A stretch of DNA of 64,000 nt from Erysipelotrichaceae bacterium (GCA_015059105.1 SVBB01000006.1:1-64000), one strand, 5' to 3'. Shown: positions 1 to 64,000, counted from the stretch's first letter. Made by a program: numbers and translations. The notes: generated from the letters alone by a model not told the origin.

Positions 1-23
1 CAAAATCCGTTCTATAAAATGAA

Positions 24-56
24 CAAAAAATGAGGCAAATTTTACCTCAAAATTTT
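24..56 (-). terminator. Rho-independent terminator after the Fic gene
   Basis: On the minus strand a TGAGG/CCTCA stem with a nine-base loop is followed by a run of six T. It lies about 110 bp past the Fic stop codon. The rest of 1-164 holds nothing I can recognise. Confidence 0.6.
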
Positions 57-164
57 TGCAAAAAGGGGGAACTCAAAGGAAAATGTAACCCCATTTCGAA
101 ATACTAAATCGGACAAAAAGCATAGTTATACATATTCTATATCTATATTCACCATTAATATTAT

Positions 165-1061
165 CTAATAATTGATACCAAAATAGTCTAAATATGCTTT
201 GACAGTATCTTGACCATCTAAACATGTATCGATAAGCCAACGACGTTCTTTATTCCAGTTTTTAAGTCCACGATAATAAAACATCTTTTTACTATCTAAA
301 ATAATGAAAGGAACGATATTGTTTTTAAGGCATTCTTTGAACACTATCATACGTCCCACTCTTCCGTTTCCATCTTGAAACGGATGGATTGTTTCAAATT
401 TAACATGGAATTCAATGATTTCTTCAAGAGTGTGCTTATCTTTATCATTATATTCACCCACAAGTTTTTTCATTTCTTGAGGCACTAGCCTTGGTGGAGT
501 GGTTTCTTTATCTCCCACCACATTTGCTCTTCTTTTATATTCACCCACTTTAAACCAAGCTAGTCTAGAATCGGAAGTTCCAGTTTTAAGAATCTTATGG
601 AGTTCTTTAATAAAAGCTTCACTTAACTTATAATTAGCAAAATCAATTACTCTATCAATCATCGAAAAGTGATTAATGGTTTCAACAATATCATCAACTT
701 TAACTGCTTCATTACTGCTTTCTACTCCAATAGTTCTAGTTTCAAAAATATATCTAGTCTGATCATGAGTTAATTCACTACCTTCCATATGGTTAGAATT
801 ATAAGTTAAATCGATTTGAAGCTTATGATAAATGCCACCTTTTATACTATGCTTCTTTTCTTCCCTAAGTCTTTCTAGAAGATAGTTTTTATTCTCTTTT
901 TCATTAGATCTGACTGGTTTTTTGGCATCAGTTGGTATCTTCCAAACTCCGCTTTCTAAAGTAGCGCCTTCTACTCTTCCTAAAGCACAGTAATTACGAA
1001 CGCTTCTTTCGGATACGTTCCATAATATGGATGCTTCTTTAATAGTCATATATTTATTCAT
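165..1061 (-). CDS. Class II Fic-domain protein with N-terminal HTH
   Basis: Fic proteins transfer AMP or another phosphate-containing group to target proteins. Residues 226-237 read HPFQDGNGRVGR, a complete Fic active-site motif with its catalytic His. Residues 89-94 (SNHMEG) match the inhibitory (S/T)xxxE(G/N) motif; because it lies N-terminal to the Fic core, this is a class II, self-inhibited enzyme. Residues 1-45 look like a MerR/excisionase-type helix-turn-helix (TIKEASILWNVSERSVRNY), so the protein may also bind DNA. Its 298 residues are normal for the class. It is a single gene with no separate antitoxin next to it, as expected when the inhibitory helix is built in. The targets are unknown. 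Confidence 0.9.
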   Translation of the reverse strand: MNKYMTIKEASILWNVSERSVRNYCALGRVEGATLESGVWKIPTDAKKPVRSNEKENKNYLLERLREEKKHSIKGGIYHKLQIDLTYNSNHMEGSELTHDQTRYIFETRTIGVESSNEAVKVDDIVETINHFSMIDRVIDFANYKLSEAFIKELHKILKTGTSDSRLAWFKVGEYKRRANVVGDKETTPPRLVPQEMKKLVGEYNDKDKHTLEEIIEFHVKFETIHPFQDGNGRVGRMIVFKECLKNNIVPFIILDSKKMFYYRGLKNWNKERRWLIDTCLDGQDTVKAYLDYFGINY

Positions 1062-1080
1062 AATTCTAGTTTATATGAAT

Positions 1081-1125
1081 CGGCAAAAAACGCAATAGTT
1101 GGTCATACTTTTATGAATTTTGCCG
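1081..1125. promoter_or_regulatory. Inverted repeat upstream of the Fic gene
   Basis: CGGCAAAA (1081-1088) and TTTTGCCG (1118-1125) are perfect inverted arms 29 bp apart, inside the probable Fic promoter (TATAAA lies just upstream of the start on the minus strand). They could be an operator for the HTH of the Fic protein. The remainder of the 1062-1369 gap is AT-rich leader sequence for the two divergent genes, with no further gene visible. Confidence 0.4.
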
Positions 1126-1369
1126 TTTAGTCAGCGATGGTATGTCGCCTTTATAAATGAATAAGGAATAAATTGGAATTGAGATTTGGAAAAAAGCGAG
1201 CACAAAAAGGTAGAAAATGAAAAAAATGTAAAAGACGAAAATTGGTCGTATTTTTATTATTTTCATATTTAATTTCTGTGAATGTTTGCTTAAATAACAG
1301 AGTTATATTGTATAGCTTTCAGTTGATTATTGTTGCAAAATAATTTTACAGTTGTATTATTATGGTACA

Positions 1370-2326
1370 ATGGAAACGAATATACAAAACGCGATTAAAG
1401 TATGTGAGAGAGTGTTTGGAAACGATGTCATTTGGCACAAATACACATTTGACATGCCCTTAATCTATTCAAGCAACTTCCTGCTATATAAATTTATATT
1501 CCAGGACAAACAATATCTTTTGCTTGTTGGAAAAAATAACGATGTTTCTACCGACCTCATCAAAAACTTCTATGAATATATTAAAAACAATAATGATAAA
1601 AATGTTCTAATCTATTTATCTAACCGGAGAATATTCAACGAGCTTCATCGTGACGTTCAATATGTTTCTTTTGATGGAAAATATCAACTTGATGTAGTTA
1701 AAAGATCATATCTAATTAATAAAATAGAATACACAAAGGCGACACAACTAGTCGTCAAATACCTTCTTCTATTTAAGGATAGAAATCTTAGCACAAGACA
1801 TGTGGCAGAAAAAATCGGGTTATCAAACACCACTGTTAAAAGAGCATATGACTTCCTCGAAGAAGTTGGTGGAATAGTTCGTAACGGCATTCAAACAAGT
1901 AGTGTCGACTACAGCGTTGTTTCAAAGTCTAAACTTTTAAAAGTTATAAAAGATTATTTAATATTCCCTTATCACCGCTCTATCAGGTTATTTCTCAATC
2001 AGAGCAGCCTTGAAAAATATAAAGATGTTTTCTATATAAGTGGTGAAAATGCTTTATCAAAATATACCGAGCTAGGCGAAATGGATATCAATGAATACGC
2101 CGTTAGTAGCAAAGTTTTTGACCAACTAATAGCAGATAGCCCAAACGATCAAGATGGTGAGCTATACAATATTGAAGATTTTATCTATGATCCAAAACTT
2201 TTCGCTAATAAAAAATACATCGACATCATAGATACATATATCATCATCACAAATCGATATAAAAATAATGGTGACCCACGAATCAAACAGGCGATCAAGG
2301 AACTAGAAAGGAAGATAGTCAAATGA
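1370..2326 (+). CDS. AbiEi-like winged-helix antitoxin/regulator
   Basis: This gene overlaps the next one by four bases (ATGA), and the next gene encodes a nucleotidyltransferase; the order matches type IV AbiE antitoxin-toxin pairs. Residues about 125-165 form a helix-turn-helix (RHVAEKIGLSNTTVKRAYDFLEE) ahead of a C-terminal half without clear motifs. The N-terminal part has no motif I recognise. The product is about 318 residues, longer than many AbiEi proteins. A TTG at 1352 could start the frame, but I prefer ATG 1370. No Shine-Dalgarno is visible; TATTAT-like boxes lie directly upstream, so translation may be leaderless. The AbiEi call rests on the wHTH and the neighbour, not on a domain search. 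Confidence 0.6.
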   Translation: METNIQNAIKVCERVFGNDVIWHKYTFDMPLIYSSNFLLYKFIFQDKQYLLLVGKNNDVSTDLIKNFYEYIKNNNDKNVLIYLSNRRIFNELHRDVQYVSFDGKYQLDVVKRSYLINKIEYTKATQLVVKYLLLFKDRNLSTRHVAEKIGLSNTTVKRAYDFLEEVGGIVRNGIQTSSVDYSVVSKSKLLKVIKDYLIFPYHRSIRLFLNQSSLEKYKDVFYISGENALSKYTELGEMDINEYAVSSKVFDQLIADSPNDQDGELYNIEDFIYDPKLFANKKYIDIIDTYIIITNRYKNNGDPRIKQAIKELERKIVK

Positions 2327-3075
2327 AAATAAACCATCAATACTTCGACACCCTTTTACACTTTCTTGGCGAATATAAAGACTTTTTCTTTATCATTGGC
2401 GGTTATGCTGCAGCGCTTAATATCGAATCATTCGAAGGTGAATTTAGAGCAACAAAAGATTTTGATATAGTTTTGATCAGTAAAATAGATAATTCAGACT
2501 TTTCAAAACACTTAGTCGATATGATACTTGAGGGAGGTTACTATTTTAAATATACAAACGATAAGAGAACAGCGTATCGCTTTGAAAGACCTTTATATAG
2601 TGGCTTTCCAAAAACAATAGAGTTATTCGTAGAAGAAGGAATATACCCACAATCAAATAACAATGCTATCGCAAGTATTGACGTTGAAATAAATGAAGAA
2701 AAGATTTCTGCGATTGTGCTAAACAAAGATATTTATTCATTTGCTACTGAACATATCATTATTATTGATGGCATACCAACATTAGACATGTTTAGTTTAA
2801 TTGCGTTAAAATCATATGCTTTTTTTGAAAACAAGCGATTGTTCGAGCAAAAGAAAGTAGATAAAAACGATTATTTAAAACATAGACGAGATATTTTTAG
2901 ATTATTAATGTATTTCAACGAGGATTATTCCTCTTACCCTATTCCAGAAATACTAACAAAATCACTTAATGATTTTTTGCCAGTTTTAGAACAATCGCAA
3001 GATTTATCAAAAGAAGAACGCGTCGATATCAACTCAATCATCAATTTGTATAAAAAGGTATTTATTAGGCATTAA
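2323..3075 (+). CDS. AbiEii-like nucleotidyltransferase
   Basis: The frame reads IIGGYAAALN at residues about 23-32 and ATKDFDIVLI about 20 residues later, the GG...T-x-D-x-D arrangement of minimal nucleotidyltransferases in the AbiEii/DUF1814-like group. Such toxins nucleotidylate targets, for example tRNA ends, and are restrained by the partner gene. The 250-residue length fits. The four-base overlap with the upstream regulator indicates translational coupling and a balanced pair. Substrate and toxicity are inferred from family and context. Confidence 0.65.
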   Translation: MKINHQYFDTLLHFLGEYKDFFFIIGGYAAALNIESFEGEFRATKDFDIVLISKIDNSDFSKHLVDMILEGGYYFKYTNDKRTAYRFERPLYSGFPKTIELFVEEGIYPQSNNNAIASIDVEINEEKISAIVLNKDIYSFATEHIIIIDGIPTLDMFSLIALKSYAFFENKRLFEQKKVDKNDYLKHRRDIFRLLMYFNEDYSSYPIPEILTKSLNDFLPVLEQSQDLSKEERVDINSIINLYKKVFIRH

Positions 3076-3215
3076 AAGAATAATCTAGGAAAACACTATT
3101 TTATCAATGTAGTCTTTTCTTTTGTGTTTTAAGGAATATGTCTTATTTATAAGAGGTGTTACTATCGTCCTAATATATATAAAAAACTCTTTTATAAAGG
3201 GAAAACTAAGGTATA

Positions 3216-3647
3216 ATGATAATACGTATGAACGAAAAAGGTAAAAAAGGCATCATCATCGGTGTAGCCGCATTCGAAGCATTATTTTTGATTTTTGCTT
3301 TGGTTATTTCTATCATTGTCTTCACCACTATTACTAATGGAGAAGGAATGACAGAAGAGGCATGGAAAGCTGCTAACATCGATAAGAACGGTCCATTCAT
3401 TGGATTCTTACAAAATAACAATATGGCCTTCTTTGCCATCTTCATCATTCCAACTCTCGTATTTATCGTCGTTGACTTCATCTACTTCGCGATTATCGCT
3501 AGCAAGAAAGAAAGCAGCTTAAGCGATGCCGAACTCAAGGCCATTAAAAAACAAGCTGAAGAAGAAGTTAGAGCGGAGATGCTAGAGCAGATGAAAGCAG
3601 AACTAAAACAAGAAAAAGAAGAAAATAAAGAAGAAAAACCGGAATAA
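3216..3647 (+). CDS. Small two-TM protein with charged coiled-coil tail
   Basis: I do not recognise a family. There are two clear membrane segments, at about residues 12-37 and 70-93, followed by a highly charged Glu/Lys-rich C-terminal tail of about 45 residues that should form a coiled coil in the cytoplasm. The start is ambiguous: ATG 3216 has a weak AAGG four bases upstream, while ATG 3228 sits 10 bp after a TATAAT and would be almost leaderless. The terminator hairpin overlaps its stop codon. Confidence 0.7.
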   Translation: MIIRMNEKGKKGIIIGVAAFEALFLIFALVISIIVFTTITNGEGMTEEAWKAANIDKNGPFIGFLQNNNMAFFAIFIIPTLVFIVVDFIYFAIIASKKESSLSDAELKAIKKQAEEEVRAEMLEQMKAELKQEKEENKEEKPE

Positions 3648-3664
3648 CCGGTTTTCCTTTTTGT
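3634..3664. terminator. Bidirectional terminator between convergent genes
   Basis: AAAACCGG and CCGGTTTT form a perfect 8-bp stem with a 5-base loop that contains the upstream gene's stop codon, with T- and A-rich flanks. It serves the membrane-protein gene on the plus strand and probably the PIN gene on the minus strand. Confidence 0.8.
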
Positions 3665-3674
3665 TAGCTTTATA

Positions 3675-4076
3675 CTATATCAATACAACGTTTGCGTTTC
3701 GATATTGCGACACTTTTTCATCTTTTGTCATCAAGATATACCCGCCAACTGCTGCTGTTGCAAGAAGTATATGGTCAAAAGGATCCTTGTGTATTTTTTC
3801 ATTAAGGAAAACATCAATTGCACGTACATATTCTGCCCTAATAGGCACAATTTCAATATTTAAGTCTCTTAGCATGTTGTGCAATTCACTTGCGCTTATT
3901 GGAACATTTTCTGGGTGAGTAAAATGCTTTATACCAACCTCCCAAATTGAAGCTACTGATACAGCAAGAGAATTATGATCATATTTAAGCCACTGTTTGC
4001 CTTTTTCGCTAATTGATTTGAAATCAAATAGGCAATCAAGCAAAACGCAAGTGTCCAACAAAAGTCTTGCTTTCAT
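3675..4076 (-). CDS. PIN-domain toxin (VapC-like)
   Basis: PIN toxins are Mg2+-dependent RNases. The protein starts with LLLDTCVLLD, carrying the first PIN aspartate, has SVASIWEVGIK with the conserved Glu, and HKDPFDHILLATA plus LMTKDEK with the later acidic residues. The 133-residue length is typical. It follows its antitoxin gene by 2 bp in one operon. The RNA target cannot be read from the sequence. Confidence 0.9.
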   Translation of the reverse strand: MKARLLLDTCVLLDCLFDFKSISEKGKQWLKYDHNSLAVSVASIWEVGIKHFTHPENVPISASELHNMLRDLNIEIVPIRAEYVRAIDVFLNEKIHKDPFDHILLATAAVGGYILMTKDEKVSQYRNANVVLI

Positions 4077-4078
4077 AA

Positions 4079-4315
4079 CTAATCACCGTAAAAGCTATTA
4101 ACAACATCATCATACATATCACCTTTGATTTGTATTTTGATATCGCCATATAATTCTTTTCCTACGTTAAAAATATCTCTTTTTGGTCTCTTGGGTAAGA
4201 TAGAAGCAACTACCTTTCCGTTTTTAGTTATCTCTATTTCTTCTTCTTTACCTTCCTCAAGTAAAGCAATGTATTTCGATAATTGTGTTTTTAATTCATA
4301 GATGCTTACACTCAT
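4079..4315 (-). CDS. Phd/YefM-type antitoxin
   Basis: A 78-residue protein with the Phd/YefM N-terminal fold (SIYELKTQLSKYIALLEEGKEEEIEITKNGKVVASI), which binds operator DNA as a dimer. The C-terminal 35 residues are the expected toxin-neutralising tail. An AAGGAGG ribosome site precedes ATG 4315. The PIN toxin gene follows 2 bp downstream. A palindrome upstream suggests autorepression. Confidence 0.9.
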   Translation of the reverse strand: MSVSIYELKTQLSKYIALLEEGKEEEIEITKNGKVVASILPKRPKRDIFNVGKELYGDIKIQIKGDMYDDVVNSFYGD

Positions 4316-4336
4316 ATAATACCTCCTTGACTAGTT

Positions 4337-4346
4337 TGGTTAACCA
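4337..4346. promoter_or_regulatory. Palindromic operator of the Phd/PIN pair
   Basis: TGGTTAACCA is a perfect 10-bp palindrome between the Shine-Dalgarno and the probable promoter of the antitoxin gene. This is where a Phd-family autorepressor would bind. Confidence 0.5.
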
Positions 4347-4383
4347 TATTTTATCATACATGTGCATATTTACAATTAATATG

Positions 4384-4410
4384 TTGTATTTTTTTGATGT
4401 GTTATATAAT
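4384..4410 (+). promoter_or_regulatory. Possible sigma-A promoter of pyk
   Basis: TTGTAT (4384-4389) and a perfect TATAAT (4405-4410) are 15 bp apart, about 30 bp before the start codon. The -10 box is convincing; the -35 spacing is short. Confidence 0.45.
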
Positions 4411-4438
4411 TAATTCATAACATAACGAGGACATATTT

Positions 4439-5854
4439 ATGCGCAAAACAAAGATTATTTGCACTATCGGTCCTGCAAGTGAAACTGAGGAAATCCTCAT
4501 CAAAATGGCGGAAGCAGGAATGAATGTCGCAAGAGCGAATTTTTCTCATGGAGATTACGCTCAACATCAAAGAAGATTTGATTTAATCAAAAAGGTGAGA
4601 GAAGAGCTCAATAAACCAATTGCGATTCTCTTAGACACCAAAGGTCCTGAATACCGCATCGGTCTATTTGAAAATGATGAAGTCGTCTTAAAAGCTGGTG
4701 ATACATTCACCTTCACTACTGAGGAAGTAACTGGTAACCAAGAAAGAGTCACCGTTTCTTATAAAAAATTATGTGAAGAACTTGAAGTTGGTGATCCCAT
4801 CTTAGTGAATAATGGACTCGTCAGATTTAAAGTTAAAGAAATCGACTGTAAGAATATCAAATGCGAAGTAGAAATAGGCGGTAAACTTTCTAACCGCAAA
4901 TCGATGTCCTTCCCAAACAAACATTTAAAACAAGAATTCCTTTCGGAAGCTGATAAACAAGATTTATTATTCGGTATTAAAAATGATATCGACTTTGTCG
5001 CTGCGTCCTTTGTTTCCTGCAAACAAGATATGGTAGACATGAGAAAATTCTTGGATGATAACGGCGGCAAAGATATTGAAATCATCGCGAAAATTGAAAA
5101 TAGATTCGGCGTTGATAATGTCGATGAAATATGTGAAATCGCCGATGGCATCATGGTTGCTAGAGGTGACTTAGGTGTAGAAGTACCATTTATCGAAGTT
5201 CCTTCTATTCAAAAGATGTTAATTAAAAAATGCCGTATGAAAGGAAAAATTGTTGTCACTGCGACAGAAATGCTCGAATCGATGATCAATAATCCGCGTC
5301 CAACTAGAGCGGAAATCTCTGACGTTGCTAACGCAGTATATGATGGCACAAGCGCGATTATGTTATCTGGAGAATCCGCTGCTGGTAAATATCCAGTGGA
5401 AGCCACAAAGAATATGGCGGATATTGCGGAATTCACTGAAAAGAATATCAATTATAAAAAATTATTCGAAGAATCAAACTTTGAAATCAGAAATGAAACT
5501 GACGCGGTTTCTCACGCAACATGCGATATGGCGATTGATATTGGCGCAAAAGCCATCGTCGTCTCATCAATTTCAGGAGCAACTGTCCGCATGATATCAC
5601 GCTTTAGATGCCCTGTTGATATATTAGGGGTCACTACCAGTGAAAAAGTTTGGTATAAACTCGCTTTATCCTGGGGTGTCACTGCCGCTATCGCTGGAAG
5701 ATTTGAACACACAACTCCAATGTTCAACAATGCCCTTAATTTAGCAAAACTCGAATTCAACCTTAAACCAGGTGATCATGTAATCCTTACGGGTGGATCT
5801 GTTGGAGCAAGACAAGGTGGTACAAACCTCATCAAGCTCGAGACCGTCCGATAA
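4439..5854 (+). CDS. pyk: Pyruvate kinase
   Basis: Pyruvate kinase converts phosphoenolpyruvate and ADP to pyruvate and ATP in the last step of glycolysis. The frame opens with KIICTIGPAS, has the substrate-loop NFSHG, the DTKGPE motif, the catalytic-lysine region IAKIENRFG, the metal-binding VARGDLGVEVP, and the family signature around TATEMLESM...PTRAE. At 471 residues it has the usual A, B and C domains and lacks the extra C-terminal PEP-utiliser domain found in some Bacilli. A GAGGA ribosome site precedes ATG 4439. It is monocistronic between its own promoter and a strong terminator. Confidence 0.97.
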   Translation: MRKTKIICTIGPASETEEILIKMAEAGMNVARANFSHGDYAQHQRRFDLIKKVREELNKPIAILLDTKGPEYRIGLFENDEVVLKAGDTFTFTTEEVTGNQERVTVSYKKLCEELEVGDPILVNNGLVRFKVKEIDCKNIKCEVEIGGKLSNRKSMSFPNKHLKQEFLSEADKQDLLFGIKNDIDFVAASFVSCKQDMVDMRKFLDDNGGKDIEIIAKIENRFGVDNVDEICEIADGIMVARGDLGVEVPFIEVPSIQKMLIKKCRMKGKIVVTATEMLESMINNPRPTRAEISDVANAVYDGTSAIMLSGESAAGKYPVEATKNMADIAEFTEKNINYKKLFEESNFEIRNETDAVSHATCDMAIDIGAKAIVVSSISGATVRMISRFRCPVDILGVTTSEKVWYKLALSWGVTAAIAGRFEHTTPMFNNALNLAKLEFNLKPGDHVILTGGSVGARQGGTNLIKLETVR

Positions 5855-5871
5855 AAATATCTCTCCTTTTA

Positions 5872-5904
5872 AAAACTGGCCTCTCACTCATAAAAGCCAG
5901 TTTT
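5872..5904 (+). terminator. Terminator of pyk
   Basis: AAAACTGGC and GCCAGTTTT form a perfect 9-bp stem around a 15-base loop, ending in a T-rich tract, 18 bp after the pyk stop. Confidence 0.85.
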
Positions 5905-5956
5905 CTTTTGTTTAATAAACCTTTTTCTCTATCGCCATAGCACCGTATTTTTTATA

Positions 5957-6415
5957 TCATCCGTATATTTTTACTCCATCTTTAAGGATTTCGTTCATCA
6001 ATTTAATGTTTTTAATCGCTACCTCTAAGCGTATCAAATCCACTTTCTTGCCTAACGCTGATTCAAGCTCATTAACTAATTGATAATATTCAATTCCTTC
6101 TATCTCAGAAACAATCATTAGATTAACATCACTATCTTCGCGAGCTTTGTTTTTCGCATAGCTACCAAAAAGATAACAGGCACTGATATTATATTTGCTA
6201 CAAATATTTTTTACGGCTTCAACTATTGCTTCTCTATTTAAGATAACCTCGCGTTTCTTTTCATTAAGAATAGAGATCATTTGGTTATATTTAAAACTGC
6301 CTCTATAATGCTCATCATCTTCATAACGGCAATATGTTCTAAAAGGGATTCCTAAAAGAACAGAGGCTTCTGTCTGTGTTAATCCAATCTGTTTTCTTAG
6401 TTGTTTAAGTTCCAT
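5957..6415 (-). CDS. HTH-nucleotidyltransferase (MntA-like), orphan
   Basis: Residues 1-45 are an XRE-like helix-turn-helix (LRKQIGLTQTEASVLLGIPFRTYCRYE). Residues about 70-150 are a minimal nucleotidyltransferase domain with LFGSYAKNKAREDSDVNLMI. The family motif is GS, ten residues, then D-x-D; here it is D-V-N, so the second metal-binding Asp is missing. MntA proteins AMPylate and silence a HEPN/HepT RNase partner, but no HEPN gene is adjacent. I chose ATG 6415 rather than an upstream TTG (6451) because the homologue at 58335-58814 starts at the equivalent place. The TATAAT six bases before the ATG implies a leaderless mRNA. Confidence 0.8.
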   Translation of the reverse strand: MELKQLRKQIGLTQTEASVLLGIPFRTYCRYEDDEHYRGSFKYNQMISILNEKKREVILNREAIVEAVKNICSKYNISACYLFGSYAKNKAREDSDVNLMIVSEIEGIEYYQLVNELESALGKKVDLIRLEVAIKNIKLMNEILKDGVKIYG

Positions 6416-6473
6416 GGCAATATTATAAATCGTTTCTTGCCATTTTGGCAATATTGTAAGTTAGAATTTGCCA
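6413..6473. promoter_or_regulatory. Operator-promoter of the HTH-nucleotidyltransferase gene
   Basis: The perfect palindrome TTGCCATTTTGGCAA occupies 6437-6451, and further half-sites lie at 6414-6419 and 6468-6473. On the minus strand one arm (TTGCCA) also serves as a -35 box, 18 bp before TATAAT, and the first half-site overlaps the start codon. This layout fits autorepression by the encoded HTH domain. Confidence 0.6.
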
Positions 6474-6525
6474 TTTATAGTTTTAACTACAAGTTTTTTG
6501 CTCAAATACTTGCAGTTAGATTTTT

Positions 6526-7491
6526 CTATTTCTTTTCCTCATCTTTGATGAGATGCATATTGACGTGGCAATACCCTGTTGGGTTCTTATATAGGTAATC
6601 TTGATGATATTCTTCCGCATCATAGAAGTTAGCTAGTGGAAGGATTTCAATACTATATTCACCTTTGATATTATTATCAAAATAATCTTTGATTACTTTA
6701 TATTCATCTATATCAGTGAAATAGATACCGCTTCGATATTGATGTCCACTGTCTTCACCTTGTTTATCGATAGAATATGGATCAACAAATCTAAGGAAAT
6801 GTTCTAATACCTTTGTTAATGAAATGACTTCTGGGTCATAAGTCACTTCCACTGTTTCTGCATGCGTGGCTTCATGATGTTTAACTTGTTCATAAGAAGG
6901 GTTTTCAATATCCCCGTTCGCATAACCAACGCGTGTCGCGATAACTCCTTTAAGAAGAGAATAATAATGTTCTACTCCCCAGAAGCAACCACCAGCGATA
7001 TATATCTTTTTATAACGATCCCATTCATAGGCATCTCTTGGATCATGATCTCTCACGTATATTACCCCCTTATAGTTAAAGCCATTCTTTGTGACTAAAT
7101 GCGTCATTATATGATTACTACGATGTGTGTCGATGCGGAGATGACCAATTTTACTTTTGCAGTAATCGATAACTCTATCTCCAAAATTGATATCATTTGG
7201 TAAAGCGGCAATGCGGTGAATATATCCATATGGATAATCGTTATCCCATTTCCCTTCGATATAGTTATATGTTTCTTCTATTCCGATATAAAAGGCAAAC
7301 ACTCCAATGATATCACCATTATGTTCATAGACATATAAAGCATCATTATCCATATCGATTTTGATATCTTCTAATCCCGGATAATAACTTGGCCACTGAC
7401 TCGCATTACCATCATTTTTCATAACGATATGCGCGTAATCATATATCTCTAATATCTTATTAATATCTTTAATGTTTGCTTTTCTAATCAT
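6526..7491 (-). CDS. msrA: GNAT acetyltransferase-MsrA fusion
   Basis: The C-terminal half (from about residue 163) is peptide methionine-S-sulfoxide reductase: the catalytic Cys lies in GGCFWGVEHYY, followed by HAETVEVTYDP and DSGHQYRSGIYF, with a C-terminal Cys in GYCHVN. It repairs oxidised methionine. The N-terminal 155 residues look like a GNAT acetyltransferase (starts IRKANIKDINKILEIYDYA, with a YIHRIAALP strand in the core), so two enzymes share one chain. The start is ATG 7491, where the GNAT domain begins; a longer frame to 7605 would overlap the divergent gene. The GNAT substrate is unknown. Confidence 0.88.
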   Translation of the reverse strand: MIRKANIKDINKILEIYDYAHIVMKNDGNASQWPSYYPGLEDIKIDMDNDALYVYEHNGDIIGVFAFYIGIEETYNYIEGKWDNDYPYGYIHRIAALPNDINFGDRVIDYCKSKIGHLRIDTHRSNHIMTHLVTKNGFNYKGVIYVRDHDPRDAYEWDRYKKIYIAGGCFWGVEHYYSLLKGVIATRVGYANGDIENPSYEQVKHHEATHAETVEVTYDPEVISLTKVLEHFLRFVDPYSIDKQGEDSGHQYRSGIYFTDIDEYKVIKDYFDNNIKGEYSIEILPLANFYDAEEYHQDYLYKNPTGYCHVNMHLIKDEEKK

Positions 7492-7537
7492 ATATATAAG
7501 ATAATTGTAATGATATACGTCAAAAAGAGGTAACAAT

Positions 7538-8515
7538 ATGAAAAAATTTATTCCCACAATCTTCACAGTCATCATCATTGTGACACTTGCCGTTCTCGGT
7601 TTCACACTTGGAGGATTTAACTTAAGCCAAAATCAATTAGACACATTATTAATTCTCGCTATTGTCTCCGGAAGTGCCGCCGCGTACTGCTTCATCGTTG
7701 GAGAGATATCTCGCAATAATTCTCAAATGGATAAATTATGGTCAATTCTTCCAATCGCCTATACTTGGATTATCGCCGTGAAAGGTGAGATGAAAATTCG
7801 ACTTGTGATAATCGCCGTCATCACTACTTTATGGGGCATTAGATTAACATATAACTTCGCTAGAAAAGGTGCCTATCACTGGAAGTTCTGGGAAGGTAGA
7901 GAAGATTATAGATGGGAAATCGTCCGTAAATTCAAAATCTTCCAAAATCCTTTTTCATGGGCATTATTTGATTTATTCTTCATCGCTATTTATCAAAACT
8001 TATTAGTAGTTACTATGACTTTCCCAGCAGTGGCAATGATGGATTCCACTGCCCCACTTGGCGTTTGGGATTATGTCGGAGCTTCATTAGCAGCAGCCTT
8101 CTTACTATTAGAAACTATCGCCGATGAATATCAATGGAAATTCCATCAAAATAAGAAAAAACTACTGCAAAACGGCGATAAATTAGAAAATATTGAGGCG
8201 CCATATAATAAAGGTTTTAACACTACTGGTCCATGGGGATATATGAGACATCCTAACTATTTAGGAGAACAAGGCATTTGGATGTCGTTCTATATCATGA
8301 CTATCTCTGCTGGGGTTACTAATTACGGCGTATTCAACTGGAGCTGGTTTGGACCATTATTAATCGTTTTTCTCTTCCTAGCGAGTTCCCCTCTTGGAGA
8401 AAGCATTTCTAATAGCAAATATCCTGAATACAAGTATTATCTAAATTATGTATTCAAATATCTTCCATTAAGAAAATATGATTATGAAAAAGCAAAAGCT
8501 GCTTTAGAAAAATAA
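7538..8515 (+). CDS. DUF1295 (steroid 5-alpha-reductase-like) membrane protein
   Basis: A 325-residue integral membrane protein with about seven hydrophobic segments. Near residue 230 it has PWGYMRHPNYLGEQ, the RHPNYxGE signature of DUF1295 and related isoprenylcysteine methyltransferase/steroid-reductase-type enzymes, where it contributes to cofactor binding. The PEYKYYLNYVFKYLP ending is also typical. The substrate is unknown. A GAGGT ribosome site precedes ATG 7538. It is divergent from the GNAT-MsrA gene and convergent with lacZ with no spacer. Confidence 0.85.
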   Translation: MKKFIPTIFTVIIIVTLAVLGFTLGGFNLSQNQLDTLLILAIVSGSAAAYCFIVGEISRNNSQMDKLWSILPIAYTWIIAVKGEMKIRLVIIAVITTLWGIRLTYNFARKGAYHWKFWEGREDYRWEIVRKFKIFQNPFSWALFDLFFIAIYQNLLVVTMTFPAVAMMDSTAPLGVWDYVGASLAAAFLLLETIADEYQWKFHQNKKKLLQNGDKLENIEAPYNKGFNTTGPWGYMRHPNYLGEQGIWMSFYIMTISAGVTNYGVFNWSWFGPLLIVFLFLASSPLGESISNSKYPEYKYYLNYVFKYLPLRKYDYEKAKAALEK

Positions 8516-11098
8516 TTACTTGAAATAAATCTTAAAAGTATTGGAATCACTGTTACTGAGCCAATACTTTTTATTTAGTCTTGGGCCACATGAATTAGTC
8601 CCCACTCCTGCCATCGCAATATCTAAAGAAACATATGCTTTATTACTTCTCGGTAATTCATAATTATGTTTTGTATTCTTAAGCGTTTCTAATGAATATG
8701 GAAGAATAGAAAATGAGAATGGTTTAGAAGCGGAGATATAAACATCATTGGCTTTCACATAACTAGAATAATAATGAGAACCGCATTCTTGAGGTTTTAA
8801 ATTATTAGCCATATTATCTTTAACTCTCACTTTAAATTCCCTGATAGAATTATGGATATGTTTATCGACATAGCTTTCATCAGGTCCATAACCAAAGAAT
8901 GTGAAATCTTTACAGTTGTCTTTTAAAGTGAACTTCACTCCAAAACGTGGGATGAATAATGTTTCATCTTTCTTTTCATAAGATAGGTTCACTAATAAGG
9001 CATTTCCAATAAAGGAATATCTAACTTTAAAAGAAAGTAAATCTTTCTCATAAAATAGTCTTCCTTCATATTCAATGTAATTATTAAATTTAGTAATCTT
9101 ATCAATCTTTCTAGAAGCATTGATTAAACGTTTGAAGCTATCTTTTTGTTCAATAGGAATATCATTATCTAAATCCGCGCGTAGATAATTTAGTTTCACT
9201 CCGTCTTTAAAGACTAGTTTATCACCAAAATAAACTTGTTTTAATTCTGCGTTTTTATCATCCGCGATGACCTTCACTGCTTTATCGGATAAAGGCGGGA
9301 CGAATTCGCTCGTTTTGTCTACTGGTGCATCTGGATATAATTTACCTTTATAAACCGCTTCCATTTCTAATGTATTGGATTTTAATTTACGGAAAGGAGT
9401 AACTAATCCATCAACGCAGAAATTAGAATCGTTTGGCAAAGAGTTATCATCCCCACCATAATGGAGTTTGCCGTCTACAAGTACCGCGTGATCACACCAC
9501 TCCCAGATAAAACCACCACAATATCTGTCACTAGAAGTAAATAATCTCCAATAATCTGCGAGGTCACCGTTTGAGTTACCCATCGCATGAGAATATTCAC
9601 ACATGATGATTGGTCGCCACTCTTTTGGATCATCGAAATGTCTTTCTTTGAGTTCTTTGGGTTCTGGGTACATACGAGAAGCAAAATCTAATCGAGGTTC
9701 ATAATAACTTTCGTGATCAATCGTGCACCACACATTTTCGTAATGAATTGGTCTATCGCTATGCTCTTTTAAATAATCAAGACCCTTAAAGAACATCTTT
9801 CCATAACTAGATTCATTACCTAAAGAGAAGATGACAACACATGTTCTATTTTTATCTCTTTCAAATAAAGAAACTTCCCTATCATATATCGGTTCAATAT
9901 TCTCTTCTTTATTTGCAAACTCTTGCCAAGTCTCCGTACTATAATAACCTAAATATTGAGAGGCACCGTGAGTTTCAACATCCGCTTCATCAAGAACATA
10001 TAAACCGAGATAATCGCACATCTCATAAAACTCTGGAATATCAGGATAATGGGAAGTTCTAATGGAGTTAACGCCAAGCTTTTTCATCAAAGATAAATCC
10101 TTAAAAGTGTCTTTTATAGAAACAGTCATTCCAGTCACTGGATTTGATTCATGTCGGTTAACGCCTTTGAATTTCAAATGCTTGTCGTTAAAATAATATA
10201 CACCATCCTTGCAGTAACTATTTCTAATGCCGATTCTTTCGTATATAACTTCATCACCATATTCTATTTTAAATTTATATAAATATGGATTTTCCGCTGA
10301 CCATAAATTTGGCTTTTTTACTGCAATTTTCACATTTTTTCCTGCAAAAACCTCATATTTTTTGTTTTTAAAGGATAAAGATATATCAACATCTGATTGG
10401 TTGATAAATTCGATATAACCCACTCCTTTTTCAATCGTAGTGATAAACCTATAATCAGTGATATGTTTCTCTTTTCTTTTTAATAAATAGACATCTCTAA
10501 AGATGCCAGAAAAACGGAATTTATCCTGACATTCAAAGTAGCTAGAAGCAGACCATTTAAGAACTAAAACATCGATTTTATTTTCTCCATTTTTTAAATA
10601 TTTTGTGATATCGAATTCTGACTTACTATGAGCGATAAGAGAATAGCCAACTTTTTGATTATTGACGAATAAATAAAAGGCATTATCCACTCCTTCAAAG
10701 ACGATATAAATCTTCTCTTCGACATTAGAGATATTGATTGTTCTTTGATAATGGAATAATGGATTATCAACATCGATATATGGAGGATTGAATGGAAATG
10801 GATATTGGCAGTTTAAATATTGAATATGGTCATAGCCATAACATTGAACACAGCTTGGAACGACTAGTTTCTCTTTATCAGAAAACTTATAGTCTAAATC
10901 GTTAAAATCTTGATATCTTTTATATTCTTTAAAATTCCAGATGCCGTTAAGCGAAGTTACTTTTGAGCTGCTCTCTTTTAATGTAGCCCCATGATAATAT
11001 TTCGGTTTATCCTCTTTTGCAAAGGGGATGAAATGCGCATGAAAAGGTAAAGTATTTATTCTTTTATTAAAGAGAAATTCATCATTAAAAATATCCAT
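8516..11098 (-). CDS. lacZ: Beta-galactosidase, GH2 family
   Basis: GH2 enzymes hydrolyse beta-galactosides such as lactose. The 860-residue chain has the N-terminal jelly-roll (GIWNFKEY; HYQRTI), the immunoglobulin-like domain, and the TIM barrel with GVNRHESNP, RTSHYPDIPEFYEMCD and DEADVETHG. The acid/base Glu is in VIFSLGNESSYG and the nucleophile Glu in MCEYSHAMGNS. The C-terminal small-chain-like beta domain is present but shorter than in E. coli LacZ (1023 residues). There is no signal peptide, so it is intracellular. A GAGGA ribosome site precedes ATG 11098. No sugar transporter or regulator is adjacent. Confidence 0.95.
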   Translation of the reverse strand: MDIFNDEFLFNKRINTLPFHAHFIPFAKEDKPKYYHGATLKESSSKVTSLNGIWNFKEYKRYQDFNDLDYKFSDKEKLVVPSCVQCYGYDHIQYLNCQYPFPFNPPYIDVDNPLFHYQRTINISNVEEKIYIVFEGVDNAFYLFVNNQKVGYSLIAHSKSEFDITKYLKNGENKIDVLVLKWSASSYFECQDKFRFSGIFRDVYLLKRKEKHITDYRFITTIEKGVGYIEFINQSDVDISLSFKNKKYEVFAGKNVKIAVKKPNLWSAENPYLYKFKIEYGDEVIYERIGIRNSYCKDGVYYFNDKHLKFKGVNRHESNPVTGMTVSIKDTFKDLSLMKKLGVNSIRTSHYPDIPEFYEMCDYLGLYVLDEADVETHGASQYLGYYSTETWQEFANKEENIEPIYDREVSLFERDKNRTCVVIFSLGNESSYGKMFFKGLDYLKEHSDRPIHYENVWCTIDHESYYEPRLDFASRMYPEPKELKERHFDDPKEWRPIIMCEYSHAMGNSNGDLADYWRLFTSSDRYCGGFIWEWCDHAVLVDGKLHYGGDDNSLPNDSNFCVDGLVTPFRKLKSNTLEMEAVYKGKLYPDAPVDKTSEFVPPLSDKAVKVIADDKNAELKQVYFGDKLVFKDGVKLNYLRADLDNDIPIEQKDSFKRLINASRKIDKITKFNNYIEYEGRLFYEKDLLSFKVRYSFIGNALLVNLSYEKKDETLFIPRFGVKFTLKDNCKDFTFFGYGPDESYVDKHIHNSIREFKVRVKDNMANNLKPQECGSHYYSSYVKANDVYISASKPFSFSILPYSLETLKNTKHNYELPRSNKAYVSLDIAMAGVGTNSCGPRLNKKYWLSNSDSNTFKIYFK

Positions 11099-11161
11099 TA
11101 TTTTGTCCTCATCTTCATCATATAAGGATTAATAATGATTTGTATATATAAATCTCAGTAA

Positions 11162-12487
11162 TTATTCTTCGCTTGGGATTTCTCCTGCTTTATTAAGAGC
11201 GAACTTAGTTAGCAATGGTCCCACTAATTCATAGACGAGGGTCGCTAATAAGACGACTGTCACGATGATATTACCCATATTGTTCACTTTAAATATTTCC
11301 ATATCCCCAATTTGGTTAGCCATTCCAATCGCGACACCCGCTTGAGGTAATAATGTTAATCCTAAATAATGAGTAATTTCTTTTGATCGCTTAGTAATCT
11401 TGCAGCCGAAGAACGCTCCAAGATATTTACCAAGTGAACGAAGAATGAGATAAGTAAAGAAGACGACAACAATGATATAAATTGAACTATTATCACCACT
11501 AGAGAATATCTCATAAGCACTGGTCACTAAATGCGCGCCGGAAAGCACGAAGAACAACGTGAACAAGAAAGGTGTCCATCTATCCATTAATTCAATATCT
11601 CTAGTCAATATTGGTTTTTGTTCATCATTTGTATAATTGACATAAACCGCTCCGATAACCATACAGGCTAACAAGGAAGAGAAGTTAAGATTTGAATCAT
11701 TGATTTTTAAAGTATTTAAAGCAGCACATGCCCCAACGCCTAATAAAGTAAAGGCGATGACGATAATCATATGGTTATTACGCGATTTAAAATATTTCAT
11801 CGTCACATGGAGCAACAATCCTAAAACAAATCCGATTAATAGAGATCCCACTATTTCAAGTAAAGGAACTAAAAGAATAGAAACAATGCTGATTGAAGCA
11901 GTTGTCACAAATAACTTCGCAATACTAGTAGAAAGAGCAAAGACCATCAAACCAATCGCATCATCAAAGGCAACAACTGGAAGTAATAAATCCACAAGTG
12001 GGCCTTTCGCCTTATATTGATGGATGACCATTAACGTGGCAGCAGGTGCTGTAGCAGTCGCTATTGCTCCTAAAACAAAAGCAATCGCATAATTCAAATT
12101 GCATAAATAACAGACTAATAATAATCCTGCATCAACTAGGATAACCGCGCCAAAAGCCTGCAAAAACGTAATTAAAATGACTTTTGAACCATATTCTTTT
12201 ATCTTGCTAAACTTGAATTCTTCACCGATAGATAAAGCGATAAAGCCTAAAGCAATCGAGGCTACAAAAGTATTAATCCTTGTAAGTTCCTCTGTAAGAG
12301 TGATACCAAGCGAACCAACATATCCAGTCTTATCGATGAGGATGCAAACCACGGCAATAAGTAAACCAATCACTAAAAATGCAGTGACATTTGGAAGATT
12401 GATTTTTCTAGATGCTCTAGTTGCAATGAGCCCTAAAAGAAGTAGTATGCCGACAAATAATGCAATATTCATACAAATAGATATCAT
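11162..12487 (-). CDS. Cation/proton antiporter, CPA2 (Kef/Nha-like)
   Basis: A 441-residue protein with about 12 membrane segments. It has the CPA2 features NVTAFLVIGLL early, a discontinuous-helix region with TATAPAATLMVI, and VVAFDDAIGLMVFAL with the paired Asp residues used for ion/proton exchange. It lacks the C-terminal TrkA-N/KTN regulatory domain of full Kef systems. It probably exchanges Na+ or K+ for H+. ATG 12487 is listed; ATG 12472 (MNIALFVG) is equally possible and neither has a good ribosome site. It lies 63 bp upstream of lacZ on the same strand. Confidence 0.85.
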   Translation of the reverse strand: MISICMNIALFVGILLLLGLIATRASRKINLPNVTAFLVIGLLIAVVCILIDKTGYVGSLGITLTEELTRINTFVASIALGFIALSIGEEFKFSKIKEYGSKVILITFLQAFGAVILVDAGLLLVCYLCNLNYAIAFVLGAIATATAPAATLMVIHQYKAKGPLVDLLLPVVAFDDAIGLMVFALSTSIAKLFVTTASISIVSILLVPLLEIVGSLLIGFVLGLLLHVTMKYFKSRNNHMIIVIAFTLLGVGACAALNTLKINDSNLNFSSLLACMVIGAVYVNYTNDEQKPILTRDIELMDRWTPFLFTLFFVLSGAHLVTSAYEIFSSGDNSSIYIIVVVFFTYLILRSLGKYLGAFFGCKITKRSKEITHYLGLTLLPQAGVAIGMANQIGDMEIFKVNNMGNIIVTVVLLATLVYELVGPLLTKFALNKAGEIPSEE

Positions 12488-12631
12488 AGTCTCATTTTTT
12501 ATTAATTCAATCTTTTATTACATAAAAAACCATATGGACTTTACACTTTATAAAAATAATTTCCCGAAATTTTTCACTTTTTAGGGTCTATATATATAGA
12601 GACATGTTATTTAGCATATCTCAAAGCAAGT

Positions 12632-12671
12632 TTGATTGTTGTATGTGTTTGTATTACAATTGAATTACAAA
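12632..12671 (+). promoter_or_regulatory. Promoter and palindromic operator of the RelB/PIN pair
   Basis: TTGATT (12632-12637), a 17-bp spacer and TACAAT (12655-12660) form a good sigma-A promoter. A 24-bp near-perfect palindrome (12648-12671; arms TTTGTA and TACAAA, core CAATTG) covers the -10 box, as expected for RelB autorepression. Confidence 0.65.
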
Positions 12672-12684
12672 TGGAGGTTTATTT

Positions 12685-13074
12685 ATGGCATTAGTTCAAT
12701 TCAGAGTTGATGATAAAACCAAACAAGAAGCAACAGCAATATTTGAAAAACTTGGTATTGATTTATCTACCGCGCTAAGGATGTTTCTAAAGCGAAGTAT
12801 CTCTATAGGTGGTATTCCTTTTCCAACGATGATTAACGATAGCGTTACAGGAGTTGTAGACCCCACACTTACTAAAAAGCAAAATGAAGTAAGAGAATTA
12901 GTTAGAAAGATAAAAGAAATAGAGGCGTCAGAAGCAATTGCGGCAATGCGAAAATGCCAAGAAATATCCGAAAAAAACGGGAATTCTAAAATGACCCAAG
13001 AAGAAGTAAATGAATATGTCAAACTTGCTCGAAAAAAATGGAGAGCAAAAGATGATATATTACGCGACGATTGA
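12685..13074 (+). CDS. RelB/DinJ-family antitoxin
   Basis: Residues 1-50 are a ribbon-helix-helix domain of the RelB/DinJ type (VQFRVDDKTKQEATAIFEKLGIDLSTALRMFLKRS). The 129-residue chain has a longer C-terminal helical tail than usual, probably to wrap the toxin. A GGAGG ribosome site precedes ATG 12685. It overlaps the downstream PIN gene by 23 bp, so the two are co-translated. RelB with a PIN partner, rather than RelE, is a mixed pairing. Confidence 0.85.
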   Translation: MALVQFRVDDKTKQEATAIFEKLGIDLSTALRMFLKRSISIGGIPFPTMINDSVTGVVDPTLTKKQNEVRELVRKIKEIEASEAIAAMRKCQEISEKNGNSKMTQEEVNEYVKLARKKWRAKDDILRDD

Positions 13075-13477
13075 TACAAACATTCTCGTTTCAGCTCAAA
13101 TCAAAAAAGATTCAATACCAGATCAAATTATTCAATTAGCATTAGACGGAACAATTTGTCCATTACTAAACGATAGCATCATCGAAGAATATCGCAGAAT
13201 ATTGCTAGGTAATAAATTTGACTTCAGTACACGTGATATTGAACAATTATTAAACGGCCTAACATCAAATGGTAGATTCTTAAAACCAACGCCTACTGAT
13301 GAACCATTCGAAGATATCAACGATATCATTTTCTACGAAATAACTCTTACAGGTAGATCGACAGGAGAAGCTTATTTAGTAACTGGAAATTTAAAAGACT
13401 TCCCTAAAAAATATTTTGTAGTTAGTCCAAAAGAAATGCTTGATATCATTAACAAAGATAAAGAAACTGGTAAATAG
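13052..13477 (+). CDS. PIN-family toxin (COG1569-like)
   Basis: The chain begins MIYYATIDTNILVSAQ, with the first catalytic PIN Asp, continues with DSIIEEYRRIL and ends with a TGEAYLVTGNLKDFP segment carrying the later acidic residues, as in the COG1569 putative-toxin PIN group. I use ATG 13052, which overlaps the antitoxin end; the longer frame from 13010 would add 14 residues unlike the family. It is probably an RNase held inactive by the RelB-like protein. Confidence 0.85.
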   Translation: MIYYATIDTNILVSAQIKKDSIPDQIIQLALDGTICPLLNDSIIEEYRRILLGNKFDFSTRDIEQLLNGLTSNGRFLKPTPTDEPFEDINDIIFYEITLTGRSTGEAYLVTGNLKDFPKKYFVVSPKEMLDIINKDKETGK

Positions 13478-13515
13478 AAAATATGCCTTCCCAATTGACT
13501 GGGGAGGCATATTTT
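13478..13515. terminator. Strong bidirectional terminator
   Basis: Arms AAAATATGCCTTCCC and GGGGAGGCATATTTT match at 14 of 15 positions around a short loop. It separates the plus-strand toxin gene from the 3' end of the giant minus-strand gene and can act both ways. Confidence 0.85.
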
Positions 13516-13537
13516 TGAGGAGGTATTTTATTTAGCC

Positions 13538-16500
13538 TTATTTAGTTAAGCTAATCGCGTATTGATAGGATGAATCATCTCCATATGGATAGAAGACAAA
13601 TGTGACATCATAATCTTTAAATTCGTTTTTCGCTGCAATCTCACTTATTTGTTCTTTAGAGAAGCTATAAGCGCGAGGAGAATCTGTCTTATTGAAATCG
13701 ATATCATTGCTATTTAAAATCAACGGTTTGCCTTCATTTGGAGTTAATATAACCGCTTTGCTGAATTGAACAGGAGTGTTGAACGCATAGCCTACAACAT
13801 AATATTCATCATTGGATAAATCTTCTAATATAATTGAGCCGCTCACGCCTGTATCATTTTCTAATCCACATCTGCTACAGACATAGCATTCTTTTTGATC
13901 ATCATAACGGAAATCATGGTCTAAAGCGCGTTCATATTTGTCGGAAGCTTCTCCGCAAACAAGGCAGATATAACCCTCGACTGCATTTTGTGAACAGCTT
14001 ACTTTTTCATAATAAATCCACGTTTCATGCAAGTGACGTACACCTTCATAGCTATATTTATAACCTTCGCTATCAGTATCAGTTTCGACATAGTGGCATG
14101 GATCATTATCAGAATACTCATAATCGTTTCTATGCCAACTACCATCACTCTCAGTAATTAATCGAGTAGTTAATAATTGGTAAATTTCTTCGCCGATATA
14201 GTAATAAGTGTATAGATTTAATTCACTACTGCCATTTGCATATGTGTGTAAATTTCTAACAATCTTGCCACCATTCCATTTATTGTCAACATAATCGCCT
14301 TCGACATATTCGTATTCGGAGATTTCTTGCCCACCACATCTTTCACAAGTAAATGTTTCAGTTTCGACATATCTACCTTCTTTTTCATCAATAGTTCTTT
14401 GAGCAAAAATATGGTCTTGGTCTTGGAAAGAATGGTTTTCATCATAATTTGAATAGACGATGTCGATGACATAAGGTTTTTCTGTTTGCGTGCCAACTTT
14501 TATAGTAACGACTCTATCAACTACACAGCTTCCTTCTTCATGATATTGGTAACTACTAGTTATTTCATATTGGAATCCACATTCCGCGCATGTATATCTA
14601 TTTCCGCCTTCAATACTTGTATTATTAAAGTCGCATGTTGAATTTACATAGTAGTCATGATGTTCTCCACATGGGCACTTTTCAATAACTAGTTCACCTT
14701 CATGAGTTGACCCATATTTTGTAAAGTCAACTTTTTCCACAATAAATGGCCTATGGTAGTCACAATGCTCTTCATTTATATCACCACAGTTTTTGCACTT
14801 TGAAACTACTAAGAAACCATTTTCACAGTTTTCATCTTTATCAAAAGTAAATGTATATTCGTAATCGTGATTATATACATAACCTTCATCAGAAACGCTA
14901 GTATAAACCACACTACCGTTAACGAACACTTGGCGAGTTACTTCAACAGATGTGCGGCAATTATCGACTGGCACATAACGGCGATCTGTAGAATCTCTAA
15001 ATAGATATTCGTCTTGATCATTTCTTAAGCCAGAATCGACATTAACATCATGTTTGTAGCCATCTTTATCGACATAACTATTGCTTGTGTTAATGAGCCC
15101 GCCAGGGACGTAACAATCAACATTGTTTGGTTGAACTTTACCGCAGTATTTGCATTCGGAATAAGAGATATATCCTTCTTGGTTAGGAATATATTGTGAG
15201 AGATTAACTTTCTTCTCCTCGTATTTGTGGCCATTGATAACATATTGTTTTTCACCTGATTCACCACAAATAATGCATTTAACTTTTACAAGAAGGCCAT
15301 CTTTTTCGCAGTCTTCACCAATTGGTTCGTAATATTCTTGATATCTATGTCCATAACGTAATTCATCGACTTTTTGACCACATTTGGTGCATATCGCGTG
15401 ATAGATATAGCCATCTTTTTCACAGTTGCCACGTGACTCATAACTTTCATTTTCATAATAATGGCTATATCCTTCATGTGAATCAGAAAGTGTATATTTG
15501 AATTCACCAATAGAGATAATAGTTTGATGGCTATCTAAATAATAGCAGCTCTCTTTAGCGTTGATATTATCAACAATATACTCTAACTGTAATCCACATT
15601 TTGAGCAAACTAGAGTCCTCTTATAATGGGAGTGACCATTCTTTTCATCATGGTCAGGATAATAATATGGTTCTCCACTTTCCTTAAAGTTACATGGTCC
15701 TTCTTTATAGTATTCTTCAAAAACTTCACCGCAAATATTACATTTCTCTATTTCGATAAGGTTGCCTTGACATGCACCATATTCGGATAAATCTATAGTT
15801 TGGTGAGTTCTTTCTTGATGCCAGCTACCAGAGATTTGTTCTTCTTCATGACAGACACTACAGACTTTAACGCCTTCATAGCCGCCTTCACATCCTTTTT
15901 CTGGATCGAGGAATTCAACATTATATTCCCATTGATGGGATGATGAAGTGTAGCTATCAACTTTGACCATAAATGATGCAAAGACACCTTCTTCATTTTT
16001 CATCAAGAGTTCAATATATCTATTATTCGCTTCTTCACATGATGAAATTTTGAAATTAGCGGCAAGAACTTTTGCTTGTAAAGTGCCATCAGGGCTAGTT
16101 AGTATATAACCCTTATAATCTTTTCCATCAATAGTTTCTTGATGTTCTACACTGCTTTCAAAGGCTCCATAATTGACTTCAAGATTATGGACTACATCTT
16201 TACCACAGATGTCACAAGTTGATTTGTGATAAGTAGCAAGTGAGTTTTTAGTCATATCGTCATAAATTGTGCCCGATTGATCTTTGTCTTTATAGGAATG
16301 ACCATAAGATCGTGATTCATAACTATCGCCACACTTATCACATTGATAAGAAACAATTGCGCCACCTTCACATCCTTTTTCTGGATCGAGGAATTCAACA
16401 TTCTTTACGACATAATTATGGTCTTCTCGACGTTGGACAAGATAATCATTGATAACGAGAAGTGGGTTTTCAGCATCGTAATATGCTGTACCAGTGAATC

Positions 16501-19500
16501 TCATTTCAGTGACACATCCGTCAACGTGGGTAGAAGCAACGCCAGTGACAGTAAATCCGCAGTCTTTACAGACGAGAGTCATTGTCATATTGCCGTTTTC
16601 ATCAGGAGTGCCGTAGTTTGAATCATAATTATGGATTTTAGAGTTCATTAATTCCATCAAGTTGAAGCTCGCAACTTCGTCGCAAACGCTACAAGTGGAG
16701 TATTCAAAGCTACCTTTACAAGTGCCGCCGCTTAATTCTGTGAAATCGATTACAGCTTGCTCATAGTTGCTATGTCCATATGTCACGCCATGTTGAGCAA
16801 TACCGCATTTTTCACATTCACGAGTCATCTTGACGCCGCCAGAGCAGCCTTTTTCTTCATCCATCATTTCATAAGTGTATTTCCATTTATGAGTTTCTTC
16901 TTGTTTTGGTTCAGAAATGAATTCAAAGACCACCGCATTATCGATATAAACTGTCGCCATATTAGTAGTAGTAATCGTACAGCCATCAGTAACAGTTTCT
17001 TTCGCTATTTCAACAATGACATCATCATAAGAATAAGTAATTGTTTCAATCACTTTGTTATCATCGACGACTTGTTTACTATTAATAGTTTCAACATCGT
17101 CTCTAGAAATCACTACGCCTCTAATGCGAATGATTTTTTGACAATCTTCGCAATATTCATATGCGAGATAATTGCCCGCTTCATCTAAGGCAAATGATTT
17201 AAATGCAGTATGGTTATGATAAGTAGATTCATAATGGTAAATCGCATCTAAAACGATTTCACCTTCTGGATCAAAGATACGGAACGGATAGTTGACGATA
17301 TTTGTACAACCATCTTTTTCACTACCAGTGTTATACATGTGGTATTCCATTCCGCAATCTTGGCAAGTCATGATTTGTACTTGTACAACTTTGCCTTCAT
17401 ATTCGCGCTCTTCCATTCTTGGTTGAACCGCATAGATATTACATTGTGGTTCAAAATGATATTCATCTATAAATTTCACTTCCCCACATTCACAAGTTTT
17501 ATATGTGATATAGCCACCACATCCACCAACATCGCTGATAGATAAAGTTTTATCATGTAATTCGGTGTGGTCACAAGTTTTCTCAACCTTGCCACACATC
17601 GAACAAACACCGTTCACATAATTATGAATACCAGTCTTTGGAATGCTTGTATCATATTCAAATCCACATTCTTCACAGACGTGGTGATAAACACCGTTAA
17701 CACTACAAGTTGCTTCTTTAGTAACAGTGTTCACATACGCGTGTTCTTCATAATCTAATACTTGACCACAGGCAGTACACATATGGAAATGCATATCTTC
17801 ATCGCTGAGGAGTTCAGAGACGACGTGGTCTAATTTTGGAATAATAACGTGATTACGTTCGAGTTCTTTGCCACATTCCACACAATATTTAACTTCATCG
17901 TATCCACCAGCTTGTGTACAGCTTGCTGCTACTTCATTTTCAATAACAGGAGCCGCGCTAGTATGTGGGAGGGCTGGAATGTCGTGATGTTCTTCATCAA
18001 GTTTTTCGTGACAAACTTCACAGTAGACAACTTCATCGTAGCCACCTCTATGTTCACAAGTCGCTTCGACTTCATTTTCTATAACCGCTTCACCTGGAAC
18101 GTGTTCTAAAATGTAATCTTCTTTAATGAGTTCGGGTTCGGCATTATAAGTCACACCGTTATATGTGATGCTCGCTGCATAATGGACATCTCTTGCTTCA
18201 GAACAAGTTGGGCCATCACCAACAACAGTGGTCGCCACTTCTTTGCTAAAGTTATGCTCTTCATCTCTAGAACAGACGAAGGATGCTGTTGCTGTATTTG
18301 GATCATCATTGAGAACAAATGTTACTTTATAATCATGTCCTAATGCTGGAATAGTAATGTCATCGTCATGAGATAATACTTCGTTGCAGTAAATACAGCG
18401 AATTACTTCATCGTAATGTCCATCAGTTGTACAAGTCGCTTCCTCAACATTTTCTCTAGCTGGTTCGCCAGCAACGTGATCAGTTTGTGGAATAACTCTT
18501 GTTTCGACATGCTCGTTGTCATTGTTACATTTTCTTTGTTCTTCGCCAGCATGTTGACAAGTCGCTTCTGTTGTAATCACCCATTCGCCCCAATCATGAC
18601 CAGTGGCAGGTACATTTATTGTTTCACGAGATAATTCATTACCACACACGCTACAACTAATGACTGATTCGTAATGTCCTGGTTCAGTACAAGTTGGGTC
18701 AACATTATTTTCAATCACAGCTTCACCTGGAGTATGACCAGTTGCATAGCGGATTCTTTCTTCATAATGCTTATCGTCATTTTCACAGTATCTTCTTTCG
18801 ACACCATCTACAGTACAAGTGGCGTCTTCGCCATATAATGCCCATTCGCCCCACTTATGACCAAGTGCATCGTCTTGTTTTTTCACCTCGGTCGATAAGA
18901 CTTCGTTACAACGAGTACAACGCACCACTTCATCGTGATAACCGATTTCAGTACAAGTTGGTTTCACAACATTTTCGTTATGCACTTCACCTGGATTATG
19001 TCCAAGTGGTTCTACATAATTAACGCTAGTGCTGACTGGTTCTTGTTCACCGTATTGAGCAGTTACAACAGTGTAACCCCAAGCAGTACAAGTTGGTTCA
19101 ATTTCTTTAGTGGTAACTTTTGCATCACGTAATTCAGTGTGGTTTTTATCATGGTTACAAATAAATAACGCTTTTGCAGTGGAATAATCGCCACCCCATT
19201 GATAACCGTTAAAGACCCATTCATGGCCAATCGCGGCAACGTTTTCTTGTTTGGTTTCGTGGCAAACGCTACATTCGTATGATTTTAATCCGCTAGTAGT
19301 ACAAGTTGGATCTGTGCTACTACTACTAATAAGTGTCCAATTATGGCCTGGAGCAGGTTTAGTAATCTTAACAATCTTTTCATGACATCTTGCACAGACA
19401 TCAACAGTATAAGCACTATGAGTACAATCACCTTCCACTTCTTGTAAACGATTTAATGAGTGACCATATAAACCACAGAATTCTTCTGGACTTAATCGTG

Positions 19501-22500
19501 TCACAGTGTATTTAGAGAAGTGATTAGTTTTAAATGTGATATATCCGTTTGCGTAAGTCGCTTTAATTGATTCAACTTGTCCGGAATCATTGATAAACCA
19601 AACCGCAATGCTATCGGCATTGGTAACTTTTGTAGCAGGATATGGAATAGTAACAGTAACGTAGTTATCTTTACCAAAGTCGACTGGTTGATCTTGATCG
19701 CCAGAAGTCATTGTCATTGAGAAATCATAAACAGTGTTGTCACCGATTTGTGCTTTTTGTTCTGGGGTTATACCAGTGATTTTATCAACATCAACCTTTG
19801 CGATATTAAGTTTTAAAGTCGCATTTTCTCCTAAATTATCAACTAAATTATCAATAATTTTGTCATCGATCTTCATTGAGGCATCGACTTTATCTTCGTC
19901 ATTACTGACAGCGATTTCTTTACCTTTTAGTCCTTCAGCGTTGGCTGAACCGGTAAAGATTGTGACTTGTCTAGTTGCATCACATCCTGAGACTGAGCAA
20001 GTATCAGTACGAACACCATCTACTGGTGTACCCAGTTGCCAAACGTGGTTATTTGCATCTACTGGGATGTCTTTAGGGTAAGAATGGTGACAGACGCTAC
20101 ATTCATATGTTTTAACACCTTTATTTTGACAGTTAGCTTCAGTTGTAATCCTTGCAACATAGTCATGGTGTGCAACTGTACCATTCGTTACTTTAGTTCC
20201 ACATCCATTTGTACAAGTGTAAACCTTGTCATAAATACAAGTTTCGCCTTCTTGTAAAACTTCTTTGACATGGCCTTCTTCATCATCGTAATGGTGACCT
20301 AAAGCTGGTCCAGTAACAACATCTTTAGTTTCTTCGCATCTGCTACATTTGTAGTGAGAAGTTTCGACTTCAGTACAAGTGGCATTTGTCTTATTAACTA
20401 ATTGGAAATCATGACCTAATGCAGGTTCTTCAACATGACAAACGCTACAAGTGTGTCCGTGTGTGCAATCTCTATCATGATCCCAAACATGGCCTGTCGC
20501 TGAAACTGGATTACGGTGTTCTTCAATATCATCATCACATGCACTACATTTATATAGATCGTATCCATCTTTAGTACAAGTTGGATCGATTTTCTTATCA
20601 AAAACAAAGTTATGTCCAGTGGCTGGAACAATCTTATGCTCACTCTTAATTACGTGAGTTTTGCAAACACTACAATAAGTGACTTCATCGTAAGAGCCAG
20701 CTTCTGTGCAAGTTGCTGCTTGTACATTTTCATGGGCTGGAGTATCTGGAGTGTGATCACCAGTTGCAGGGTCACCTGCCACTACATAAGTACCGCTATA
20801 TTTTACTTCATTAACAATATATTCAGCAGTATATGTTCTATATCCAGCCGCCACACATGTTGGTTCTGTATCAACATAAGTGATGGAAACATCAGCAAAT
20901 GTCTTATGGTTATTATCGTTATGACAAATGAGTTCTGCCTTCGCGGACACTACACTATTTTCTTCACCCCAAACGATACGAGAGAATTGATAATCATGAC
21001 CAGAAGCAGCTTTTGTATCAACTATTTGAACATCTTTGTAATCGCCATATGTCGCAGTGAATGTGGTCTTTTCTTCTTTTTCACATGTTTGTTGTTGAGT
21101 GACTAAAGAAGTGACGTCCGCATTATACTCTTCATGGTGAGTACAACCATCGTTTTGACAATCTAAAGAGATAACAGCAGTAGAATAATTAGGGTTCCAC
21201 TGGAATGAAGCCTCTAAATTATGTGGTAATAATTCACCAACTTCGATATCTTTACTATCTTGACGAATTACTTCGCCATCTTGATAAGTAGCAGTGAATG
21301 TTCTTACTTCTTTACTGTAGCAAGTAGCAGGAGTTTTTTGTACACTACTAACTTCCGCGATCATTTGGAAAGTATGAGATGATTCAGTTTTACAAACTAA
21401 GCTAACTTTGGCAGTCGTACCGTTCCAAATAAATCCTTTGAATTCATAATCGTGACCACCCTTAACGTCACCAGTCGTGATTTTTTGAACTTCTGGTTCT
21501 TCAGTGCCATAAGAAGCGGTATATTCGGTTTCATCTAATTTGATACAAGTGCTTGGAATTACTTTGCTCGTCACTACTGCATTTTCAAAAATAACGTGAT
21601 TATTATCATGGGAACAAACATATTTAGCTTGTGCAGTTGTATGATCAACAGCCCATACATAACCAGCGAAATCATATTCATGACCTAAGGCAGTATCTGC
21701 CATCGCATAATCTCTAGATTCATTATGACTATCATATGAGGCAGTATATGTATAAACAGCATCGTTTTCACAAGTGGCTGCAGTTTTTAATACACCTTCA
21801 GACATTTCAGCATCGAAGAGTTGAACGTGGCTACCATCGTTAGCACATACATATTTAGCTTGTGCCGTTTTATTACTATCATTCCATATAAATCCGACAA
21901 ATTCATAATGGTGGCCAGTGGCTGGTTCGCCATCGACAATCTTGAAATCGCTGGTGCCTTGATAAGTGGCAGTATATTTAATCTTTTGAGCGTTTTCACA
22001 GTTTTTGCTGCTTTGGACGCTGATGGACATCTGTGCTGGAACTTGTTCAGTGTGGTCGCAGTTCGCACGTTGACAGACTAAGTTAGCCTTCGCACTCGTG
22101 CCGTCCCAAGTAAATGGATTATCTTGATCTAAAACAAGGTCATGTCCTAATGCATCAAGGACTCTAGTTTCTTTATGAGAAGAATCGTTCGCACATACAC
22201 GTGTTTGAATGCCAGAAGTTGTACATGTTGGTTCTGTGGTTGTGCTCCAAACTCCGTAACTATGGCCAGTTGGTTCGCCATAATCACGAACTTCAACGTG
22301 GCTTTCATCATGGGAACAAACGCGTTTTTCTTCACCAGCTTCTTCACAAGTTGGCTGTTTAGTTATTTGCCAGTTGCCGTAATCATGGCCAGTGGCAGAA
22401 ACAACTCTTGTTTCAACGTGAGAAGAATCGTGAGAACAAACTCTTTGTTCTTCGCCATCAGTTGTACAAGTGGCTGGGGTAGTAACTTTCCAATCACCAT

Positions 22501-23053
22501 AGTCATGACCTAAAGCTGGAAGGACTCTAGTTTCAACATGGGAAGAGTCATGGGAACAGACTCTTTGTTCTTCTCCTGCTGTTGTACATGTAGCAGGTGT
22601 CTTAACTGTCCAATCACCATAAGCATGGCCAGTTGCACTAAGAACTCTTGTTTCAACGTGACTTGCATCGCGGGAACAAACTCTTTGTTCTTCACCATCA
22701 ACTGTACAAGTTGCTGGGGTTTTAACTGTCCAGTCTCCATAATCATGGCCTAAAGCAGCAACAATCGTGTCTGCTTGGGTGATTTCTTGACCTTCTAAGT
22801 TAAATAATTTTTCACATCCGGTACACACTTTATAAGCGATGCTACCAGGATTAGTACAAGTGGCATTAACCGCGGCAACATCTCTAAATGTATGCTGGTG
22901 AACTTCACTCGAACTACTCGGTGTGATGGAAGAAGATTCTGCCGAAGATGATGGCGGTATGATTGAATTTGAGGATTCAACCACACTTCCACAGGCAGCC
23001 ATACCAAACACACCAAATGACGCTAATAAAAATAGTAAGGTTTTCTTTCTCAT
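13538..23053 (-). CDS. Giant repeat-rich surface lipoprotein, 3171 residues
   Basis: One uninterrupted 9.5-kb frame. It starts with a lipoprotein signal peptide (lipobox GMAAC, Cys21) and a Ser-rich linker, so it should be anchored outside the cell. From residue 56 onward most of the chain is Cys-containing modules of about 40-75 residues built on H-x-Y-x(n)-C-x(n)-C-S-x-D/C-x-x-C (paired Cys and His), some with CxxC knuckles that could bind zinc or form disulfides. The first five modules after residue 102 are nearly identical. Around residues 1050-1170 is a non-repeat beta domain ending in ITFKTNHFSKYTV, common in Firmicute wall proteins. The last third has longer modules with recurring DPEKGCEGG. 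There is no LPXTG or transmembrane anchor at the C-terminus. AAGGAG precedes ATG 23053. Function unknown; adhesion or a surface shield is a guess. Confidence 0.85.
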   Translation of the reverse strand: MRKKTLLFLLASFGVFGMAACGSVVESSNSIIPPSSSAESSSITPSSSSEVHQHTFRDVAAVNATCTNPGSIAYKVCTGCEKLFNLEGQEITQADTIVAALGHDYGDWTVKTPATCTVDGEEQRVCSRDASHVETRVLSATGHAYGDWTVKTPATCTTAGEEQRVCSHDSSHVETRVLPALGHDYGDWKVTTPATCTTDGEEQRVCSHDSSHVETRVVSATGHDYGNWQITKQPTCEEAGEEKRVCSHDESHVEVRDYGEPTGHSYGVWSTTTEPTCTTSGIQTRVCANDSSHKETRVLDALGHDLVLDQDNPFTWDGTSAKANLVCQRANCDHTEQVPAQMSISVQSSKNCENAQKIKYTATYQGTSDFKIVDGEPATGHHYEFVGFIWNDSNKTAQAKYVCANDGSHVQLFDAEMSEGVLKTAATCENDAVYTYTASYDSHNESRDYAMADTALGHEYDFAGYVWAVDHTTAQAKYVCSHDNNHVIFENAVVTSKVIPSTCIKLDETEYTASYGTEEPEVQKITTGDVKGGHDYEFKGFIWNGTTAKVSLVCKTESSHTFQMIAEVSSVQKTPATCYSKEVRTFTATYQDGEVIRQDSKDIEVGELLPHNLEASFQWNPNYSTAVISLDCQNDGCTHHEEYNADVTSLVTQQQTCEKEEKTTFTATYGDYKDVQIVDTKAASGHDYQFSRIVWGEENSVVSAKAELICHNDNNHKTFADVSITYVDTEPTCVAAGYRTYTAEYIVNEVKYSGTYVVAGDPATGDHTPDTPAHENVQAATCTEAGSYDEVTYCSVCKTHVIKSEHKIVPATGHNFVFDKKIDPTCTKDGYDLYKCSACDDDIEEHRNPVSATGHVWDHDRDCTHGHTCSVCHVEEPALGHDFQLVNKTNATCTEVETSHYKCSRCEETKDVVTGPALGHHYDDEEGHVKEVLQEGETCIYDKVYTCTNGCGTKVTNGTVAHHDYVARITTEANCQNKGVKTYECSVCHHSYPKDIPVDANNHVWQLGTPVDGVRTDTCSVSGCDATRQVTIFTGSANAEGLKGKEIAVSNDEDKVDASMKIDDKIIDNLVDNLGENATLKLNIAKVDVDKITGITPEQKAQIGDNTVYDFSMTMTSGDQDQPVDFGKDNYVTVTIPYPATKVTNADSIAVWFINDSGQVESIKATYANGYITFKTNHFSKYTVTRLSPEEFCGLYGHSLNRLQEVEGDCTHSAYTVDVCARCHEKIVKITKPAPGHNWTLISSSSTDPTCTTSGLKSYECSVCHETKQENVAAIGHEWVFNGYQWGGDYSTAKALFICNHDKNHTELRDAKVTTKEIEPTCTAWGYTVVTAQYGEQEPVSTSVNYVEPLGHNPGEVHNENVVKPTCTEIGYHDEVVRCTRCNEVLSTEVKKQDDALGHKWGEWALYGEDATCTVDGVERRYCENDDKHYEERIRYATGHTPGEAVIENNVDPTCTEPGHYESVISCSVCGNELSRETINVPATGHDWGEWVITTEATCQHAGEEQRKCNNDNEHVETRVIPQTDHVAGEPARENVEEATCTTDGHYDEVIRCIYCNEVLSHDDDITIPALGHDYKVTFVLNDDPNTATASFVCSRDEEHNFSKEVATTVVGDGPTCSEARDVHYAASITYNGVTYNAEPELIKEDYILEHVPGEAVIENEVEATCEHRGGYDEVVYCEVCHEKLDEEHHDIPALPHTSAAPVIENEVAASCTQAGGYDEVKYCVECGKELERNHVIIPKLDHVVSELLSDEDMHFHMCTACGQVLDYEEHAYVNTVTKEATCSVNGVYHHVCEECGFEYDTSIPKTGIHNYVNGVCSMCGKVEKTCDHTELHDKTLSISDVGGCGGYITYKTCECGEVKFIDEYHFEPQCNIYAVQPRMEEREYEGKVVQVQIMTCQDCGMEYHMYNTGSEKDGCTNIVNYPFRIFDPEGEIVLDAIYHYESTYHNHTAFKSFALDEAGNYLAYEYCEDCQKIIRIRGVVISRDDVETINSKQVVDDNKVIETITYSYDDVIVEIAKETVTDGCTITTTNMATVYIDNAVVFEFISEPKQEETHKWKYTYEMMDEEKGCSGGVKMTRECEKCGIAQHGVTYGHSNYEQAVIDFTELSGGTCKGSFEYSTCSVCDEVASFNLMELMNSKIHNYDSNYGTPDENGNMTMTLVCKDCGFTVTGVASTHVDGCVTEMRFTGTAYYDAENPLLVINDYLVQRREDHNYVVKNVEFLDPEKGCEGGAIVSYQCDKCGDSYESRSYGHSYKDKDQSGTIYDDMTKNSLATYHKSTCDICGKDVVHNLEVNYGAFESSVEHQETIDGKDYKGYILTSPDGTLQAKVLAANFKISSCEEANNRYIELLMKNEEGVFASFMVKVDSYTSSSHQWEYNVEFLDPEKGCEGGYEGVKVCSVCHEEEQISGSWHQERTHQTIDLSEYGACQGNLIEIEKCNICGEVFEEYYKEGPCNFKESGEPYYYPDHDEKNGHSHYKRTLVCSKCGLQLEYIVDNINAKESCYYLDSHQTIISIGEFKYTLSDSHEGYSHYYENESYESRGNCEKDGYIYHAICTKCGQKVDELRYGHRYQEYYEPIGEDCEKDGLLVKVKCIICGESGEKQYVINGHKYEEKKVNLSQYIPNQEGYISYSECKYCGKVQPNNVDCYVPGGLINTSNSYVDKDGYKHDVNVDSGLRNDQDEYLFRDSTDRRYVPVDNCRTSVEVTRQVFVNGSVVYTSVSDEGYVYNHDYEYTFTFDKDENCENGFLVVSKCKNCGDINEEHCDYHRPFIVEKVDFTKYGSTHEGELVIEKCPCGEHHDYYVNSTCDFNNTSIEGGNRYTCAECGFQYEITSSYQYHEEGSCVVDRVVTIKVGTQTEKPYVIDIVYSNYDENHSFQDQDHIFAQRTIDEKEGRYVETETFTCERCGGQEISEYEYVEGDYVDNKWNGGKIVRNLHTYANGSSELNLYTYYYIGEEIYQLLTTRLITESDGSWHRNDYEYSDNDPCHYVETDTDSEGYKYSYEGVRHLHETWIYYEKVSCSQNAVEGYICLVCGEASDKYERALDHDFRYDDQKECYVCSRCGLENDTGVSGSIILEDLSNDEYYVVGYAFNTPVQFSKAVILTPNEGKPLILNSNDIDFNKTDSPRAYSFSKEQISEIAAKNEFKDYDVTFVFYPYGDDSSYQYAISLTK
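22147..22750 (-). repeat. Five tandem 120-bp coding repeats
   Basis: Five consecutive 40-41-codon units encode GHDYGDW...TPATCT..GEEQRVCSHDSSHVETRV. Units 1-3 are nearly identical; units 4 and 5 diverge. This is the least-decayed part of the repeat array, consistent with recent duplication or copy-number change. Confidence 0.85.
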
Positions 23054-23274
23054 ATAAAAACTCCTTGTTGGTATTACTATAATAAAGCATATGTGAAAGT
23101 AGTGTTAATAATTATAAAAATTATTCCTTAAAATATATTTAAGAAATCTATCGAAAAACAATTATTTAATAGTTAAAAATCCCAAATTGATTGGGAGATG
23201 TCATTAATATTTATTTAATTTGTGGTTTGCATCAACTATTTAATAAACGAATTTATAATCATTATTTTTTAATT

Positions 23275-23316
23275 TTTTATTATAAAATACACCTCCCCGT
23301 TTTTGCTGGGGAGGTG
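23275..23316 (-). terminator. Terminator of clpB
   Basis: CACCTCCCC and GGGGAGGTG form a perfect 9-bp stem (23290-23298 and 23308-23316), followed on the minus strand by a T-rich tract, 6 bp past the clpB stop. A weaker CCCAA/TTGGG hairpin at 23181-23195 with five T lies further on. The rest of 23054-23289 is AT-rich promoter space for the giant gene. Confidence 0.85.
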
Positions 23317-23321
23317 CATCA

Positions 23322-25436
23322 CTATATGGCCTTAACCACTACTTCATCGTTTTGATAATCAACCAAGTATTTGTGACTAGTGTCAACTTCTTGAGAGATG
23401 ATCTTATTCGCAATCGCGGTCTCAACTTTATTTTGAATGAATCTCTTTATTGGTCTTGCTCCAAATGTTGGAGAATAAGAACTATCTAAGATCCAATCTT
23501 TTAAAGTCTTAGAGAACTCGAATGAATAATAAGATTCTTTAAGTCTTTCATTAAGGTTATTAAGAAGTTTATCAACAATCTTACCTTGTGTTTCTTTACC
23601 AAGTGGAGAGAAATAAACGATTTCATCAATACGGTTTAAAAACTCTGGTTTAAATGTTTGATGTAATAATCCTTCTACTTTATCTCTTTCGTTATTTAAG
23701 AGATATTCGCTACCAAGGTTAGAGGTCATGATGATAATGGTATTTTTGAAATCCACGACTCTGCCCTGAGAATCTGTTAATCGACCATCATCTAACATTT
23801 GAAGAAGTAAGTTGAATACTTCTGGATGGGCTTTTTCAATCTCATCGAATAAGACGATGGAGTAAGGATTTCTTCTCACCTTTTCAGTGAGTTGGCCGCC
23901 CTCTTCATAACCGACATATCCTGGTGGGGCTCCAATAAGACGAGACGTCGAGTATTTCTCCATATATTCCGACATATCAATTCTGATGATATGAGATTCG
24001 GAATCAAACAAGGCTTCCGCGAGGGCTCTTGCCACTTCTGTTTTACCAACACCCGTTGGACCTAAGAAGAGGAAGGAACCGATTGGACGATTGCTATCTT
24101 TAATACCCGCACGTTGACGTAAGATCGCGTCGCTGACAAGAGATAAGGCTTCATCTTGACCGATGACACGTTTCGCTAATGTGGACTTTAAATCCAAGAC
24201 TTTTTCTCTATCCCCTTTTTCAATCTTGCTAAGTGGGATATTCGTCATACGGGAAATGATACGAGCGATTTGTTCTTCGTCGACAACTTCAGATAGAAGC
24301 TTATCTTTACCTTCAGAATAATCAAATTGTTTGAGCTGTTTTTCGAGTTCTGGAATCGTTTTATACTGCAATTCCCCAGCCTTTTCATATTCAGAATGAG
24401 ATAAAGCGACATCTAAATCGAACTTCGCTTTCTCTAATTTTTCTTTCACGTTTTTGATTTTTAAAATCTGTGATTTTTCTTCTTGCCACTGCTCTTTGAG
24501 TTCGTTATCTTCTTTTAAATAAGATGATAATTCTTTTTCTAAATCAGCAAGTCTCTTTTTCGAAGCATCATCAGATTCTTTCTTAAGAGCAACTTTTTCA
24601 ATTTCAAGATTTCTAATCTTTCTTTCGAGTTCATCGAGTTTAGCAGGCATAGAAGCGAGTTCAACTTTAATCGAAGCGCAAGCTTCATCCACTAAGTCGA
24701 TAGCCTTATCAGGAAGGAATCTCGATGTTAAATATCGATTAGATAAAGTAGAGGCAGCAACTAAAGCGCCATCAGTGATTTTCACCCCATGGAATGATTC
24801 AAATCTATTTTTTAAACCTCTAAGAATTGTAATCGTGTCTTCCACGCTTGGTTCATTGATCATCACCGGTTGAAATCTTCTTTCTAAAGCGCGGTCTTTT
24901 TCAATATACTCTCGATACTCTTTTAAAGTGGTCGCACCAATACAGTCAATTTCTCCTCTTGCGAGCATTGGTTTAAGCATATTAGATGCATCAAGCGCGC
25001 CATCTGTTCTACCTGCACCAACAATAAGGTGGATTTCATCAATAAAGAGAATGATTTTACCGTCCGACTCTTTAATCTTATTTAAAACAGCTTTAAGTCT
25101 TTCTTCGAATTCACCACGGTATTTAGCACCTGCGACTAATGCGCCCATATCTAATTCATAAATAGTTTTATCTTTTAAAATAGTTGGGACATCATCTTTG
25201 ACAATACGCTCAGCAAGACCTTCAAGTATTGCGGTCTTACCAACACCTGGTTCACCTAAAAGAATGACGTTATTTTTTGTTTTTCTCGCTAAAATCTCGA
25301 TAATTTTTCTAATCTCTTCATCTCTACCGATGACAGGGTCAATCTTCCCCTTCTTCACTTCTTCATTGATATTCCTACCAAATTTAGCAAGGATATCTTT
25401 ATCATTTTCATAGTCTGGAACTTGATTCATATTCAT
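23322..25436 (-). CDS. clpB: ClpB disaggregase lacking the N-terminal domain
   Basis: ClpB threads aggregated proteins through a hexameric AAA+ ring with help from DnaK. This chain (about 704 residues) has AAA1 with Walker A GEPGVGKT and Walker B LFIDEIH, the long coiled-coil middle domain (about residues 280-400, which distinguishes ClpB from ClpC/ClpA), and AAA2 with GPTGVGKT and [10 protein letters not shown], then the C-terminal D2-small domain. The usual 140-150-residue N-domain is absent: the protein starts some 20 residues before the AAA1 linker ([20 protein letters not shown]). ATG 25436 follows AGGAGG; the frame is open to 25481 but the extension runs into the CIRCE operator. Confidence 0.95.
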
Positions 25437-25474
25437 AATTTCTATCCTCCTAACACTAATAGTATAGCACAAAA

Positions 25475-25501
25475 TTAGCACTCTTCAAGCGAGAGTGCTA
25501 A
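25475..25501. promoter_or_regulatory. CIRCE operator (HrcA binding site)
   Basis: TTAGCACTC and GAGTGCTAA are perfect inverted 9-mers separated by 9 bp, the CIRCE consensus. It lies 39 bp upstream of the clpB start, in the leader and probable promoter, so clpB should be repressed by HrcA and induced by heat or misfolded protein. The divergent esterase gene begins 70 bp away and might also be affected. Confidence 0.97.
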
Positions 25502-25570
25502 AAACTTTCTTTACGTAGTAAAATATAAAAATATTCGCGGTTAGATACAAACATCATTTATAATGATGGT

Positions 25571-26470
25571 ATGAAAATTGGAAAACTAATACTCAACATC
25601 ATTAAAGCCAAGATAAGTAAAGAAAACGCGAAGAAATGTAATAAGCTCGTTTTTGACCCTAAATATAACCCGAAACGAGATATTTCATATATTGATGATG
25701 GAAATGACTATCATAAATTTGATTTATATTACACCCCTGTTAAAGATAAGAAAAACTGCTTAGTTATCGACATCCACGGAGGTGCCTACATATTTGGCCA
25801 TCGAAAAGAAAACTATATGTTCGGCACAGTATTTTTAGATGCAGGCTTTGATTTCATCGCGGTTGATTATATCCCTAATGATGGTAATCACTCTATTAAT
25901 GATATTGTTGACCAATGCGTTAAATGCATAAGCTATATTGCTAACCATTTAAATGAATATGGATTTAGTAGCGATTATAAAATTGTCCTGACAGGTGATT
26001 CCGCAGGTGGACATATAGCGAGCACAATTGCCGAATTATTTCTAGATAAAGAATACGCTGGCTTATTAGGTTATAGTTTGCCCACAATCAATATCAAAGC
26101 CCTTGCCATTAATTGTCCAGTTTTTAAATTTGTCGGGCTAGGTAAAGATGCTTTAACAAAATCTGGATTAAAAAGAATGTTAGGCCCTCAATATAATGAT
26201 AAAGAAAAAGCTGCTTTAATTTGTCCTGCTACTCATATTGATTCATTATCAGTCCCATTATTCGTCTCCACTTCTAAAAATGATTTCATTAGAACTATTG
26301 GGGCAGAATCCGTCTTACCATATATGAAAGATAATAAGGATTTCGAATATCTATATATTGAGGATGAATCCGCTGGTCATGTTCATAATATTATAGATAT
26401 AACAAGCGAGCCATCAAAAAAAGTCAACCAGGCGATGATTGACTTCTTTACTAAGAGTATTAATAATTAA
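25571..26470 (+). CDS. Alpha/beta-hydrolase esterase (HSL-like)
   Basis: The oxyanion-hole motif HGGAY (residues about 62-66) and the nucleophile elbow GDSAGG (about 141-146) place it in the hormone-sensitive-lipase-like carboxylesterase group. A late His in SAGHVHNI completes the triad, with the Asp probably in STSKNDF. At 299 residues with no signal peptide it is cytoplasmic. It probably cleaves small acyl or acetyl esters. ATG 25571 lies 6 bp after TATAAT with no Shine-Dalgarno, suggesting a leaderless message. Confidence 0.85.
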   Translation: MKIGKLILNIIKAKISKENAKKCNKLVFDPKYNPKRDISYIDDGNDYHKFDLYYTPVKDKKNCLVIDIHGGAYIFGHRKENYMFGTVFLDAGFDFIAVDYIPNDGNHSINDIVDQCVKCISYIANHLNEYGFSSDYKIVLTGDSAGGHIASTIAELFLDKEYAGLLGYSLPTINIKALAINCPVFKFVGLGKDALTKSGLKRMLGPQYNDKEKAALICPATHIDSLSVPLFVSTSKNDFIRTIGAESVLPYMKDNKDFEYLYIEDESAGHVHNIIDITSEPSKKVNQAMIDFFTKSINN

Positions 26471-27070
26471 TTACTTCAATTTAAACACAGTCATTCCGTT
26501 AACAAGATAAATAATAGTCAACACTATAATAAATATTAAGATAATAGAAGTAGTAATAAGATAAGTAACTACTCCTTTTTGTCCTTTCTTTAATGTAATG
26601 ATACATAAAATAATGACCACGATATCCAAAACCATCGCCGGTATTGCGACATATAAATAATATGGGCTTAATTCGGTTATATGGTTAGGCGCATCAAAAA
26701 ACTTTTGAGTAATTTCCCACGTTTTTCCAACAAATTGACGATACCCTTCTGAGATTAAAATCAAAAATGCAGTTGCTAAAATTGGGATAATAATCACCAG
26801 TCCATTAATGATAGTTGCAAATAAACCTGCAACCCCAGAAAGAACCGGCATAAAGTAAAATGATAATGAGGCGATAGAAAATATCATCGCTGGAATAAGA
26901 AAACCAAAAGTTACCTTCTGTAGTTTGCTCTTCCTTTGATTAGAGAATTTTATCTTCTTTTTATAGGAAGGAACACCATCATCAGGAACACTGTTTTTAG
27001 GAGGAGAATTAAAACCTATCTTTTCGACAGGTTTTTCTTCTAATTCGTTATTTATTTTTTCTTCTTCCAT
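26471..27070 (-). CDS. Four-TM membrane protein, unknown
   Basis: No family recognised. About 50 hydrophilic N-terminal residues are followed by four membrane segments, at about 52-72, 75-100, 133-158 and 170-192. It begins 2 bp after the LURP-one-like gene ends, so the two form an operon, and it ends adjacent to the convergent esterase gene. It may be a membrane partner of the upstream product, but this is only positional. Confidence 0.7.
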   Translation of the reverse strand: MEEEKINNELEEKPVEKIGFNSPPKNSVPDDGVPSYKKKIKFSNQRKSKLQKVTFGFLIPAMIFSIASLSFYFMPVLSGVAGLFATIINGLVIIIPILATAFLILISEGYRQFVGKTWEITQKFFDAPNHITELSPYYLYVAIPAMVLDIVVIILCIITLKKGQKGVVTYLITTSIILIFIIVLTIIYLVNGMTVFKLK

Positions 27071-27072
27071 TA

Positions 27073-27597
27073 TTAAAAATCGGAACTTGAACTTGAATCA
27101 CTTGATGAGCTTTGATCTCTTCTTTGTCTATCGACGATGAGGTCAATCGCAATCACTAAAGATACAAAAGTCGCTAAATCGTATTTATCATCTAAAGTTA
27201 AGATGAATGAGTCCCTTAAGGAAATCATACGAGAAATATGACCAATCTCCTCACCGTTAAGAGTAATATGATAATCGTATTGAAGGATGTTACCTCTAAT
27301 TTGTAAATCACCTAAATCAGAAGTGACGTAATAATGATCATGAAGGGAAAAGATCTTTCTTCTTACTGTAGCGATGATAGTTTTATCTGGTTTTTCGACA
27401 AACGCTTTTCTTTGGAACAATCTCCAGAATTTGTTTCTCACAACAAACAAAGTGTTGCCTGATAAATCTTGTACGAATTTCTTACGAGTGAATGAAAAAA
27501 TTCTTCCTTTAACAAATAAAAGGTCTTTTTCGTCCATATCTTTAACTGTGGAACTACCACCTAAAGATACCCATTTATTTCTAATTGAAACTTCCAT
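27073..27597 (-). CDS. LURP-one-related (LOR/Tubby-like) protein
   Basis: A 174-residue beta-rich protein with alternating strand patterns (LLFVKGRIFSFTRKKFVQDL, FVVRNKFWRLFQRKAFVE, VRRKIFSLHDHYYVT) typical of the LURP-one/YxjI family, which shares the scramblase/Tubby barrel. It ends in a central-helix-like hydrophobic segment (LATFVSLVIAIDLIVD) and a Ser-rich tail. Molecular function is not known for bacterial members. I use ATG 27597, which has AGGAGA upstream; the frame extends to 27654 without such a site. Confidence 0.75.
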   Translation of the reverse strand: MEVSIRNKWVSLGGSSTVKDMDEKDLLFVKGRIFSFTRKKFVQDLSGNTLFVVRNKFWRLFQRKAFVEKPDKTIIATVRRKIFSLHDHYYVTSDLGDLQIRGNILQYDYHITLNGEEIGHISRMISLRDSFILTLDDKYDLATFVSLVIAIDLIVDRQRRDQSSSSDSSSSSDF

Positions 27598-27664
27598 AAT
27601 TGTCTCTCCTATATATCTATATTTAATCGTATAAATATAAATATAGCAATTCATTTATAAAAGA

Positions 27665-27684
27665 AATCCCTCAATTGAGGGAAA
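27665..27684 (-). terminator. Terminator of the 325-residue membrane-protein gene
   Basis: CCCTCAATTGAGGG (27668-27681) is a perfect palindromic stem followed on the minus strand by ATTTCTTTT, 28 bp after the stop of the gene at 27709. Confidence 0.65.
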
Positions 27685-27708
27685 CCTTATCAATATAACA
27701 AATAACTA

Positions 27709-28686
27709 TTATCTCGCATCCATCTTCGCACGAAGTTTTGCAATTTTTGGAGCTCTCTTTTCAAGTTGTTTGATATCTGCTTCAGTTGGGATATCATTTT
27801 TACCAACTTCTATGAAATTGCGAAGAACGCCCACTAAAATGAATGGTCTAACAAGGACGGAATGGAACATGCTCCAAATCGCTATTGCTACTAAAGCACA
27901 AGCATATACCTTTAATAAATTTGGATTGGTGATAAATTCTACAGGTTGTCCACCATTCTTAAGCAATAAATCAGTGATTGTTTTTGATAAATCTTGGAAG
28001 GCTGTAGGGAATAATCCACTAACTGCGTATAATCCTCCAAATACTGCTCCACCAATAACTAACAAAGAAGCTATACCCATACCAAAAATTCTTCCGATGT
28101 TGCGGAATAAAGTTTTACCACTTTTAAAGAAGATAACTGCGCCTTCACAAGCTGCTTTAGTCACACTTTCATTTTTACGATACATAACCCAGCCTAAACA
28201 ACAGTCACATAAATAGCCGAGAAGAACTTGTACACCAGTATCGATAGCCGAGGCAACACCTTCACCGGTTTGCCCACCTATTGCTCTGCCCACTCTACCA
28301 GTAAGTCTACCGATTTGCCTAAACATACTTTTAATGACACCGGTAACGAAAAAGAAAGCGGTAATCTTTGCAAATCTTCCTTTAAGTTCATCCATTCCAG
28401 CTTTTACGACGTGATCAGGTAATTTGTTATTTGCGACCCCCTGCGTCATCATTGCGATTTGTCCTGCCAGGAATCTATTCAGAACTAGATAAGAATAAAC
28501 AAATAATAAAATTACGCCAATCACAAAGCCAATCACTAATCCAATAATTGCTCTTTCAGGAGTACCACCTGCTAAATAATAACCAGCAACTGGACAACCA
28601 ACAAAAATGGCAATAGAAATTAGAGCAAGACCGGCACTAATAAAAGAAAAAGGCAACGTTTTCTTATAAATTTCAAAATTCGTCAT
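27709..28686 (-). CDS. Polytopic membrane protein, unknown
   Basis: A 325-residue protein with about six membrane segments (near 13-35, 42-68, 105-120, 145-165, 205-232 and 262-285). It has a Cys cluster (GYLCDCCLGWV) before a conserved-looking loop (KAACEGAVIFFKSGKTLFRNIGR), which loosely resembles choline-transporter-like channel proteins, but I cannot assign a family. AGGAG-like AAGGAG sits upstream of ATG 28686. It appears monocistronic. Confidence 0.7.
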   Translation of the reverse strand: MTNFEIYKKTLPFSFISAGLALISIAIFVGCPVAGYYLAGGTPERAIIGLVIGFVIGVILLFVYSYLVLNRFLAGQIAMMTQGVANNKLPDHVVKAGMDELKGRFAKITAFFFVTGVIKSMFRQIGRLTGRVGRAIGGQTGEGVASAIDTGVQVLLGYLCDCCLGWVMYRKNESVTKAACEGAVIFFKSGKTLFRNIGRIFGMGIASLLVIGGAVFGGLYAVSGLFPTAFQDLSKTITDLLLKNGGQPVEFITNPNLLKVYACALVAIAIWSMFHSVLVRPFILVGVLRNFIEVGKNDIPTEADIKQLEKRAPKIAKLRAKMDAR

Positions 28687-28747
28687 AAACTAACTCCTTT
28701 TTAATTAAGTTGATTATACAAAAATGATGAATAAAAGTGTATGAAAA

Positions 28748-29092
28748 TTAGAATTGGGGAATAACACCCAAAGTTCTTAAAATCAAATATGTGAGATATA
28801 AAACATATATTAATAGGAAAATGATTCCGATTTTCCTGTCCAGTTTTTTGTTTAATGAGACAAGGAATAAAAGACTTGTTACCACCATCATTGTAATTAA
28901 ATCGACCACTATTTCTTTTCCTGTAGTAAGTGGATTTATAGAAGCTGACACACCAAGAACAAAAAGAATATTAAAAATATTTGAACCAACAACGTTTCCT
29001 AATGCAATATCATTTTCTCCTTTTCTAGCAGCAACCACACTCGTAACAAGTTCTGGAAGGGAAGTACCAACCGCAACAATAGTTAATCCCAT
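28748..29092 (-). CDS. Cation/Ca2+ exchanger, C-terminal half (split gene)
   Basis: 114 residues carrying the second alpha-repeat of a CaCA exchanger (GLTIVAVGTSLPELVTSV and GNVVGSNIFNILFVLG) plus the last three membrane segments. In intact CaCA proteins this joins directly to the upstream ORF. It starts with an ATG overlapping the upstream stop by 10 bp, in the -1 frame, and has no ribosome site of its own. It could be made by translational coupling, or the gene could be broken by a one-base deletion. There is no X-XXY-YYZ slippery heptamer here, so programmed frameshifting is unlikely. Confidence 0.8.
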   Translation of the reverse strand: MGLTIVAVGTSLPELVTSVVAARKGENDIALGNVVGSNIFNILFVLGVSASINPLTTGKEIVVDLITMMVVTSLLFLVSLNKKLDRKIGIIFLLIYVLYLTYLILRTLGVIPQF

Positions 29093-29799
29093 AATGATTC
29101 TGCAAGATTATGATCAATACCTATTGCGTCAGCCCCAGCAATCGCAATTCCTTTCGCACCAAAGACGACAAATTCACCACCTGCAGCAATTCCTACCGCA
29201 CCGATAACGACGAAAAGGATAGCCTTCCATAATTTCATATCTTTTATTTCATTTTGCTCAGTTGTAACAGGATGCTTTTTTGCATCAATAACAAGAAAAA
29301 CCATGTAGGCTATTTCTAATATCACAAATATTATTCCCATCCACCTCGTAATTACATAGTTGCCTGTTACTGAACCAATAATTAAGACGAAGACCATTAA
29401 TAAAAGGGAAACAAATAACAAGACAGGAAACTCTTTTTTTAAACTCGACTTCTTAACGATAATCGGTGTAAAAAGAACCGATAACCCAAGAACTAACAAA
29501 ATGTTACATATATTAGAACCGACAACATTGCCGATTGATATATTCGCATATCCTCCTGAAATTAGACTAGCGATAGAATCGGAAACAGAAACAGCTAGTT
29601 CTGGACAAGATGTTCCCATCGCTACCACGGTTAAACCAATAATCATTGGAGCAATGCGCAACTTCTTTGCAATCGCGCTTGAAGAAGAAACAAATAGATC
29701 GCAAAACTTTACTAAAAAAATAACTCCTACCGCCATAAAAATGGATAGAACTAATAGTTGCAGCCCAATATGCCAATCTCTATAAAATTCTGGTATCAT
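29083..29799 (-). CDS. Cation/Ca2+ exchanger, N-terminal half (split gene)
   Basis: 238 residues with the first CaCA alpha-repeat (GLTVVAMGTSCPELAVSV and GNVVGSNICNILLVLG) and about six membrane segments, ending abruptly at HNLAESLWD just where the second alpha-repeat should begin. CaCA antiporters move Ca2+, Mn2+ or similar cations against Na+ or H+; the upstream Mn2+ riboswitch points to manganese export. AGGAGG precedes ATG 29799. Function depends on whether the downstream half is co-expressed. Confidence 0.85.
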   Translation of the reverse strand: MIPEFYRDWHIGLQLLVLSIFMAVGVIFLVKFCDLFVSSSSAIAKKLRIAPMIIGLTVVAMGTSCPELAVSVSDSIASLISGGYANISIGNVVGSNICNILLVLGLSVLFTPIIVKKSSLKKEFPVLLFVSLLLMVFVLIIGSVTGNYVITRWMGIIFVILEIAYMVFLVIDAKKHPVTTEQNEIKDMKLWKAILFVVIGAVGIAAGGEFVVFGAKGIAIAGADAIGIDHNLAESLWD

Positions 29800-29822
29800 C
29801 CTTACCCCTCCTAAATAAATAA

Positions 29823-29940
29823 GAGACTCCTACCACCATCTGGTAAAAGTCTCGAAATTTGATTTATGTCCGAGTATTAGATAATACTGTTCTGACGGAT
29901 CATAACCCTATAAATAGGTTTCTACTCCCTTTTATGGAAT
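29823..29940 (-). promoter_or_regulatory. yybP-ykoY (Mn2+) riboswitch
   Basis: On the minus strand the leader reads AAAAGGGAGTAG, a short P2 hairpin, CCGTCAGAAC, a perfect AGTATTA/TAATACT hairpin, CGGACATAAATC, then GAGACTTTTACC. These are the conserved blocks of the yybP-ykoY aptamer: GGGAGUAG, the two Mn-binding loops CCGUCA and CGGACAUA, and the closing GAGACCUUU-like strand. The closing strand can instead pair with GGTAGGAGTCTC just downstream (29823-29853), which gives an expression-platform hairpin before the exchanger's AGGAGG. The weak U-tract suggests control of translation or a weak terminator. Confidence 0.85.
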
Positions 29941-30014
29941 CGCTTATTCCGTTAATGATTATAACATCATATATTTATGTTGCCAGTCTTAATTTTGTGT
30001 ATAATACATTAGGT

Positions 30015-30644
30015 ATGGTTAGTGAAGATATAAAAGAATTTGTAAAAAGTATTCCAAATAATGTCACCATAGTGGCGGCCACTAAATATGTTGGAACAGA
30101 AGACATGCTTATCTTATTAAATAACGGCATTAATAATTTTGGCGAAAACCGCGTCGACGCTTTCATTACAAAACATGAAATATTAAAAGAATATAAAAAT
30201 ATAAAATGGCATTTTATTGGACATTTGCAGAGAAATAAAGCAAAAAGTGTCATTAATTTAATTGACTGTTTGCATTCTTTAGACTCTCTTGAACTCGCGA
30301 AAAAGATCGATGAATTAAGGTCAACACCACTTGATACATTTATCGAAGTTTCCATCAATTTAGAAGAGAATAAAAACGGTGTTCCTTATTATGAAGCTGA
30401 ACAGTTCATTCAACAAATAATGAACTATAAAAATATCCATCTCGTCGGTCTTATGATGATGGCATATAAAGATAGCCGTAACCCATATGACGAATTTATT
30501 AAATTAAAACAGTTAAGAGATCAATTAGAAAACAAACTTAATATCAAATTACCTTATCTATCAATGGGTATGAGCGATGATTACCTTGATGCCATCAAAG
30601 CTGGGGCGACTCATGTTAGATTAGGAAGAATATTATTCAAATAA
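30015..30644 (+). CDS. yggS: YggS/PLPBP-like PLP-binding protein
   Basis: PLPBP proteins hold pyridoxal phosphate and help balance vitamin B6 and amino-acid pools. The 209-residue chain has the PLP lysine in VAATKYV, FGENRVDAF, WHFIGHLQRNKAK, and a C-terminal LSMGMSDDYLDAIKAGATHVRLGRILF, all family signatures. The frame is open from 29859, but that stretch overlaps the riboswitch; ATG 30015 gives the family start. TATAAT (30000-30005) lies only 9 bp before this ATG, so the transcript is nearly leaderless. Confidence 0.9.
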   Translation: MVSEDIKEFVKSIPNNVTIVAATKYVGTEDMLILLNNGINNFGENRVDAFITKHEILKEYKNIKWHFIGHLQRNKAKSVINLIDCLHSLDSLELAKKIDELRSTPLDTFIEVSINLEENKNGVPYYEAEQFIQQIMNYKNIHLVGLMMMAYKDSRNPYDEFIKLKQLRDQLENKLNIKLPYLSMGMSDDYLDAIKAGATHVRLGRILFK

Positions 30645-30727
30645 GAAATGTTTCCGTTCTTAATAACCAATTAAGATCTTCCACACATATGATTTGGTTT
30701 TCATCAATGATATGTTTAGATAACTTA

Positions 30728-31513
30728 TCATTTCCTATGTTTTTCTTTAATTTCATTAAGAGAAGATTCGAATCCAATAGACCAATCGTAAGAAGTTAAA
30801 AACTCATTATTATATAAATCGACGTTACCCGCGAGAAAATCATAATAATCACACTTGATATTATGTTTATCTAAAATTAATAAAGCACGCATGAATTCTA
30901 CACATTTAAAGTTAATTTCATTAAGCGTCTGACGTAATCTCCATACCGCATCACGATATAGTATTTTTGCCCTATCGATATCTTTATCTGGCCATAGATA
31001 AGTAATAGCTTGCGACATCGTTAAACTTTTCCCATTAAGCGCGATCAATAAAGCGAATAATTCTTTACTCTTAGAAGAGGAAAAACGAACGACATTGCCA
31101 TTCATGAAACAATCAAAAGAACCAAATGTTTTTACCGTCATCTCTTTTCTTTTATCTTCAATCTCTAATAAATAGTTGGATAGTTTAATCTCATCAATGG
31201 GTTTATAAATGAAACCGATGACGTTGTCTTTGATTTTTTCATCTAAATCATCTAGTCCTAAATTGCCACCGGTGATAAAGACAATCTTGATATCAGATTG
31301 GATTTTTACTAGTTTCTTCGCAAGGCTAACCCCATCAATATGCGGCATGTAAATATCAAGGAAAGCCCCATCGATATAGTTATTCTTCGTGTAAGAAAGA
31401 ATCTTTTCTTCATCATCATTAAAAAAGTGATAATCAGCATCCCAGTGACCGATTATTTTGTTAAGAAAATGAGAAAGGGAAGAGAACTCATCATCAACGA
31501 CTATGACTTTCAT
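30728..31513 (-). CDS. Response regulator with SARP-like winged-helix output
   Basis: Residues 1-115 are a receiver domain: acidic pocket VVDDE, phospho-acceptor Asp in FLDIYMPHIDG, and the conserved Lys in FIYKPID. Residues about 125-225 are a SARP/OmpR-type winged helix (ELFALLIALNGKSLTMSQAITYLWPDKD...AVWRLRQTL). It overlaps the histidine-kinase gene by 20 bp. Its output domain is closely similar to that of the split membrane regulator at 52702-53894, including a shared ending YDWS-x-x-F-E-x-S-L. It is the last gene of the Hsp70/GTPase operon and its likely regulator. Confidence 0.88.
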   Translation of the reverse strand: MKVIVVDDEFSSLSHFLNKIIGHWDADYHFFNDDEEKILSYTKNNYIDGAFLDIYMPHIDGVSLAKKLVKIQSDIKIVFITGGNLGLDDLDEKIKDNVIGFIYKPIDEIKLSNYLLEIEDKRKEMTVKTFGSFDCFMNGNVVRFSSSKSKELFALLIALNGKSLTMSQAITYLWPDKDIDRAKILYRDAVWRLRQTLNEINFKCVEFMRALLILDKHNIKCDYYDFLAGNVDLYNNEFLTSYDWSIGFESSLNEIKEKHRK

Positions 31514-32855
31514 TGCTATCCTCCTTTGGGATTTTAATCACTATTTTAGTCCCTTTTTCAACGCTGCTTTTGATATTAAAAGAGGCGTTGAAAAGCAGTC
31601 TAAATCTTTCACGGCTATTGTTAATTCCGTGACTGGTTTTTTTGATACTATTAATGTCAAAACCTTCTCCGTTATCTTCGATAGTGAGGATATATGATTC
31701 ATCATCTTCTTCCGCGGATATGATGATATGACCACTTTCTTTTTCATTTACCTTGGAATATTTGACAATGTTTTCAACTAGAGGTTGTAAAGAAAAATAA
31801 GGCACAAGGAAATCGCTCCCAGTGATGTTATAAATAATCTGATATGGTTTATTATGTTTGAGGTTTTCTAATTCTATATAATTGTTCACATTTTTCAGTT
31901 CCACATCCAAAGTGACAATATCTGAATCCGCCGCTGCGACATAATCACGAAGGTTTGAAGAGAATAGATCAAGTGCTTTTGCCCCTAAGTCATGACTATC
32001 TTCATATAGCATCTTAATAGTATTCAAAGAATTAAAAATATAATGGGGGTTGATTTGATGGTTGAGGACATTTGTTTGCAGTTCCTTAAGTCTCTTCTCA
32101 AATTCCTCCTTTTCATATGCTTTTTTGCTGACATTAATGGTGTAATTTAAATATATAAGGATATAGATGAACATGATCAATAATGAGACGATTGAATCCA
32201 CTCCCCTATAAAATATTTTTCCATCTGATAGTCGCGAAATAATCTCGATTATTTGAGCATTAAAGAGCAAATAAACAATGGTATAGGTGGCAACGAATGG
32301 GAAATCGTACTTCTTAGTATTGCTCACATAAGCAGAAATATAAAAGAGCAGAAATAGGAAATATACCATAGTCAATATTCTTGAAATCAGTTCAAAGTGA
32401 AAGAAATAGGACACGATGTAGAAGGTTATGATTACAAATAATATGATGATGGATGAATTCCTTTGCACCTTATTATATGGTATTTGATAAGCAGAAATTA
32501 AAAATAAAGCGCAGGAGAGCATCGTTCCAACAAAGAATACATAATGGAAGATATCGATATATTCCCAGTTAATATAAATAAAATCGCAAGAAGTAACAAG
32601 CATCCCAATAAGGGATAGAGACATAAAGAACGTATACCACGATGAAGTCTTGTCGATAAAGTTAGAGATGAATTCGAGGGTCGTTATCACCGCTAAAATC
32701 GCTAACGCAGTAAATAATAAAATAGTCAAATAAGTGTCGATGTTTTCTTTATTCCCAATAGAAAATACATTGGACAAAACAAAATATAAATACACCACAA
32801 TAGTAAATACTAATAACAATGGGATAAAGAAATTACGTAGACGTTTTTTGACCAT
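31494..32855 (-). CDS. LytS-type sensor histidine kinase
   Basis: About seven N-terminal membrane segments (residues 10-235) form the sensor. The His_kinase box NHQINPHYIFNSLNTIK contains the phospho-acceptor His, followed by a HATPase domain with YFSLQPLVENIVKYS (N box) and IEDNGEGFD (G box). At 453 residues there are no extra domains. It lies 54 bp after the membrane-protein gene at 32910 and overlaps the response regulator. The ligand is unknown; membrane state is plausible given the operon's many membrane proteins. Confidence 0.9.
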   Translation of the reverse strand: MVKKRLRNFFIPLLLVFTIVVYLYFVLSNVFSIGNKENIDTYLTILLFTALAILAVITTLEFISNFIDKTSSWYTFFMSLSLIGMLVTSCDFIYINWEYIDIFHYVFFVGTMLSCALFLISAYQIPYNKVQRNSSIIILFVIITFYIVSYFFHFELISRILTMVYFLFLLFYISAYVSNTKKYDFPFVATYTIVYLLFNAQIIEIISRLSDGKIFYRGVDSIVSLLIMFIYILIYLNYTINVSKKAYEKEEFEKRLKELQTNVLNHQINPHYIFNSLNTIKMLYEDSHDLGAKALDLFSSNLRDYVAAADSDIVTLDVELKNVNNYIELENLKHNKPYQIIYNITGSDFLVPYFSLQPLVENIVKYSKVNEKESGHIIISAEEDDESYILTIEDNGEGFDINSIKKTSHGINNSRERFRLLFNASFNIKSSVEKGTKIVIKIPKEDSNESHSR

Positions 32856-32909
32856 ATATTTTTGTAAAATAACTGGTTAATGAGGACCGATGTATAATTT
32901 TAGAAAAGA

Positions 32910-33494
32910 CTAATCTTTTAAAATTAAGATGAGGAGATTAGCAAAGGCTAAAGCGAAACAACCAATCATCGAAATCGCAACGATCATATTTAAAACTGAA
33001 ACCGCTCCAACAGGCATATTATTCATGTTCCAGAAGACGAACATTAAGTATACGAAAATCGCGACGACAGTGAGTACGAAGACGATGATTGTCAACACTT
33101 TAGTAAGAGTGTCTTCTAAATAATTTGTCGCAAATAAGCAGATATCACATACGGCAAATAATTCAAATGCTATTAAAGCAAGTTCGATGAAGAGGAAAAC
33201 ATAATAAGGTATTTGTTCCGCCATAGCAGAAACAAGAATAAAATCAGCAACCGAGCCGATAATAACAAATAGACTCGCGCCATAGACGTTTTTCACATCC
33301 CCGTTGGCTTCTTCCCCGAAGAAATAAAGTAGCGCTCCGACAAAAAGCAATACATCGGCTGTAATTCTAACAAACACAATTGGTGTACCAAGATTGATAA
33401 ATAAACCCAATACCAATGTTACGAGACGCGTCAATAAGCCGATAAGCATAATCGTTCTCGCACTAGCAGCCAATGATCCAAAAAATTTACTCAT
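32910..33494 (-). CDS. Six-TM membrane protein of the Hsp70/GTPase operon
   Basis: No family recognised. The 194 residues are mostly hydrophobic with about six membrane segments and very short loops, and there is no enzyme motif. It lies 16 bp after the gene at 33511. It may be a channel-like or scaffold subunit, but that is a guess from context. Confidence 0.75.
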   Translation of the reverse strand: MSKFFGSLAASARTIMLIGLLTRLVTLVLGLFINLGTPIVFVRITADVLLFVGALLYFFGEEANGDVKNVYGASLFVIIGSVADFILVSAMAEQIPYYVFLFIELALIAFELFAVCDICLFATNYLEDTLTKVLTIIVFVLTVVAIFVYLMFVFWNMNNMPVGAVSVLNMIVAISMIGCFALAFANLLILILKD

Positions 33495-33510
33495 GATTAA
33501 AACCTCCTAG

Positions 33511-34407
33511 TTAATGTCTCATGATCGCTGTGATGATACAGCATATAATTTTTAAAATAAGTAAGATGATGAAGGTAATCGCCGCAAATAATGCAAATAA
33601 GATAGCGACGATACCGATGTTGAAATATAAAGAGATCGGACTAGCGATGTAATAATATTTGACCGGGGAATAAAATACATAATTGCTCACATTATTCCAC
33701 TGTCCTTTCGCATGTGATTCCATATCGCTAGCTAATCCATTTACAGAATCTTTAAAAGATAGCCAATAATCATTAATCTCACTACCCATATTTTTGAAAT
33801 ATGAATATGTTGATATCTTTAAAGCACTGAATAAGTTATTTCTCATCATATTTTGATGGAGATATTTCATTCCAAAACCAAAACTGATGAAAAGAGAGAT
33901 GACCATCGATACCATTACCATAAGGGCGAAAACAAAGGCGATTGCAAAGATGATGGCGACCATCAACAAATATTGCACTAAACCAATGAAGATGATGAAG
34001 ATGATACCGATGAGAATGATGAACAAAGAGAGGAAAAGCATGAAGAATTTCGCCGGGTTAGTGAAGCGATAAATCTTTTGACGGTTATATAAATTATCCG
34101 CATGTCTTAAGTTTTCCGTAAAAGCTTCTTTGCTCGCATCGAGGATATTTTTATTCCAAATGAGATAGAATTCTTTTAAATCCCTTGGGGTTCTGCCGTT
34201 ATTTTTTAAACAATTAACGAAGGCACGAATATATAAGACAAGTGCGTAAATTAAACCCACTACTCCAGCGATGATACCGATGATGCCAAGAAAGATAAGG
34301 CCGATGTATATCGTTAGAACAAGGATGAAAGCCGCGATGACTAAAGCAGTCATTATCGCCGCGAATACTTCTCCTGGTTCATATTTTTTTACAACGTAAT
34401 ATGCCAT
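33511..34407 (-). CDS. Membrane protein of the Hsp70/GTPase operon
   Basis: A 298-residue protein with two hydrophobic blocks: residues 15-65 and 115-175 (two membrane segments each), then a soluble stretch of about 70 residues (MKYLHQNMMRN...NYVFYSPVKYYY) and a final hydrophobic segment near 260-290. No family is recognised. It begins 12 bp after the transglutaminase-like gene, with a GGAGGAG ribosome site. Confidence 0.75.
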   Translation of the reverse strand: MAYYVVKKYEPGEVFAAIMTALVIAAFILVLTIYIGLIFLGIIGIIAGVVGLIYALVLYIRAFVNCLKNNGRTPRDLKEFYLIWNKNILDASKEAFTENLRHADNLYNRQKIYRFTNPAKFFMLFLSLFIILIGIIFIIFIGLVQYLLMVAIIFAIAFVFALMVMVSMVISLFISFGFGMKYLHQNMMRNNLFSALKISTYSYFKNMGSEINDYWLSFKDSVNGLASDMESHAKGQWNNVSNYVFYSPVKYYYIASPISLYFNIGIVAILFALFAAITFIILLILKIICCIITAIMRH

Positions 34408-34419
34408 GTCTCCTCCTTT

Positions 34420-35421
34420 CTAATAATCTAATGTAAGTTTTAGCTGTTTCCCGTTTTTAATATAGGAAACGGATCTGATATTGATCCTAAGATTAGACGC
34501 AACCATCTTTACGCTTGAAGCTAGATTAGTATCAAATTGTTTTTCGCTGATTTCGATGTTGAGATAGAAACACATTTCTTTCTCTTTGCTATTAATCTTC
34601 TCTATGAGTTGGTTACGCAGTTCATAAAACGAACTTATTTCGGTAAGAAGCGCATTCTTATCTTTTGATAAATTGCTTAATCTTTCTAAGGAGTCATCAT
34701 CGCATTTCGGCCATGATGGCTTTAAGAGGTGATCATTAGCAAATGCATTATCAGAATAAAATGCATATTGGTAAGAATAAGGCTTCTTCCCTTTTTGGTT
34801 ATGCCCAATGCCATAAGTTGCATCGAGGTGATAATAATGGTTATTGATTTTTACAATATTCCATGAATGCGGAGATATCGTGCCGTTTACTTTGGCATTG
34901 CTATTAACGATAATGCAGTATAGTCCGACACTATCGGCCAACATTTTATAGGCGGCGGATATCCCGCTACATTGGGCTTTATGATAATAAAGTGCGCTAA
35001 TCGCGTTTTGGTTAAGGATGTTATTGATCTGATAATCGACATTATCGACAAGATAATCGAAGATCATCATATGTTGTTCTAATTCTCCTTTACCTTGACA
35101 CTCCATTTTTATATTCGTGAGGACCTTGCTGATTTCACGATCAATCAAATGTTGTTCATGAACGTAATTTTCTTTATAGATAAGGGTAATATTTTGATTG
35201 ATTCCCATTCCCCTACAACTACACGAAACTTGTGGTTGAACATAATATAATTCGGGGTGATCGCTGATTACGCTTTGGAAAATGTCGCTTACTTTTTGAT
35301 TATCAATACGGGACAGTTCACATTGTTTTTTATGCTGCAGCAAACTTTTATAAATCGTTTGATAAGCTAACTGTTCTTCCTTAGAAAGAATTTTAGAAAA
35401 GTAATAAGCATCTTCCTTCAT
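34420..35421 (-). CDS. Cytoplasmic transglutaminase-like protein
   Basis: Residues about 145-205 carry the Cys-His-Asp triad of the transglutaminase-like superfamily: Cys in AQCSGISAAYKML, His in SPHSWNIVKI, Asp in YHLDATYG. Members act as proteases, transglutaminases or amidases. There is no signal peptide or membrane segment, unlike many bacterial relatives, so it should work inside the cell, perhaps on a component of this operon. It begins 4 bp after the membrane-anchored GTPase gene ends, so the two are tightly coupled. The C-terminal 90 residues are of unknown fold. Confidence 0.8.
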   Translation of the reverse strand: MKEDAYYFSKILSKEEQLAYQTIYKSLLQHKKQCELSRIDNQKVSDIFQSVISDHPELYYVQPQVSCSCRGMGINQNITLIYKENYVHEQHLIDREISKVLTNIKMECQGKGELEQHMMIFDYLVDNVDYQINNILNQNAISALYYHKAQCSGISAAYKMLADSVGLYCIIVNSNAKVNGTISPHSWNIVKINNHYYHLDATYGIGHNQKGKKPYSYQYAFYSDNAFANDHLLKPSWPKCDDDSLERLSNLSKDKNALLTEISSFYELRNQLIEKINSKEKEMCFYLNIEISEKQFDTNLASSVKMVASNLRINIRSVSYIKNGKQLKLTLDY

Positions 35422-35425
35422 ATAA

Positions 35426-36859
35426 TTAATCGACTAAAGAGATGATTTCGTTCTCGTCAAAGGCAATACCTTTTCCTTTACCGTTCATCACCCAGGCGAG
35501 GGCTCTAGCTGCGTTTTTGGAATAAAGTTTTCCATTTCCATCATCCGCTAAAGCAGTACAAGCAAAGAATTGGATGTTTTTAAACTTCGCTTTGAGGGTG
35601 TTAACAAAGTTATCTTCTCCATATTCACGTAAGAAGTTCTCGCAGATTGCATTTTCGGCTTCTAGGAAAGTTGCCTTATGAGATGCGCGATATTCTTCGT
35701 TTCCACTATCGCCAATCTTTTCATCTAAACCAGGTAAATCAAGTTTTGTGAAGACGACCGCACAATCTTTAGTAATTTTTTCTTTAGAATTAAGGTTTGA
35801 TAAGCTATCGACAGTCGTGACGAGCATATCGAGTACTTCGTCTAAACTCATAGAAGAACCGTTAAAGCTAGAAATATCGTTTTTCTTTTCCACTTCTTTA
35901 CGATATTCCTTGATGGAAAGTGGATCGATGATGACGATATAACCTTGTGAGTTTGCATATCCGATTTGACGTTTAAGCGTTTCTTTATCCGCATAAGCTT
36001 CGCCTCCGATATCACAAAGAGAGATTTCATTTTTGACGGCTTGTTTATCTTTCGCCCAGTTGAAACGGTAGAAAGTTAAAGCCATATTGTTGGTCTTAGC
36101 GGGGAAAGCACCATTTTCAATTCCTTGAATATTGTTTTCATATTCCATTGTTCCCTCATCTTCATAATCGAAGTTATATCCAAGCTTCCCAGCATTTTTG
36201 CTTAAAGAATAAATGGACATATTGACGAAACAAGTCTTACCAGAAGATGGTCCACCAATGAGTGGGAAAGTCACTGCGACATGAGCGCCACCACTGGTCA
36301 AATCAAATTGACAGTGAGGACAAATCGCATTGAGTTTTTGTCGACCATTTAAGAAAGTAGTCGGTAACTGATTTCCACATTCACAAGTACGTTTTAAAAT
36401 ACCATATTTTGAAGGGATGAGTTTGGTATGCACTCTACCACAACTACAACGGTAATATGGGAGAGAAATTCTTTCTTGACAGTTAGAACAGTGAGAGACG
36501 ATACCATGCATCTTTCGATAGACGAAGTCGAGGAACCACACGACAGTAAATCCGATGTAGACAATACCCATAAAGATAGAGACGATCAAAGTATGGATAA
36601 TCGTACAGACGAGGACGATAACAGTCGCAAAAACGCTGGTGATAATCGCTTGAACGGTGAAGGCAATAGTTCGAATGAGACTAGTGATTAATCCACCGAA
36701 ACTGAAATGGTGTATAATTCCCGCCCAAATATCGATAAAGCGCAAGAAGAGGTTATATTCAATCTTTCCAAGATTAATGAAAGCACCGAAAATAGTCTCA
36801 AAAAGAGAATACCATCCGGGACCGAAAAAATAATTAATTCTTGCTGGTTGTTTTTCCAT
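35426..36859 (-). CDS. Membrane-anchored zinc-ribbon GTPase (double-GTPase 2-like)
   Basis: Residues about 50-115 contain two or three membrane segments. Residues 124-185 form zinc knuckles (CSNC, CSCG, CECG, CPHC). The GTPase domain follows: P-loop GGPSSGKT at 202-209, a G3-like CDIGGE, and G4 FTKLDLPG (TKxD in place of NKxD). The layout resembles the DO-GTPase/double-GTPase families reported in predicted bacterial conflict systems, encoded near a GAP1 protein as here. I infer that it works at the membrane with the second GTPase at 40296-41432. Confidence 0.82.
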   Translation of the reverse strand: MEKQPARINYFFGPGWYSLFETIFGAFINLGKIEYNLFLRFIDIWAGIIHHFSFGGLITSLIRTIAFTVQAIITSVFATVIVLVCTIIHTLIVSIFMGIVYIGFTVVWFLDFVYRKMHGIVSHCSNCQERISLPYYRCSCGRVHTKLIPSKYGILKRTCECGNQLPTTFLNGRQKLNAICPHCQFDLTSGGAHVAVTFPLIGGPSSGKTCFVNMSIYSLSKNAGKLGYNFDYEDEGTMEYENNIQGIENGAFPAKTNNMALTFYRFNWAKDKQAVKNEISLCDIGGEAYADKETLKRQIGYANSQGYIVIIDPLSIKEYRKEVEKKNDISSFNGSSMSLDEVLDMLVTTVDSLSNLNSKEKITKDCAVVFTKLDLPGLDEKIGDSGNEEYRASHKATFLEAENAICENFLREYGEDNFVNTLKAKFKNIQFFACTALADDGNGKLYSKNAARALAWVMNGKGKGIAFDENEIISLVD

Positions 36860-36873
36860 AATAATATTCCTCC

Positions 36874-37272
36874 TTAAGCCCCAAAAGTGTTTTCCGCTAA
36901 TGAATGGATGTAGGCCGCAAAGGCGTCAACAATACCAAACATAATGCCCATCACTACCTGGTAAACTGCAAAGATGATTACCAAGACAACAAAGACGAAT
37001 GCCACTAGAGATACAATCACCAAAATCGTCCAGCTCGTGACCACGAAGTATGAGATTGCAATAGAAGCGAAGAAAGCTGTTTTAATAATGCACCAGAAAG
37101 TGTGCAAGGAGAAAAACGAATCGTTATCTGACCATGTATCTCCGATGATTGCAAAACAGTTCATTGCATGTTCAAACATTCTTTTGAATGAACCGACGAT
37201 CAATATTCCGATGATGCCAAAAGCTTTATGGAATACGAAATCTTCAAATACGTTAGATTTAATGTTAGCCAT
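36874..37272 (-). CDS. Small membrane protein of the Hsp70/GTPase operon
   Basis: A 132-residue protein with membrane segments near residues 14-30, 60-80 and 80-115. No family is recognised. AGGAGG precedes ATG 37272. It lies 14 bp after the 58-residue membrane protein gene and 14 bp before the GTPase gene, so co-expression is near certain. Confidence 0.75.
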   Translation of the reverse strand: MANIKSNVFEDFVFHKAFGIIGILIVGSFKRMFEHAMNCFAIIGDTWSDNDSFFSLHTFWCIIKTAFFASIAISYFVVTSWTILVIVSLVAFVFVVLVIIFAVYQVVMGIMFGIVDAFAAYIHSLAENTFGA

Positions 37273-37286
37273 ATTATTCCTCCATA

Positions 37287-37463
37287 TTAAAGATTGCCAA
37301 TTCCTAGAACATCAGTGATAAAGGCTTGGATGATGAAGAAGATTCCACGATAAAATCCCCATACAGCCCCGATCATAATGCTAGCGGCGAGAACTCCTGC
37401 AAAAAGAAACGGACTTGCAAAGATGATTCCCACACCTAGTAAAAAACCAATAATAGATAGCAT
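37287..37463 (-). CDS. 58-residue hydrophobic membrane protein
   Basis: A short frame encoding 58 residues with two hydrophobic stretches (about 3-25 and 24-48) and almost no charge. A strong GGAGGAG site stands 6-8 bases before ATG 37463. The 14-bp gaps on both sides match those of its neighbours, which argues that it is a real gene even though it is below usual annotation cut-offs. It may be a small subunit of the membrane part of the system. Confidence 0.75.
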   Translation of the reverse strand: MLSIIGFLLGVGIIFASPFLFAGVLAASIMIGAVWGFYRGIFFIIQAFITDVLGIGNL

Positions 37464-37477
37464 AGTATCTCCTCCTT

Positions 37478-40279
37478 TTATTTCTTCTTGTGGAAAAGAT
37501 TATTCCAGAATCCACTTTTTTTCTCTTCCACTTCATTGGTTTGTTTTTGTGTATTATTAACATCAGCGTTACTGCTGGTGCTACTTCCTTTTTGTTGAGG
37601 CTCAATTTTTATTTCCTCAAAATTTGGATTATTATTCATTAACGGTGGCTTACTATTCGTTGGAGTTGGTAAAGGCACTATGCCGTTAAGTTCATCCGCT
37701 AATCTTTTTAATTCAGGATAATATTGACCTTCTTTATCTTGCCTGACTTCTTTAGTAAGATATTTTGCTAATCCCTTCTTGTCTTTTGGAGTCATATTAG
37801 AAGAGAGTTTCTTATAAATTTTATCCGCGATAGGAGAGAATGTATCTCCGCGTTTGCTGGCCAAATAGAGAATTACATAATATTTATCTGCATCAATTTT
37901 CTCTAAGTTAGAAAGGTTGTATAAATCATTCACCATGTTTTCCTGGTCCGCATAAGGGGCGCAGATATTATTAAATAAGGTCGCATCATTACTAAATGAA
38001 ACGGTTTTATATTTTAATAAGGTCGTAACTAAAGAACGGAGATAAGTTCTCGCGAAGAGGAATTTACGATTATTATCATCAACACCATTAAAGATGGAAG
38101 CATATAAATTCTTATCCATGAGACGTTGACGCATCATCACCTCTTTTAAAGATAGTAATTCTTCTGCAAATAATTTAACTTCCACGTTACTGCTCACAGC
38201 GCCGAGACGTTTTAAGGCATTGAATTCATTTTTATAACGAGCTAAATCACCACCCGCGATTTTCTCTAAACTACTTAAAAGAGCAGAATAGATCGCTTTA
38301 TCTTCATCTTTAACTCCTTGTGTAGTGAAAATATTTAACCAATAAGAAATATCATTTGGCTGAATTGCAACGAGCAAATAACCTTTAAAGGCTTTGATGA
38401 ATAAACCTTCTTCATCATCATCTTTTAGATAATATTTCTCATAGTATGATTTAAGGGATTCGTTGGTGCGGCGAGGGGCAGAAGCAAAATCATCTTTTTC
38501 AATCTTTTTAACGATGTTTTTGATGTCGTCGCGTTTAAATAACTCATCATCAATTCTTTGATATCTATTAATATCACTCTTAATGAAATTAGAATAAGCG
38601 GTATATGCTTCCTTTTTATCACTATGGCAGATGAGTAGCTTATATAGCCTATTTGCAATATAATTGATATCGTTTATATCTTTTAGATAAAGGAGATATT
38701 CTTGGTGAGATTTAATGTCGATCTTATCCACGATTTTCTTATATAAATCACTCTTAAAAGTTACTAAATATGGACTAATAACATTAACGATATATGCCAT
38801 GAATTGTTTATCGTTATTGTTATAACTTTCTTCACATATTTTCATCATGAGGTCATAGAGCACTTCTTTGTCTTTATCGATGTTATATGAAGAATCACTA
38901 AATAAAGAATCAAGATAAAGAGCGAGCAAAGCATGATTATTTCTATTCTTATTTAATAATTCTTTACCTTCTCCACTTAATGGATATAGACGCGCGAATT
39001 CTTTATATATATTAGAATATTTATTTTTAGTTTCATTGATAAAGGCATTCTCATTTTGATTAGAAGACTGCAGATATGGATCAAAGATAAAATGAACATA
39101 TTTTTCTTTATCCGCTTCGCTGAGAAGAGGATAGAGGAATCTTTCCATCGCCAAAGTGGCTTCACCTTTAGGATATTTTCCACTTATGACATTATTAAAG
39201 GCATCCGGAATGAAACGAGATAAATTAGTCCCCCTGGAATAGACATTGAGAAGTTCAAGAGCTTCATTAACATCATAATTATCTAGGCCATTCTTCTCGA
39301 GTTCATTGATGCGCACCGCCATATGATTATCCACACTATATGTGTTTTTGATGCGCTCAATGGTTGCTACAAAAGTCATCGCAGAATAGATATCTTTTTC
39401 GAGATATTTTTCTTCTTGATCGACCAATTCATCAACAGTAAGATTTTGAGTGAACTGGTTATTTGGAATATCCACTACCACGCTCGTCAATAATTTTTGT
39501 TGGAGTTTCATTCTCGAAGAAGAACCAGTAATGAATTGAATGCGATATTTTGAACCTTCTGGTAAACCGAGTTTTACATTATTATCATCATAAGAATAAG
39601 TATTGAAGAATATTTGTTCTGCTTCTTCGGGAGATAATAATAAAGAAATCGCGGAAATCCATAGACGTGCATTTTCTAATTTATCATTGATAAAAATCGG
39701 TTGTTTATTATTTTTATCCTTTAAAATGGTGACAATTTTTTTAATATGTTCTTTACGATTATCACTATTTAAGAACGCAGTAATTTCACTTTGTGAAAAA
39801 CTTGCGGATGTTTCAACATCAATAGACGGTAATGGAGCGGGATTTTTAGCTGTCCATTCTTCAAGAGTTAAATCATGGCGGAATATGCTTGATCCCATAT
39901 AGAGAATCGGAAATTTTTCGACTTTATCCATAACTAGAGCGTGAATTAAATAGTTCCCCGTTCTCCCACTTGGAGTAAAGCCTTTAAATTCTGGTCCGAT
40001 ATAGCCAGATTCCGCTAAACAGTATTTTCCACTTGGAAGTTTGAAATAAGCAAAATTACGTGGACATACACCTTCGATATCTTTCATATCAACAGGGTTC
40101 CAGGTCATGTTATTTAAAGACCTACGCATATCAGAAAGCATCGGTACCGCTGGATATTGCATAAGCAAGAAAATCACTTTCGCATCATCTTGAGAAATAT
40201 CAGAAGACATCGAATAAACGGCGTAACCACCATTAGGTGAGTTCTTATAGGAAGTATAAAGATATTGACTTACTTTCAT
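37478..40279 (-). CDS. GAP1-like (GTPase-associated protein 1) large protein
   Basis: A 933-residue soluble protein. The N-terminal 150 residues (SQYLYTSYKNSPNGGYAVYS; GRTGNYLIHALVMD) resemble the GAP1-N2 domain described next to double-GTPases in predicted conflict systems. The middle 600 residues are helical, and the C-terminal 70 are a low-complexity Pro/Asn linker ending in basic KSGFWNNLFHKKK. It lies directly after the GTPase at 40296, as GAP1 proteins usually do. I use ATG 40279 because AAGGAGAAGG stands just before it; the frame is open to 40321. The biochemical role is unknown. Confidence 0.75.
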   Translation of the reverse strand: MKVSQYLYTSYKNSPNGGYAVYSMSSDISQDDAKVIFLLMQYPAVPMLSDMRRSLNNMTWNPVDMKDIEGVCPRNFAYFKLPSGKYCLAESGYIGPEFKGFTPSGRTGNYLIHALVMDKVEKFPILYMGSSIFRHDLTLEEWTAKNPAPLPSIDVETSASFSQSEITAFLNSDNRKEHIKKIVTILKDKNNKQPIFINDKLENARLWISAISLLLSPEEAEQIFFNTYSYDDNNVKLGLPEGSKYRIQFITGSSSRMKLQQKLLTSVVVDIPNNQFTQNLTVDELVDQEEKYLEKDIYSAMTFVATIERIKNTYSVDNHMAVRINELEKNGLDNYDVNEALELLNVYSRGTNLSRFIPDAFNNVISGKYPKGEATLAMERFLYPLLSEADKEKYVHFIFDPYLQSSNQNENAFINETKNKYSNIYKEFARLYPLSGEGKELLNKNRNNHALLALYLDSLFSDSSYNIDKDKEVLYDLMMKICEESYNNNDKQFMAYIVNVISPYLVTFKSDLYKKIVDKIDIKSHQEYLLYLKDINDINYIANRLYKLLICHSDKKEAYTAYSNFIKSDINRYQRIDDELFKRDDIKNIVKKIEKDDFASAPRRTNESLKSYYEKYYLKDDDEEGLFIKAFKGYLLVAIQPNDISYWLNIFTTQGVKDEDKAIYSALLSSLEKIAGGDLARYKNEFNALKRLGAVSSNVEVKLFAEELLSLKEVMMRQRLMDKNLYASIFNGVDDNNRKFLFARTYLRSLVTTLLKYKTVSFSNDATLFNNICAPYADQENMVNDLYNLSNLEKIDADKYYVILYLASKRGDTFSPIADKIYKKLSSNMTPKDKKGLAKYLTKEVRQDKEGQYYPELKRLADELNGIVPLPTPTNSKPPLMNNNPNFEEIKIEPQQKGSSTSSNADVNNTQKQTNEVEEKKSGFWNNLFHKKK

Positions 40280-40295
40280 CACACCTTCTCCTTTC

Positions 40296-41432
40296 TTACA
40301 ACTTCTTGGTTGTCGTGACAAATTTGTATTGGGCTAAAATCCAAATTAATGGGTCGAGGATATTTTTAGGTTTTGGACCTTCTTCTGGAAGTTGTTCGAA
40401 TTCATCGGGAGCTGTTCCAAGAGCGCTGCAAGCGAAAAAGCCAACTTTAGTAAAAGCTTTGAGTCCTTGCGTTAATTCCCCGTCTCCTTCAAAGAAGTTG
40501 CCAAGTAGTCCATCCATATCAATCTGACATGATTCGAAATGGCTCTTGATGAAAGTTCCATATTTTTCATGTGGTGAAACATCATAGATTGCCATCGTAT
40601 CATCGATCAAACCATATTTTTCTAAAACGTCCATCTTCGTGAAGACGAGAGCGATTGGAATATCGATGTTTCCACGGATGTTAGTTTTTCTTCTAATCTG
40701 CTCCACAATATTGGATAAAACAGTTTCAATGTCTGTATTTTTCTGTGGTAAAGATACTCCTTTGGCCGCTAATACCTTACGAATTGACGGGACCTGTAAT
40801 GGGTCGAGGAGGAGGATGATACCTTTGGAGTTAGCGATATATTGGTTATAAACATCCATCGAGTTTGAAGAATCTAAGTTTTCACCTGCGGTATCATAGA
40901 AAGTCAAAGTGACGATGTTTTTAATGTTATTTTTCTTATCCATAAAACGGAGAGGGAAAATGAGAGGTGGGGTTTCACCGGCGTCAGTCGCAGTGATGAC
41001 TTGATGGGCCTCATATAAGGGCTCCCCGTAGAATTGGTTATAATGGTTTTTGCTCTCTTCATCCGCGGAGATTGCTAAAGAACAATTGAAGCGAAGAGAC
41101 ATTTTCTTTCTAATTTCGTGAATTAAAACACCGATGTAATTACTTTTACCAGTAGCTTTCGCTCCTAATAAAGCAATCGGTAAAGATATTTCATTTAAAA
41201 AATCACGTGGAATTGCGCGTTGAATATGTGGACAAAGAATAGTCTTAGACGCGTGGTTGCAGTTCATGCAGCGACGCACATCCTTTGGATTGACACTACT
41301 ATCGGGATTTCTCTGCACTTTGTTTGGGCACGGTGCAGTCGTATCGCCAGCGATGTTATAAGAACACAAAACTTTGCATTCTTCTAGAGTGTGCTCGTTA
41401 TAACAGTACGGACAAGTAAATCTATTAGCCAT
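40296..41432 (-). CDS. Zinc-ribbon GTPase (double-GTPase 1-like)
   Basis: Residues 7-70 hold Cys-rich zinc knuckles (CPYC, CMNC, a later CPH). The GTPase domain has P-loop GAKATGKS (90-97), G3-like YDTAGEN, and G4 FTKMDVLEK. There is no membrane segment, unlike the second GTPase at 35426. In related loci such GTPases switch or polymerise on a signal. It sits between the J-like protein (9 bp upstream) and the GAP1-like gene (16 bp downstream). Confidence 0.82.
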   Translation of the reverse strand: MANRFTCPYCYNEHTLEECKVLCSYNIAGDTTAPCPNKVQRNPDSSVNPKDVRRCMNCNHASKTILCPHIQRAIPRDFLNEISLPIALLGAKATGKSNYIGVLIHEIRKKMSLRFNCSLAISADEESKNHYNQFYGEPLYEAHQVITATDAGETPPLIFPLRFMDKKNNIKNIVTLTFYDTAGENLDSSNSMDVYNQYIANSKGIILLLDPLQVPSIRKVLAAKGVSLPQKNTDIETVLSNIVEQIRRKTNIRGNIDIPIALVFTKMDVLEKYGLIDDTMAIYDVSPHEKYGTFIKSHFESCQIDMDGLLGNFFEGDGELTQGLKAFTKVGFFACSALGTAPDEFEQLPEEGPKPKNILDPLIWILAQYKFVTTTKKL

Positions 41433-41441
41433 AAGAACCTC

Positions 41442-44400
41442 CTATAATTTTTCTTGTCTTCTAAGCTTCACATAGCAACCATTTTCACTTTTCACAAAGA
41501 GAGCGAATTTAGCTCCAAGCGGTAAAGGTGGGCAAGTGAAGGAGAGTGAACCTTTATACTTCTTTCCTATAAATCCTTTTTTCAAAGTAATAGCAGGGAA
41601 GGAAGTTAGTTCATCACCAGAATTTTTATCTAGCGGTAATTTACGATCATGATAACGGAGAGTAGTTTCAGGAACTGTAGCCTCGTGATCACATTCAAAA
41701 CTCACCGTTAATTTACAAGATTTCCCTACCACCCCAGGGTGATCGATAGCAAAGAACACCACTTCTCTAGTACGAGGAGTGATCACATCATCAATATGAG
41801 TAGCGCGGGAATATATTTTGTTGCCACCCACCACTAATTCCGAGAATAAAGAGATGTAGTGGCTAACATTTTTCTTTAAAGGTAATTTAAAGCCATCTTG
41901 ACTTAAGAAATCGCTTGGTTTTCCTTCATAGACATCGTCAGCTTCTTCTAGAAAATCGTTGACAAAATGGGAGTTACTAACTTTGACATAGATTTTTGAA
42001 GCGGATTGGTTCGGAGTTCCTTTGATAATCAAAGTATTTTCTGTCTCTTCATAAGAAAGTCCATCGATACCAGTGATAGTATTGACGGGAATCGGCTCGC
42101 TGATGATGAATAATTGGTCATTAGCGATGTAAGGATAAACGAAACCGACAGATCCGACAGGAAGAGTGAATATCTTATTGCCGTTATTATCTTTTTTAAT
42201 GTCGATGAATGATAAGCCATTAATCATCTTGGCTTGTTCGCTGATCTTGGTAATTACATTAGTGATAATCGAACTAGATTTTGCATTAGCGAATAATAAT
42301 TTTGCATTTCCTGTATCATTTTCATCAAAAGAAATATTAAATGCACTATCGCTTATCTGATTAACTTTCACATTTTTAAGTGGGGAAAGAGCGCTGAAAG
42401 TTGTAAATACTTGTTTGCTGCCTCTCGAAGAGATGATTCGACCGTTATTTTCATAATTAACGATGATCAAATAACCGACACTCTGCGCCGTTGGTGAATC
42501 AGTGAAACCTTTTAAAGTTGCTTCTACTTTACGAGCACTAGTTTTGCTGATTGGAGCAATAGCGTTATCGGAACAATATACTTCGATGGATTTAGCGTTA
42601 GCAGGGGCGCTATAAGAGACCTTGATAATATTTGGCTCCATCGATTGGACAACGTTATTCACTTCTTGGAAAAGCACAACCGGGCTCATCGCTTTGGTGA
42701 GAGAAGAATTAACATCTGCACGCGTTGCAAAAACAGCATAATAATATTGCACCGCACTCACCACACCGCTATCATCAAAGAAATTTAATGAAAGATTATT
42801 GATAACAATCTCGCCATCGGTTGCCGATGTCGGCGCACTACCGATTTTCTTGATGACGGTATATAGATTCCCATCTGCATCTTTTCCAACATCCCATTCG
42901 ATACGAACAAATTTATTATCGTTGACCATAACCTTAAGGTTACTTGGCGCATTAGGCGGATATTTGCTCATGAAGGCTTTCGCATCAGAATAGTCAGAGC
43001 AAATCTCTAATGAAGCGATGGCGCATTTGATTGCCTCACTGATGCGACCACCATTCACAAAAGTGCGGGCTTTATTAATTTCTGCATTCGCCTTCGCGAT
43101 ATTATTCTTGATGTCGAGAATGAGATCGTCAGTGACTTTGCCGTTATATGTTAAATATTTATTTTTTAAGGCAATCGCTAAAGAAAGAGCTCGCATGAAG
43201 CATTTTTTGACAATTGCTTCATCGATGGTTTTAAGTTCTTCTTTATAAGCTGCCCCTAATGTTTCTTCTTCTTTTTTACGTTTTTCAATTTCTTGAGTGG
43301 CTTTATTAATCTTGCTTGCCACTTTACTACCCGCGAAATCTGGTTCGGGGACGCATGAACGTATAGAGCTGATCGCCGCATTGGCTTTCGCCTCATCATA
43401 AGCGACAGATAGTAGTTCTTTATCTAATAAAGCGGAAGCTTGATCGAATAATTTTTTATTGTTGTAATTAGCTTTACATGTTGGACATGTCTGACTCTTC
43501 TTGGTGAAAGCCATCTTTGAACCACAGTTCCAACATGAAACTTCAAGAGGGCGACCACAATGTGGACAAACTGTCGCGCCTACTTCATAGATTTTTCCAC
43601 AATCATCGTATGGACAAATCTCGAGATGTTTGATACCAAGTTGGCCTTTGACACTATCCGCATCATCACCGCCACTTACCATCAAATTGTAATATTTTAA
43701 TCCCGCGCCAAGCATCTCTTCCACTTCGTTGATTGGAAGTTTGGTACGCGATTGAATGATCGTCGCAAAATCATAATATTCTTTTAAAGTGATATCTTTT
43801 GCGCCATAAGATTTGCGGAGTCTAAAATTCCCCCACACTTCGTCTTTAAGCATGATATAAAAATCATATTGTTGACGAGTTTTCTTGTCTTTTAAAAGAA
43901 TACTTTTTACAAGACCACAAATAGTATTAGCGGTCTGTTTGACCTTAAGATCACTTTTCTTATTCGCTTCCTGATATACCCTTTGTTGAGCAGCATCGAT
44001 TTCAGATTCGCTTGCGCTATTAGCGATGCCGAGGAATTCATACATATCTTTCTTTGCCGGAGGAGTTGCTAAAATATCGCTGACCTTATCGAAGTCACTA
44101 AGCGGAATCACATTTGTAATATTATCGATATATTTTACGGCTTTATTAGAATTGAATTTATTGAAACAATCTTCTAATTCTGGGAACGTAAAATATTTCA
44201 TCGTCTTATTGACGGTGTTGCATAAATCTTGTAATTCACTGCGGTAAATGATGCCATTACTCTTCACTTTTGAAGAGATGATTTGCATGACATCATCAAG
44301 TTTGAAGTGCTTTGCTCTTTCAGCTTCTTCCTTCTTTTTTGCGGGATCTTTGAGCAAGGTTTCTTCAATATCTGAACGAAGTTCTATTAAGCGACGAGAA

Positions 44401-44543
44401 ACGATGTCACCGCTTGTATTGCCACATGCCGAGGCGATGGCTTTAGTAATTTCGTTAGCGTTATTTGCATCGATACCAAGTTTGCATGCGATGAAATAAT
44501 TATATTTAGGATTCTTAAGCTCCTCTGGTGTACGTACGCTCAT
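41442..44543 (-). CDS. J-like/zinc-ribbon/FN3 protein, 1033 residues
   Basis: The order is: a helical N-terminus; a J-domain-like segment at about 166-228 (DMYEFLGIANSASESEIDAA...KTRQQYDFYI) in which the HPD that activates Hsp70 is missing; two zinc ribbons at about 310-357 (CPYDDCG..CPHCG and CWNCG..CPTC); a coiled-coil/helical part; then at least two fibronectin-III-like domains from about residue 530 (NAPSNLKVMVNDNKFVRIEW) and more beta-rich sequence to the end. It follows the two Hsp70 genes and probably links them to the GTPases or to clients. Confidence 0.72.
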   Translation of the reverse strand: MSVRTPEELKNPKYNYFIACKLGIDANNANEITKAIASACGNTSGDIVSRRLIELRSDIEETLLKDPAKKKEEAERAKHFKLDDVMQIISSKVKSNGIIYRSELQDLCNTVNKTMKYFTFPELEDCFNKFNSNKAVKYIDNITNVIPLSDFDKVSDILATPPAKKDMYEFLGIANSASESEIDAAQQRVYQEANKKSDLKVKQTANTICGLVKSILLKDKKTRQQYDFYIMLKDEVWGNFRLRKSYGAKDITLKEYYDFATIIQSRTKLPINEVEEMLGAGLKYYNLMVSGGDDADSVKGQLGIKHLEICPYDDCGKIYEVGATVCPHCGRPLEVSCWNCGSKMAFTKKSQTCPTCKANYNNKKLFDQASALLDKELLSVAYDEAKANAAISSIRSCVPEPDFAGSKVASKINKATQEIEKRKKEEETLGAAYKEELKTIDEAIVKKCFMRALSLAIALKNKYLTYNGKVTDDLILDIKNNIAKANAEINKARTFVNGGRISEAIKCAIASLEICSDYSDAKAFMSKYPPNAPSNLKVMVNDNKFVRIEWDVGKDADGNLYTVIKKIGSAPTSATDGEIVINNLSLNFFDDSGVVSAVQYYYAVFATRADVNSSLTKAMSPVVLFQEVNNVVQSMEPNIIKVSYSAPANAKSIEVYCSDNAIAPISKTSARKVEATLKGFTDSPTAQSVGYLIIVNYENNGRIISSRGSKQVFTTFSALSPLKNVKVNQISDSAFNISFDENDTGNAKLLFANAKSSSIITNVITKISEQAKMINGLSFIDIKKDNNGNKIFTLPVGSVGFVYPYIANDQLFIISEPIPVNTITGIDGLSYEETENTLIIKGTPNQSASKIYVKVSNSHFVNDFLEEADDVYEGKPSDFLSQDGFKLPLKKNVSHYISLFSELVVGGNKIYSRATHIDDVITPRTREVVFFAIDHPGVVGKSCKLTVSFECDHEATVPETTLRYHDRKLPLDKNSGDELTSFPAITLKKGFIGKKYKGSLSFTCPPLPLGAKFALFVKSENGCYVKLRRQEKL

Positions 44544-44599
44544 ATGATAAATTCCTTATATTTAAAGTAATAATTACACTGCTAAACAAGTGCTAAAAA

Positions 44600-46732
44600 C
44601 TAATTGCCACTTGCAAGGGAAGAACCAATCGACTTGAAAGTGGTAACGAGTTGACTCAAGTCAACCTTCTTAGCACAGCCTGGGGAAGCGATTTGGTTAA
44701 GGAACGATTGATTGCTGTCGGCGACGCCTACCGCATATATCGTTGCTCCTTTATTTTTCACATCATTCGCGGAGTTTTTCGCTACTTCTGGTTCCCACCA
44801 TTCGCCATCTGTTAAAACGATGATAATCTCTGTGCCAGCTTGCACTGATCCCCCGCCACCGAAGGCGCTTTTAAGAGAAAATTTTGGTTTAGCCCCACCA
44901 CTCGTATTCATTCTGTAATACCTTAAGTAATGGTTGAATGGGTCCGCGCTTGTGCCACCATCAGCATCTAATGCATTAACCGCCGACATGATACGTGATT
45001 TATTTTGTTCATGATCTAACACCATTTGACAATTTTCATTGAAGGAAATGAGTGAAACATGGGTGAAAGATAAATCTATTTGATTTACAAATTCTTCGAC
45101 AGCTTGAACCGCCGCTCTGATACCAGACCCATACATAGAACCAGAAATATCGATCATGAATGTAACATCAAATACCGGTTTACGGCTCTCAGCTTTCTCT
45201 TTCTTTAAACGCGCTTCAATTTCACTTAAGGATTCAGTGATTGGACACTGTTTAACATTCAAGGATTGACCGCCTTGAATCTTGGCTTTCACTTCCACGA
45301 CACCGTTTTGGTTATATAGATATGAAACGACAACTTGGTTCTTTCCGCTTGGGAAACCTGTTATTTCATATTTATATAAAATATTTGCGTCATAAGGATC
45401 CTCAGTCTCGCCTTGGAGAACATAGGCTTCCATCTTTGTGCCTTGATAGGAATAACTCTTATCGAAGTCTTCTCCAACATTGGAATTTTTCTTGATGACG
45501 ATGGAGTTAATTAATTTATCACTTTCATCATTTTCCCAAATCAATAAGCCTAAAGAATGGGAAGTGATATCTTTGATACTGTTATTAGACAGGGTGAAGG
45601 CTGCTGGTTTTTCTCCCCCAGAGAAATTCGCCATCCCCAAATTAACGGGATTAAGAGTCAGGGTTCCAAATTTGCATAGATGGGCTTGCATAGCTGCCCC
45701 TGCGGCGACGATAGAGTCAACTTTGTTTCCGATGATGCGTGGTTTTTTTCCGAATTCTCTTTCCACTGCTTCTGCAATCTGTGGCATTCTTGTGGAACCA
45801 CCGACAAGGACGACCTCATCGAGATTCTTCCAAGAAAATCCTCCGCCAATTTCTGTGAAACACTGCTCTGTTAAAAGCATCGTTTCATTGAGTAAATTTT
45901 CTGTTGCACGATCAAAATCAGCGCGTGTTATCTCGTATTTTCCATACATTCCATCACATTGAATGGCAATATTAGTAGATGGAACATTAGTTAAGACCTT
46001 CTTGGCTTTTTCACATTTGACCATGAGCTCGTTAAAATCTTCAGGGTAGGCGGTGATATCAATGCCAAATTCGCTATTGAATTTATCGACGACAAAATCA
46101 ATCAAAGCGCGATCCCAGTCTCTTCCTCCGAGTTGGTGGTTACCATTAGTGCAAAGCGGGGTGACGTTTGGTCCGACAATCTTTGCAATCGTGACGTCAA
46201 AAGTACCACCGCCAAGGTCATAAACCATGACATTTTTTGTTCCGACCCCAGTTAAACCATAAGCGATGATTGCTGCCGTTGGTTCGTTGAGTATTTTTAA
46301 TACTTTAAGACCTGCTCTTTCACCGGCATGAATAGTAGCCTGTCTTTGAGCTTCATTAAAATAAGCTGGGCAAGTGATAACTGCTCCTTCAATTTCCACA
46401 TCATTAGATTCTTCAATCTGTTTTTTGAGATTTTCCAGAAAAATAGCCGACAAATCTTCAGCAGAATAATCTTTTCCGTCTAAATATGCCGAATAATTTG
46501 GCTCTCCCATCTGGGACTTATAGAATGAAGCAGTGTTAGTGTTTCCACTAGCTTGTAAGTCTTTTGCTTCTTGTCCGATGAGAATTTGCCCACCTTCGAT
46601 ATAGACTACCGAGGGGGTAGTTTCCTCACCGATTTCATTTTTTAAAATATTTATTTTGGAGGTACCCTCATCAAAGAGAGCAACCGCCGAATAGGTCGTG
46701 CCTAAATCAATTCCAACATTAACTTTTTTCAT
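44600..46732 (-). CDS. Hsp70-vWA fusion protein
   Basis: Residues 1-370 are a full Hsp70 ATPase domain (GIDLGTTYS, NEPTAAIIAYG, YDLGGGTFD, LVGGSTRM). Residues about 385-500 are a divergent substrate-binding beta domain. Residues about 515-700 are a von Willebrand A domain whose MIDAS motif starts DISGS (about 528) and continues with GGTSAD and LTDGEW. The helical lid of normal DnaK is replaced by the vWA domain. MIDAS domains bind partners through a metal ion, so this chaperone may recruit a specific target. ATG 46732 is used; a TTG at 46747 could add five residues. Confidence 0.93.
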   Translation of the reverse strand: MKKVNVGIDLGTTYSAVALFDEGTSKINILKNEIGEETTPSVVYIEGGQILIGQEAKDLQASGNTNTASFYKSQMGEPNYSAYLDGKDYSAEDLSAIFLENLKKQIEESNDVEIEGAVITCPAYFNEAQRQATIHAGERAGLKVLKILNEPTAAIIAYGLTGVGTKNVMVYDLGGGTFDVTIAKIVGPNVTPLCTNGNHQLGGRDWDRALIDFVVDKFNSEFGIDITAYPEDFNELMVKCEKAKKVLTNVPSTNIAIQCDGMYGKYEITRADFDRATENLLNETMLLTEQCFTEIGGGFSWKNLDEVVLVGGSTRMPQIAEAVEREFGKKPRIIGNKVDSIVAAGAAMQAHLCKFGTLTLNPVNLGMANFSGGEKPAAFTLSNNSIKDITSHSLGLLIWENDESDKLINSIVIKKNSNVGEDFDKSYSYQGTKMEAYVLQGETEDPYDANILYKYEITGFPSGKNQVVVSYLYNQNGVVEVKAKIQGGQSLNVKQCPITESLSEIEARLKKEKAESRKPVFDVTFMIDISGSMYGSGIRAAVQAVEEFVNQIDLSFTHVSLISFNENCQMVLDHEQNKSRIMSAVNALDADGGTSADPFNHYLRYYRMNTSGGAKPKFSLKSAFGGGGSVQAGTEIIIVLTDGEWWEPEVAKNSANDVKNKGATIYAVGVADSNQSFLNQIASPGCAKKVDLSQLVTTFKSIGSSLASGN

Positions 46733-46771
46733 AAGAGTACCTCGCAAAAAAATAAATAATTTTTTAAATAA

Positions 46772-48451
46772 TTAAGCTAAAGTGAGTTTAGAAGCGACAT
46801 CCATACCGACTTTATCGGCATCGCCACCTTTTCTCACTGGTTTAAGGACGTGTTTCACACCAGAATTAATTTCGATGAGAGTGAGAGTCAATTGTCCGTT
46901 CATATCAACGTCGAGTTGAATGTCAACTGGAGTGGACGCTGGAATAGCTGGTGAGAAAGCGATTGGCATATCTTCATAAAGTTCTGCACATTCGTCTGCG
47001 GCGACATCAGCATTCAAAGATTCGTTTTCCATAATCTTGAGGTTGATACTATCGACGAGATTATTACCTTCTGCGATGACAAGGCCCTGTCCACCACTGA
47101 GTTGCGCGTAGGATGCTGAGGCTGGTTTAGGTGTATCTTTAACGATGAGGTTATAATATCTTTCTTCACCGCCATTATAGTAACGGAAGCAGTAAGATTT
47201 AGTGCATAATTCAACGACCTTATTGACTGTACCATTGCTACCAGCAAATTCTGTAGAAGCTCCACTGCTTAAAGCGAATGGGCTATTTGCATCACCACCG
47301 AATGCTGCTGATTCGCTAGTTGGAGCCACTACTTCACCAGTCGCTTCATCAATAGCTAAACCACTAGCCACTAGAGCAGCACCATTAGAAACAGCCTTAT
47401 CTGGATCAAACGACACTAATGGTTTGTTATACTGTGCTGTTAACCCAGCTTCGACTTGTTTCATTCTTGTCGATCCACCGACTAAGATGATTTCATCGAT
47501 TTGATCGATCGTCATGCCTTTCTTAGTGAGCATATCGTCGATTAAAAGAATCGTTTGATTGAATAAGTCCGCTGTTAATTCATCAAATTTTTCTTGGGTG
47601 ATTTCCACACGATATTTATTACCATCAAATGATGGAGTGACAGTTGCAGTTGGTTTAGCAGTGAGCATCTTCTTGGCTGCTTCAATCTTCTCAGAGAAGA
47701 AAGCTTTCATTTCTGGATCTTCATCTAAAACCGAACGATCAACACCGGTATTATTGCAGAATTCATCTTTGACATAATTCGCTAATGCTGCATCCCAGTC
47801 TTTACCACCGAGTTGGTGATTACCACCAGTTGTGATGACTTGGTATTTACGATCAGTGCCTTCAAAATCAAGTCTCATAACTGTACAGTCGAAAGTACCA
47901 CCACCTAAGTCATAAATTAAAACTGTTTTATGAATATTTTCATTTCTGGAATTACCATAAGCGATAGCCGCCGCGGTTGGTTCATCCATGATTTTTAAGA
48001 CTTTTAATGGTTGTCCATTTGCTAAAGTGACATTTTCACCAGCTAATCTAGTGGCCGCACGGGCTGCATCACCAAAGTAAGCTGGACAAGTGATGACCGC
48101 ACCTTCAATTTCTTCGCCACCTAACGCTAACTCCGCATCAGCGATAAGTTTCTTTAAAATAAGGGTAGAGACGGCAGAGGCACTATATTCAACACCATTG
48201 ACTGTTGCACGATAGTCAGGATCACCCATGTAGTTTTTAATTCTTTCTACTAAACATTCAGGATTCATCGCCCCCGCTTCTCTAGCCACGGAGCCAACAG
48301 TCACTGTTTCTCCATTTGGATCAAAGAAAACGATAGATGGAGTTGTCTTTTCTCCTTCGCTAGATTCAATGTTGACGATGTTTTGTGTTTCATCAACATA
48401 AGAAACAACTGAGTATGTTGTTCCTAAATCAATACCAACTTTTTTACCCAT
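46772..48451 (-). CDS. Hsp70 family protein without C-terminal lid
   Basis: A 559-residue Hsp70 with all ATPase signatures (GIDLGTTYS, DEPTAAAIAYG, YDLGGGTFD, LVGGSTRM). After residue 385 comes an acidic/Ser-Ala linker, then a divergent beta domain; there is no helical lid and no EEVD-like end. Position in the operon and the mismatch with canonical DnaK (about 610 residues) argue for a dedicated system chaperone, not housekeeping DnaK. It lies 15 bp after the GrpE-like gene and 39 bp before the Hsp70-vWA gene. Confidence 0.93.
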   Translation of the reverse strand: MGKKVGIDLGTTYSVVSYVDETQNIVNIESSEGEKTTPSIVFFDPNGETVTVGSVAREAGAMNPECLVERIKNYMGDPDYRATVNGVEYSASAVSTLILKKLIADAELALGGEEIEGAVITCPAYFGDAARAATRLAGENVTLANGQPLKVLKIMDEPTAAAIAYGNSRNENIHKTVLIYDLGGGTFDCTVMRLDFEGTDRKYQVITTGGNHQLGGKDWDAALANYVKDEFCNNTGVDRSVLDEDPEMKAFFSEKIEAAKKMLTAKPTATVTPSFDGNKYRVEITQEKFDELTADLFNQTILLIDDMLTKKGMTIDQIDEIILVGGSTRMKQVEAGLTAQYNKPLVSFDPDKAVSNGAALVASGLAIDEATGEVVAPTSESAAFGGDANSPFALSSGASTEFAGSNGTVNKVVELCTKSYCFRYYNGGEERYYNLIVKDTPKPASASYAQLSGGQGLVIAEGNNLVDSINLKIMENESLNADVAADECAELYEDMPIAFSPAIPASTPVDIQLDVDMNGQLTLTLIEINSGVKHVLKPVRKGGDADKVGMDVASKLTLA

Positions 48452-48466
48452 AAAAATTCCTTCCTT

Positions 48467-49639
48467 TTATTGTTGTTCGTATTTATAAACATCCACTTTA
48501 CATAAGTAGATGACTTTACCGCCGTAAAGATATGTATCGGTATGTCTAAAGGCAATCGTCTTGTCGAGTTCCTCTTTATTTGTTGGAACAAATTTCAGCA
48601 TACGATTAGTCTTCATGTCATAAACGTTAGAGACATCGATATCAATCTCCACTCCCAAACGTGAGAGAATATCGCTAGTTGAGGAGATGACAAAGATGAG
48701 GACATCGCTATAAAGAGATGTTTTGTTATCTTCGTTAATAGCCTCCATAGTATTCTCGATTTTCTTCTTAAGTTTGAGATAGAAATTAGTCACAATCTTG
48801 TAAGATGGGAGAAGAAGCGCATCGGCATAATTAGCATCCACACTCGCAGCAACTGCCTCCACTTCTTTATATGCTTCATCAAGCAAAGCATTATCTTTTA
48901 AGATTGCTTCTATATTTGCTTTATTCTCTTCGACAAGTTTAATGACATCATTAAGTGAATAAGCACCTTCTTCTTTCGCTTGTTCATCGCTTTCTTCAAC
49001 GATGACGTTTTCAGTTTCTGGCTCTTTAACATAGTTATCCACTTTACGCATTGGGATAGTTGCTAAATCTTTACCATCGAGTAAAAATTTCTCCCCATCA
49101 TATTCGATAGAGAAGTTTGCTAGCATCTCCACAAAATCATCATCGAGGTAACCGAGATACTTTTTTGTTGTTTCAATATCTGTAGAAAACTTAGCGACAT
49201 TCCGCAAAGTATTTTTCGCATCCTCGCGATAGGAAATAAGACCCATGATAATTTGTTTGAGGAGAGTATAACCAAAATCTTCGCGATATTTGTTGAGCTC
49301 ATTTTTCATCTTTACAATCGTTTCATCTTTAGTTTTCGCTAAGCGAATAGAATCGCGCAAAGCATTAAAATATTGTTTGAGCAAAACAACGATTTCTTCA
49401 TATTTTGGTTCTGGTTCAATTGGTTTTTCTTGGGCAGGTTCTTCGTTAACAATTTCTTCATTAACTGGCTCTGCTTCTAGAGGTGTCTCTTCAATAACGA
49501 TCTCTATTTTCTCTTCAGGATTTGCTTCTACCGGCTGTTCTTTCTTTTCCTCAATAACAGGCTTTTCTTCCTCGTTAGAAGACTCATCATTAATTGGTTC
49601 AATCACAATCTTGTCTAAATCAAAAACTGATATTGTCAC
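48467..49639 (-). CDS. GrpE-like nucleotide-exchange factor
   Basis: The 390-residue protein opens with an 85-residue Glu/Pro-rich disordered region. A long coiled coil follows (about 80-125), then helices, and a C-terminal stretch (DILSRLGVEIDIDVSNVYDM...GGKVIYLCKVDVYKYE) with the look of the GrpE beta domain that opens the Hsp70 nucleotide cleft. It is the first gene of the operon and directly precedes the Hsp70 genes, which supports an exchange-factor role. It starts at GTG 49639 with AAGGGGG upstream. The GrpE call is moderate because similarity is weak and the protein is twice the usual size. Confidence 0.65.
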   Translation of the reverse strand: MTISVFDLDKIVIEPINDESSNEEEKPVIEEKKEQPVEANPEEKIEIVIEETPLEAEPVNEEIVNEEPAQEKPIEPEPKYEEIVVLLKQYFNALRDSIRLAKTKDETIVKMKNELNKYREDFGYTLLKQIIMGLISYREDAKNTLRNVAKFSTDIETTKKYLGYLDDDFVEMLANFSIEYDGEKFLLDGKDLATIPMRKVDNYVKEPETENVIVEESDEQAKEEGAYSLNDVIKLVEENKANIEAILKDNALLDEAYKEVEAVAASVDANYADALLLPSYKIVTNFYLKLKKKIENTMEAINEDNKTSLYSDVLIFVISSTSDILSRLGVEIDIDVSNVYDMKTNRMLKFVPTNKEELDKTIAFRHTDTYLYGGKVIYLCKVDVYKYEQQ

Positions 49640-49657
49640 AATATAAACCCCCTTTAC

Positions 49658-49673
49658 TTTTATAGTAAAAATA
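49658..49673 (-). promoter_or_regulatory. Promoter element of the Hsp70/GTPase operon
   Basis: TATTTTTACTATAAAA lies 18 bp before the GTG start of the GrpE-like gene. The identical 16-mer occurs at 53905-53920, 10 bp before the split membrane regulator. It contains a TATAAA -10-like box. It could be a shared promoter or an operator for the SARP-like regulators. An inverted repeat TAGCA/TGCTA lies next to it at about 49672-49689. Confidence 0.45.
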
Positions 49674-49800
49674 GCATCATAAGTGCTAAAAAAGCGCTAT
49701 AGTGTAAAGTCCTTTTAAAAAAATTATTTAAGGCTTTTTGAGTTAGTTAATACTACTTTTGGAGTAATAAATATTAACCTTAGTTAACTTAGACACGGGT

Positions 49801-49829
49801 TTGAACAAGGCTCTGTAACTTTTTATAAT
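49801..49829 (+). promoter_or_regulatory. Sigma-A promoter of the radical SAM gene
   Basis: TTGAAC, a 17-bp spacer and a perfect TATAAT lie 26 bp before the start codon. Two direct copies of TTAGTTAA (49743-49750 and 49780-49787) lie upstream of the -35 box and could bind an activator. Confidence 0.75.
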
Positions 49830-49854
49830 TTTTTATAGAAGCGAGGGTATAGCC

Positions 49855-50970
49855 ATGATGAATAAATCAAAAAAAAGAAAACAAAGAAGTGTCACCATCG
49901 TGTTAACAGAAGCATGCAATTTACGCTGTACATATTGTTATGAATCATTCAAAACACCACACAAGATGACACTCGAAATGGCTAAATCCATCGTCGATAA
50001 AGAGATGGCAAACTCCCAGAATTATGACTATATTCAATTCGACCTTTTCGGTGGTGAACCCTTCTTAGCGTTTGATGTTATCAAACCACTCGTAGAATAT
50101 GCAGAAGAAAAAGGCTATACAAAAAAGTGCTTCTTCTTCCCAACTTCTAACGGCACATTGATACATGGAGAAATCCAAGACTGGTTAGTCGCTCATAAAG
50201 ATTCTATCTGGGTAGGACTAAGTCTAGATGGGACGAAAGAGATGCATGACACAAATCGTGACAATTCTTTTGATTTAATCGATTTAGACTTCTTCGCGAA
50301 GAACTACCCCACTCAAGATATCAAAATGACCATTTCTAAAGAGAGCCTTCCACATCTCGCTGAAGGGGTGATTTTTTGCCACGATAAAGGATTCGGCGTT
50401 TCCTGTAACCTCGCCTATAACATTGACTGGTCAGATAAAGAAAACGAAGAAATTCTTAAACGTGAATTATCAAAACTGATAGATTTCTATCTCGAACATC
50501 CAAATTATAATCCTTGCTCCATATTAGCAGGTTCAATCCTCGGGGTAGTTCGCGATGAGAGCAAACCTTTAAAACGTCAATGTGGATCTGGCCTCACAAT
50601 GGTGGCTTATGAAATCGATGGAAAACGTTATCCATGTCAATTCTTCATGCCGACATCAATCGGCAAAGAAAAAGCACGAGAAATAGGTAAAATTGATCTC
50701 CCTGAGTTTACCACTGATGACATGCTTGATAAAAAATGTCGAAACTGCGTTGCTAAGCAAATATGCATGATTTGTTATGGGGCTAACTACGCGGCAACCG
50801 GATCACCTTTCTCCCGCGACGAAAACACATGCGAACTAAATAAAATCATTTTTAAAGCCAGATCATATTTCTACGCTATGCAGTGGAAAAAAGGCTATCT
50901 CAAAGATATGCCAAAAAGAGAATTAAATCGTCTATTAAAAGCTATAAAAATCATACAGACAGAACTATAA
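49855..50970 (+). CDS. Radical SAM/SPASM peptide maturase
   Basis: The 4Fe-4S cluster motif CNLRCTYCYE (Cys21, 25 and 28) reductively cleaves SAM to start radical chemistry. FGGEPF and SLDG are further core motifs. The C-terminal 100 residues hold extra cysteines (CRNCVAKQICMICYG...CEL) of a SPASM domain, which binds auxiliary clusters in enzymes that modify peptides. The 371-residue length fits. The next gene encodes a Cys-rich short peptide with a strong ribosome site, so this is probably a RiPP maturase making thioether or similar links. No transporter or protease is adjacent. Confidence 0.9.
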   Translation: MMNKSKKRKQRSVTIVLTEACNLRCTYCYESFKTPHKMTLEMAKSIVDKEMANSQNYDYIQFDLFGGEPFLAFDVIKPLVEYAEEKGYTKKCFFFPTSNGTLIHGEIQDWLVAHKDSIWVGLSLDGTKEMHDTNRDNSFDLIDLDFFAKNYPTQDIKMTISKESLPHLAEGVIFCHDKGFGVSCNLAYNIDWSDKENEEILKRELSKLIDFYLEHPNYNPCSILAGSILGVVRDESKPLKRQCGSGLTMVAYEIDGKRYPCQFFMPTSIGKEKAREIGKIDLPEFTTDDMLDKKCRNCVAKQICMICYGANYAATGSPFSRDENTCELNKIIFKARSYFYAMQWKKGYLKDMPKRELNRLLKAIKIIQTEL

Positions 50971-50988
50971 GAAAGGAGGATGTTAAAT

Positions 50989-51156
50989 ATGTTCGTTTTG
51001 ACTAATGAGCTCTTAGCCGAAATCGAAAGCTCTATCATCGAAGAGGAAATAGATCTCTCCGTAGAAGCAGAGCCAGATTGCTACACTTGCCAAGATGCAT
51101 GCCATAGAGAATGCTCAGGCAACTGCGGTGGTCCACAAAAATCTGGTCAACCATAG
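50989..51156 (+). CDS. Cys-rich RiPP precursor peptide, 55 residues
   Basis: A frame too short for usual gene calls. AAAGGAGG stands 8-9 bases before ATG 50989, and the gene lies 18 bp after the radical SAM stop. The first 30 residues are acidic and helical like a leader (LLAEIESSIIEEEIDL). The last 25 hold five cysteines spaced C-x2-C-x3-C-x3-C-x3-C (residues 31, 34, 38, 42, 46) followed by GGP. Regularly spaced Cys after an acidic leader, downstream of a SPASM enzyme, is the pattern of sactipeptides and ranthipeptides. Maturation and activity are inferred. Confidence 0.8.
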   Translation: MFVLTNELLAEIESSIIEEEIDLSVEAEPDCYTCQDACHRECSGNCGGPQKSGQP

Positions 51157-51170
51157 GGACGATGTCAATA

Positions 51171-51207
51171 AAAAAGGCAGTTCTCAACGTAGAATCCGCC
51201 TTTTTTT
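51171..51207 (+). terminator. Terminator of the radical SAM/peptide operon
   Basis: AAAAAGGC pairs with GCCTTTTT, continued by TTCT/AGAA inside, ending in seven T, 15 bp after the peptide stop. Confidence 0.85.
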
Positions 51208-51215
51208 GTCCTTTG

Positions 51216-51437
51216 TTATACATGATACTCTTCTTCGTATCCACAATCTTTGCAGCGCATTTTAATGATGAATTTCTTCTTGCCTGACATCCCTCCGATA
51301 ATCGTGCCAGGAGTCCCAAATAATGCGGTTCCCACTACTGCTTTACCAACGCTGAAACCTTCGCGATATTTCGTTTTAGAAACAACACGATAATTCTTGC
51401 TTTTGCAGCTTGGGCATTTGCTAGGAATTCTTGCCAT
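51216..51437 (-). CDS. Small zinc-ribbon protein
   Basis: A 73-residue protein with CPSC near the N-terminus and CKDC near the C-terminus, making one four-Cys zinc site. Between them is a Gly-rich GTALFGTPGTIIGGMSG stretch that could touch membrane. No partner or function can be named. It follows the gene at 51447 by 9 bp, so the two are an operon. Confidence 0.75.
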   Translation of the reverse strand: MARIPSKCPSCKSKNYRVVSKTKYREGFSVGKAVVGTALFGTPGTIIGGMSGKKKFIIKMRCKDCGYEEEYHV

Positions 51438-51446
51438 ATAATAACT

Positions 51447-51968
51447 CTACTTTCTTATAATATTGAGGGTCGCAGGAAAAGGACACTGACTCAAAACGTT
51501 ATTGAATGCTTTTTCAACTTTAGCTGATAAATTATTAAACACTTTATCTTCTTCGTCTAAATCGTTAGCTTTTCCTGATCCCGTCCAGACTTTTGGAGTG
51601 ATCTCTACATTAACATTAGGCAACGAAACATCAACCACGACCTTAGCTTGGTAATTGTTAATTCTTTTAATCGCCCGTTTAAACTGATTTTCCCAATAAG
51701 CCTCATCTTGAGTGGAACTACTCGGTGGTTTTGGATGTCCAAAACGAATTGGTTTATGCGATGTTCCCCCATTAGAACTGCTGCTATTAGCCTTGTGTCT
51801 AATTCGAATCTCTTTATAGCCCATCACTAAGCAAGAGACTGCAACTATTAGAAGTATGATTCCAAATATAATGCCTGCCGGACTCCCATTAGAAAAAAGA
51901 GAAACACCGACGGCAAAGGCTATTATTCCAATAACTAAAAATAATATTGGTTTAAGGTTGTTTTTCAT
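51447..51968 (-). CDS. Two-TM protein with soluble C-terminal domain
   Basis: The first 50 residues contain two membrane segments with a short loop. After a Ser/Pro-rich linker there is a soluble domain of about 85 residues (YWENQFKRAIKRINNYQAKVVVDVSLPNVNVEITPKVWTG) that I do not recognise. It is co-transcribed with the zinc-ribbon gene. 51969-52152 is AT-rich promoter space. Confidence 0.7.
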   Translation of the reverse strand: MKNNLKPILFLVIGIIAFAVGVSLFSNGSPAGIIFGIILLIVAVSCLVMGYKEIRIRHKANSSSSNGGTSHKPIRFGHPKPPSSSTQDEAYWENQFKRAIKRINNYQAKVVVDVSLPNVNVEITPKVWTGSGKANDLDEEDKVFNNLSAKVEKAFNNVLSQCPFPATLNIIRK

Positions 51969-52152
51969 GTTTTTTCCACAAAATATTATACAAAACCCTA
52001 CTTTTTTTGAAAGATGTATTACGACTTAAAAACCCAATAATATCCTTAGCATTAAGCTACTGCAATTATTATTTTTTACAGATATTTCTGCTCAAGCGCT
52101 TTTCTAGCGTACATCTTGCTATTATAAGTTCATCAATTAGGAGACTATAGTA

Positions 52153-52398
52153 ATGGCAAGAGCAGACAAATATTCAAACAATATTATTACTGTGGAAGGA
52201 ACAGGAGAAAAAGTTAAAGTCAGCGAACTTTTGAAAGTTGATGGAAAACACATTATTGTTACCCTTGATTTAAGATACTTCATCGAAGAAGGCTTCTTAA
52301 AATACAAGTATAGAGAAGTAACTGATCCTGTCTTTAAAGATAAATGTTTCAAGGCATTAGAAGAAAAGCTTAACAGAATTAAAAAATTATTAGGATAG
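52153..52398 (+). CDS. Small protein, unknown
   Basis: 81 residues with two beta-like stretches (VKVSELLKVDGKHIIVTLDLRYFIE) and a basic helix at the end. AGGAG precedes ATG 52153. It lies 8 bp before the DUF1292-like gene, so the pair is an operon. No family is recognised. Confidence 0.65.
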   Translation: MARADKYSNNIITVEGTGEKVKVSELLKVDGKHIIVTLDLRYFIEEGFLKYKYREVTDPVFKDKCFKALEEKLNRIKKLLG

Positions 52399-52406
52399 GA
52401 GACCAT

Positions 52407-52679
52407 ATGACAGAAGATAACGATATCGTCACATTACTTTCAAATGATGGCGAAGAAATAGATTTCACGCAGATTGCTGGCATCAACTATAAAGGAAAAT
52501 TCTACGCTATTTTGCAACCAGTAGAACTCCTTGAAGGAATGGACGATGATGAAGCTCTCGTCTTCAGGGTGAAGCAAAGCTGGAAAGGCGAAGATAAATT
52601 TGAGATCGTAACCGATGATGAAATAATCGATGCCGTATTCAAAGAATATAATCGCCTTCTTACTGAAGCAATAAAGTAA
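52407..52679 (+). CDS. DUF1292-like protein
   Basis: A 90-residue acidic protein with the DUF1292 layout: DIVTLLSNDGEEIDFTQIAGINYKGKFYAILQPVE, then a second strand pair ending VTDDEIIDAVFKEYNRLL. These are small Firmicute proteins of unknown function, often encoded near the holliday-junction resolvase YqgF, which is not present here. AGGAG lies before the start. Confidence 0.75.
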   Translation: MTEDNDIVTLLSNDGEEIDFTQIAGINYKGKFYAILQPVELLEGMDDDEALVFRVKQSWKGEDKFEIVTDDEIIDAVFKEYNRLLTEAIK

Positions 52680-52701
52680 AGGTGTGCTAAAATAGTAATT
52701 A

Positions 52702-53346
52702 CTATAAAGAATTTTCAAATACTAATGACCAGTCATATTCTGGCATTAATGGCGAACCATCGTATTCGTTTTTGCTGTCGATTACATCATAATAGTCGCA
52801 ATCAAGGTTAGAGATGTCGAGGAATGCTTCCCCTCTTCTATAGGTAATCGCATCATAATTGATGCTCTTAAAATATTTTCTTAGTTTCATGATTACATTG
52901 CGGTAAGAATCTTTTGATTTTTCAACATCTTTATCAGGCCATAAATAAGTGATAGCTTTTTCCATCGTTAGTGATTTACCTCTTAATATGACGAGCAAAG
53001 CGAAATATTCTTTGGCTTTCTTAGAAGGGAAATCGAGATGTTTATCGTCATAATAACAATCAAAGCAGTGAAAACAAGAGACCTTCATTCTGTGTTTTTT
53101 CTTCTCGTTGATTGCTTTGATTTCATCTTCGTAGCTATAAGCAGTGCTAGTTCTCGCGAGTAAAAAATGGAAATAAACAAGAATATAAGAGATGGTCACC
53201 ACCATATGAAGCAAGATATCAATTCCAAAGAAGTTATATTCTTGAGCAAAGAAAATATCAAGTACGAATGAAATCATCACGATGATAACCATGATTGAAG
53301 TCATGTATCCAGGAAGGGTGTTATCATTCCCCCTCATTTTAAACAT
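52702..53346 (-). CDS. Membrane regulator, C-terminal part with SARP-like DNA-binding domain
   Basis: In this 214-residue frame residues 15-65 hold two membrane segments and a short cytoplasmic helix. Residues about 85-185 are a SARP-like winged helix (EYFALLVILRGKSLTMEKAITYLWPDKD...VIMKLRKYF) closely similar to that of the response regulator at 30728. The membrane part continues the sensor of the upstream frame and aligns with the kinase at 31494 (GIDILLHMVVTISYILVYF versus GVDSIVSLLIMFIYILIYL). There is no ribosome site before ATG 53346, so expression probably depends on -1 frameshifting or coupling from the upstream frame. Confidence 0.82.
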   Translation of the reverse strand: MFKMRGNDNTLPGYMTSIMVIIVMISFVLDIFFAQEYNFFGIDILLHMVVTISYILVYFHFLLARTSTAYSYEDEIKAINEKKKHRMKVSCFHCFDCYYDDKHLDFPSKKAKEYFALLVILRGKSLTMEKAITYLWPDKDVEKSKDSYRNVIMKLRKYFKSINYDAITYRRGEAFLDISNLDCDYYDVIDSKNEYDGSPLMPEYDWSLVFENSL

Positions 53347-53894
53347 ATAGTAAATATCAAATCCAACAGAGTAATCGCTTGAATGATGACCACTACCATG
53401 GTCCCAACGAATATATGAAGGCCTGCAAATACACCGTGTACAACTGTCGTTATTAATAAAACAGTCAAATGATATTTATGAAAACTTTTCTTAACATAAT
53501 CACGTTCAAAAAATAGAAACATGAAATAAGTAAAGCAAACCATGAACAAGTTATGAAAAATAAGCATGATTTTCGCGACTACTTCATAAGGTAAACTTCC
53601 ACCAAAGAATTCAATGCTTAAGAATGTATTTGCAGAAGTGATATAAGAAAGGAACAAGAAAATCGTCGCATAAACAGTGTAGATGCATTTCGTACGATCA
53701 AACTTCGTTGAAACAATCTCTGCAACCACTAATATTAATAACATCACAACGTTATAAATATTGATACCAAAAGCAAAGGCACGATATCCTGGATTAAGCG
53801 ATAATTTAAAAATACAAACAAAAATACCTAATAACAAAATCGCAGCACTCAATAATGCGATTATCAATAGTTTCTTCTTTTCTGTATAAGGCAT
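53334..53894 (-). CDS. Membrane regulator, N-terminal sensor part
   Basis: 186 residues with about six membrane segments, ending ...LIFTICLK and then TGA. The chain stops in the middle of a seven-helix sensor like that of the LytS-type kinase at 31494; the missing last helices lie in the -1 frame directly downstream. Alone it would be a free membrane protein; with the next frame it becomes a one-chain, membrane-bound transcription factor of about 390 residues. Confidence 0.82.
   Translation of the reverse strand: MPYTEKKKLLIIALLSAAILLLGIFVCIFKLSLNPGYRAFAFGINIYNVVMLLILVVAEIVSTKFDRTKCIYTVYATIFLFLSYITSANTFLSIEFFGGSLPYEVVAKIMLIFHNLFMVCFTYFMFLFFERDYVKKSFHKYHLTVLLITTVVHGVFAGLHIFVGTMVVVIIQAITLLDLIFTICLK
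53337..53343 (-). other. Slippery heptamer at the split-gene junction
   Basis: On the minus strand the frame reads T TTA AAA TGA: an X-XXY-YYZ heptamer (U UUA AAA) directly followed by the stop of the upstream frame. A -1 slip at these two codons enters the downstream frame at ATG AGG. I see no clear upstream Shine-Dalgarno-like stimulator; the G-rich GAGGGGG lies just downstream. Confidence 0.5.
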
Positions 53895-53904
53895 TGCAAT
53901 AATA

Positions 53905-53920
53905 TTTTATAGTAAAAATA
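53905..53920 (-). promoter_or_regulatory. Promoter element of the split membrane regulator
   Basis: The same 16-mer found before the Hsp70/GTPase operon (TATTTTTACTATAAAA, minus strand) ends 10 bp before ATG 53894. It includes a TATAAA -10-like box. The rest of 53921-54080 is AT-rich without a gene. Confidence 0.45.
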
Positions 53921-54080
53921 TCGTTCTCACTCAATAGAAAAATAACTGCGGGTGTTACATTTGTTCATAAAACAATTATCAATAACGTAACGTTATTACT
54001 TTTTGTATAAATTTTCTAAAAAATTGTAGTTTTGCTACATTTTTTTGCAAATGCACATTTTTTAATATTACCTCCCCCAT

Positions 54081-54115
54081 AATAAAAAACCGCCTTAAAT
54101 TAGCTAAAACGGTTT
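54081..54115 (-). terminator. Terminator of the disulfide oxidoreductase operon
   Basis: On the minus strand AAACCG and CGGTTT form a stem around a 17-base loop, followed by TTTATT, 14 bp past the stop at 54129. Confidence 0.75.
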
Positions 54116-54128
54116 CAATATTTTAAGC

Positions 54129-55490
54129 TTATTTCTTAAGCATTAAAGGAATTAATGAAGAGATTAACCCGTAGGTCGTTGTTGGGAATGAGAATATCAT
54201 CTTTGATAAATCTCTCGCCTTCAATTTTTGATTGATGATAATCGTTAATAAGTCGAGATATTCTCCTGCACGGTTTGATAACATTGAAGCACCAACAAGT
54301 TCCTTTTTATTGTTGAAGATAAAGGTGATATGTTCATCGACTTCGTTTGCGTTAGCCCACGCCATCGTCTTACCGATTTCCACTTCTTCAACGCGGTAGC
54401 CAAGCTTCTTTGCTTCTTCGATAGAAACACCAACTTGACCGATGCGTGGTAATGTGAAGACGAGGTTTGGAACTACCGGATAGTTGATTTTTCTTTTTAA
54501 TGGAGCTGGTAAGAGAATATCAAGGGCGATGTAGTTGGATTCAAACTCCGCAGTTGGGGTGAGCTTTGGAATGGATTTATCGATGACATCACCAGAAGCA
54601 TAGATGTTTTTCACACTAGTTCTTAAGTGGCTATCAACCTTAATTCCACGAGCAGAATATTCAATGCCTAAGGCTTCTAAGTTAAGACCTTCCGCATTTG
54701 CTTTTCTACCAACTGCGACGAGGACGTAATTAGATTTGATTTCATCGCCTTCGCTTGTCTTTAAGATATATTCACCTTCTTTCACTTTTTCTAAAGAAGA
54801 AACATGTCTATTGAATAAGAAGTTTGCCCCTTCTTTCTTCATCTTTTCACTGACGTAGTTAACATATCTCTCTGGATATTGGTTGAGGGCTCTTGGAGCT
54901 AAATCAACGATATCAACTTTCTTACCAAGTGATAAGCAGATTGAAGCGAATTCCATACCGATGATACCCGCGCCAACAAAGGTGACATGATCAGGGATAT
55001 TATCTAGTGATAAGAAGTCTCTTGAATCCTTGAAATATTCTTTTCCTGGAATGTCGAGTGGGATATATGTTTGGCCTGTGCCGATGACGAAGTAATCCGC
55101 TTTATATTGTTTACCTGCAACATCAATCGTATGAGCGTCAACAAACTTTGCCGAACCTCTGATAACATCAAATCCAAATTGGGTGAATAAGCCGTTCAAA
55201 GCATCTGGCATTGAACCAATATATTGCTTTTTATACTGCATTAATTGGTTCCAGTTGATTTCCGCTTGCTTGGCTAAACCGATATTTTGATATCTATCTA
55301 ACGATTCTTTTAGTTCAATTGGGGAATCGAGCAATATTTTCGCGTCACAGCCATAGTTCGTGCATGTACCGCCTAATAAATCTTTTTCCACTAATGCGAC
55401 TTTCTTGCCTTGGAATTTGAGGATCAATGCCCCATGCCAGCAGGAATGTCCACTACCGATAAATATGACATCATATTTTTCCATAATCAT
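54129..55490 (-). CDS. FAD/NAD(P)-dependent disulfide oxidoreductase
   Basis: A 453-residue class I pyridine nucleotide-disulfide oxidoreductase. It has the FAD-binding IGSGHSCWHGA near the N-terminus, the redox CTNYGC in GGTCTNYGCDAK, NAD(P)-binding GAGIIGMEFA, FAD-binding YASGDVID, and a dimerisation domain. The usual GGTCxNxGCxPxK is altered (DAK for xPxK), and the C-terminal HxxxxE of lipoamide dehydrogenase/glutathione reductase is absent (ends PTTTYGLISSLIPLML), so the substrate is uncertain; a mercuric-reductase-like or low-molecular-weight-thiol reductase is possible. ATG 55490 overlaps the MarR stop (ATGA); ATG 55484 is also possible. Confidence 0.88.
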   Translation of the reverse strand: MIMEKYDVIFIGSGHSCWHGALILKFQGKKVALVEKDLLGGTCTNYGCDAKILLDSPIELKESLDRYQNIGLAKQAEINWNQLMQYKKQYIGSMPDALNGLFTQFGFDVIRGSAKFVDAHTIDVAGKQYKADYFVIGTGQTYIPLDIPGKEYFKDSRDFLSLDNIPDHVTFVGAGIIGMEFASICLSLGKKVDIVDLAPRALNQYPERYVNYVSEKMKKEGANFLFNRHVSSLEKVKEGEYILKTSEGDEIKSNYVLVAVGRKANAEGLNLEALGIEYSARGIKVDSHLRTSVKNIYASGDVIDKSIPKLTPTAEFESNYIALDILLPAPLKRKINYPVVPNLVFTLPRIGQVGVSIEEAKKLGYRVEEVEIGKTMAWANANEVDEHITFIFNNKKELVGASMLSNRAGEYLDLLTIIINQKLKARDLSKMIFSFPTTTYGLISSLIPLMLKK

Positions 55491-55927
55491 TTCTCTCCTT
55501 TTTCATCATCAAGTATCTTGTAAAGTATTTTATATAATAGTGTTGCTTCTTCTTCAGTGAGGTTGAACTCTGTCGCGATAGATGGTGGAACATCCACAGC
55601 TTTTTCCTTTAATTCTTCACCCTCTTTGGTCAATGAGATAATGATATTTCTTTTATCTTTTTTGTCTTTTTTAATGGAGATATATCCTTTTTCTTTTAAT
55701 CTTTTGATTAGTGGGGCTAATGTGTTCGATTTTAAGAATAATGATTCACATAATTCTTTTTCATTGACACTACCTTTTTCCCACATCACCATCATCACTA
55801 TGTACTGCGTATAGGTGAGGTTGAGATTATCGAGCAAAGGTTGATATCTTCTTAATATTTTATTCGCGACCGCATAAGTGGGGAAACAGAGTTGATTCTT
55901 GAGCAACAAGGAATCGTACTTGTCCAT
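55487..55927 (-). CDS. MarR-family regulator
   Basis: A 146-residue winged-helix repressor: LTYTQYIVMMVMWEKGSVNEKELCESLFLKSNTLAPLIKRLKEKGYI is the MarR core with the recognition helix and wing. A Cys at about residue 13 and another at 63 could sense oxidants as in the OhrR/MarR group. It lies between the flavodoxin-like and disulfide-reductase genes and probably controls them through the palindrome at 56377. Confidence 0.92.
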   Translation of the reverse strand: MDKYDSLLLKNQLCFPTYAVANKILRRYQPLLDNLNLTYTQYIVMMVMWEKGSVNEKELCESLFLKSNTLAPLIKRLKEKGYISIKKDKKDKRNIIISLTKEGEELKEKAVDVPPSIATEFNLTEEEATLLYKILYKILDDEKGEK

Positions 55928-55932
55928 TTTTA

Positions 55933-56346
55933 TTATTTGATAACCTCTTCTAAGAATTTATCGAGTTTTGCGAAGTCTTCCTCATTTGGTCTGCCTTTAT
56001 TTAAGAAGATCCAAGATGCAACTGTGTGGAATTCTTTTTCGGAAATTGGAATATTATATTCATCGCAAGTCTTTTTCACTGTTTTATAAGTGGAAGCACC
56101 AGAAGCAGCACTATTGACATTGATAACGCATTTAATGTTATCTTTGTTCGCCTTTAAGAATTCTTTGACTTCCTTATCGATATTTGCAGCATACATCGCG
56201 TTCACTAAGATCAATGTATCCACCACTTCTTCTAATGGATGGGTGACATCAAGAGCCTCAATGTTAATCTTGTTTTCAATGTGTTTAGCAATCTTTTCAG
56301 TATTGCCTTTCTTACTTTTTGTATAGTATCTAATCGCTACTTTCAT
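55933..56346 (-). CDS. Flavodoxin-like protein
   Basis: A 137-residue protein with the FMN phosphate loop YYTKSKKGNTEKIAKHI at residues 7-23 and the flavodoxin alternating beta-alpha order. It lacks the acidic C-terminal of electron-carrier flavodoxins. It is the first gene of the operon with MarR and a disulfide reductase, which suggests a role in redox stress. GGAGG precedes ATG 56346. Confidence 0.85.
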   Translation of the reverse strand: MKVAIRYYTKSKKGNTEKIAKHIENKINIEALDVTHPLEEVVDTLILVNAMYAANIDKEVKEFLKANKDNIKCVINVNSAASGASTYKTVKKTCDEYNIPISEKEFHTVASWIFLNKGRPNEEDFAKLDKFLEEVIK

Positions 56347-56376
56347 AAACGTAGCCTCCTATGTTACGAATAAATT

Positions 56377-56394
56377 ATATCGCGTACGACATAT
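56377..56394. promoter_or_regulatory. Palindromic MarR-type operator
   Basis: ATATCGCGTACGACATAT is an 18-bp imperfect palindrome (7 of 9 positions per arm) about 30 bp before the flavodoxin start, where a MarR dimer would block transcription. Confidence 0.5.
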
Positions 56395-56493
56395 TTTTGT
56401 AAATAGAATAATAATTAATTACCACACAACTCCTAACTGTAATTGTCGTAGAGGAGAGTAATTATCTATTTATAGTGTAATTACAATATAATT

Positions 56494-56699
56494 ATGTTAC
56501 AATTTGAATACGACGAATCAAAAAACATAGCAAAGACGAGGAACGATTTCTACTAATAGGTTTCAGTTATAAAGCGAATCTTCTAGTTGTCTGCTATTGT
56601 TATCGTCAAAGTGATACAGTAATTAGACTAATTTCTGCGAGGAAAGCAAATTCCAAAAAAAGAGAGGGATACAACAAAAACAATGAAAGCAAATTATGA
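56494..56699 (+). pseudogene. brnT: BrnT toxin remnant with internal deletion
   Basis: Reading from ATG 56494 gives MLQFEYDESKNIAK, the normal BrnT start, which then runs into a stop. In the +1-shifted frame from about 56537 the sequence resumes with EERFLLIGFSYKANLLVVCY and ISARKANSKKREGY, the normal BrnT C-terminal half with its active-site R/K residues. About 30 codons from the middle (with the His/Gly/Ser-Phe region) are missing and the frame changes. BrnT is an RNase toxin; this copy cannot make a full domain. It overlaps the start of the antitoxin gene. Confidence 0.75.
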
Positions 56700-56892
56700 T
56701 TTTTCAAAAGGGAAAAAGAATCCGTATATCAAACAATTAAAAAAGCAGGTCACAATAAACCTCAGCGAAGAAGTATTGGATTATTTTAAGGATTTATCTG
56801 AAAAGACCACTATTCCCTATCAAACATTAATAAACTTCTATCTTCTCGATTGTGTAAAAAACAAAAGAACGATTGAATCTATGTGGAAATAA
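56683..56892 (+). CDS. brnA: BrnA-like ribbon-helix-helix antitoxin
   Basis: A 69-residue protein with a CopG/BrnA ribbon-helix-helix (QVTINLSEEVLDYFKDLSEKTTIPYQTLINFYLLDC). BrnA binds BrnT and represses the operon. The partner upstream is decayed, so this is now an orphan antitoxin that may still bind DNA or neutralise BrnT from another locus. GAGAGGG-like purines lie before ATG 56683. Confidence 0.85.
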   Translation: MKANYDFSKGKKNPYIKQLKKQVTINLSEEVLDYFKDLSEKTTIPYQTLINFYLLDCVKNKRTIESMWK

Positions 56893-56921
56893 TATGTTTA
56901 ATATAATATCGCTTAAATACT

Positions 56922-56980
56922 AGATGACTTATTAATGAGTCATCTTTTTATATAAAAAAGACTCTAATGAGTCGTTTTTC
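56922..56980. terminator. Two terminator hairpins after brnA
   Basis: AGATGACT/AGTCATCT with a T run (56922-56950) ends the plus-strand antitoxin gene. GACTC/GAGTC flanked by A and T runs (56953-56980) can act in both directions, including for the ATPase gene at 57055. Confidence 0.75.
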
Positions 56981-57054
56981 GTATCCAGTCACTAATCACA
57001 ATTAGTAGGTTTAACTAATCCAAACAACTATAATGTGAAGATGCCTTAGTTTTA

Positions 57055-58089
57055 TCAAATATTAGGTTGGTTAGAAACAAACACATTAAATCGTGGCAAT
57101 GATAAAGATGCTTTACCGTATTCATTTCCTATAATCAAACCTCTTTTTATTAGACGATCTCGGTATACAGAAAAAGACTTAATATCAAACGGAACTTTTT
57201 TAATCAGTTCTTCAGTCGACATTTCATCTTTCTCAAAACACCTTAGTAGTTCTTTTTCGTTTTTTGGCAAAGCTGACCATATTTTGTCATATACATAAAT
57301 TGATAAATATTGATCAAGTTCATCATAAATCTTTTCAATTTTATTATATTTAGAGAAAAGATAACCAACCACTTGGTATGCAAAAGCATATCCTTTGGTT
57401 AATTCAGCCAAAGTCTCAATAGTTTCATGCTTTTCATTACTAAATATGGAAGAGTATTCCTTTATAATAGATTCTTTGTTTAAAGGGTGGAGTTCAATTT
57501 TAGGAGCGCGATACAAGAAAGTAAGATTTTTATTATTCTGCAAAGAATTCACATTCTCATAAAGACCGGTCATCAAAGTAAAGACAGGATAATCGCTTCT
57601 TAGCAGACTTTGAAAGTCATGTGCAAAAGAACGCATGTGTATATTGTTGGACGCCTCATCGATTGTAATCAATAGCTTTTTATTATGCTTCTTTAAAACA
57701 TTTAACATTTTTTCTAGAATGGTTTTTACATTAGAAACAGGCGTATCACCTTCAATTGAGAATCCAAATCCATGAAATGAGAACGAGAAAGATTTTGAAA
57801 GAAATAAATGTTTAACATGTGTATTCTCATATATTCCTGAGGCAATCTGTTCTAATATTTCACGATTAGGATTAATATCAACCACTACCCATTCTTTCTT
57901 CTCGGCAATATTTTTAGATACATTAGTCAACAAAACCGTTTTTCCAGAGCCTCTTACCCCGCTAATGATATAAATATGAGAGAGTGGAAAATCCAAGCAA
58001 AAGTCTCTACATATGTTTTCAGAAATATGTTCCCTATTTATGTAGCTTGATGGCAATTGACCAAAGGTCACTGTAAATATATTATCCAT
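57055..58089 (-). CDS. AAA ATPase with winged-helix C-terminus
   Basis: Residues about 40-55 hold Walker A (SGVRGSGKT), and about 140-147 Walker B (LLITIDEAS). The C-terminal 90 residues (LPKNEKELLRCFEKDEMSTEELIKKV...SFSVYRDRLIKRGLI) look like a winged helix. This is the ORC/Cdc6-like AAA_16/STAND arrangement found in many orphan or transposon-associated ATPases. It lies 34 bp after the HepT-like ORF on the same strand. Function unknown; defence or mobile-element control are possible. Confidence 0.8.
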   Translation of the reverse strand: MDNIFTVTFGQLPSSYINREHISENICRDFCLDFPLSHIYIISGVRGSGKTVLLTNVSKNIAEKKEWVVVDINPNREILEQIASGIYENTHVKHLFLSKSFSFSFHGFGFSIEGDTPVSNVKTILEKMLNVLKKHNKKLLITIDEASNNIHMRSFAHDFQSLLRSDYPVFTLMTGLYENVNSLQNNKNLTFLYRAPKIELHPLNKESIIKEYSSIFSNEKHETIETLAELTKGYAFAYQVVGYLFSKYNKIEKIYDELDQYLSIYVYDKIWSALPKNEKELLRCFEKDEMSTEELIKKVPFDIKSFSVYRDRLIKRGLIIGNEYGKASLSLPRFNVFVSNQPNI

Positions 58090-58103
58090 AGTGTGCTCCT
58101 CTT

Positions 58104-58151
58104 TTTGTTAGGTTTGTTAGGTTTTATTTTTTGTTAGGTTTGTTAGGTTTA
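58104..58151. repeat. Short tandem repeat at the end of the HepT-like ORF
   Basis: Two copies of a block of about 22 bp, each built from GTTAGGTTT units (58104-58126 and 58130-58151). Read on the minus strand it encodes the Asn-Lys-Pro repeats that replace the normal C-terminus of the HepT-like ORF. Confidence 0.75.
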
Positions 58152-58342
58152 TTGTAATAATTTAATGATAAAAAATCAATACGATTATGGTATCCATCCG
58201 TGGCAGTTATTCGAAAATTTCGAACAACTTGATTTTCGTTTAATTCAGCCGCCGAGAAAAGTTTCTTAAGATGGTAATTAATGGTTTTGATATTTTCATT
58301 TGCTTTTGAAGCGTAATATTGATCATTTTTCAAATTATCCAT
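58124..58342 (-). pseudogene. Truncated HepT/HEPN-like toxin
   Basis: The 72-residue ORF begins like DUF86/HepT proteins (DQYYASKANENIKTINYHLKKL...ELNENQVVRNF). The C-terminal half, with the R-x4-6-H RNase motif, is missing: the frame ends in Asn-Lys-Pro repeats. Full HepT proteins have about 110-140 residues. It overlaps the upstream MntA-like gene by 8 bp, the normal partner arrangement. It may be inactive; alternatively it is an unrelated small helical protein. Confidence 0.5.
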
Positions 58343-58814
58343 ATATTTTTATCCCGTCCTTCATAATTTCGCAGACTAATTCCAAATTGTTTTGTAAATT
58401 ATTGAACCTAATTAAATCAATCCTTTTATGTAGAACAGTTCGAATGGCTTCACTCAATCCAGCAAACTTTAATCCAGTAAGAGAAGTTGATACACATAAA
58501 TCTACATTGCTGTTGTCTTTTGCGTAGCCTTTTGCATAACTGCCAAACAGATAACAAAATTCAATTTTTCCTTTGTATTCGCTATCAAATAAAGAAGTTA
58601 ATTCGTTCTTAATTGTTTCTATTGAAAGCATTCCCTTATCTTCTGTAATTTCATATTTATTCATAAGCTTTTGAATCATTGACTCTCGCTTCAAAGAGTT
58701 ACCGTAATCATTATTATTTTCATAACGTATATACGTTCTTAAAGGAATACCAACACTACTAGCCGCCAAAGCTTGCGATATTTGATATTTATTTCTAATT
58801 TGTAAAAGAGTCAT
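58335..58814 (-). CDS. HTH-nucleotidyltransferase (MntA-like)
   Basis: Same architecture as the gene at 5957: an XRE-like HTH (IRNKYQISQALAASSVGIPLRTYIRYE) followed by a minimal nucleotidyltransferase domain with LFGSYAKGYAKDNSNVDLCV. The motif GS-x10-D-x-D here reads N-V-D, so the first metal-binding Asp is lost, while the gene at 5957 lost the second. It is paired with the truncated HepT-like ORF. GGAGA precedes ATG 58814. Given both changes, AMPylation activity is doubtful; DNA binding may remain. Confidence 0.82.
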   Translation of the reverse strand: MTLLQIRNKYQISQALAASSVGIPLRTYIRYENNNDYGNSLKRESMIQKLMNKYEITEDKGMLSIETIKNELTSLFDSEYKGKIEFCYLFGSYAKGYAKDNSNVDLCVSTSLTGLKFAGLSEAIRTVLHKRIDLIRFNNLQNNLELVCEIMKDGIKIYG

Positions 58815-58835
58815 ATTTCTATCTCCGATTGCATC

Positions 58836-58915
58836 CTATCATATTTGGCATACGTTTTCAACATATATATGCCATTTTGTCATATTATATTTAATATTCA
58901 TGCCATTTTGTCATA
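58836..58915. promoter_or_regulatory. Operator repeats upstream of the MntA-like gene
   Basis: A 16-bp direct repeat, ATGCCATTTTGTCATA, occurs at 58869-58884 and 58900-58915, exactly 31 bp (three helical turns) apart. An inverted half-site (TTTGGCATA) lies at 58843-58851 over the probable promoter (TTGAAA, 17 bp, TAGGAT on the minus strand). The TGGCA core matches the operator of the homologue at 6413-6473. In the rest of the 58815-59182 gap I see no gene. Confidence 0.6.
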
Positions 58916-59143
58916 CTTTAGTCATCATACATTGATAGACGCAATAACAACTTTTATTTATCAAGCCATTCCAAACCAGTGGTAGAAAGAATCGAGCCTT
59001 GTGCGGGGCATAACAAAACTCAATCTATCCTATCCTGCTTTTTTGGTGGATATGAGTGTACTTTTAGCCTGTTTTTACATCGTGACAGATGTCGTCGATA
59101 ATACCGATTCGGGCAAAAATGGCGATGTTTATTATATTTACAT

Positions 59144-59168
59144 AATAAAAACGACCGTTACAGGTCGT
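59144..59168 (-). terminator. Terminator after tRNA-Trp
   Basis: On the minus strand ACGACC and GGTCGT form a stem with a 6-base loop followed by TTTTATT, 14 bp after the tRNA 3' end. Confidence 0.75.
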
Positions 59169-59182
59169 CTCATTTTTAGCTG

Positions 59183-59256
59183 TGGCGGGGGCACAAGGAC
59201 TCGAACCCTGATTGACGGTTTTGGAGACCGCTGTACTACCTTTGTACGATACCCCC
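59183..59256 (-). tRNA. trnW: tRNA-Trp (anticodon CCA)
   Basis: The minus strand folds into a full cloverleaf: acceptor GGGGGTA/TGCCCCC, D arm GTAC/GTAC, anticodon arm GCGGT-CTCCAAA-ACCGT with anticodon CCA, T arm CAGGG-TTCGAGT-CCTTG, discriminator G and an encoded CCA end. It reads UGG only, in line with TGA stops elsewhere in the window. It lies 10 bp after yqeY and may share its transcript. Confidence 0.95.
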
Positions 59257-59266
59257 GTAGGAAATA

Positions 59267-59689
59267 TTATAAGTTCCTTGCGATAGAACTTACAAGAGAC
59301 ATGTCAACTTTTCCTGAAAAATTTGCTTTGAAATGCTTCATAATAGAAGGCACTGATTTGTCTTCAAGCTTGTTAATTTCCGCTCTGATTTCTTCTTCAG
59401 AGAGTTGACGTGGAAGATAAGCTTTTAATGTCTCTTCTTGTTTAGAAATAGAAGCGATTCTTTCAGTGTTATTAACTTTTACATATCCTTCTTTTTCATC
59501 GCTTAATTCTTTGATGACCTTTTGGATGATGCTTAAGAGTTCACTATCACCGATTTCTTTCCCTTGGGAACGGGCTTCAACTTCTTGGAGTTTATATTTA
59601 GTTAAAACGACAGATAATGCTGCACGCGCATCACTATCTCTATTTTTCATCGCTTCAATATTTGCTTTTTTGAGTTCATCAATCAACAT
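59267..59689 (-). CDS. yqeY: YqeY/GatB-like domain protein
   Basis: A 140-residue protein matching the YqeY family: IDELKKANIEAMKNRDSDARAALSVVLTKYKLQEVEAR at the N-terminus and the C-terminal ARNL tail typical of the tRNA-amidotransferase GatB tail fold. It may bind tRNA, but its role is not settled. The tRNA-Trp gene follows directly. Confidence 0.92.
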   Translation of the reverse strand: MLIDELKKANIEAMKNRDSDARAALSVVLTKYKLQEVEARSQGKEIGDSELLSIIQKVIKELSDEKEGYVKVNNTERIASISKQEETLKAYLPRQLSEEEIRAEINKLEDKSVPSIMKHFKANFSGKVDMSLVSSIARNL

Positions 59690-59800
59690 AAATATGTCCT
59701 CTGAGTGATTATTATACCAAAATATTTAATAAATTGAATATTTTTATTGTAGGATGAGGACAAAACAAAATATTATTTATACTAACGAGGTACAAAATAT

Positions 59801-61027
59801 ATGAACGAAAAGAAATTACAACAATACGCAGAACTCGTCGTCAAACAAGGTATTCACGTTGAAAAGGGTGAAGAAGTTTGGATTACGGGTGGTGTTGAAA
59901 ACTCAAAATTCATCGCGAAAGTCGTTGAAGAAAGTTATAAAGCCGGCGCGAAGAAAGTTGTCGTCGACTGGGTGTGCGATGCCACTGCAAGACTCAAATA
60001 CAAATATGAAACAGTCTCTGAACTCGGCAAAGTCCCACCATACCAATTAGCGAAATTCAAATATGCGGCGAAGAAATTACCATCCAGATTATATATCGAT
60101 GATGAAGATCCAGATGCATTCAAAGGTATCGATCCAACCAAGATGGCGAAAGCGAGAATGAAGTCTTATCCAAAAATTAAACCATATAGAGATGCGATGG
60201 ACGGCAAATACAAATGGTGTATCGCCGCGGTTCCTTCTAAAGCCTGGGCCAAGAAAATCTTCCCAGATGTTAACGAAGAAGAAGCGATGGAAAAATTATG
60301 GGAAGCCATCTTCTACACTTGCCGTGTTGAAGAAAGCGGCACTAATGATAACTGGGATAAACACAATGCATATTTAATTCAAAAGAGAGATTTATTAGGT
60401 TCCCTCAACCTCAAATATCTCGAATATAAATCATCCACTGGTACTGATTTCAAAATCGAACTCATCAAAGGTATCACCTGGGGTGCTGGCATTGAAAAAA
60501 CTAATCTTGGTAAAACATTCAATCCAAATATTCCAACTGAAGAAGTCTTCACCACTCCTCTTCAAGGAACTGGGGATGGCTTATTAGTAGCGACCAAACC
60601 ACTATCATACCAAGGTCAACTCATCGAAGATTTCTCCATCAGATTTGAAAATGGTAAAGCTGTTGAAGTCAAAGCGAAAAAAGGCCAACAACTCTTAGAA
60701 CATATGATCAAGATGGATGAGAACGCTTGTAAATTAGGCGAATGTGCCTTAGTCCCATATTCATCTCCAATCAACCAAAGCGGCATTCTCTTCTATAACA
60801 CATTATTCGATGAAAACGCAGTCTGCCACGTCGCCTTAGGAGCAGGATTTAAAGAACTCCTCCCTGATGGACCAGAGCTCACTACTGAGCAAGCTTATGA
60901 AAGAGGCATCAACGATTCAATGATTCATGTCGACTTCATGATTGGTTCTCCAGACTTATCCATCGTCGGCATCGATGAAAACGGCAAAAGAATTCAATTA
61001 TTTAAAGACGGCACTTGGGCTATTTAA
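59801..61027 (+). CDS. M29-family aminopeptidase (AmpS/PepS)
   Basis: A 408-residue metal-dependent aminopeptidase of the M29 group, with an N-terminal KLQQYAELVVKQGIHVEKGEEVWI, GTDFKIELIKGITWGAG, NIPTEEVFTTPL, and the C-terminal metal-site region AVCHVALGAGF...SMIHVDFMIGSPDLSIVGID. It removes N-terminal residues from peptides in the cytoplasm. GAGG lies upstream of ATG 59801, and a strong terminator follows. Confidence 0.93.
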   Translation: MNEKKLQQYAELVVKQGIHVEKGEEVWITGGVENSKFIAKVVEESYKAGAKKVVVDWVCDATARLKYKYETVSELGKVPPYQLAKFKYAAKKLPSRLYIDDEDPDAFKGIDPTKMAKARMKSYPKIKPYRDAMDGKYKWCIAAVPSKAWAKKIFPDVNEEEAMEKLWEAIFYTCRVEESGTNDNWDKHNAYLIQKRDLLGSLNLKYLEYKSSTGTDFKIELIKGITWGAGIEKTNLGKTFNPNIPTEEVFTTPLQGTGDGLLVATKPLSYQGQLIEDFSIRFENGKAVEVKAKKGQQLLEHMIKMDENACKLGECALVPYSSPINQSGILFYNTLFDENAVCHVALGAGFKELLPDGPELTTEQAYERGINDSMIHVDFMIGSPDLSIVGIDENGKRIQLFKDGTWAI

Positions 61028-61043
61028 TCAATTAATCAAAAAA

Positions 61044-61075
61044 TAGAAAAAGCGAGGTTTTTCTCGCTTTTTCTA
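61044..61075. terminator. Terminator of the aminopeptidase gene
   Basis: TAGAAAAAGCGAG and CTCGCTTTTTCTA form a perfect 13-bp stem around a 6-base loop. It can act in both directions, ending the convergent gene at 61088 too. Confidence 0.85.
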
Positions 61076-61087
61076 TGCAAATTTCAA

Positions 61088-61990
61088 TTATTTTATGTCT
61101 CGATGTTTTAAATAATAACGGATGGAATAAACGAATTCAAATGTTCCAAATCCAATCATTAAGACGACATAAACGATCGTATCAATTGGTAAGGAAGCAA
61201 GTCTTTCAAGTGGTAATACTGGAGAGATAGCAGAGATGAACTGCGTGTTATTCATACCGATTAAAACAATCGTTAATGATAAGGCAATTGATAAACCTAA
61301 GACTATTGAAGCATGGATGATTCCACCCTTAGGAGACTTACGATACACTCCAAAACTATATAAAGCAGTATGGGTCAATATAGCGATTGGAAGAAGCATC
61401 GCTACGTAGAACGGCCAAGTGAGATAAAGAGTTCTCCACTGGATGAATGCTGGGCCTAATAAATCCGCCCCTAAACGATAGAAGGCAAAGCACGTGAGAA
61501 GAGATAACGAGATTGTATATAAAACATACTTGAATGTTATCTTTCTTTTCTCTTCATCATCCTTCATCCATTTGTAAGCATTGTAATAACCGCCGATGGA
61601 GAAGAATAAAATCAATGTATGGGCGACTAAAGAAATCACCATATAGCCTTTAAATGGGTATGGGGAAAGTAAAGATGGATACACCAATGTGCCAGATAAA
61701 ATGCAAGAGGCAATACCTAATAAAGAGAACACCCCAAGAATAATCAAATAAGTAAGGGTCATTCTTTTCTTATATTTAGGTGTACGCACATAACGGATGA
61801 CATAAATAGAAGCGAGGATAAAGTCTAAAGTGAATATAAATCCTGGTAGGGATGAGATGACGTCTACCGTTATTTTTGACATCAACATATTCGCAACATC
61901 AGAGAACAACAAATTGAGACCATAGAAAGTTACTACGGAACCAACTAACACTAAAACGATTAATACGATTGCAGCGGTTTTCTTACTCAT
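61088..61990 (-). CDS. Polytopic membrane protein, unknown
   Basis: A 300-residue protein with about eight membrane segments separated by short loops. No signature is recognised. Its start overlaps the end of the phosphoesterase gene by 8 bp, so the two are co-translated. Confidence 0.75.
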   Translation of the reverse strand: MSKKTAAIVLIVLVLVGSVVTFYGLNLLFSDVANMLMSKITVDVISSLPGFIFTLDFILASIYVIRYVRTPKYKKRMTLTYLIILGVFSLLGIASCILSGTLVYPSLLSPYPFKGYMVISLVAHTLILFFSIGGYYNAYKWMKDDEEKRKITFKYVLYTISLSLLTCFAFYRLGADLLGPAFIQWRTLYLTWPFYVAMLLPIAILTHTALYSFGVYRKSPKGGIIHASIVLGLSIALSLTIVLIGMNNTQFISAISPVLPLERLASLPIDTIVYVVLMIGFGTFEFVYSIRYYLKHRDIK

Positions 61991-62984
61991 TGTTCTTCAC
62001 CACCTCATCATATGTATGGAATATTTGACTGATAGTAAAACTATTATCTTCATGTAAAGTGATGACTTGACCACCCATCATGGTTTCAGAATAATAAATT
62101 CTATCTGTGGAATTAACACCATAGGACAAAACGATACCGTTATAGTTGATCGCATAATCATTGAGATGGTCATGCGCGCAGAATACTCCATCTGTCGATC
62201 CTAATTCATACATCTTGTTATATAATCCGGAATTAATTTTTGGACAACTGACTTTTTCACCTTTTTCACCGATGATATATTCAGCGCCTGCTTCTCCATT
62301 TTTATATGCAGTCCAAGCGGTTTCAAATTCAGCAAATGGAATATGGAAGAAGGCAAGGGAACGAACAACTTCACCTTTGACATCACTCACATAATTAATA
62401 ACGTTCTCATACCATTCAATCTGGTCTTCTTTGATATAGTCATATCCAAAATAGCTACCGAAATAATAACGGTTGGAATCCATGATTACTATCGTTTCAA
62501 ATATCTCTCCACCATCCATCAAATTGATTGCGAAGTTCGCGTTGCCAAAAACATCATCGTCTTGAATATCTTTAAATAAACAATATGAGCCGAAATTATT
62601 GAGATAACCAGTGAGCCAATCGATTGAGAAATAGCACTGTTCATCATGGTTACCAAATGTTGCAGTCCATGGAATCTTGTGAGAGTCGATGAATTTGAAT
62701 AATTCTTCTGCGGTATAGCGAGAGGCAAAAGTGAAAATATCGCCATCGAGAACGATTAAATCTGGGTTAGCATCTTTAATTGTTAAGTCTATAAAATCAT
62801 AATGGAGTTTGCGATTATCTTTGTCGCCGATATGAATATCGTTGAGTTGGAGAATCTTAAAATCCTTCTTATAATCCATCTGCAAAATATATTCATCAAT
62901 CGCGTGATGAACATTGACGTTTGCGCATGAAGAAAGGGACACCGCAAATAAAGGAAGCAATGGTAGAAGTATTCTTTTATTCAT
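61983..62984 (-). CDS. Calcineurin-like metallophosphoesterase lipoprotein
   Basis: The N-terminus is a lipoprotein signal (KRILLPLLPLFAVSLSSC; lipidated Cys about residue 20). The enzyme domain has LQLNDIHIGD, VLDGDIF, FGNHDE and, near the end, CAHDHLND: the D-x-H, GD, GNHD and GHxH-type metal ligands (with AHDH for GHDH). It should cleave phosphate esters on the outer face of the membrane. I use ATG 62984, because the frame from 63005 adds seven charged residues before the signal peptide. The partner at 61088 is an integral membrane protein. Confidence 0.9.
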   Translation of the reverse strand: MNKRILLPLLPLFAVSLSSCANVNVHHAIDEYILQMDYKKDFKILQLNDIHIGDKDNRKLHYDFIDLTIKDANPDLIVLDGDIFTFASRYTAEELFKFIDSHKIPWTATFGNHDEQCYFSIDWLTGYLNNFGSYCLFKDIQDDDVFGNANFAINLMDGGEIFETIVIMDSNRYYFGSYFGYDYIKEDQIEWYENVINYVSDVKGEVVRSLAFFHIPFAEFETAWTAYKNGEAGAEYIIGEKGEKVSCPKINSGLYNKMYELGSTDGVFCAHDHLNDYAINYNGIVLSYGVNSTDRIYYSETMMGGQVITLHEDNSFTISQIFHTYDEVVKNNE

Positions 62985-63039
62985 AGTATTATTATCATAA
63001 CTCAATAAAATATTTATTTAAATAAGGATTAATATAGCT

Positions 63040-63555
63040 ATGAAACAAAAAATGGACGAATTCACAAAAGCAAAACTCATATACACTATTGAAATCTCAA
63101 TCTTTGCATTAGCCTTCCTCGTCATCGCGATACTTCAAATCGTTCGCGTCATCAAATTTGGGGAAACGCATTTAAGAGTCATCAACTGGATCACCATCTT
63201 CGGTGCTTCTATCGGCGTCCTCGATTTCATCTGGTTTTTAAATTCACCAGTAAGAAGAAAAAAGAATTCAATGCTCGATAAATGTTTGCTCGTTCCTCTA
63301 ATGATTTATATCCTCGTCTTTGACATCATCTGCTTTATCAATTATGAAAATCCACAAGTTGACCTCGCACAAATTATGATTCCAATCGCCTTGATATATG
63401 TCTCCGCAGTTTATACATTAGAAGCTGTTTATCACTGGTATAAACCAGTCCCAATGTTATTCGAAGCTCTTGAAGAAGAAAAAGAAAATCCACAAGAGGA
63501 AGTTAATCCCGATGTGGATGATAATTCTAACCAAGAAAACAAAGAAGAAAACTAA
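63040..63555 (+). CDS. Four-TM membrane protein, unknown
   Basis: 171 residues: about four membrane segments between residues 11 and 135, then an acidic Glu/Asn-rich tail. AAGGA lies before the start. No family is recognised. Its stop codon overlaps the convergent metK stop by 4 bp. Confidence 0.75.
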   Translation: MKQKMDEFTKAKLIYTIEISIFALAFLVIAILQIVRVIKFGETHLRVINWITIFGASIGVLDFIWFLNSPVRRKKNSMLDKCLLVPLMIYILVFDIICFINYENPQVDLAQIMIPIALIYVSAVYTLEAVYHWYKPVPMLFEALEEEKENPQEEVNPDVDDNSNQENKEEN

Positions 63556-64000
63556 TCGACGAAATGGCCAAATTTGGCTTTTTCTTCATAATCGATATCT
63601 AATAGTTTCAAATCGTTGATGATGTTTTTTGGTTCGCATTCAACATAATAAGATTCAGGCACTTCAATGTTACCGATATCACTATCGACATAAATCGCCA
63701 TTGGACGAGCCACCCCAATCGCATAGGATAGTTGGACTTCACACCACTTGAGGTTCTTTTCTTTTAATAGTCTCTTCGCGATTTCTCTTGCCTTATATGC
63801 GGCAGAGATATCAACCTTAGTAGGATCTTTCCCGTTCATCGACCCACCACCGACATTTGCAAAACCTTCATAAGCATCGACAACGATCTTTCTACCAGTA
63901 AGACCACTATCCGCAAAAGAACCGCCTAGAAGGAACTTACCAGTTGGATTTATGAGGATTCTGCGGGGTTTTTCAATATTATAGGTCTTGCAAAGGTTCA
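63552..64000 (-). CDS. metK: S-adenosylmethionine synthase, C-terminal part (runs off the window)
   Basis: MetK makes SAM from methionine and ATP. The readable part starts at the window edge and contains NPTGKFLLGG, DSGLTGRKIVVDAYEG and GGGSMNGKDPTKVDISAAYKARE, the second and third MetK signature blocks, then CEVQLSYAIGVARP and the C-terminus. The frame is open to base 64000, so the start is outside. MetK supplies the SAM that the radical SAM enzyme at 49855 uses. Confidence 0.96.
   Translation of the reverse strand, partial: NLCKTYNIEKPRRILINPTGKFLLGGSFADSGLTGRKIVVDAYEGFANVGGGSMNGKDPTKVDISAAYKAREIAKRLLKEKNLKWCEVQLSYAIGVARPMAIYVDSDIGNIEVPESYYVECEPKNIINDLKLLDIDYEEKAKFGHFVD

Follow-up and report, generated by a model that had tools for sequence, protein, structure and literature searches.

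A fourteen-gene Hsp70, GTPase and GAP1 operon on a genomic island of an Erysipelotrichaceae bacterium

What kind of system is encoded by a compact operon that brings Hsp70 chaperones together with GTPases at the membrane? The locus studied here lies in a 64,000-nucleotide stretch of DNA (hereafter the window, i.e. the whole stretch analysed) on contig 19 of a 1.50-Mb, 26-contig assembly of an Erysipelotrichaceae bacterium. According to the original prediction, its combination of genes was undescribed; this largely did not hold, as the main text of Kaur et al. 2020 (eLife 9:e52696, PMC7159879) names it as a recurrent theme and gives that theme almost item by item. The locus appears to be an enlarged GAP1-N2 double-GTPase system, whose additions are an Hsp70 fused to a vWA domain, a J-like protein devoid of the HPD motif, a protease, a LytS kinase/regulator pair and an island setting. 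Double-GTPase/GAP1 systems are predicted conflict machines, and no experimental study of any of them was found in the open-access literature searched. Here the whole Hsp70-type set is held in one compact cassette on a variable island, so that the locus could be transferred and examined in one piece.

Organisation and gene content of the operon

Gene calling placed 14 minus-strand genes in one operon-like run (30728-49639) with intergenic distances of -26 to +56 bp, which bears out the tight run initially described (Table 1). The earlier count of fourteen is correct once the 58-aa gene is included; this gene falls below the default ORF cut-off and was found through its good ribosome-binding site (RBS). 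Most operon genes are preceded by an RBS. The likely start codons are at 46732 for the Hsp70-vWA gene and at 40279 for the GAP1 gene, and the frames of GTPase I and GAP1 H either overlap by 26 bp or are separated by 16 bp, according to the start chosen. Terminator-like matches within the operon are at chance level (12 observed vs 12.9 expected), and a scan of its intergenic gaps revealed none there. A chance neighbourhood was rejected as a reading of the locus.

Table 1. Features of the operon, the island and the interrupted hepT gene (window coordinates)
Feature	Position	Strand	Evidence
Response regulator, 261 aa, receiver and winged-helix-like output domain	30728..31513	-	Response_reg E=1.6e-13
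LytS-type sensor kinase, 453 aa, about 7 TM, no large outer domain	31494..32855	-	His_kinase E=1.4e-16, hydropathy
Membrane protein, 194 aa, 6 TM	32910..33494	-	Hydropathy
Membrane protein, 298 aa	33511..34407	-	Hydropathy
Transglutaminase-like thiol protease, 333 aa	34420..35421	-	Transglut_core E=8.7e-6
F, membrane-anchored zinc-ribbon DO-GTPase2, 477 aa	35426..36859	-	Pfam E=3.5e-10
Membrane protein, 132 aa, about 3 TM, no family match	36874..37272	-	Hydropathy
58-aa protein, two predicted TM helices	37287..37463	-	ORF with RBS, hydropathy
H, GAP1, 933 aa, GAP1-N2 and GAP1-M, polar C-terminal tail	37478..40279	-	Pfam
I, soluble zinc-ribbon DO-GTPase2, 378 aa	40296..41432	-	Pfam E=5.6e-8
J, J-like / zinc-ribbon / beta-rich C-terminal protein, 1033 aa, without HPD	41442..44543	-	Pfam DnaJ, phmmer
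K, Hsp70-vWA, 710 aa, ATPase domain, SBD-beta, short helix, vWA	44600..46732	-	Pfam HSP70 and VWA
L, Hsp70, 559 aa, ATPase domain, degenerate beta region, no linker motif, no lid	46772..48451	-	Pfam HSP70, DnaK alignment
GrpE-like protein, 390 aa, acidic N-terminus, helical middle, GrpE-like C-terminal part	48467..49639	-	Pfam GrpE, hhalign
Genomic island carrying the operon, 27.6 kb	30645..58279	.	Collinear flanks in congener G001 contig 5
hepT 5' remnant, broken at the island's right end	58280..58342	-	Comparison with congener hepT

Matches above the Pfam cut-offs were obtained for DO-GTPase2 (twice), GAP1-N2, GAP1-M, HSP70 (twice), VWA, His_kinase, Response_reg and Transglut_core. The GTPases, GAP1, Hsp70s, vWA domain, kinase, regulator and transglutaminase-like protein of the gene list first drawn up are all retained, whereas the FN3 domain listed for J has no Pfam match (E about 0.06 to the FN3 of gp130 in PDB). 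Where "five or so" small membrane proteins had been counted, four are without other domains (58, 132, 194 and 298 aa).

Both GTPases carry the P-loop, Walker-B Glu and (N/T)KxD of TRAFAC-type DO-GTPases, as GAKATGKS, DTAGE and TKMD in I and as GGPSSGKT, DIGGE and TKLD in F, all intact. The pair has zinc ribbons in one member and, in addition, N-terminal TM helices in the other, i.e. F, in which CxxC pairs and N-terminal hydrophobic segments are found. The membrane GTPase copy described in the main text of PMC7159879 has a C-terminal TM helix, whereas hydropathy analysis of F revealed none. The GAP1 gene adjoins a GTPase gene and its product contains both the N2 (E=1.6e-11) and middle (GAP1-M, E=3.5e-6) domains (Pfam).

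Alignment of the two Hsp70s with DnaKs showed that the ATPase motifs are intact in both K and L and that the helical lid (SBD-alpha) is missing from both. K matches HSP70 at residues 6-505 (E=2.1e-99) and VWA at residues 522-685 (E=4.6e-17); the vWA domain, whose DxSxS metal site is intact (DISGS at 528), occupies the position of the lid after SBD-beta. L matches HSP70 over profile positions 2-377 only (E=1.5e-76), and in the alignment its interdomain linker motif is absent and its beta region degenerate. The J-like domain of J lies at residues 163-229; for an excised fragment DnaJ was the top Pfam match, below threshold (E=0.0012, positions 1-63 of 63). In phmmer against the J domain of DNAJA3 (E=0.019) the HPD was aligned to QEA, and a motif search found HPD nowhere in the 1033 residues; hhalign gave a weak match for the J-like domain. 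The DZR zinc ribbon of J (E=1.6e-4) is below the DZR cut-off. For the GrpE-like protein, excised residues 240-390 had GrpE as top Pfam match, again below threshold (E=0.011, positions 22-164 of 165), and hhalign against four GrpEs covered the same domain span weakly (P=0.016). AlphaFold models of the GrpE-like (single-sequence AF2, pLDDT 36) and J-like proteins had pLDDT values of 36-38 and were left out of fold searches. As the Hsp70s are without lids and J is without HPD, established Hsp70 biochemistry makes ordinary substrate refolding unlikely, and K and L would hardly refold clients in the ordinary way; for the same reasons the "full dedicated chaperone cycle" first put forward is an overstatement.

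The transglutaminase-like protein has a readable Cys-His-Asp triad and no evident signal peptide, and is probably cytosolic. It matches the NCBIfam MAG6410 family (E=5.9e-23, below the family cut-off) and PDB 9crn (E=5.1e-10). Profile searches recognised no toxin, nuclease or pore domain in the operon.

In the response regulator, the output domain matches Trans_reg_C at E=0.11 only. Two genomes of another family have orthologues of this regulator (52% identity) along with the matching kinases: in G076 the pair is divergent to a type VII-like locus that encodes WXG100 proteins, a large membrane protein and an FtsK/SpoIIIE ATPase, and in G086 it adjoins an AAA-AAA-M41 protease and a partner protein. 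The LytS/regulator pair is portable across loci and, standing beside unrelated machines elsewhere, is not peculiar to the GTPase system, so that calling it the operon's "own" two-component system was a poor fit. More distant LytS/regulator pairs are common in the family, one of them elsewhere in the window's own genome.

Relation to described systems and genomic setting

According to the main text of PMC7159879, the second theme of GAP1-N2 double-GTPase systems combines Hsp70, GrpE and an FN3 protein fused to DnaJ with one zinc-ribbon GTPase, one membrane GTPase and GAP1, sometimes with a second, truncated Hsp70, and recurs in about 14% of GAP1-N2 neighbourhoods; the double-GTPase family is classed there as conflict systems by genomic logic. 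With this theme, as described there, the locus shares the soluble and TM zinc-ribbon DO-GTPase pair, GAP1-N2/GAP1-M, TM proteins, and an Hsp70 with a second Hsp70 whose substrate-binding domain is degraded (reduced or absent); to these come a putative GrpE-like factor and a large, putatively DnaJ-like protein adjoining a GTPase. The proposed link to double-GTPase/GAP1 conflict systems is supported, as is the proposed coupling of a membrane GTPase with a chaperone cycle. Several traits set this locus apart: the main-text account of the theme is silent on a vWA domain replacing the lid of the main Hsp70, does not mention a J-like domain without HPD, and includes neither a transglutaminase-like protease nor a LytS/regulator pair.

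Two other kinds of machine share some of these elements. MoxR-vWA ternary systems (VMAP and others) also combine a chaperone ATPase, vWA and variable effectors, and transglutaminase-like peptidases are rare partners of VMAP systems according to PMC7159879; however, the ATPase is here an Hsp70 and not an AAA+ MoxR, the vWA domain is fused to the chaperone, and there is no VMAP. The canonical DnaK-DnaJ-GrpE set likewise has Hsp70 ATPase domains with conserved nucleotide-binding motifs and GrpE-like and J-like partners, but the HPD and SBD-alpha lid of its cycle are found in none of J, K and L, and the locus is not organised as heat-shock genes. A plain duplicated heat-shock operon was rejected as a reading of it. 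The host genome has a separate, ordinary dnaK on contig 16 which, among plasmid-collection records, is nearest to dnaKs of Bacilli and Mollicutes; the host may thus belong to an RF39-like lineage of uncultured Bacilli.

GAP1-N2 is very rare and sporadic in the phylum (1/392 genomes sampled from the phylum, 1/395 from the class and 2/279 from the order). The second match in the order, in genome G077, was rejected as a relative of the system, being a lone 402-aa gene without GTPase or Hsp70. Close relatives of the GTPase were found neither in 113 related genomes nor with the GTPase as single-sequence query against genome contigs; phage and viral-contig collections held no homologue, and plasmids two only. 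Plasmids yielded no close relative of GAP1 or of the J-like protein, and the annotated plasmid dnaK loci, ordinary hrcA-grpE-dnaK-dnaJ clusters, were rejected as sources of system Hsp70s. No Hsp70-vWA fusion was present in 274 genomes of the order, in which only ordinary DnaKs were seen, and viral contigs held no relative of it.

Genome contigs were also scanned with two peptide patterns that derive from the GTPases of the window and of Rhodococcus, so that the scan leans towards actinobacterial copies; it returned 80 loci, all actinobacterial according to their record titles, to which the Rhodococcus plasmid copy was added (81 loci). GAP1 lies on the same strand at most 3 kb from the GTPase in 78 of the 81, the remaining three being small or truncated contigs without adjoining GAP1. 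These GAP1-N2 systems, from Rhodococcus, Mycobacterium and Propionibacteriaceae and with GTPases 22-28% identical to that of the window, share the adjacency of GTPase and GAP1 but differ in that no Hsp70 occurs in any of the 81 loci within the flanking DNA retrieved. GTPase and GAP1 would thus form the core of the system and the Hsp70 set a minority add-on, which fits the published 14%. The original prediction would have been contradicted by homologous genomes with scattered genes: the GTPase-GAP1 adjacency holds among these actinobacterial relatives, and the DNA in reach around them has no Hsp70. As the loci recovered include no Hsp70-type relative, we rely on the main text of PMC7159879 for the conservation of the full set. 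Two TerD/TerF-like genes lie near the Rhodococcus plasmid copy.

The operon is carried by an island whose two flanks are collinear in G001, the only congener compared, which has about 0.68 kb in its place; this collinearity excludes a binning error, and a mis-binned contig was rejected. The congener's 0.68-kb stretch ends in an intact hepT (PF01934, E=1.1e-21) next to mntA, its partner. The window has an intact mntA (58335-58814), and its hepT is cut by the island after about 20 codons, which indicates either acquisition or loss of the operon at a HEPN-MNT toxin-antitoxin site. Such a site would be of the variable kind where conflict genes gather. Among those genes of the island that were scanned no integrase was recognised, and its two ends share no direct repeat of at least 11 bp.

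Possible function and competing explanations

The operon is probably used in defence or against envelope stress. We give roughly even chances to the following explanation: an island-borne, enlarged GAP1-N2 double-GTPase system of the Hsp70/GrpE theme, working as a membrane-proximal, NTP-gated switch in conflict or envelope stress. Here we infer all of its interactions, its trigger, which parts act as effectors and what the operon is for. The switch would be a pair of paralogous zinc-ribbon GTPases, one soluble and one anchored in the membrane, with GAP1 holding both. The J-like/zinc-ribbon protein and the Hsp70-vWA may sense the trigger, which would be either a protein of an invader or a wrongly assembled protein of the envelope. 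Both Hsp70s, being lidless, would act as conformational or assembly elements whose ATP cycles set a threshold and drive assembly instead of refolding clients, with the GrpE-like protein as resetting factor. Once loaded with GTP, the GTPases would carry the complex to the membrane; the effectors there may be the transglutaminase-like protease and the small TM proteins, while the LytS/regulator pair would report the state of the membrane and tune expression. Genomic context (island and toxin-antitoxin site) favours a conflict role; the loci beside which the regulator's orthologues stand, and an operon free of known effector domains, would also accord with a role in envelope stress. For this explanation speak the Pfam families above cut-off, the agreement of the gene set with the published theme, the GTPase-GAP1 adjacency in 78 of 81 loci, the island at the HEPN-MNT site, the sporadic distribution of GAP1-N2 and the portability of the regulator pair. 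Against it stand the host, a small-genome bacterium not evidently one of the multicellular bacteria to which GAP1-N2 systems are statistically linked (main text of PMC7159879), the lack of a toxin, nuclease or pore domain, PADLOC component models with only marginal matches (E 0.003-0.005) to unrelated models, the sub-threshold GrpE and J assignments and the unconfirmed FN3.

In a narrower form, this would be a true anti-phage double-GTPase system in which an infection cue leads to membrane assembly and the TM proteins and protease kill or arrest the cell. Such a function is possible rather than probable: the published classing of the family as conflict systems, the peptidases of VMAP systems and the HEPN-MNT site speak for it, but PADLOC returned no match of note, known effector domains are absent, and GTPase homologues are missing from the phage and viral-contig collections and number only two on plasmids. 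If the missing nuclease or toxin domain is given more weight, together with the membrane-rich gene content, the TM-only LytS kinase and the regulator orthologues beside type VII-like and AAA-M41 protease loci, the operon may instead encode an envelope-assembly or quality-control machine, in which lidless Hsp70s and GTPases assist the insertion, assembly or export of surface proteins and the LytS pair turns the machine on upon disturbance of the envelope. We consider this fairly doubtful, as the operon is absent from the collinear congener and nearly all relatives and lies on an island at a toxin-antitoxin site, whereas ordinary envelope machinery would be expected to be stabler; the genome moreover retains its ordinary dnaK.

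The run might also comprise two or three adjoining units: the chaperone, GTPase and GAP1 genes as a core (37-50 kb), the membrane and protease genes as a group, and a regulator pair that is unrelated and simply trails behind. The presence of the regulator pair beside unrelated genes elsewhere agrees with this, as do the positions of the widest gaps (54 bp ahead of the kinase gene and 56 bp ahead of gene J). It is nevertheless improbable, given that the 14 genes all point the same way and are never more than 56 bp apart, that terminators do not exceed chance and that the membrane GTPase F sits within the membrane/protease group.

Returning to the enlarged double-GTPase system, a more specific and rather unlikely version is that Hsp70 has here changed from a folding chaperone into a GTPase-coupled assembly switch. 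The lid would have given way to a metal-dependent vWA domain, the HPD-less J would dock without the usual firing of ATP hydrolysis, the membrane GTPase and GAP1 would deliver the output, and control would come from a portable two-component pair that also serves type VII-like and AAA-protease loci.

The exchange of lid for vWA and the HPD-less J-like domain make a specific claim on how an Hsp70 could work as a switch. That the LytS pair is portable points to a single type of membrane sensor common to several unrelated NTP-driven machines of these bacteria, and this would offer a handle for finding more such machines. The island also holds a decayed copy, in which a kinase-type TM segment is joined directly to a regulator output domain.

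Variable stretches and gene remnants in the window

The stretch harbouring a 3171-aa open frame, for which no Pfam match was obtained, is missing from the collinear congener and therefore represents a second variable insert in the window. At the right end of the island, the hepT remnant meets a fragment similar, as judged by eye, to part of a RhuM-type protein, and both are gene debris. The island also contains a second, decayed copy of the LytS/regulator pair (52702-53894), within which the product of the fused frame could be a membrane-tethered one-component regulator.

Features recorded in the window and in the compared loci
Feature	Location	Setting
3171-aa open frame	window 13538-23053	within variable stretch 12512-23263
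TM segment joined to regulator DNA-binding domain, without kinase or receiver	window 52702-53346	
Kinase TM-half look-alike	window 53334-53894	part of decayed copy
hepT remnant/RhuM-like fragment	window 58127-58348	island right end
WXG100 proteins, FtsK/SpoIIIE ATPase, 1074-aa coiled-coil membrane protein	L122 4947-13498 (G076)	adjoin orthologous LytS pair
941-aa protein (Clp-like AAA domain, FtsH-like AAA domain, M41 protease)	within L120 10826-14747 (G086)	
Hsp70, TPR protein, GrpE, FtsK/SpoIIIE protein, consecutive	L013 9989-15977	Rhodococcus pseudokoreensis plasmid
TerD-vWA (TerF) genes, n=2	L009 18448-22488	close to Rhodococcus GTPase-GAP1 locus
GAP1-N2-like gene, 402 aa, lone	L108 15150-16358 (G077)	flanked by phenylalanyl-tRNA synthetase and sigma factor genes

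Loci in other genomes

In G076, the locus tabulated is type VII-like, its host being an uncultured small-genome bacterium. In G086, the neighbour of the AAA/M41 protein is an acidic repeat protein that bears an FtsK-gamma-like domain. The R. pseudokoreensis row, which possibly constitutes an Hsp70-based cargo system without GTPase, adjoins TnsA/TniB/TniQ-type transposition genes. At the G077 locus, the GAP1-N2-like gene occurs without any GTPase.
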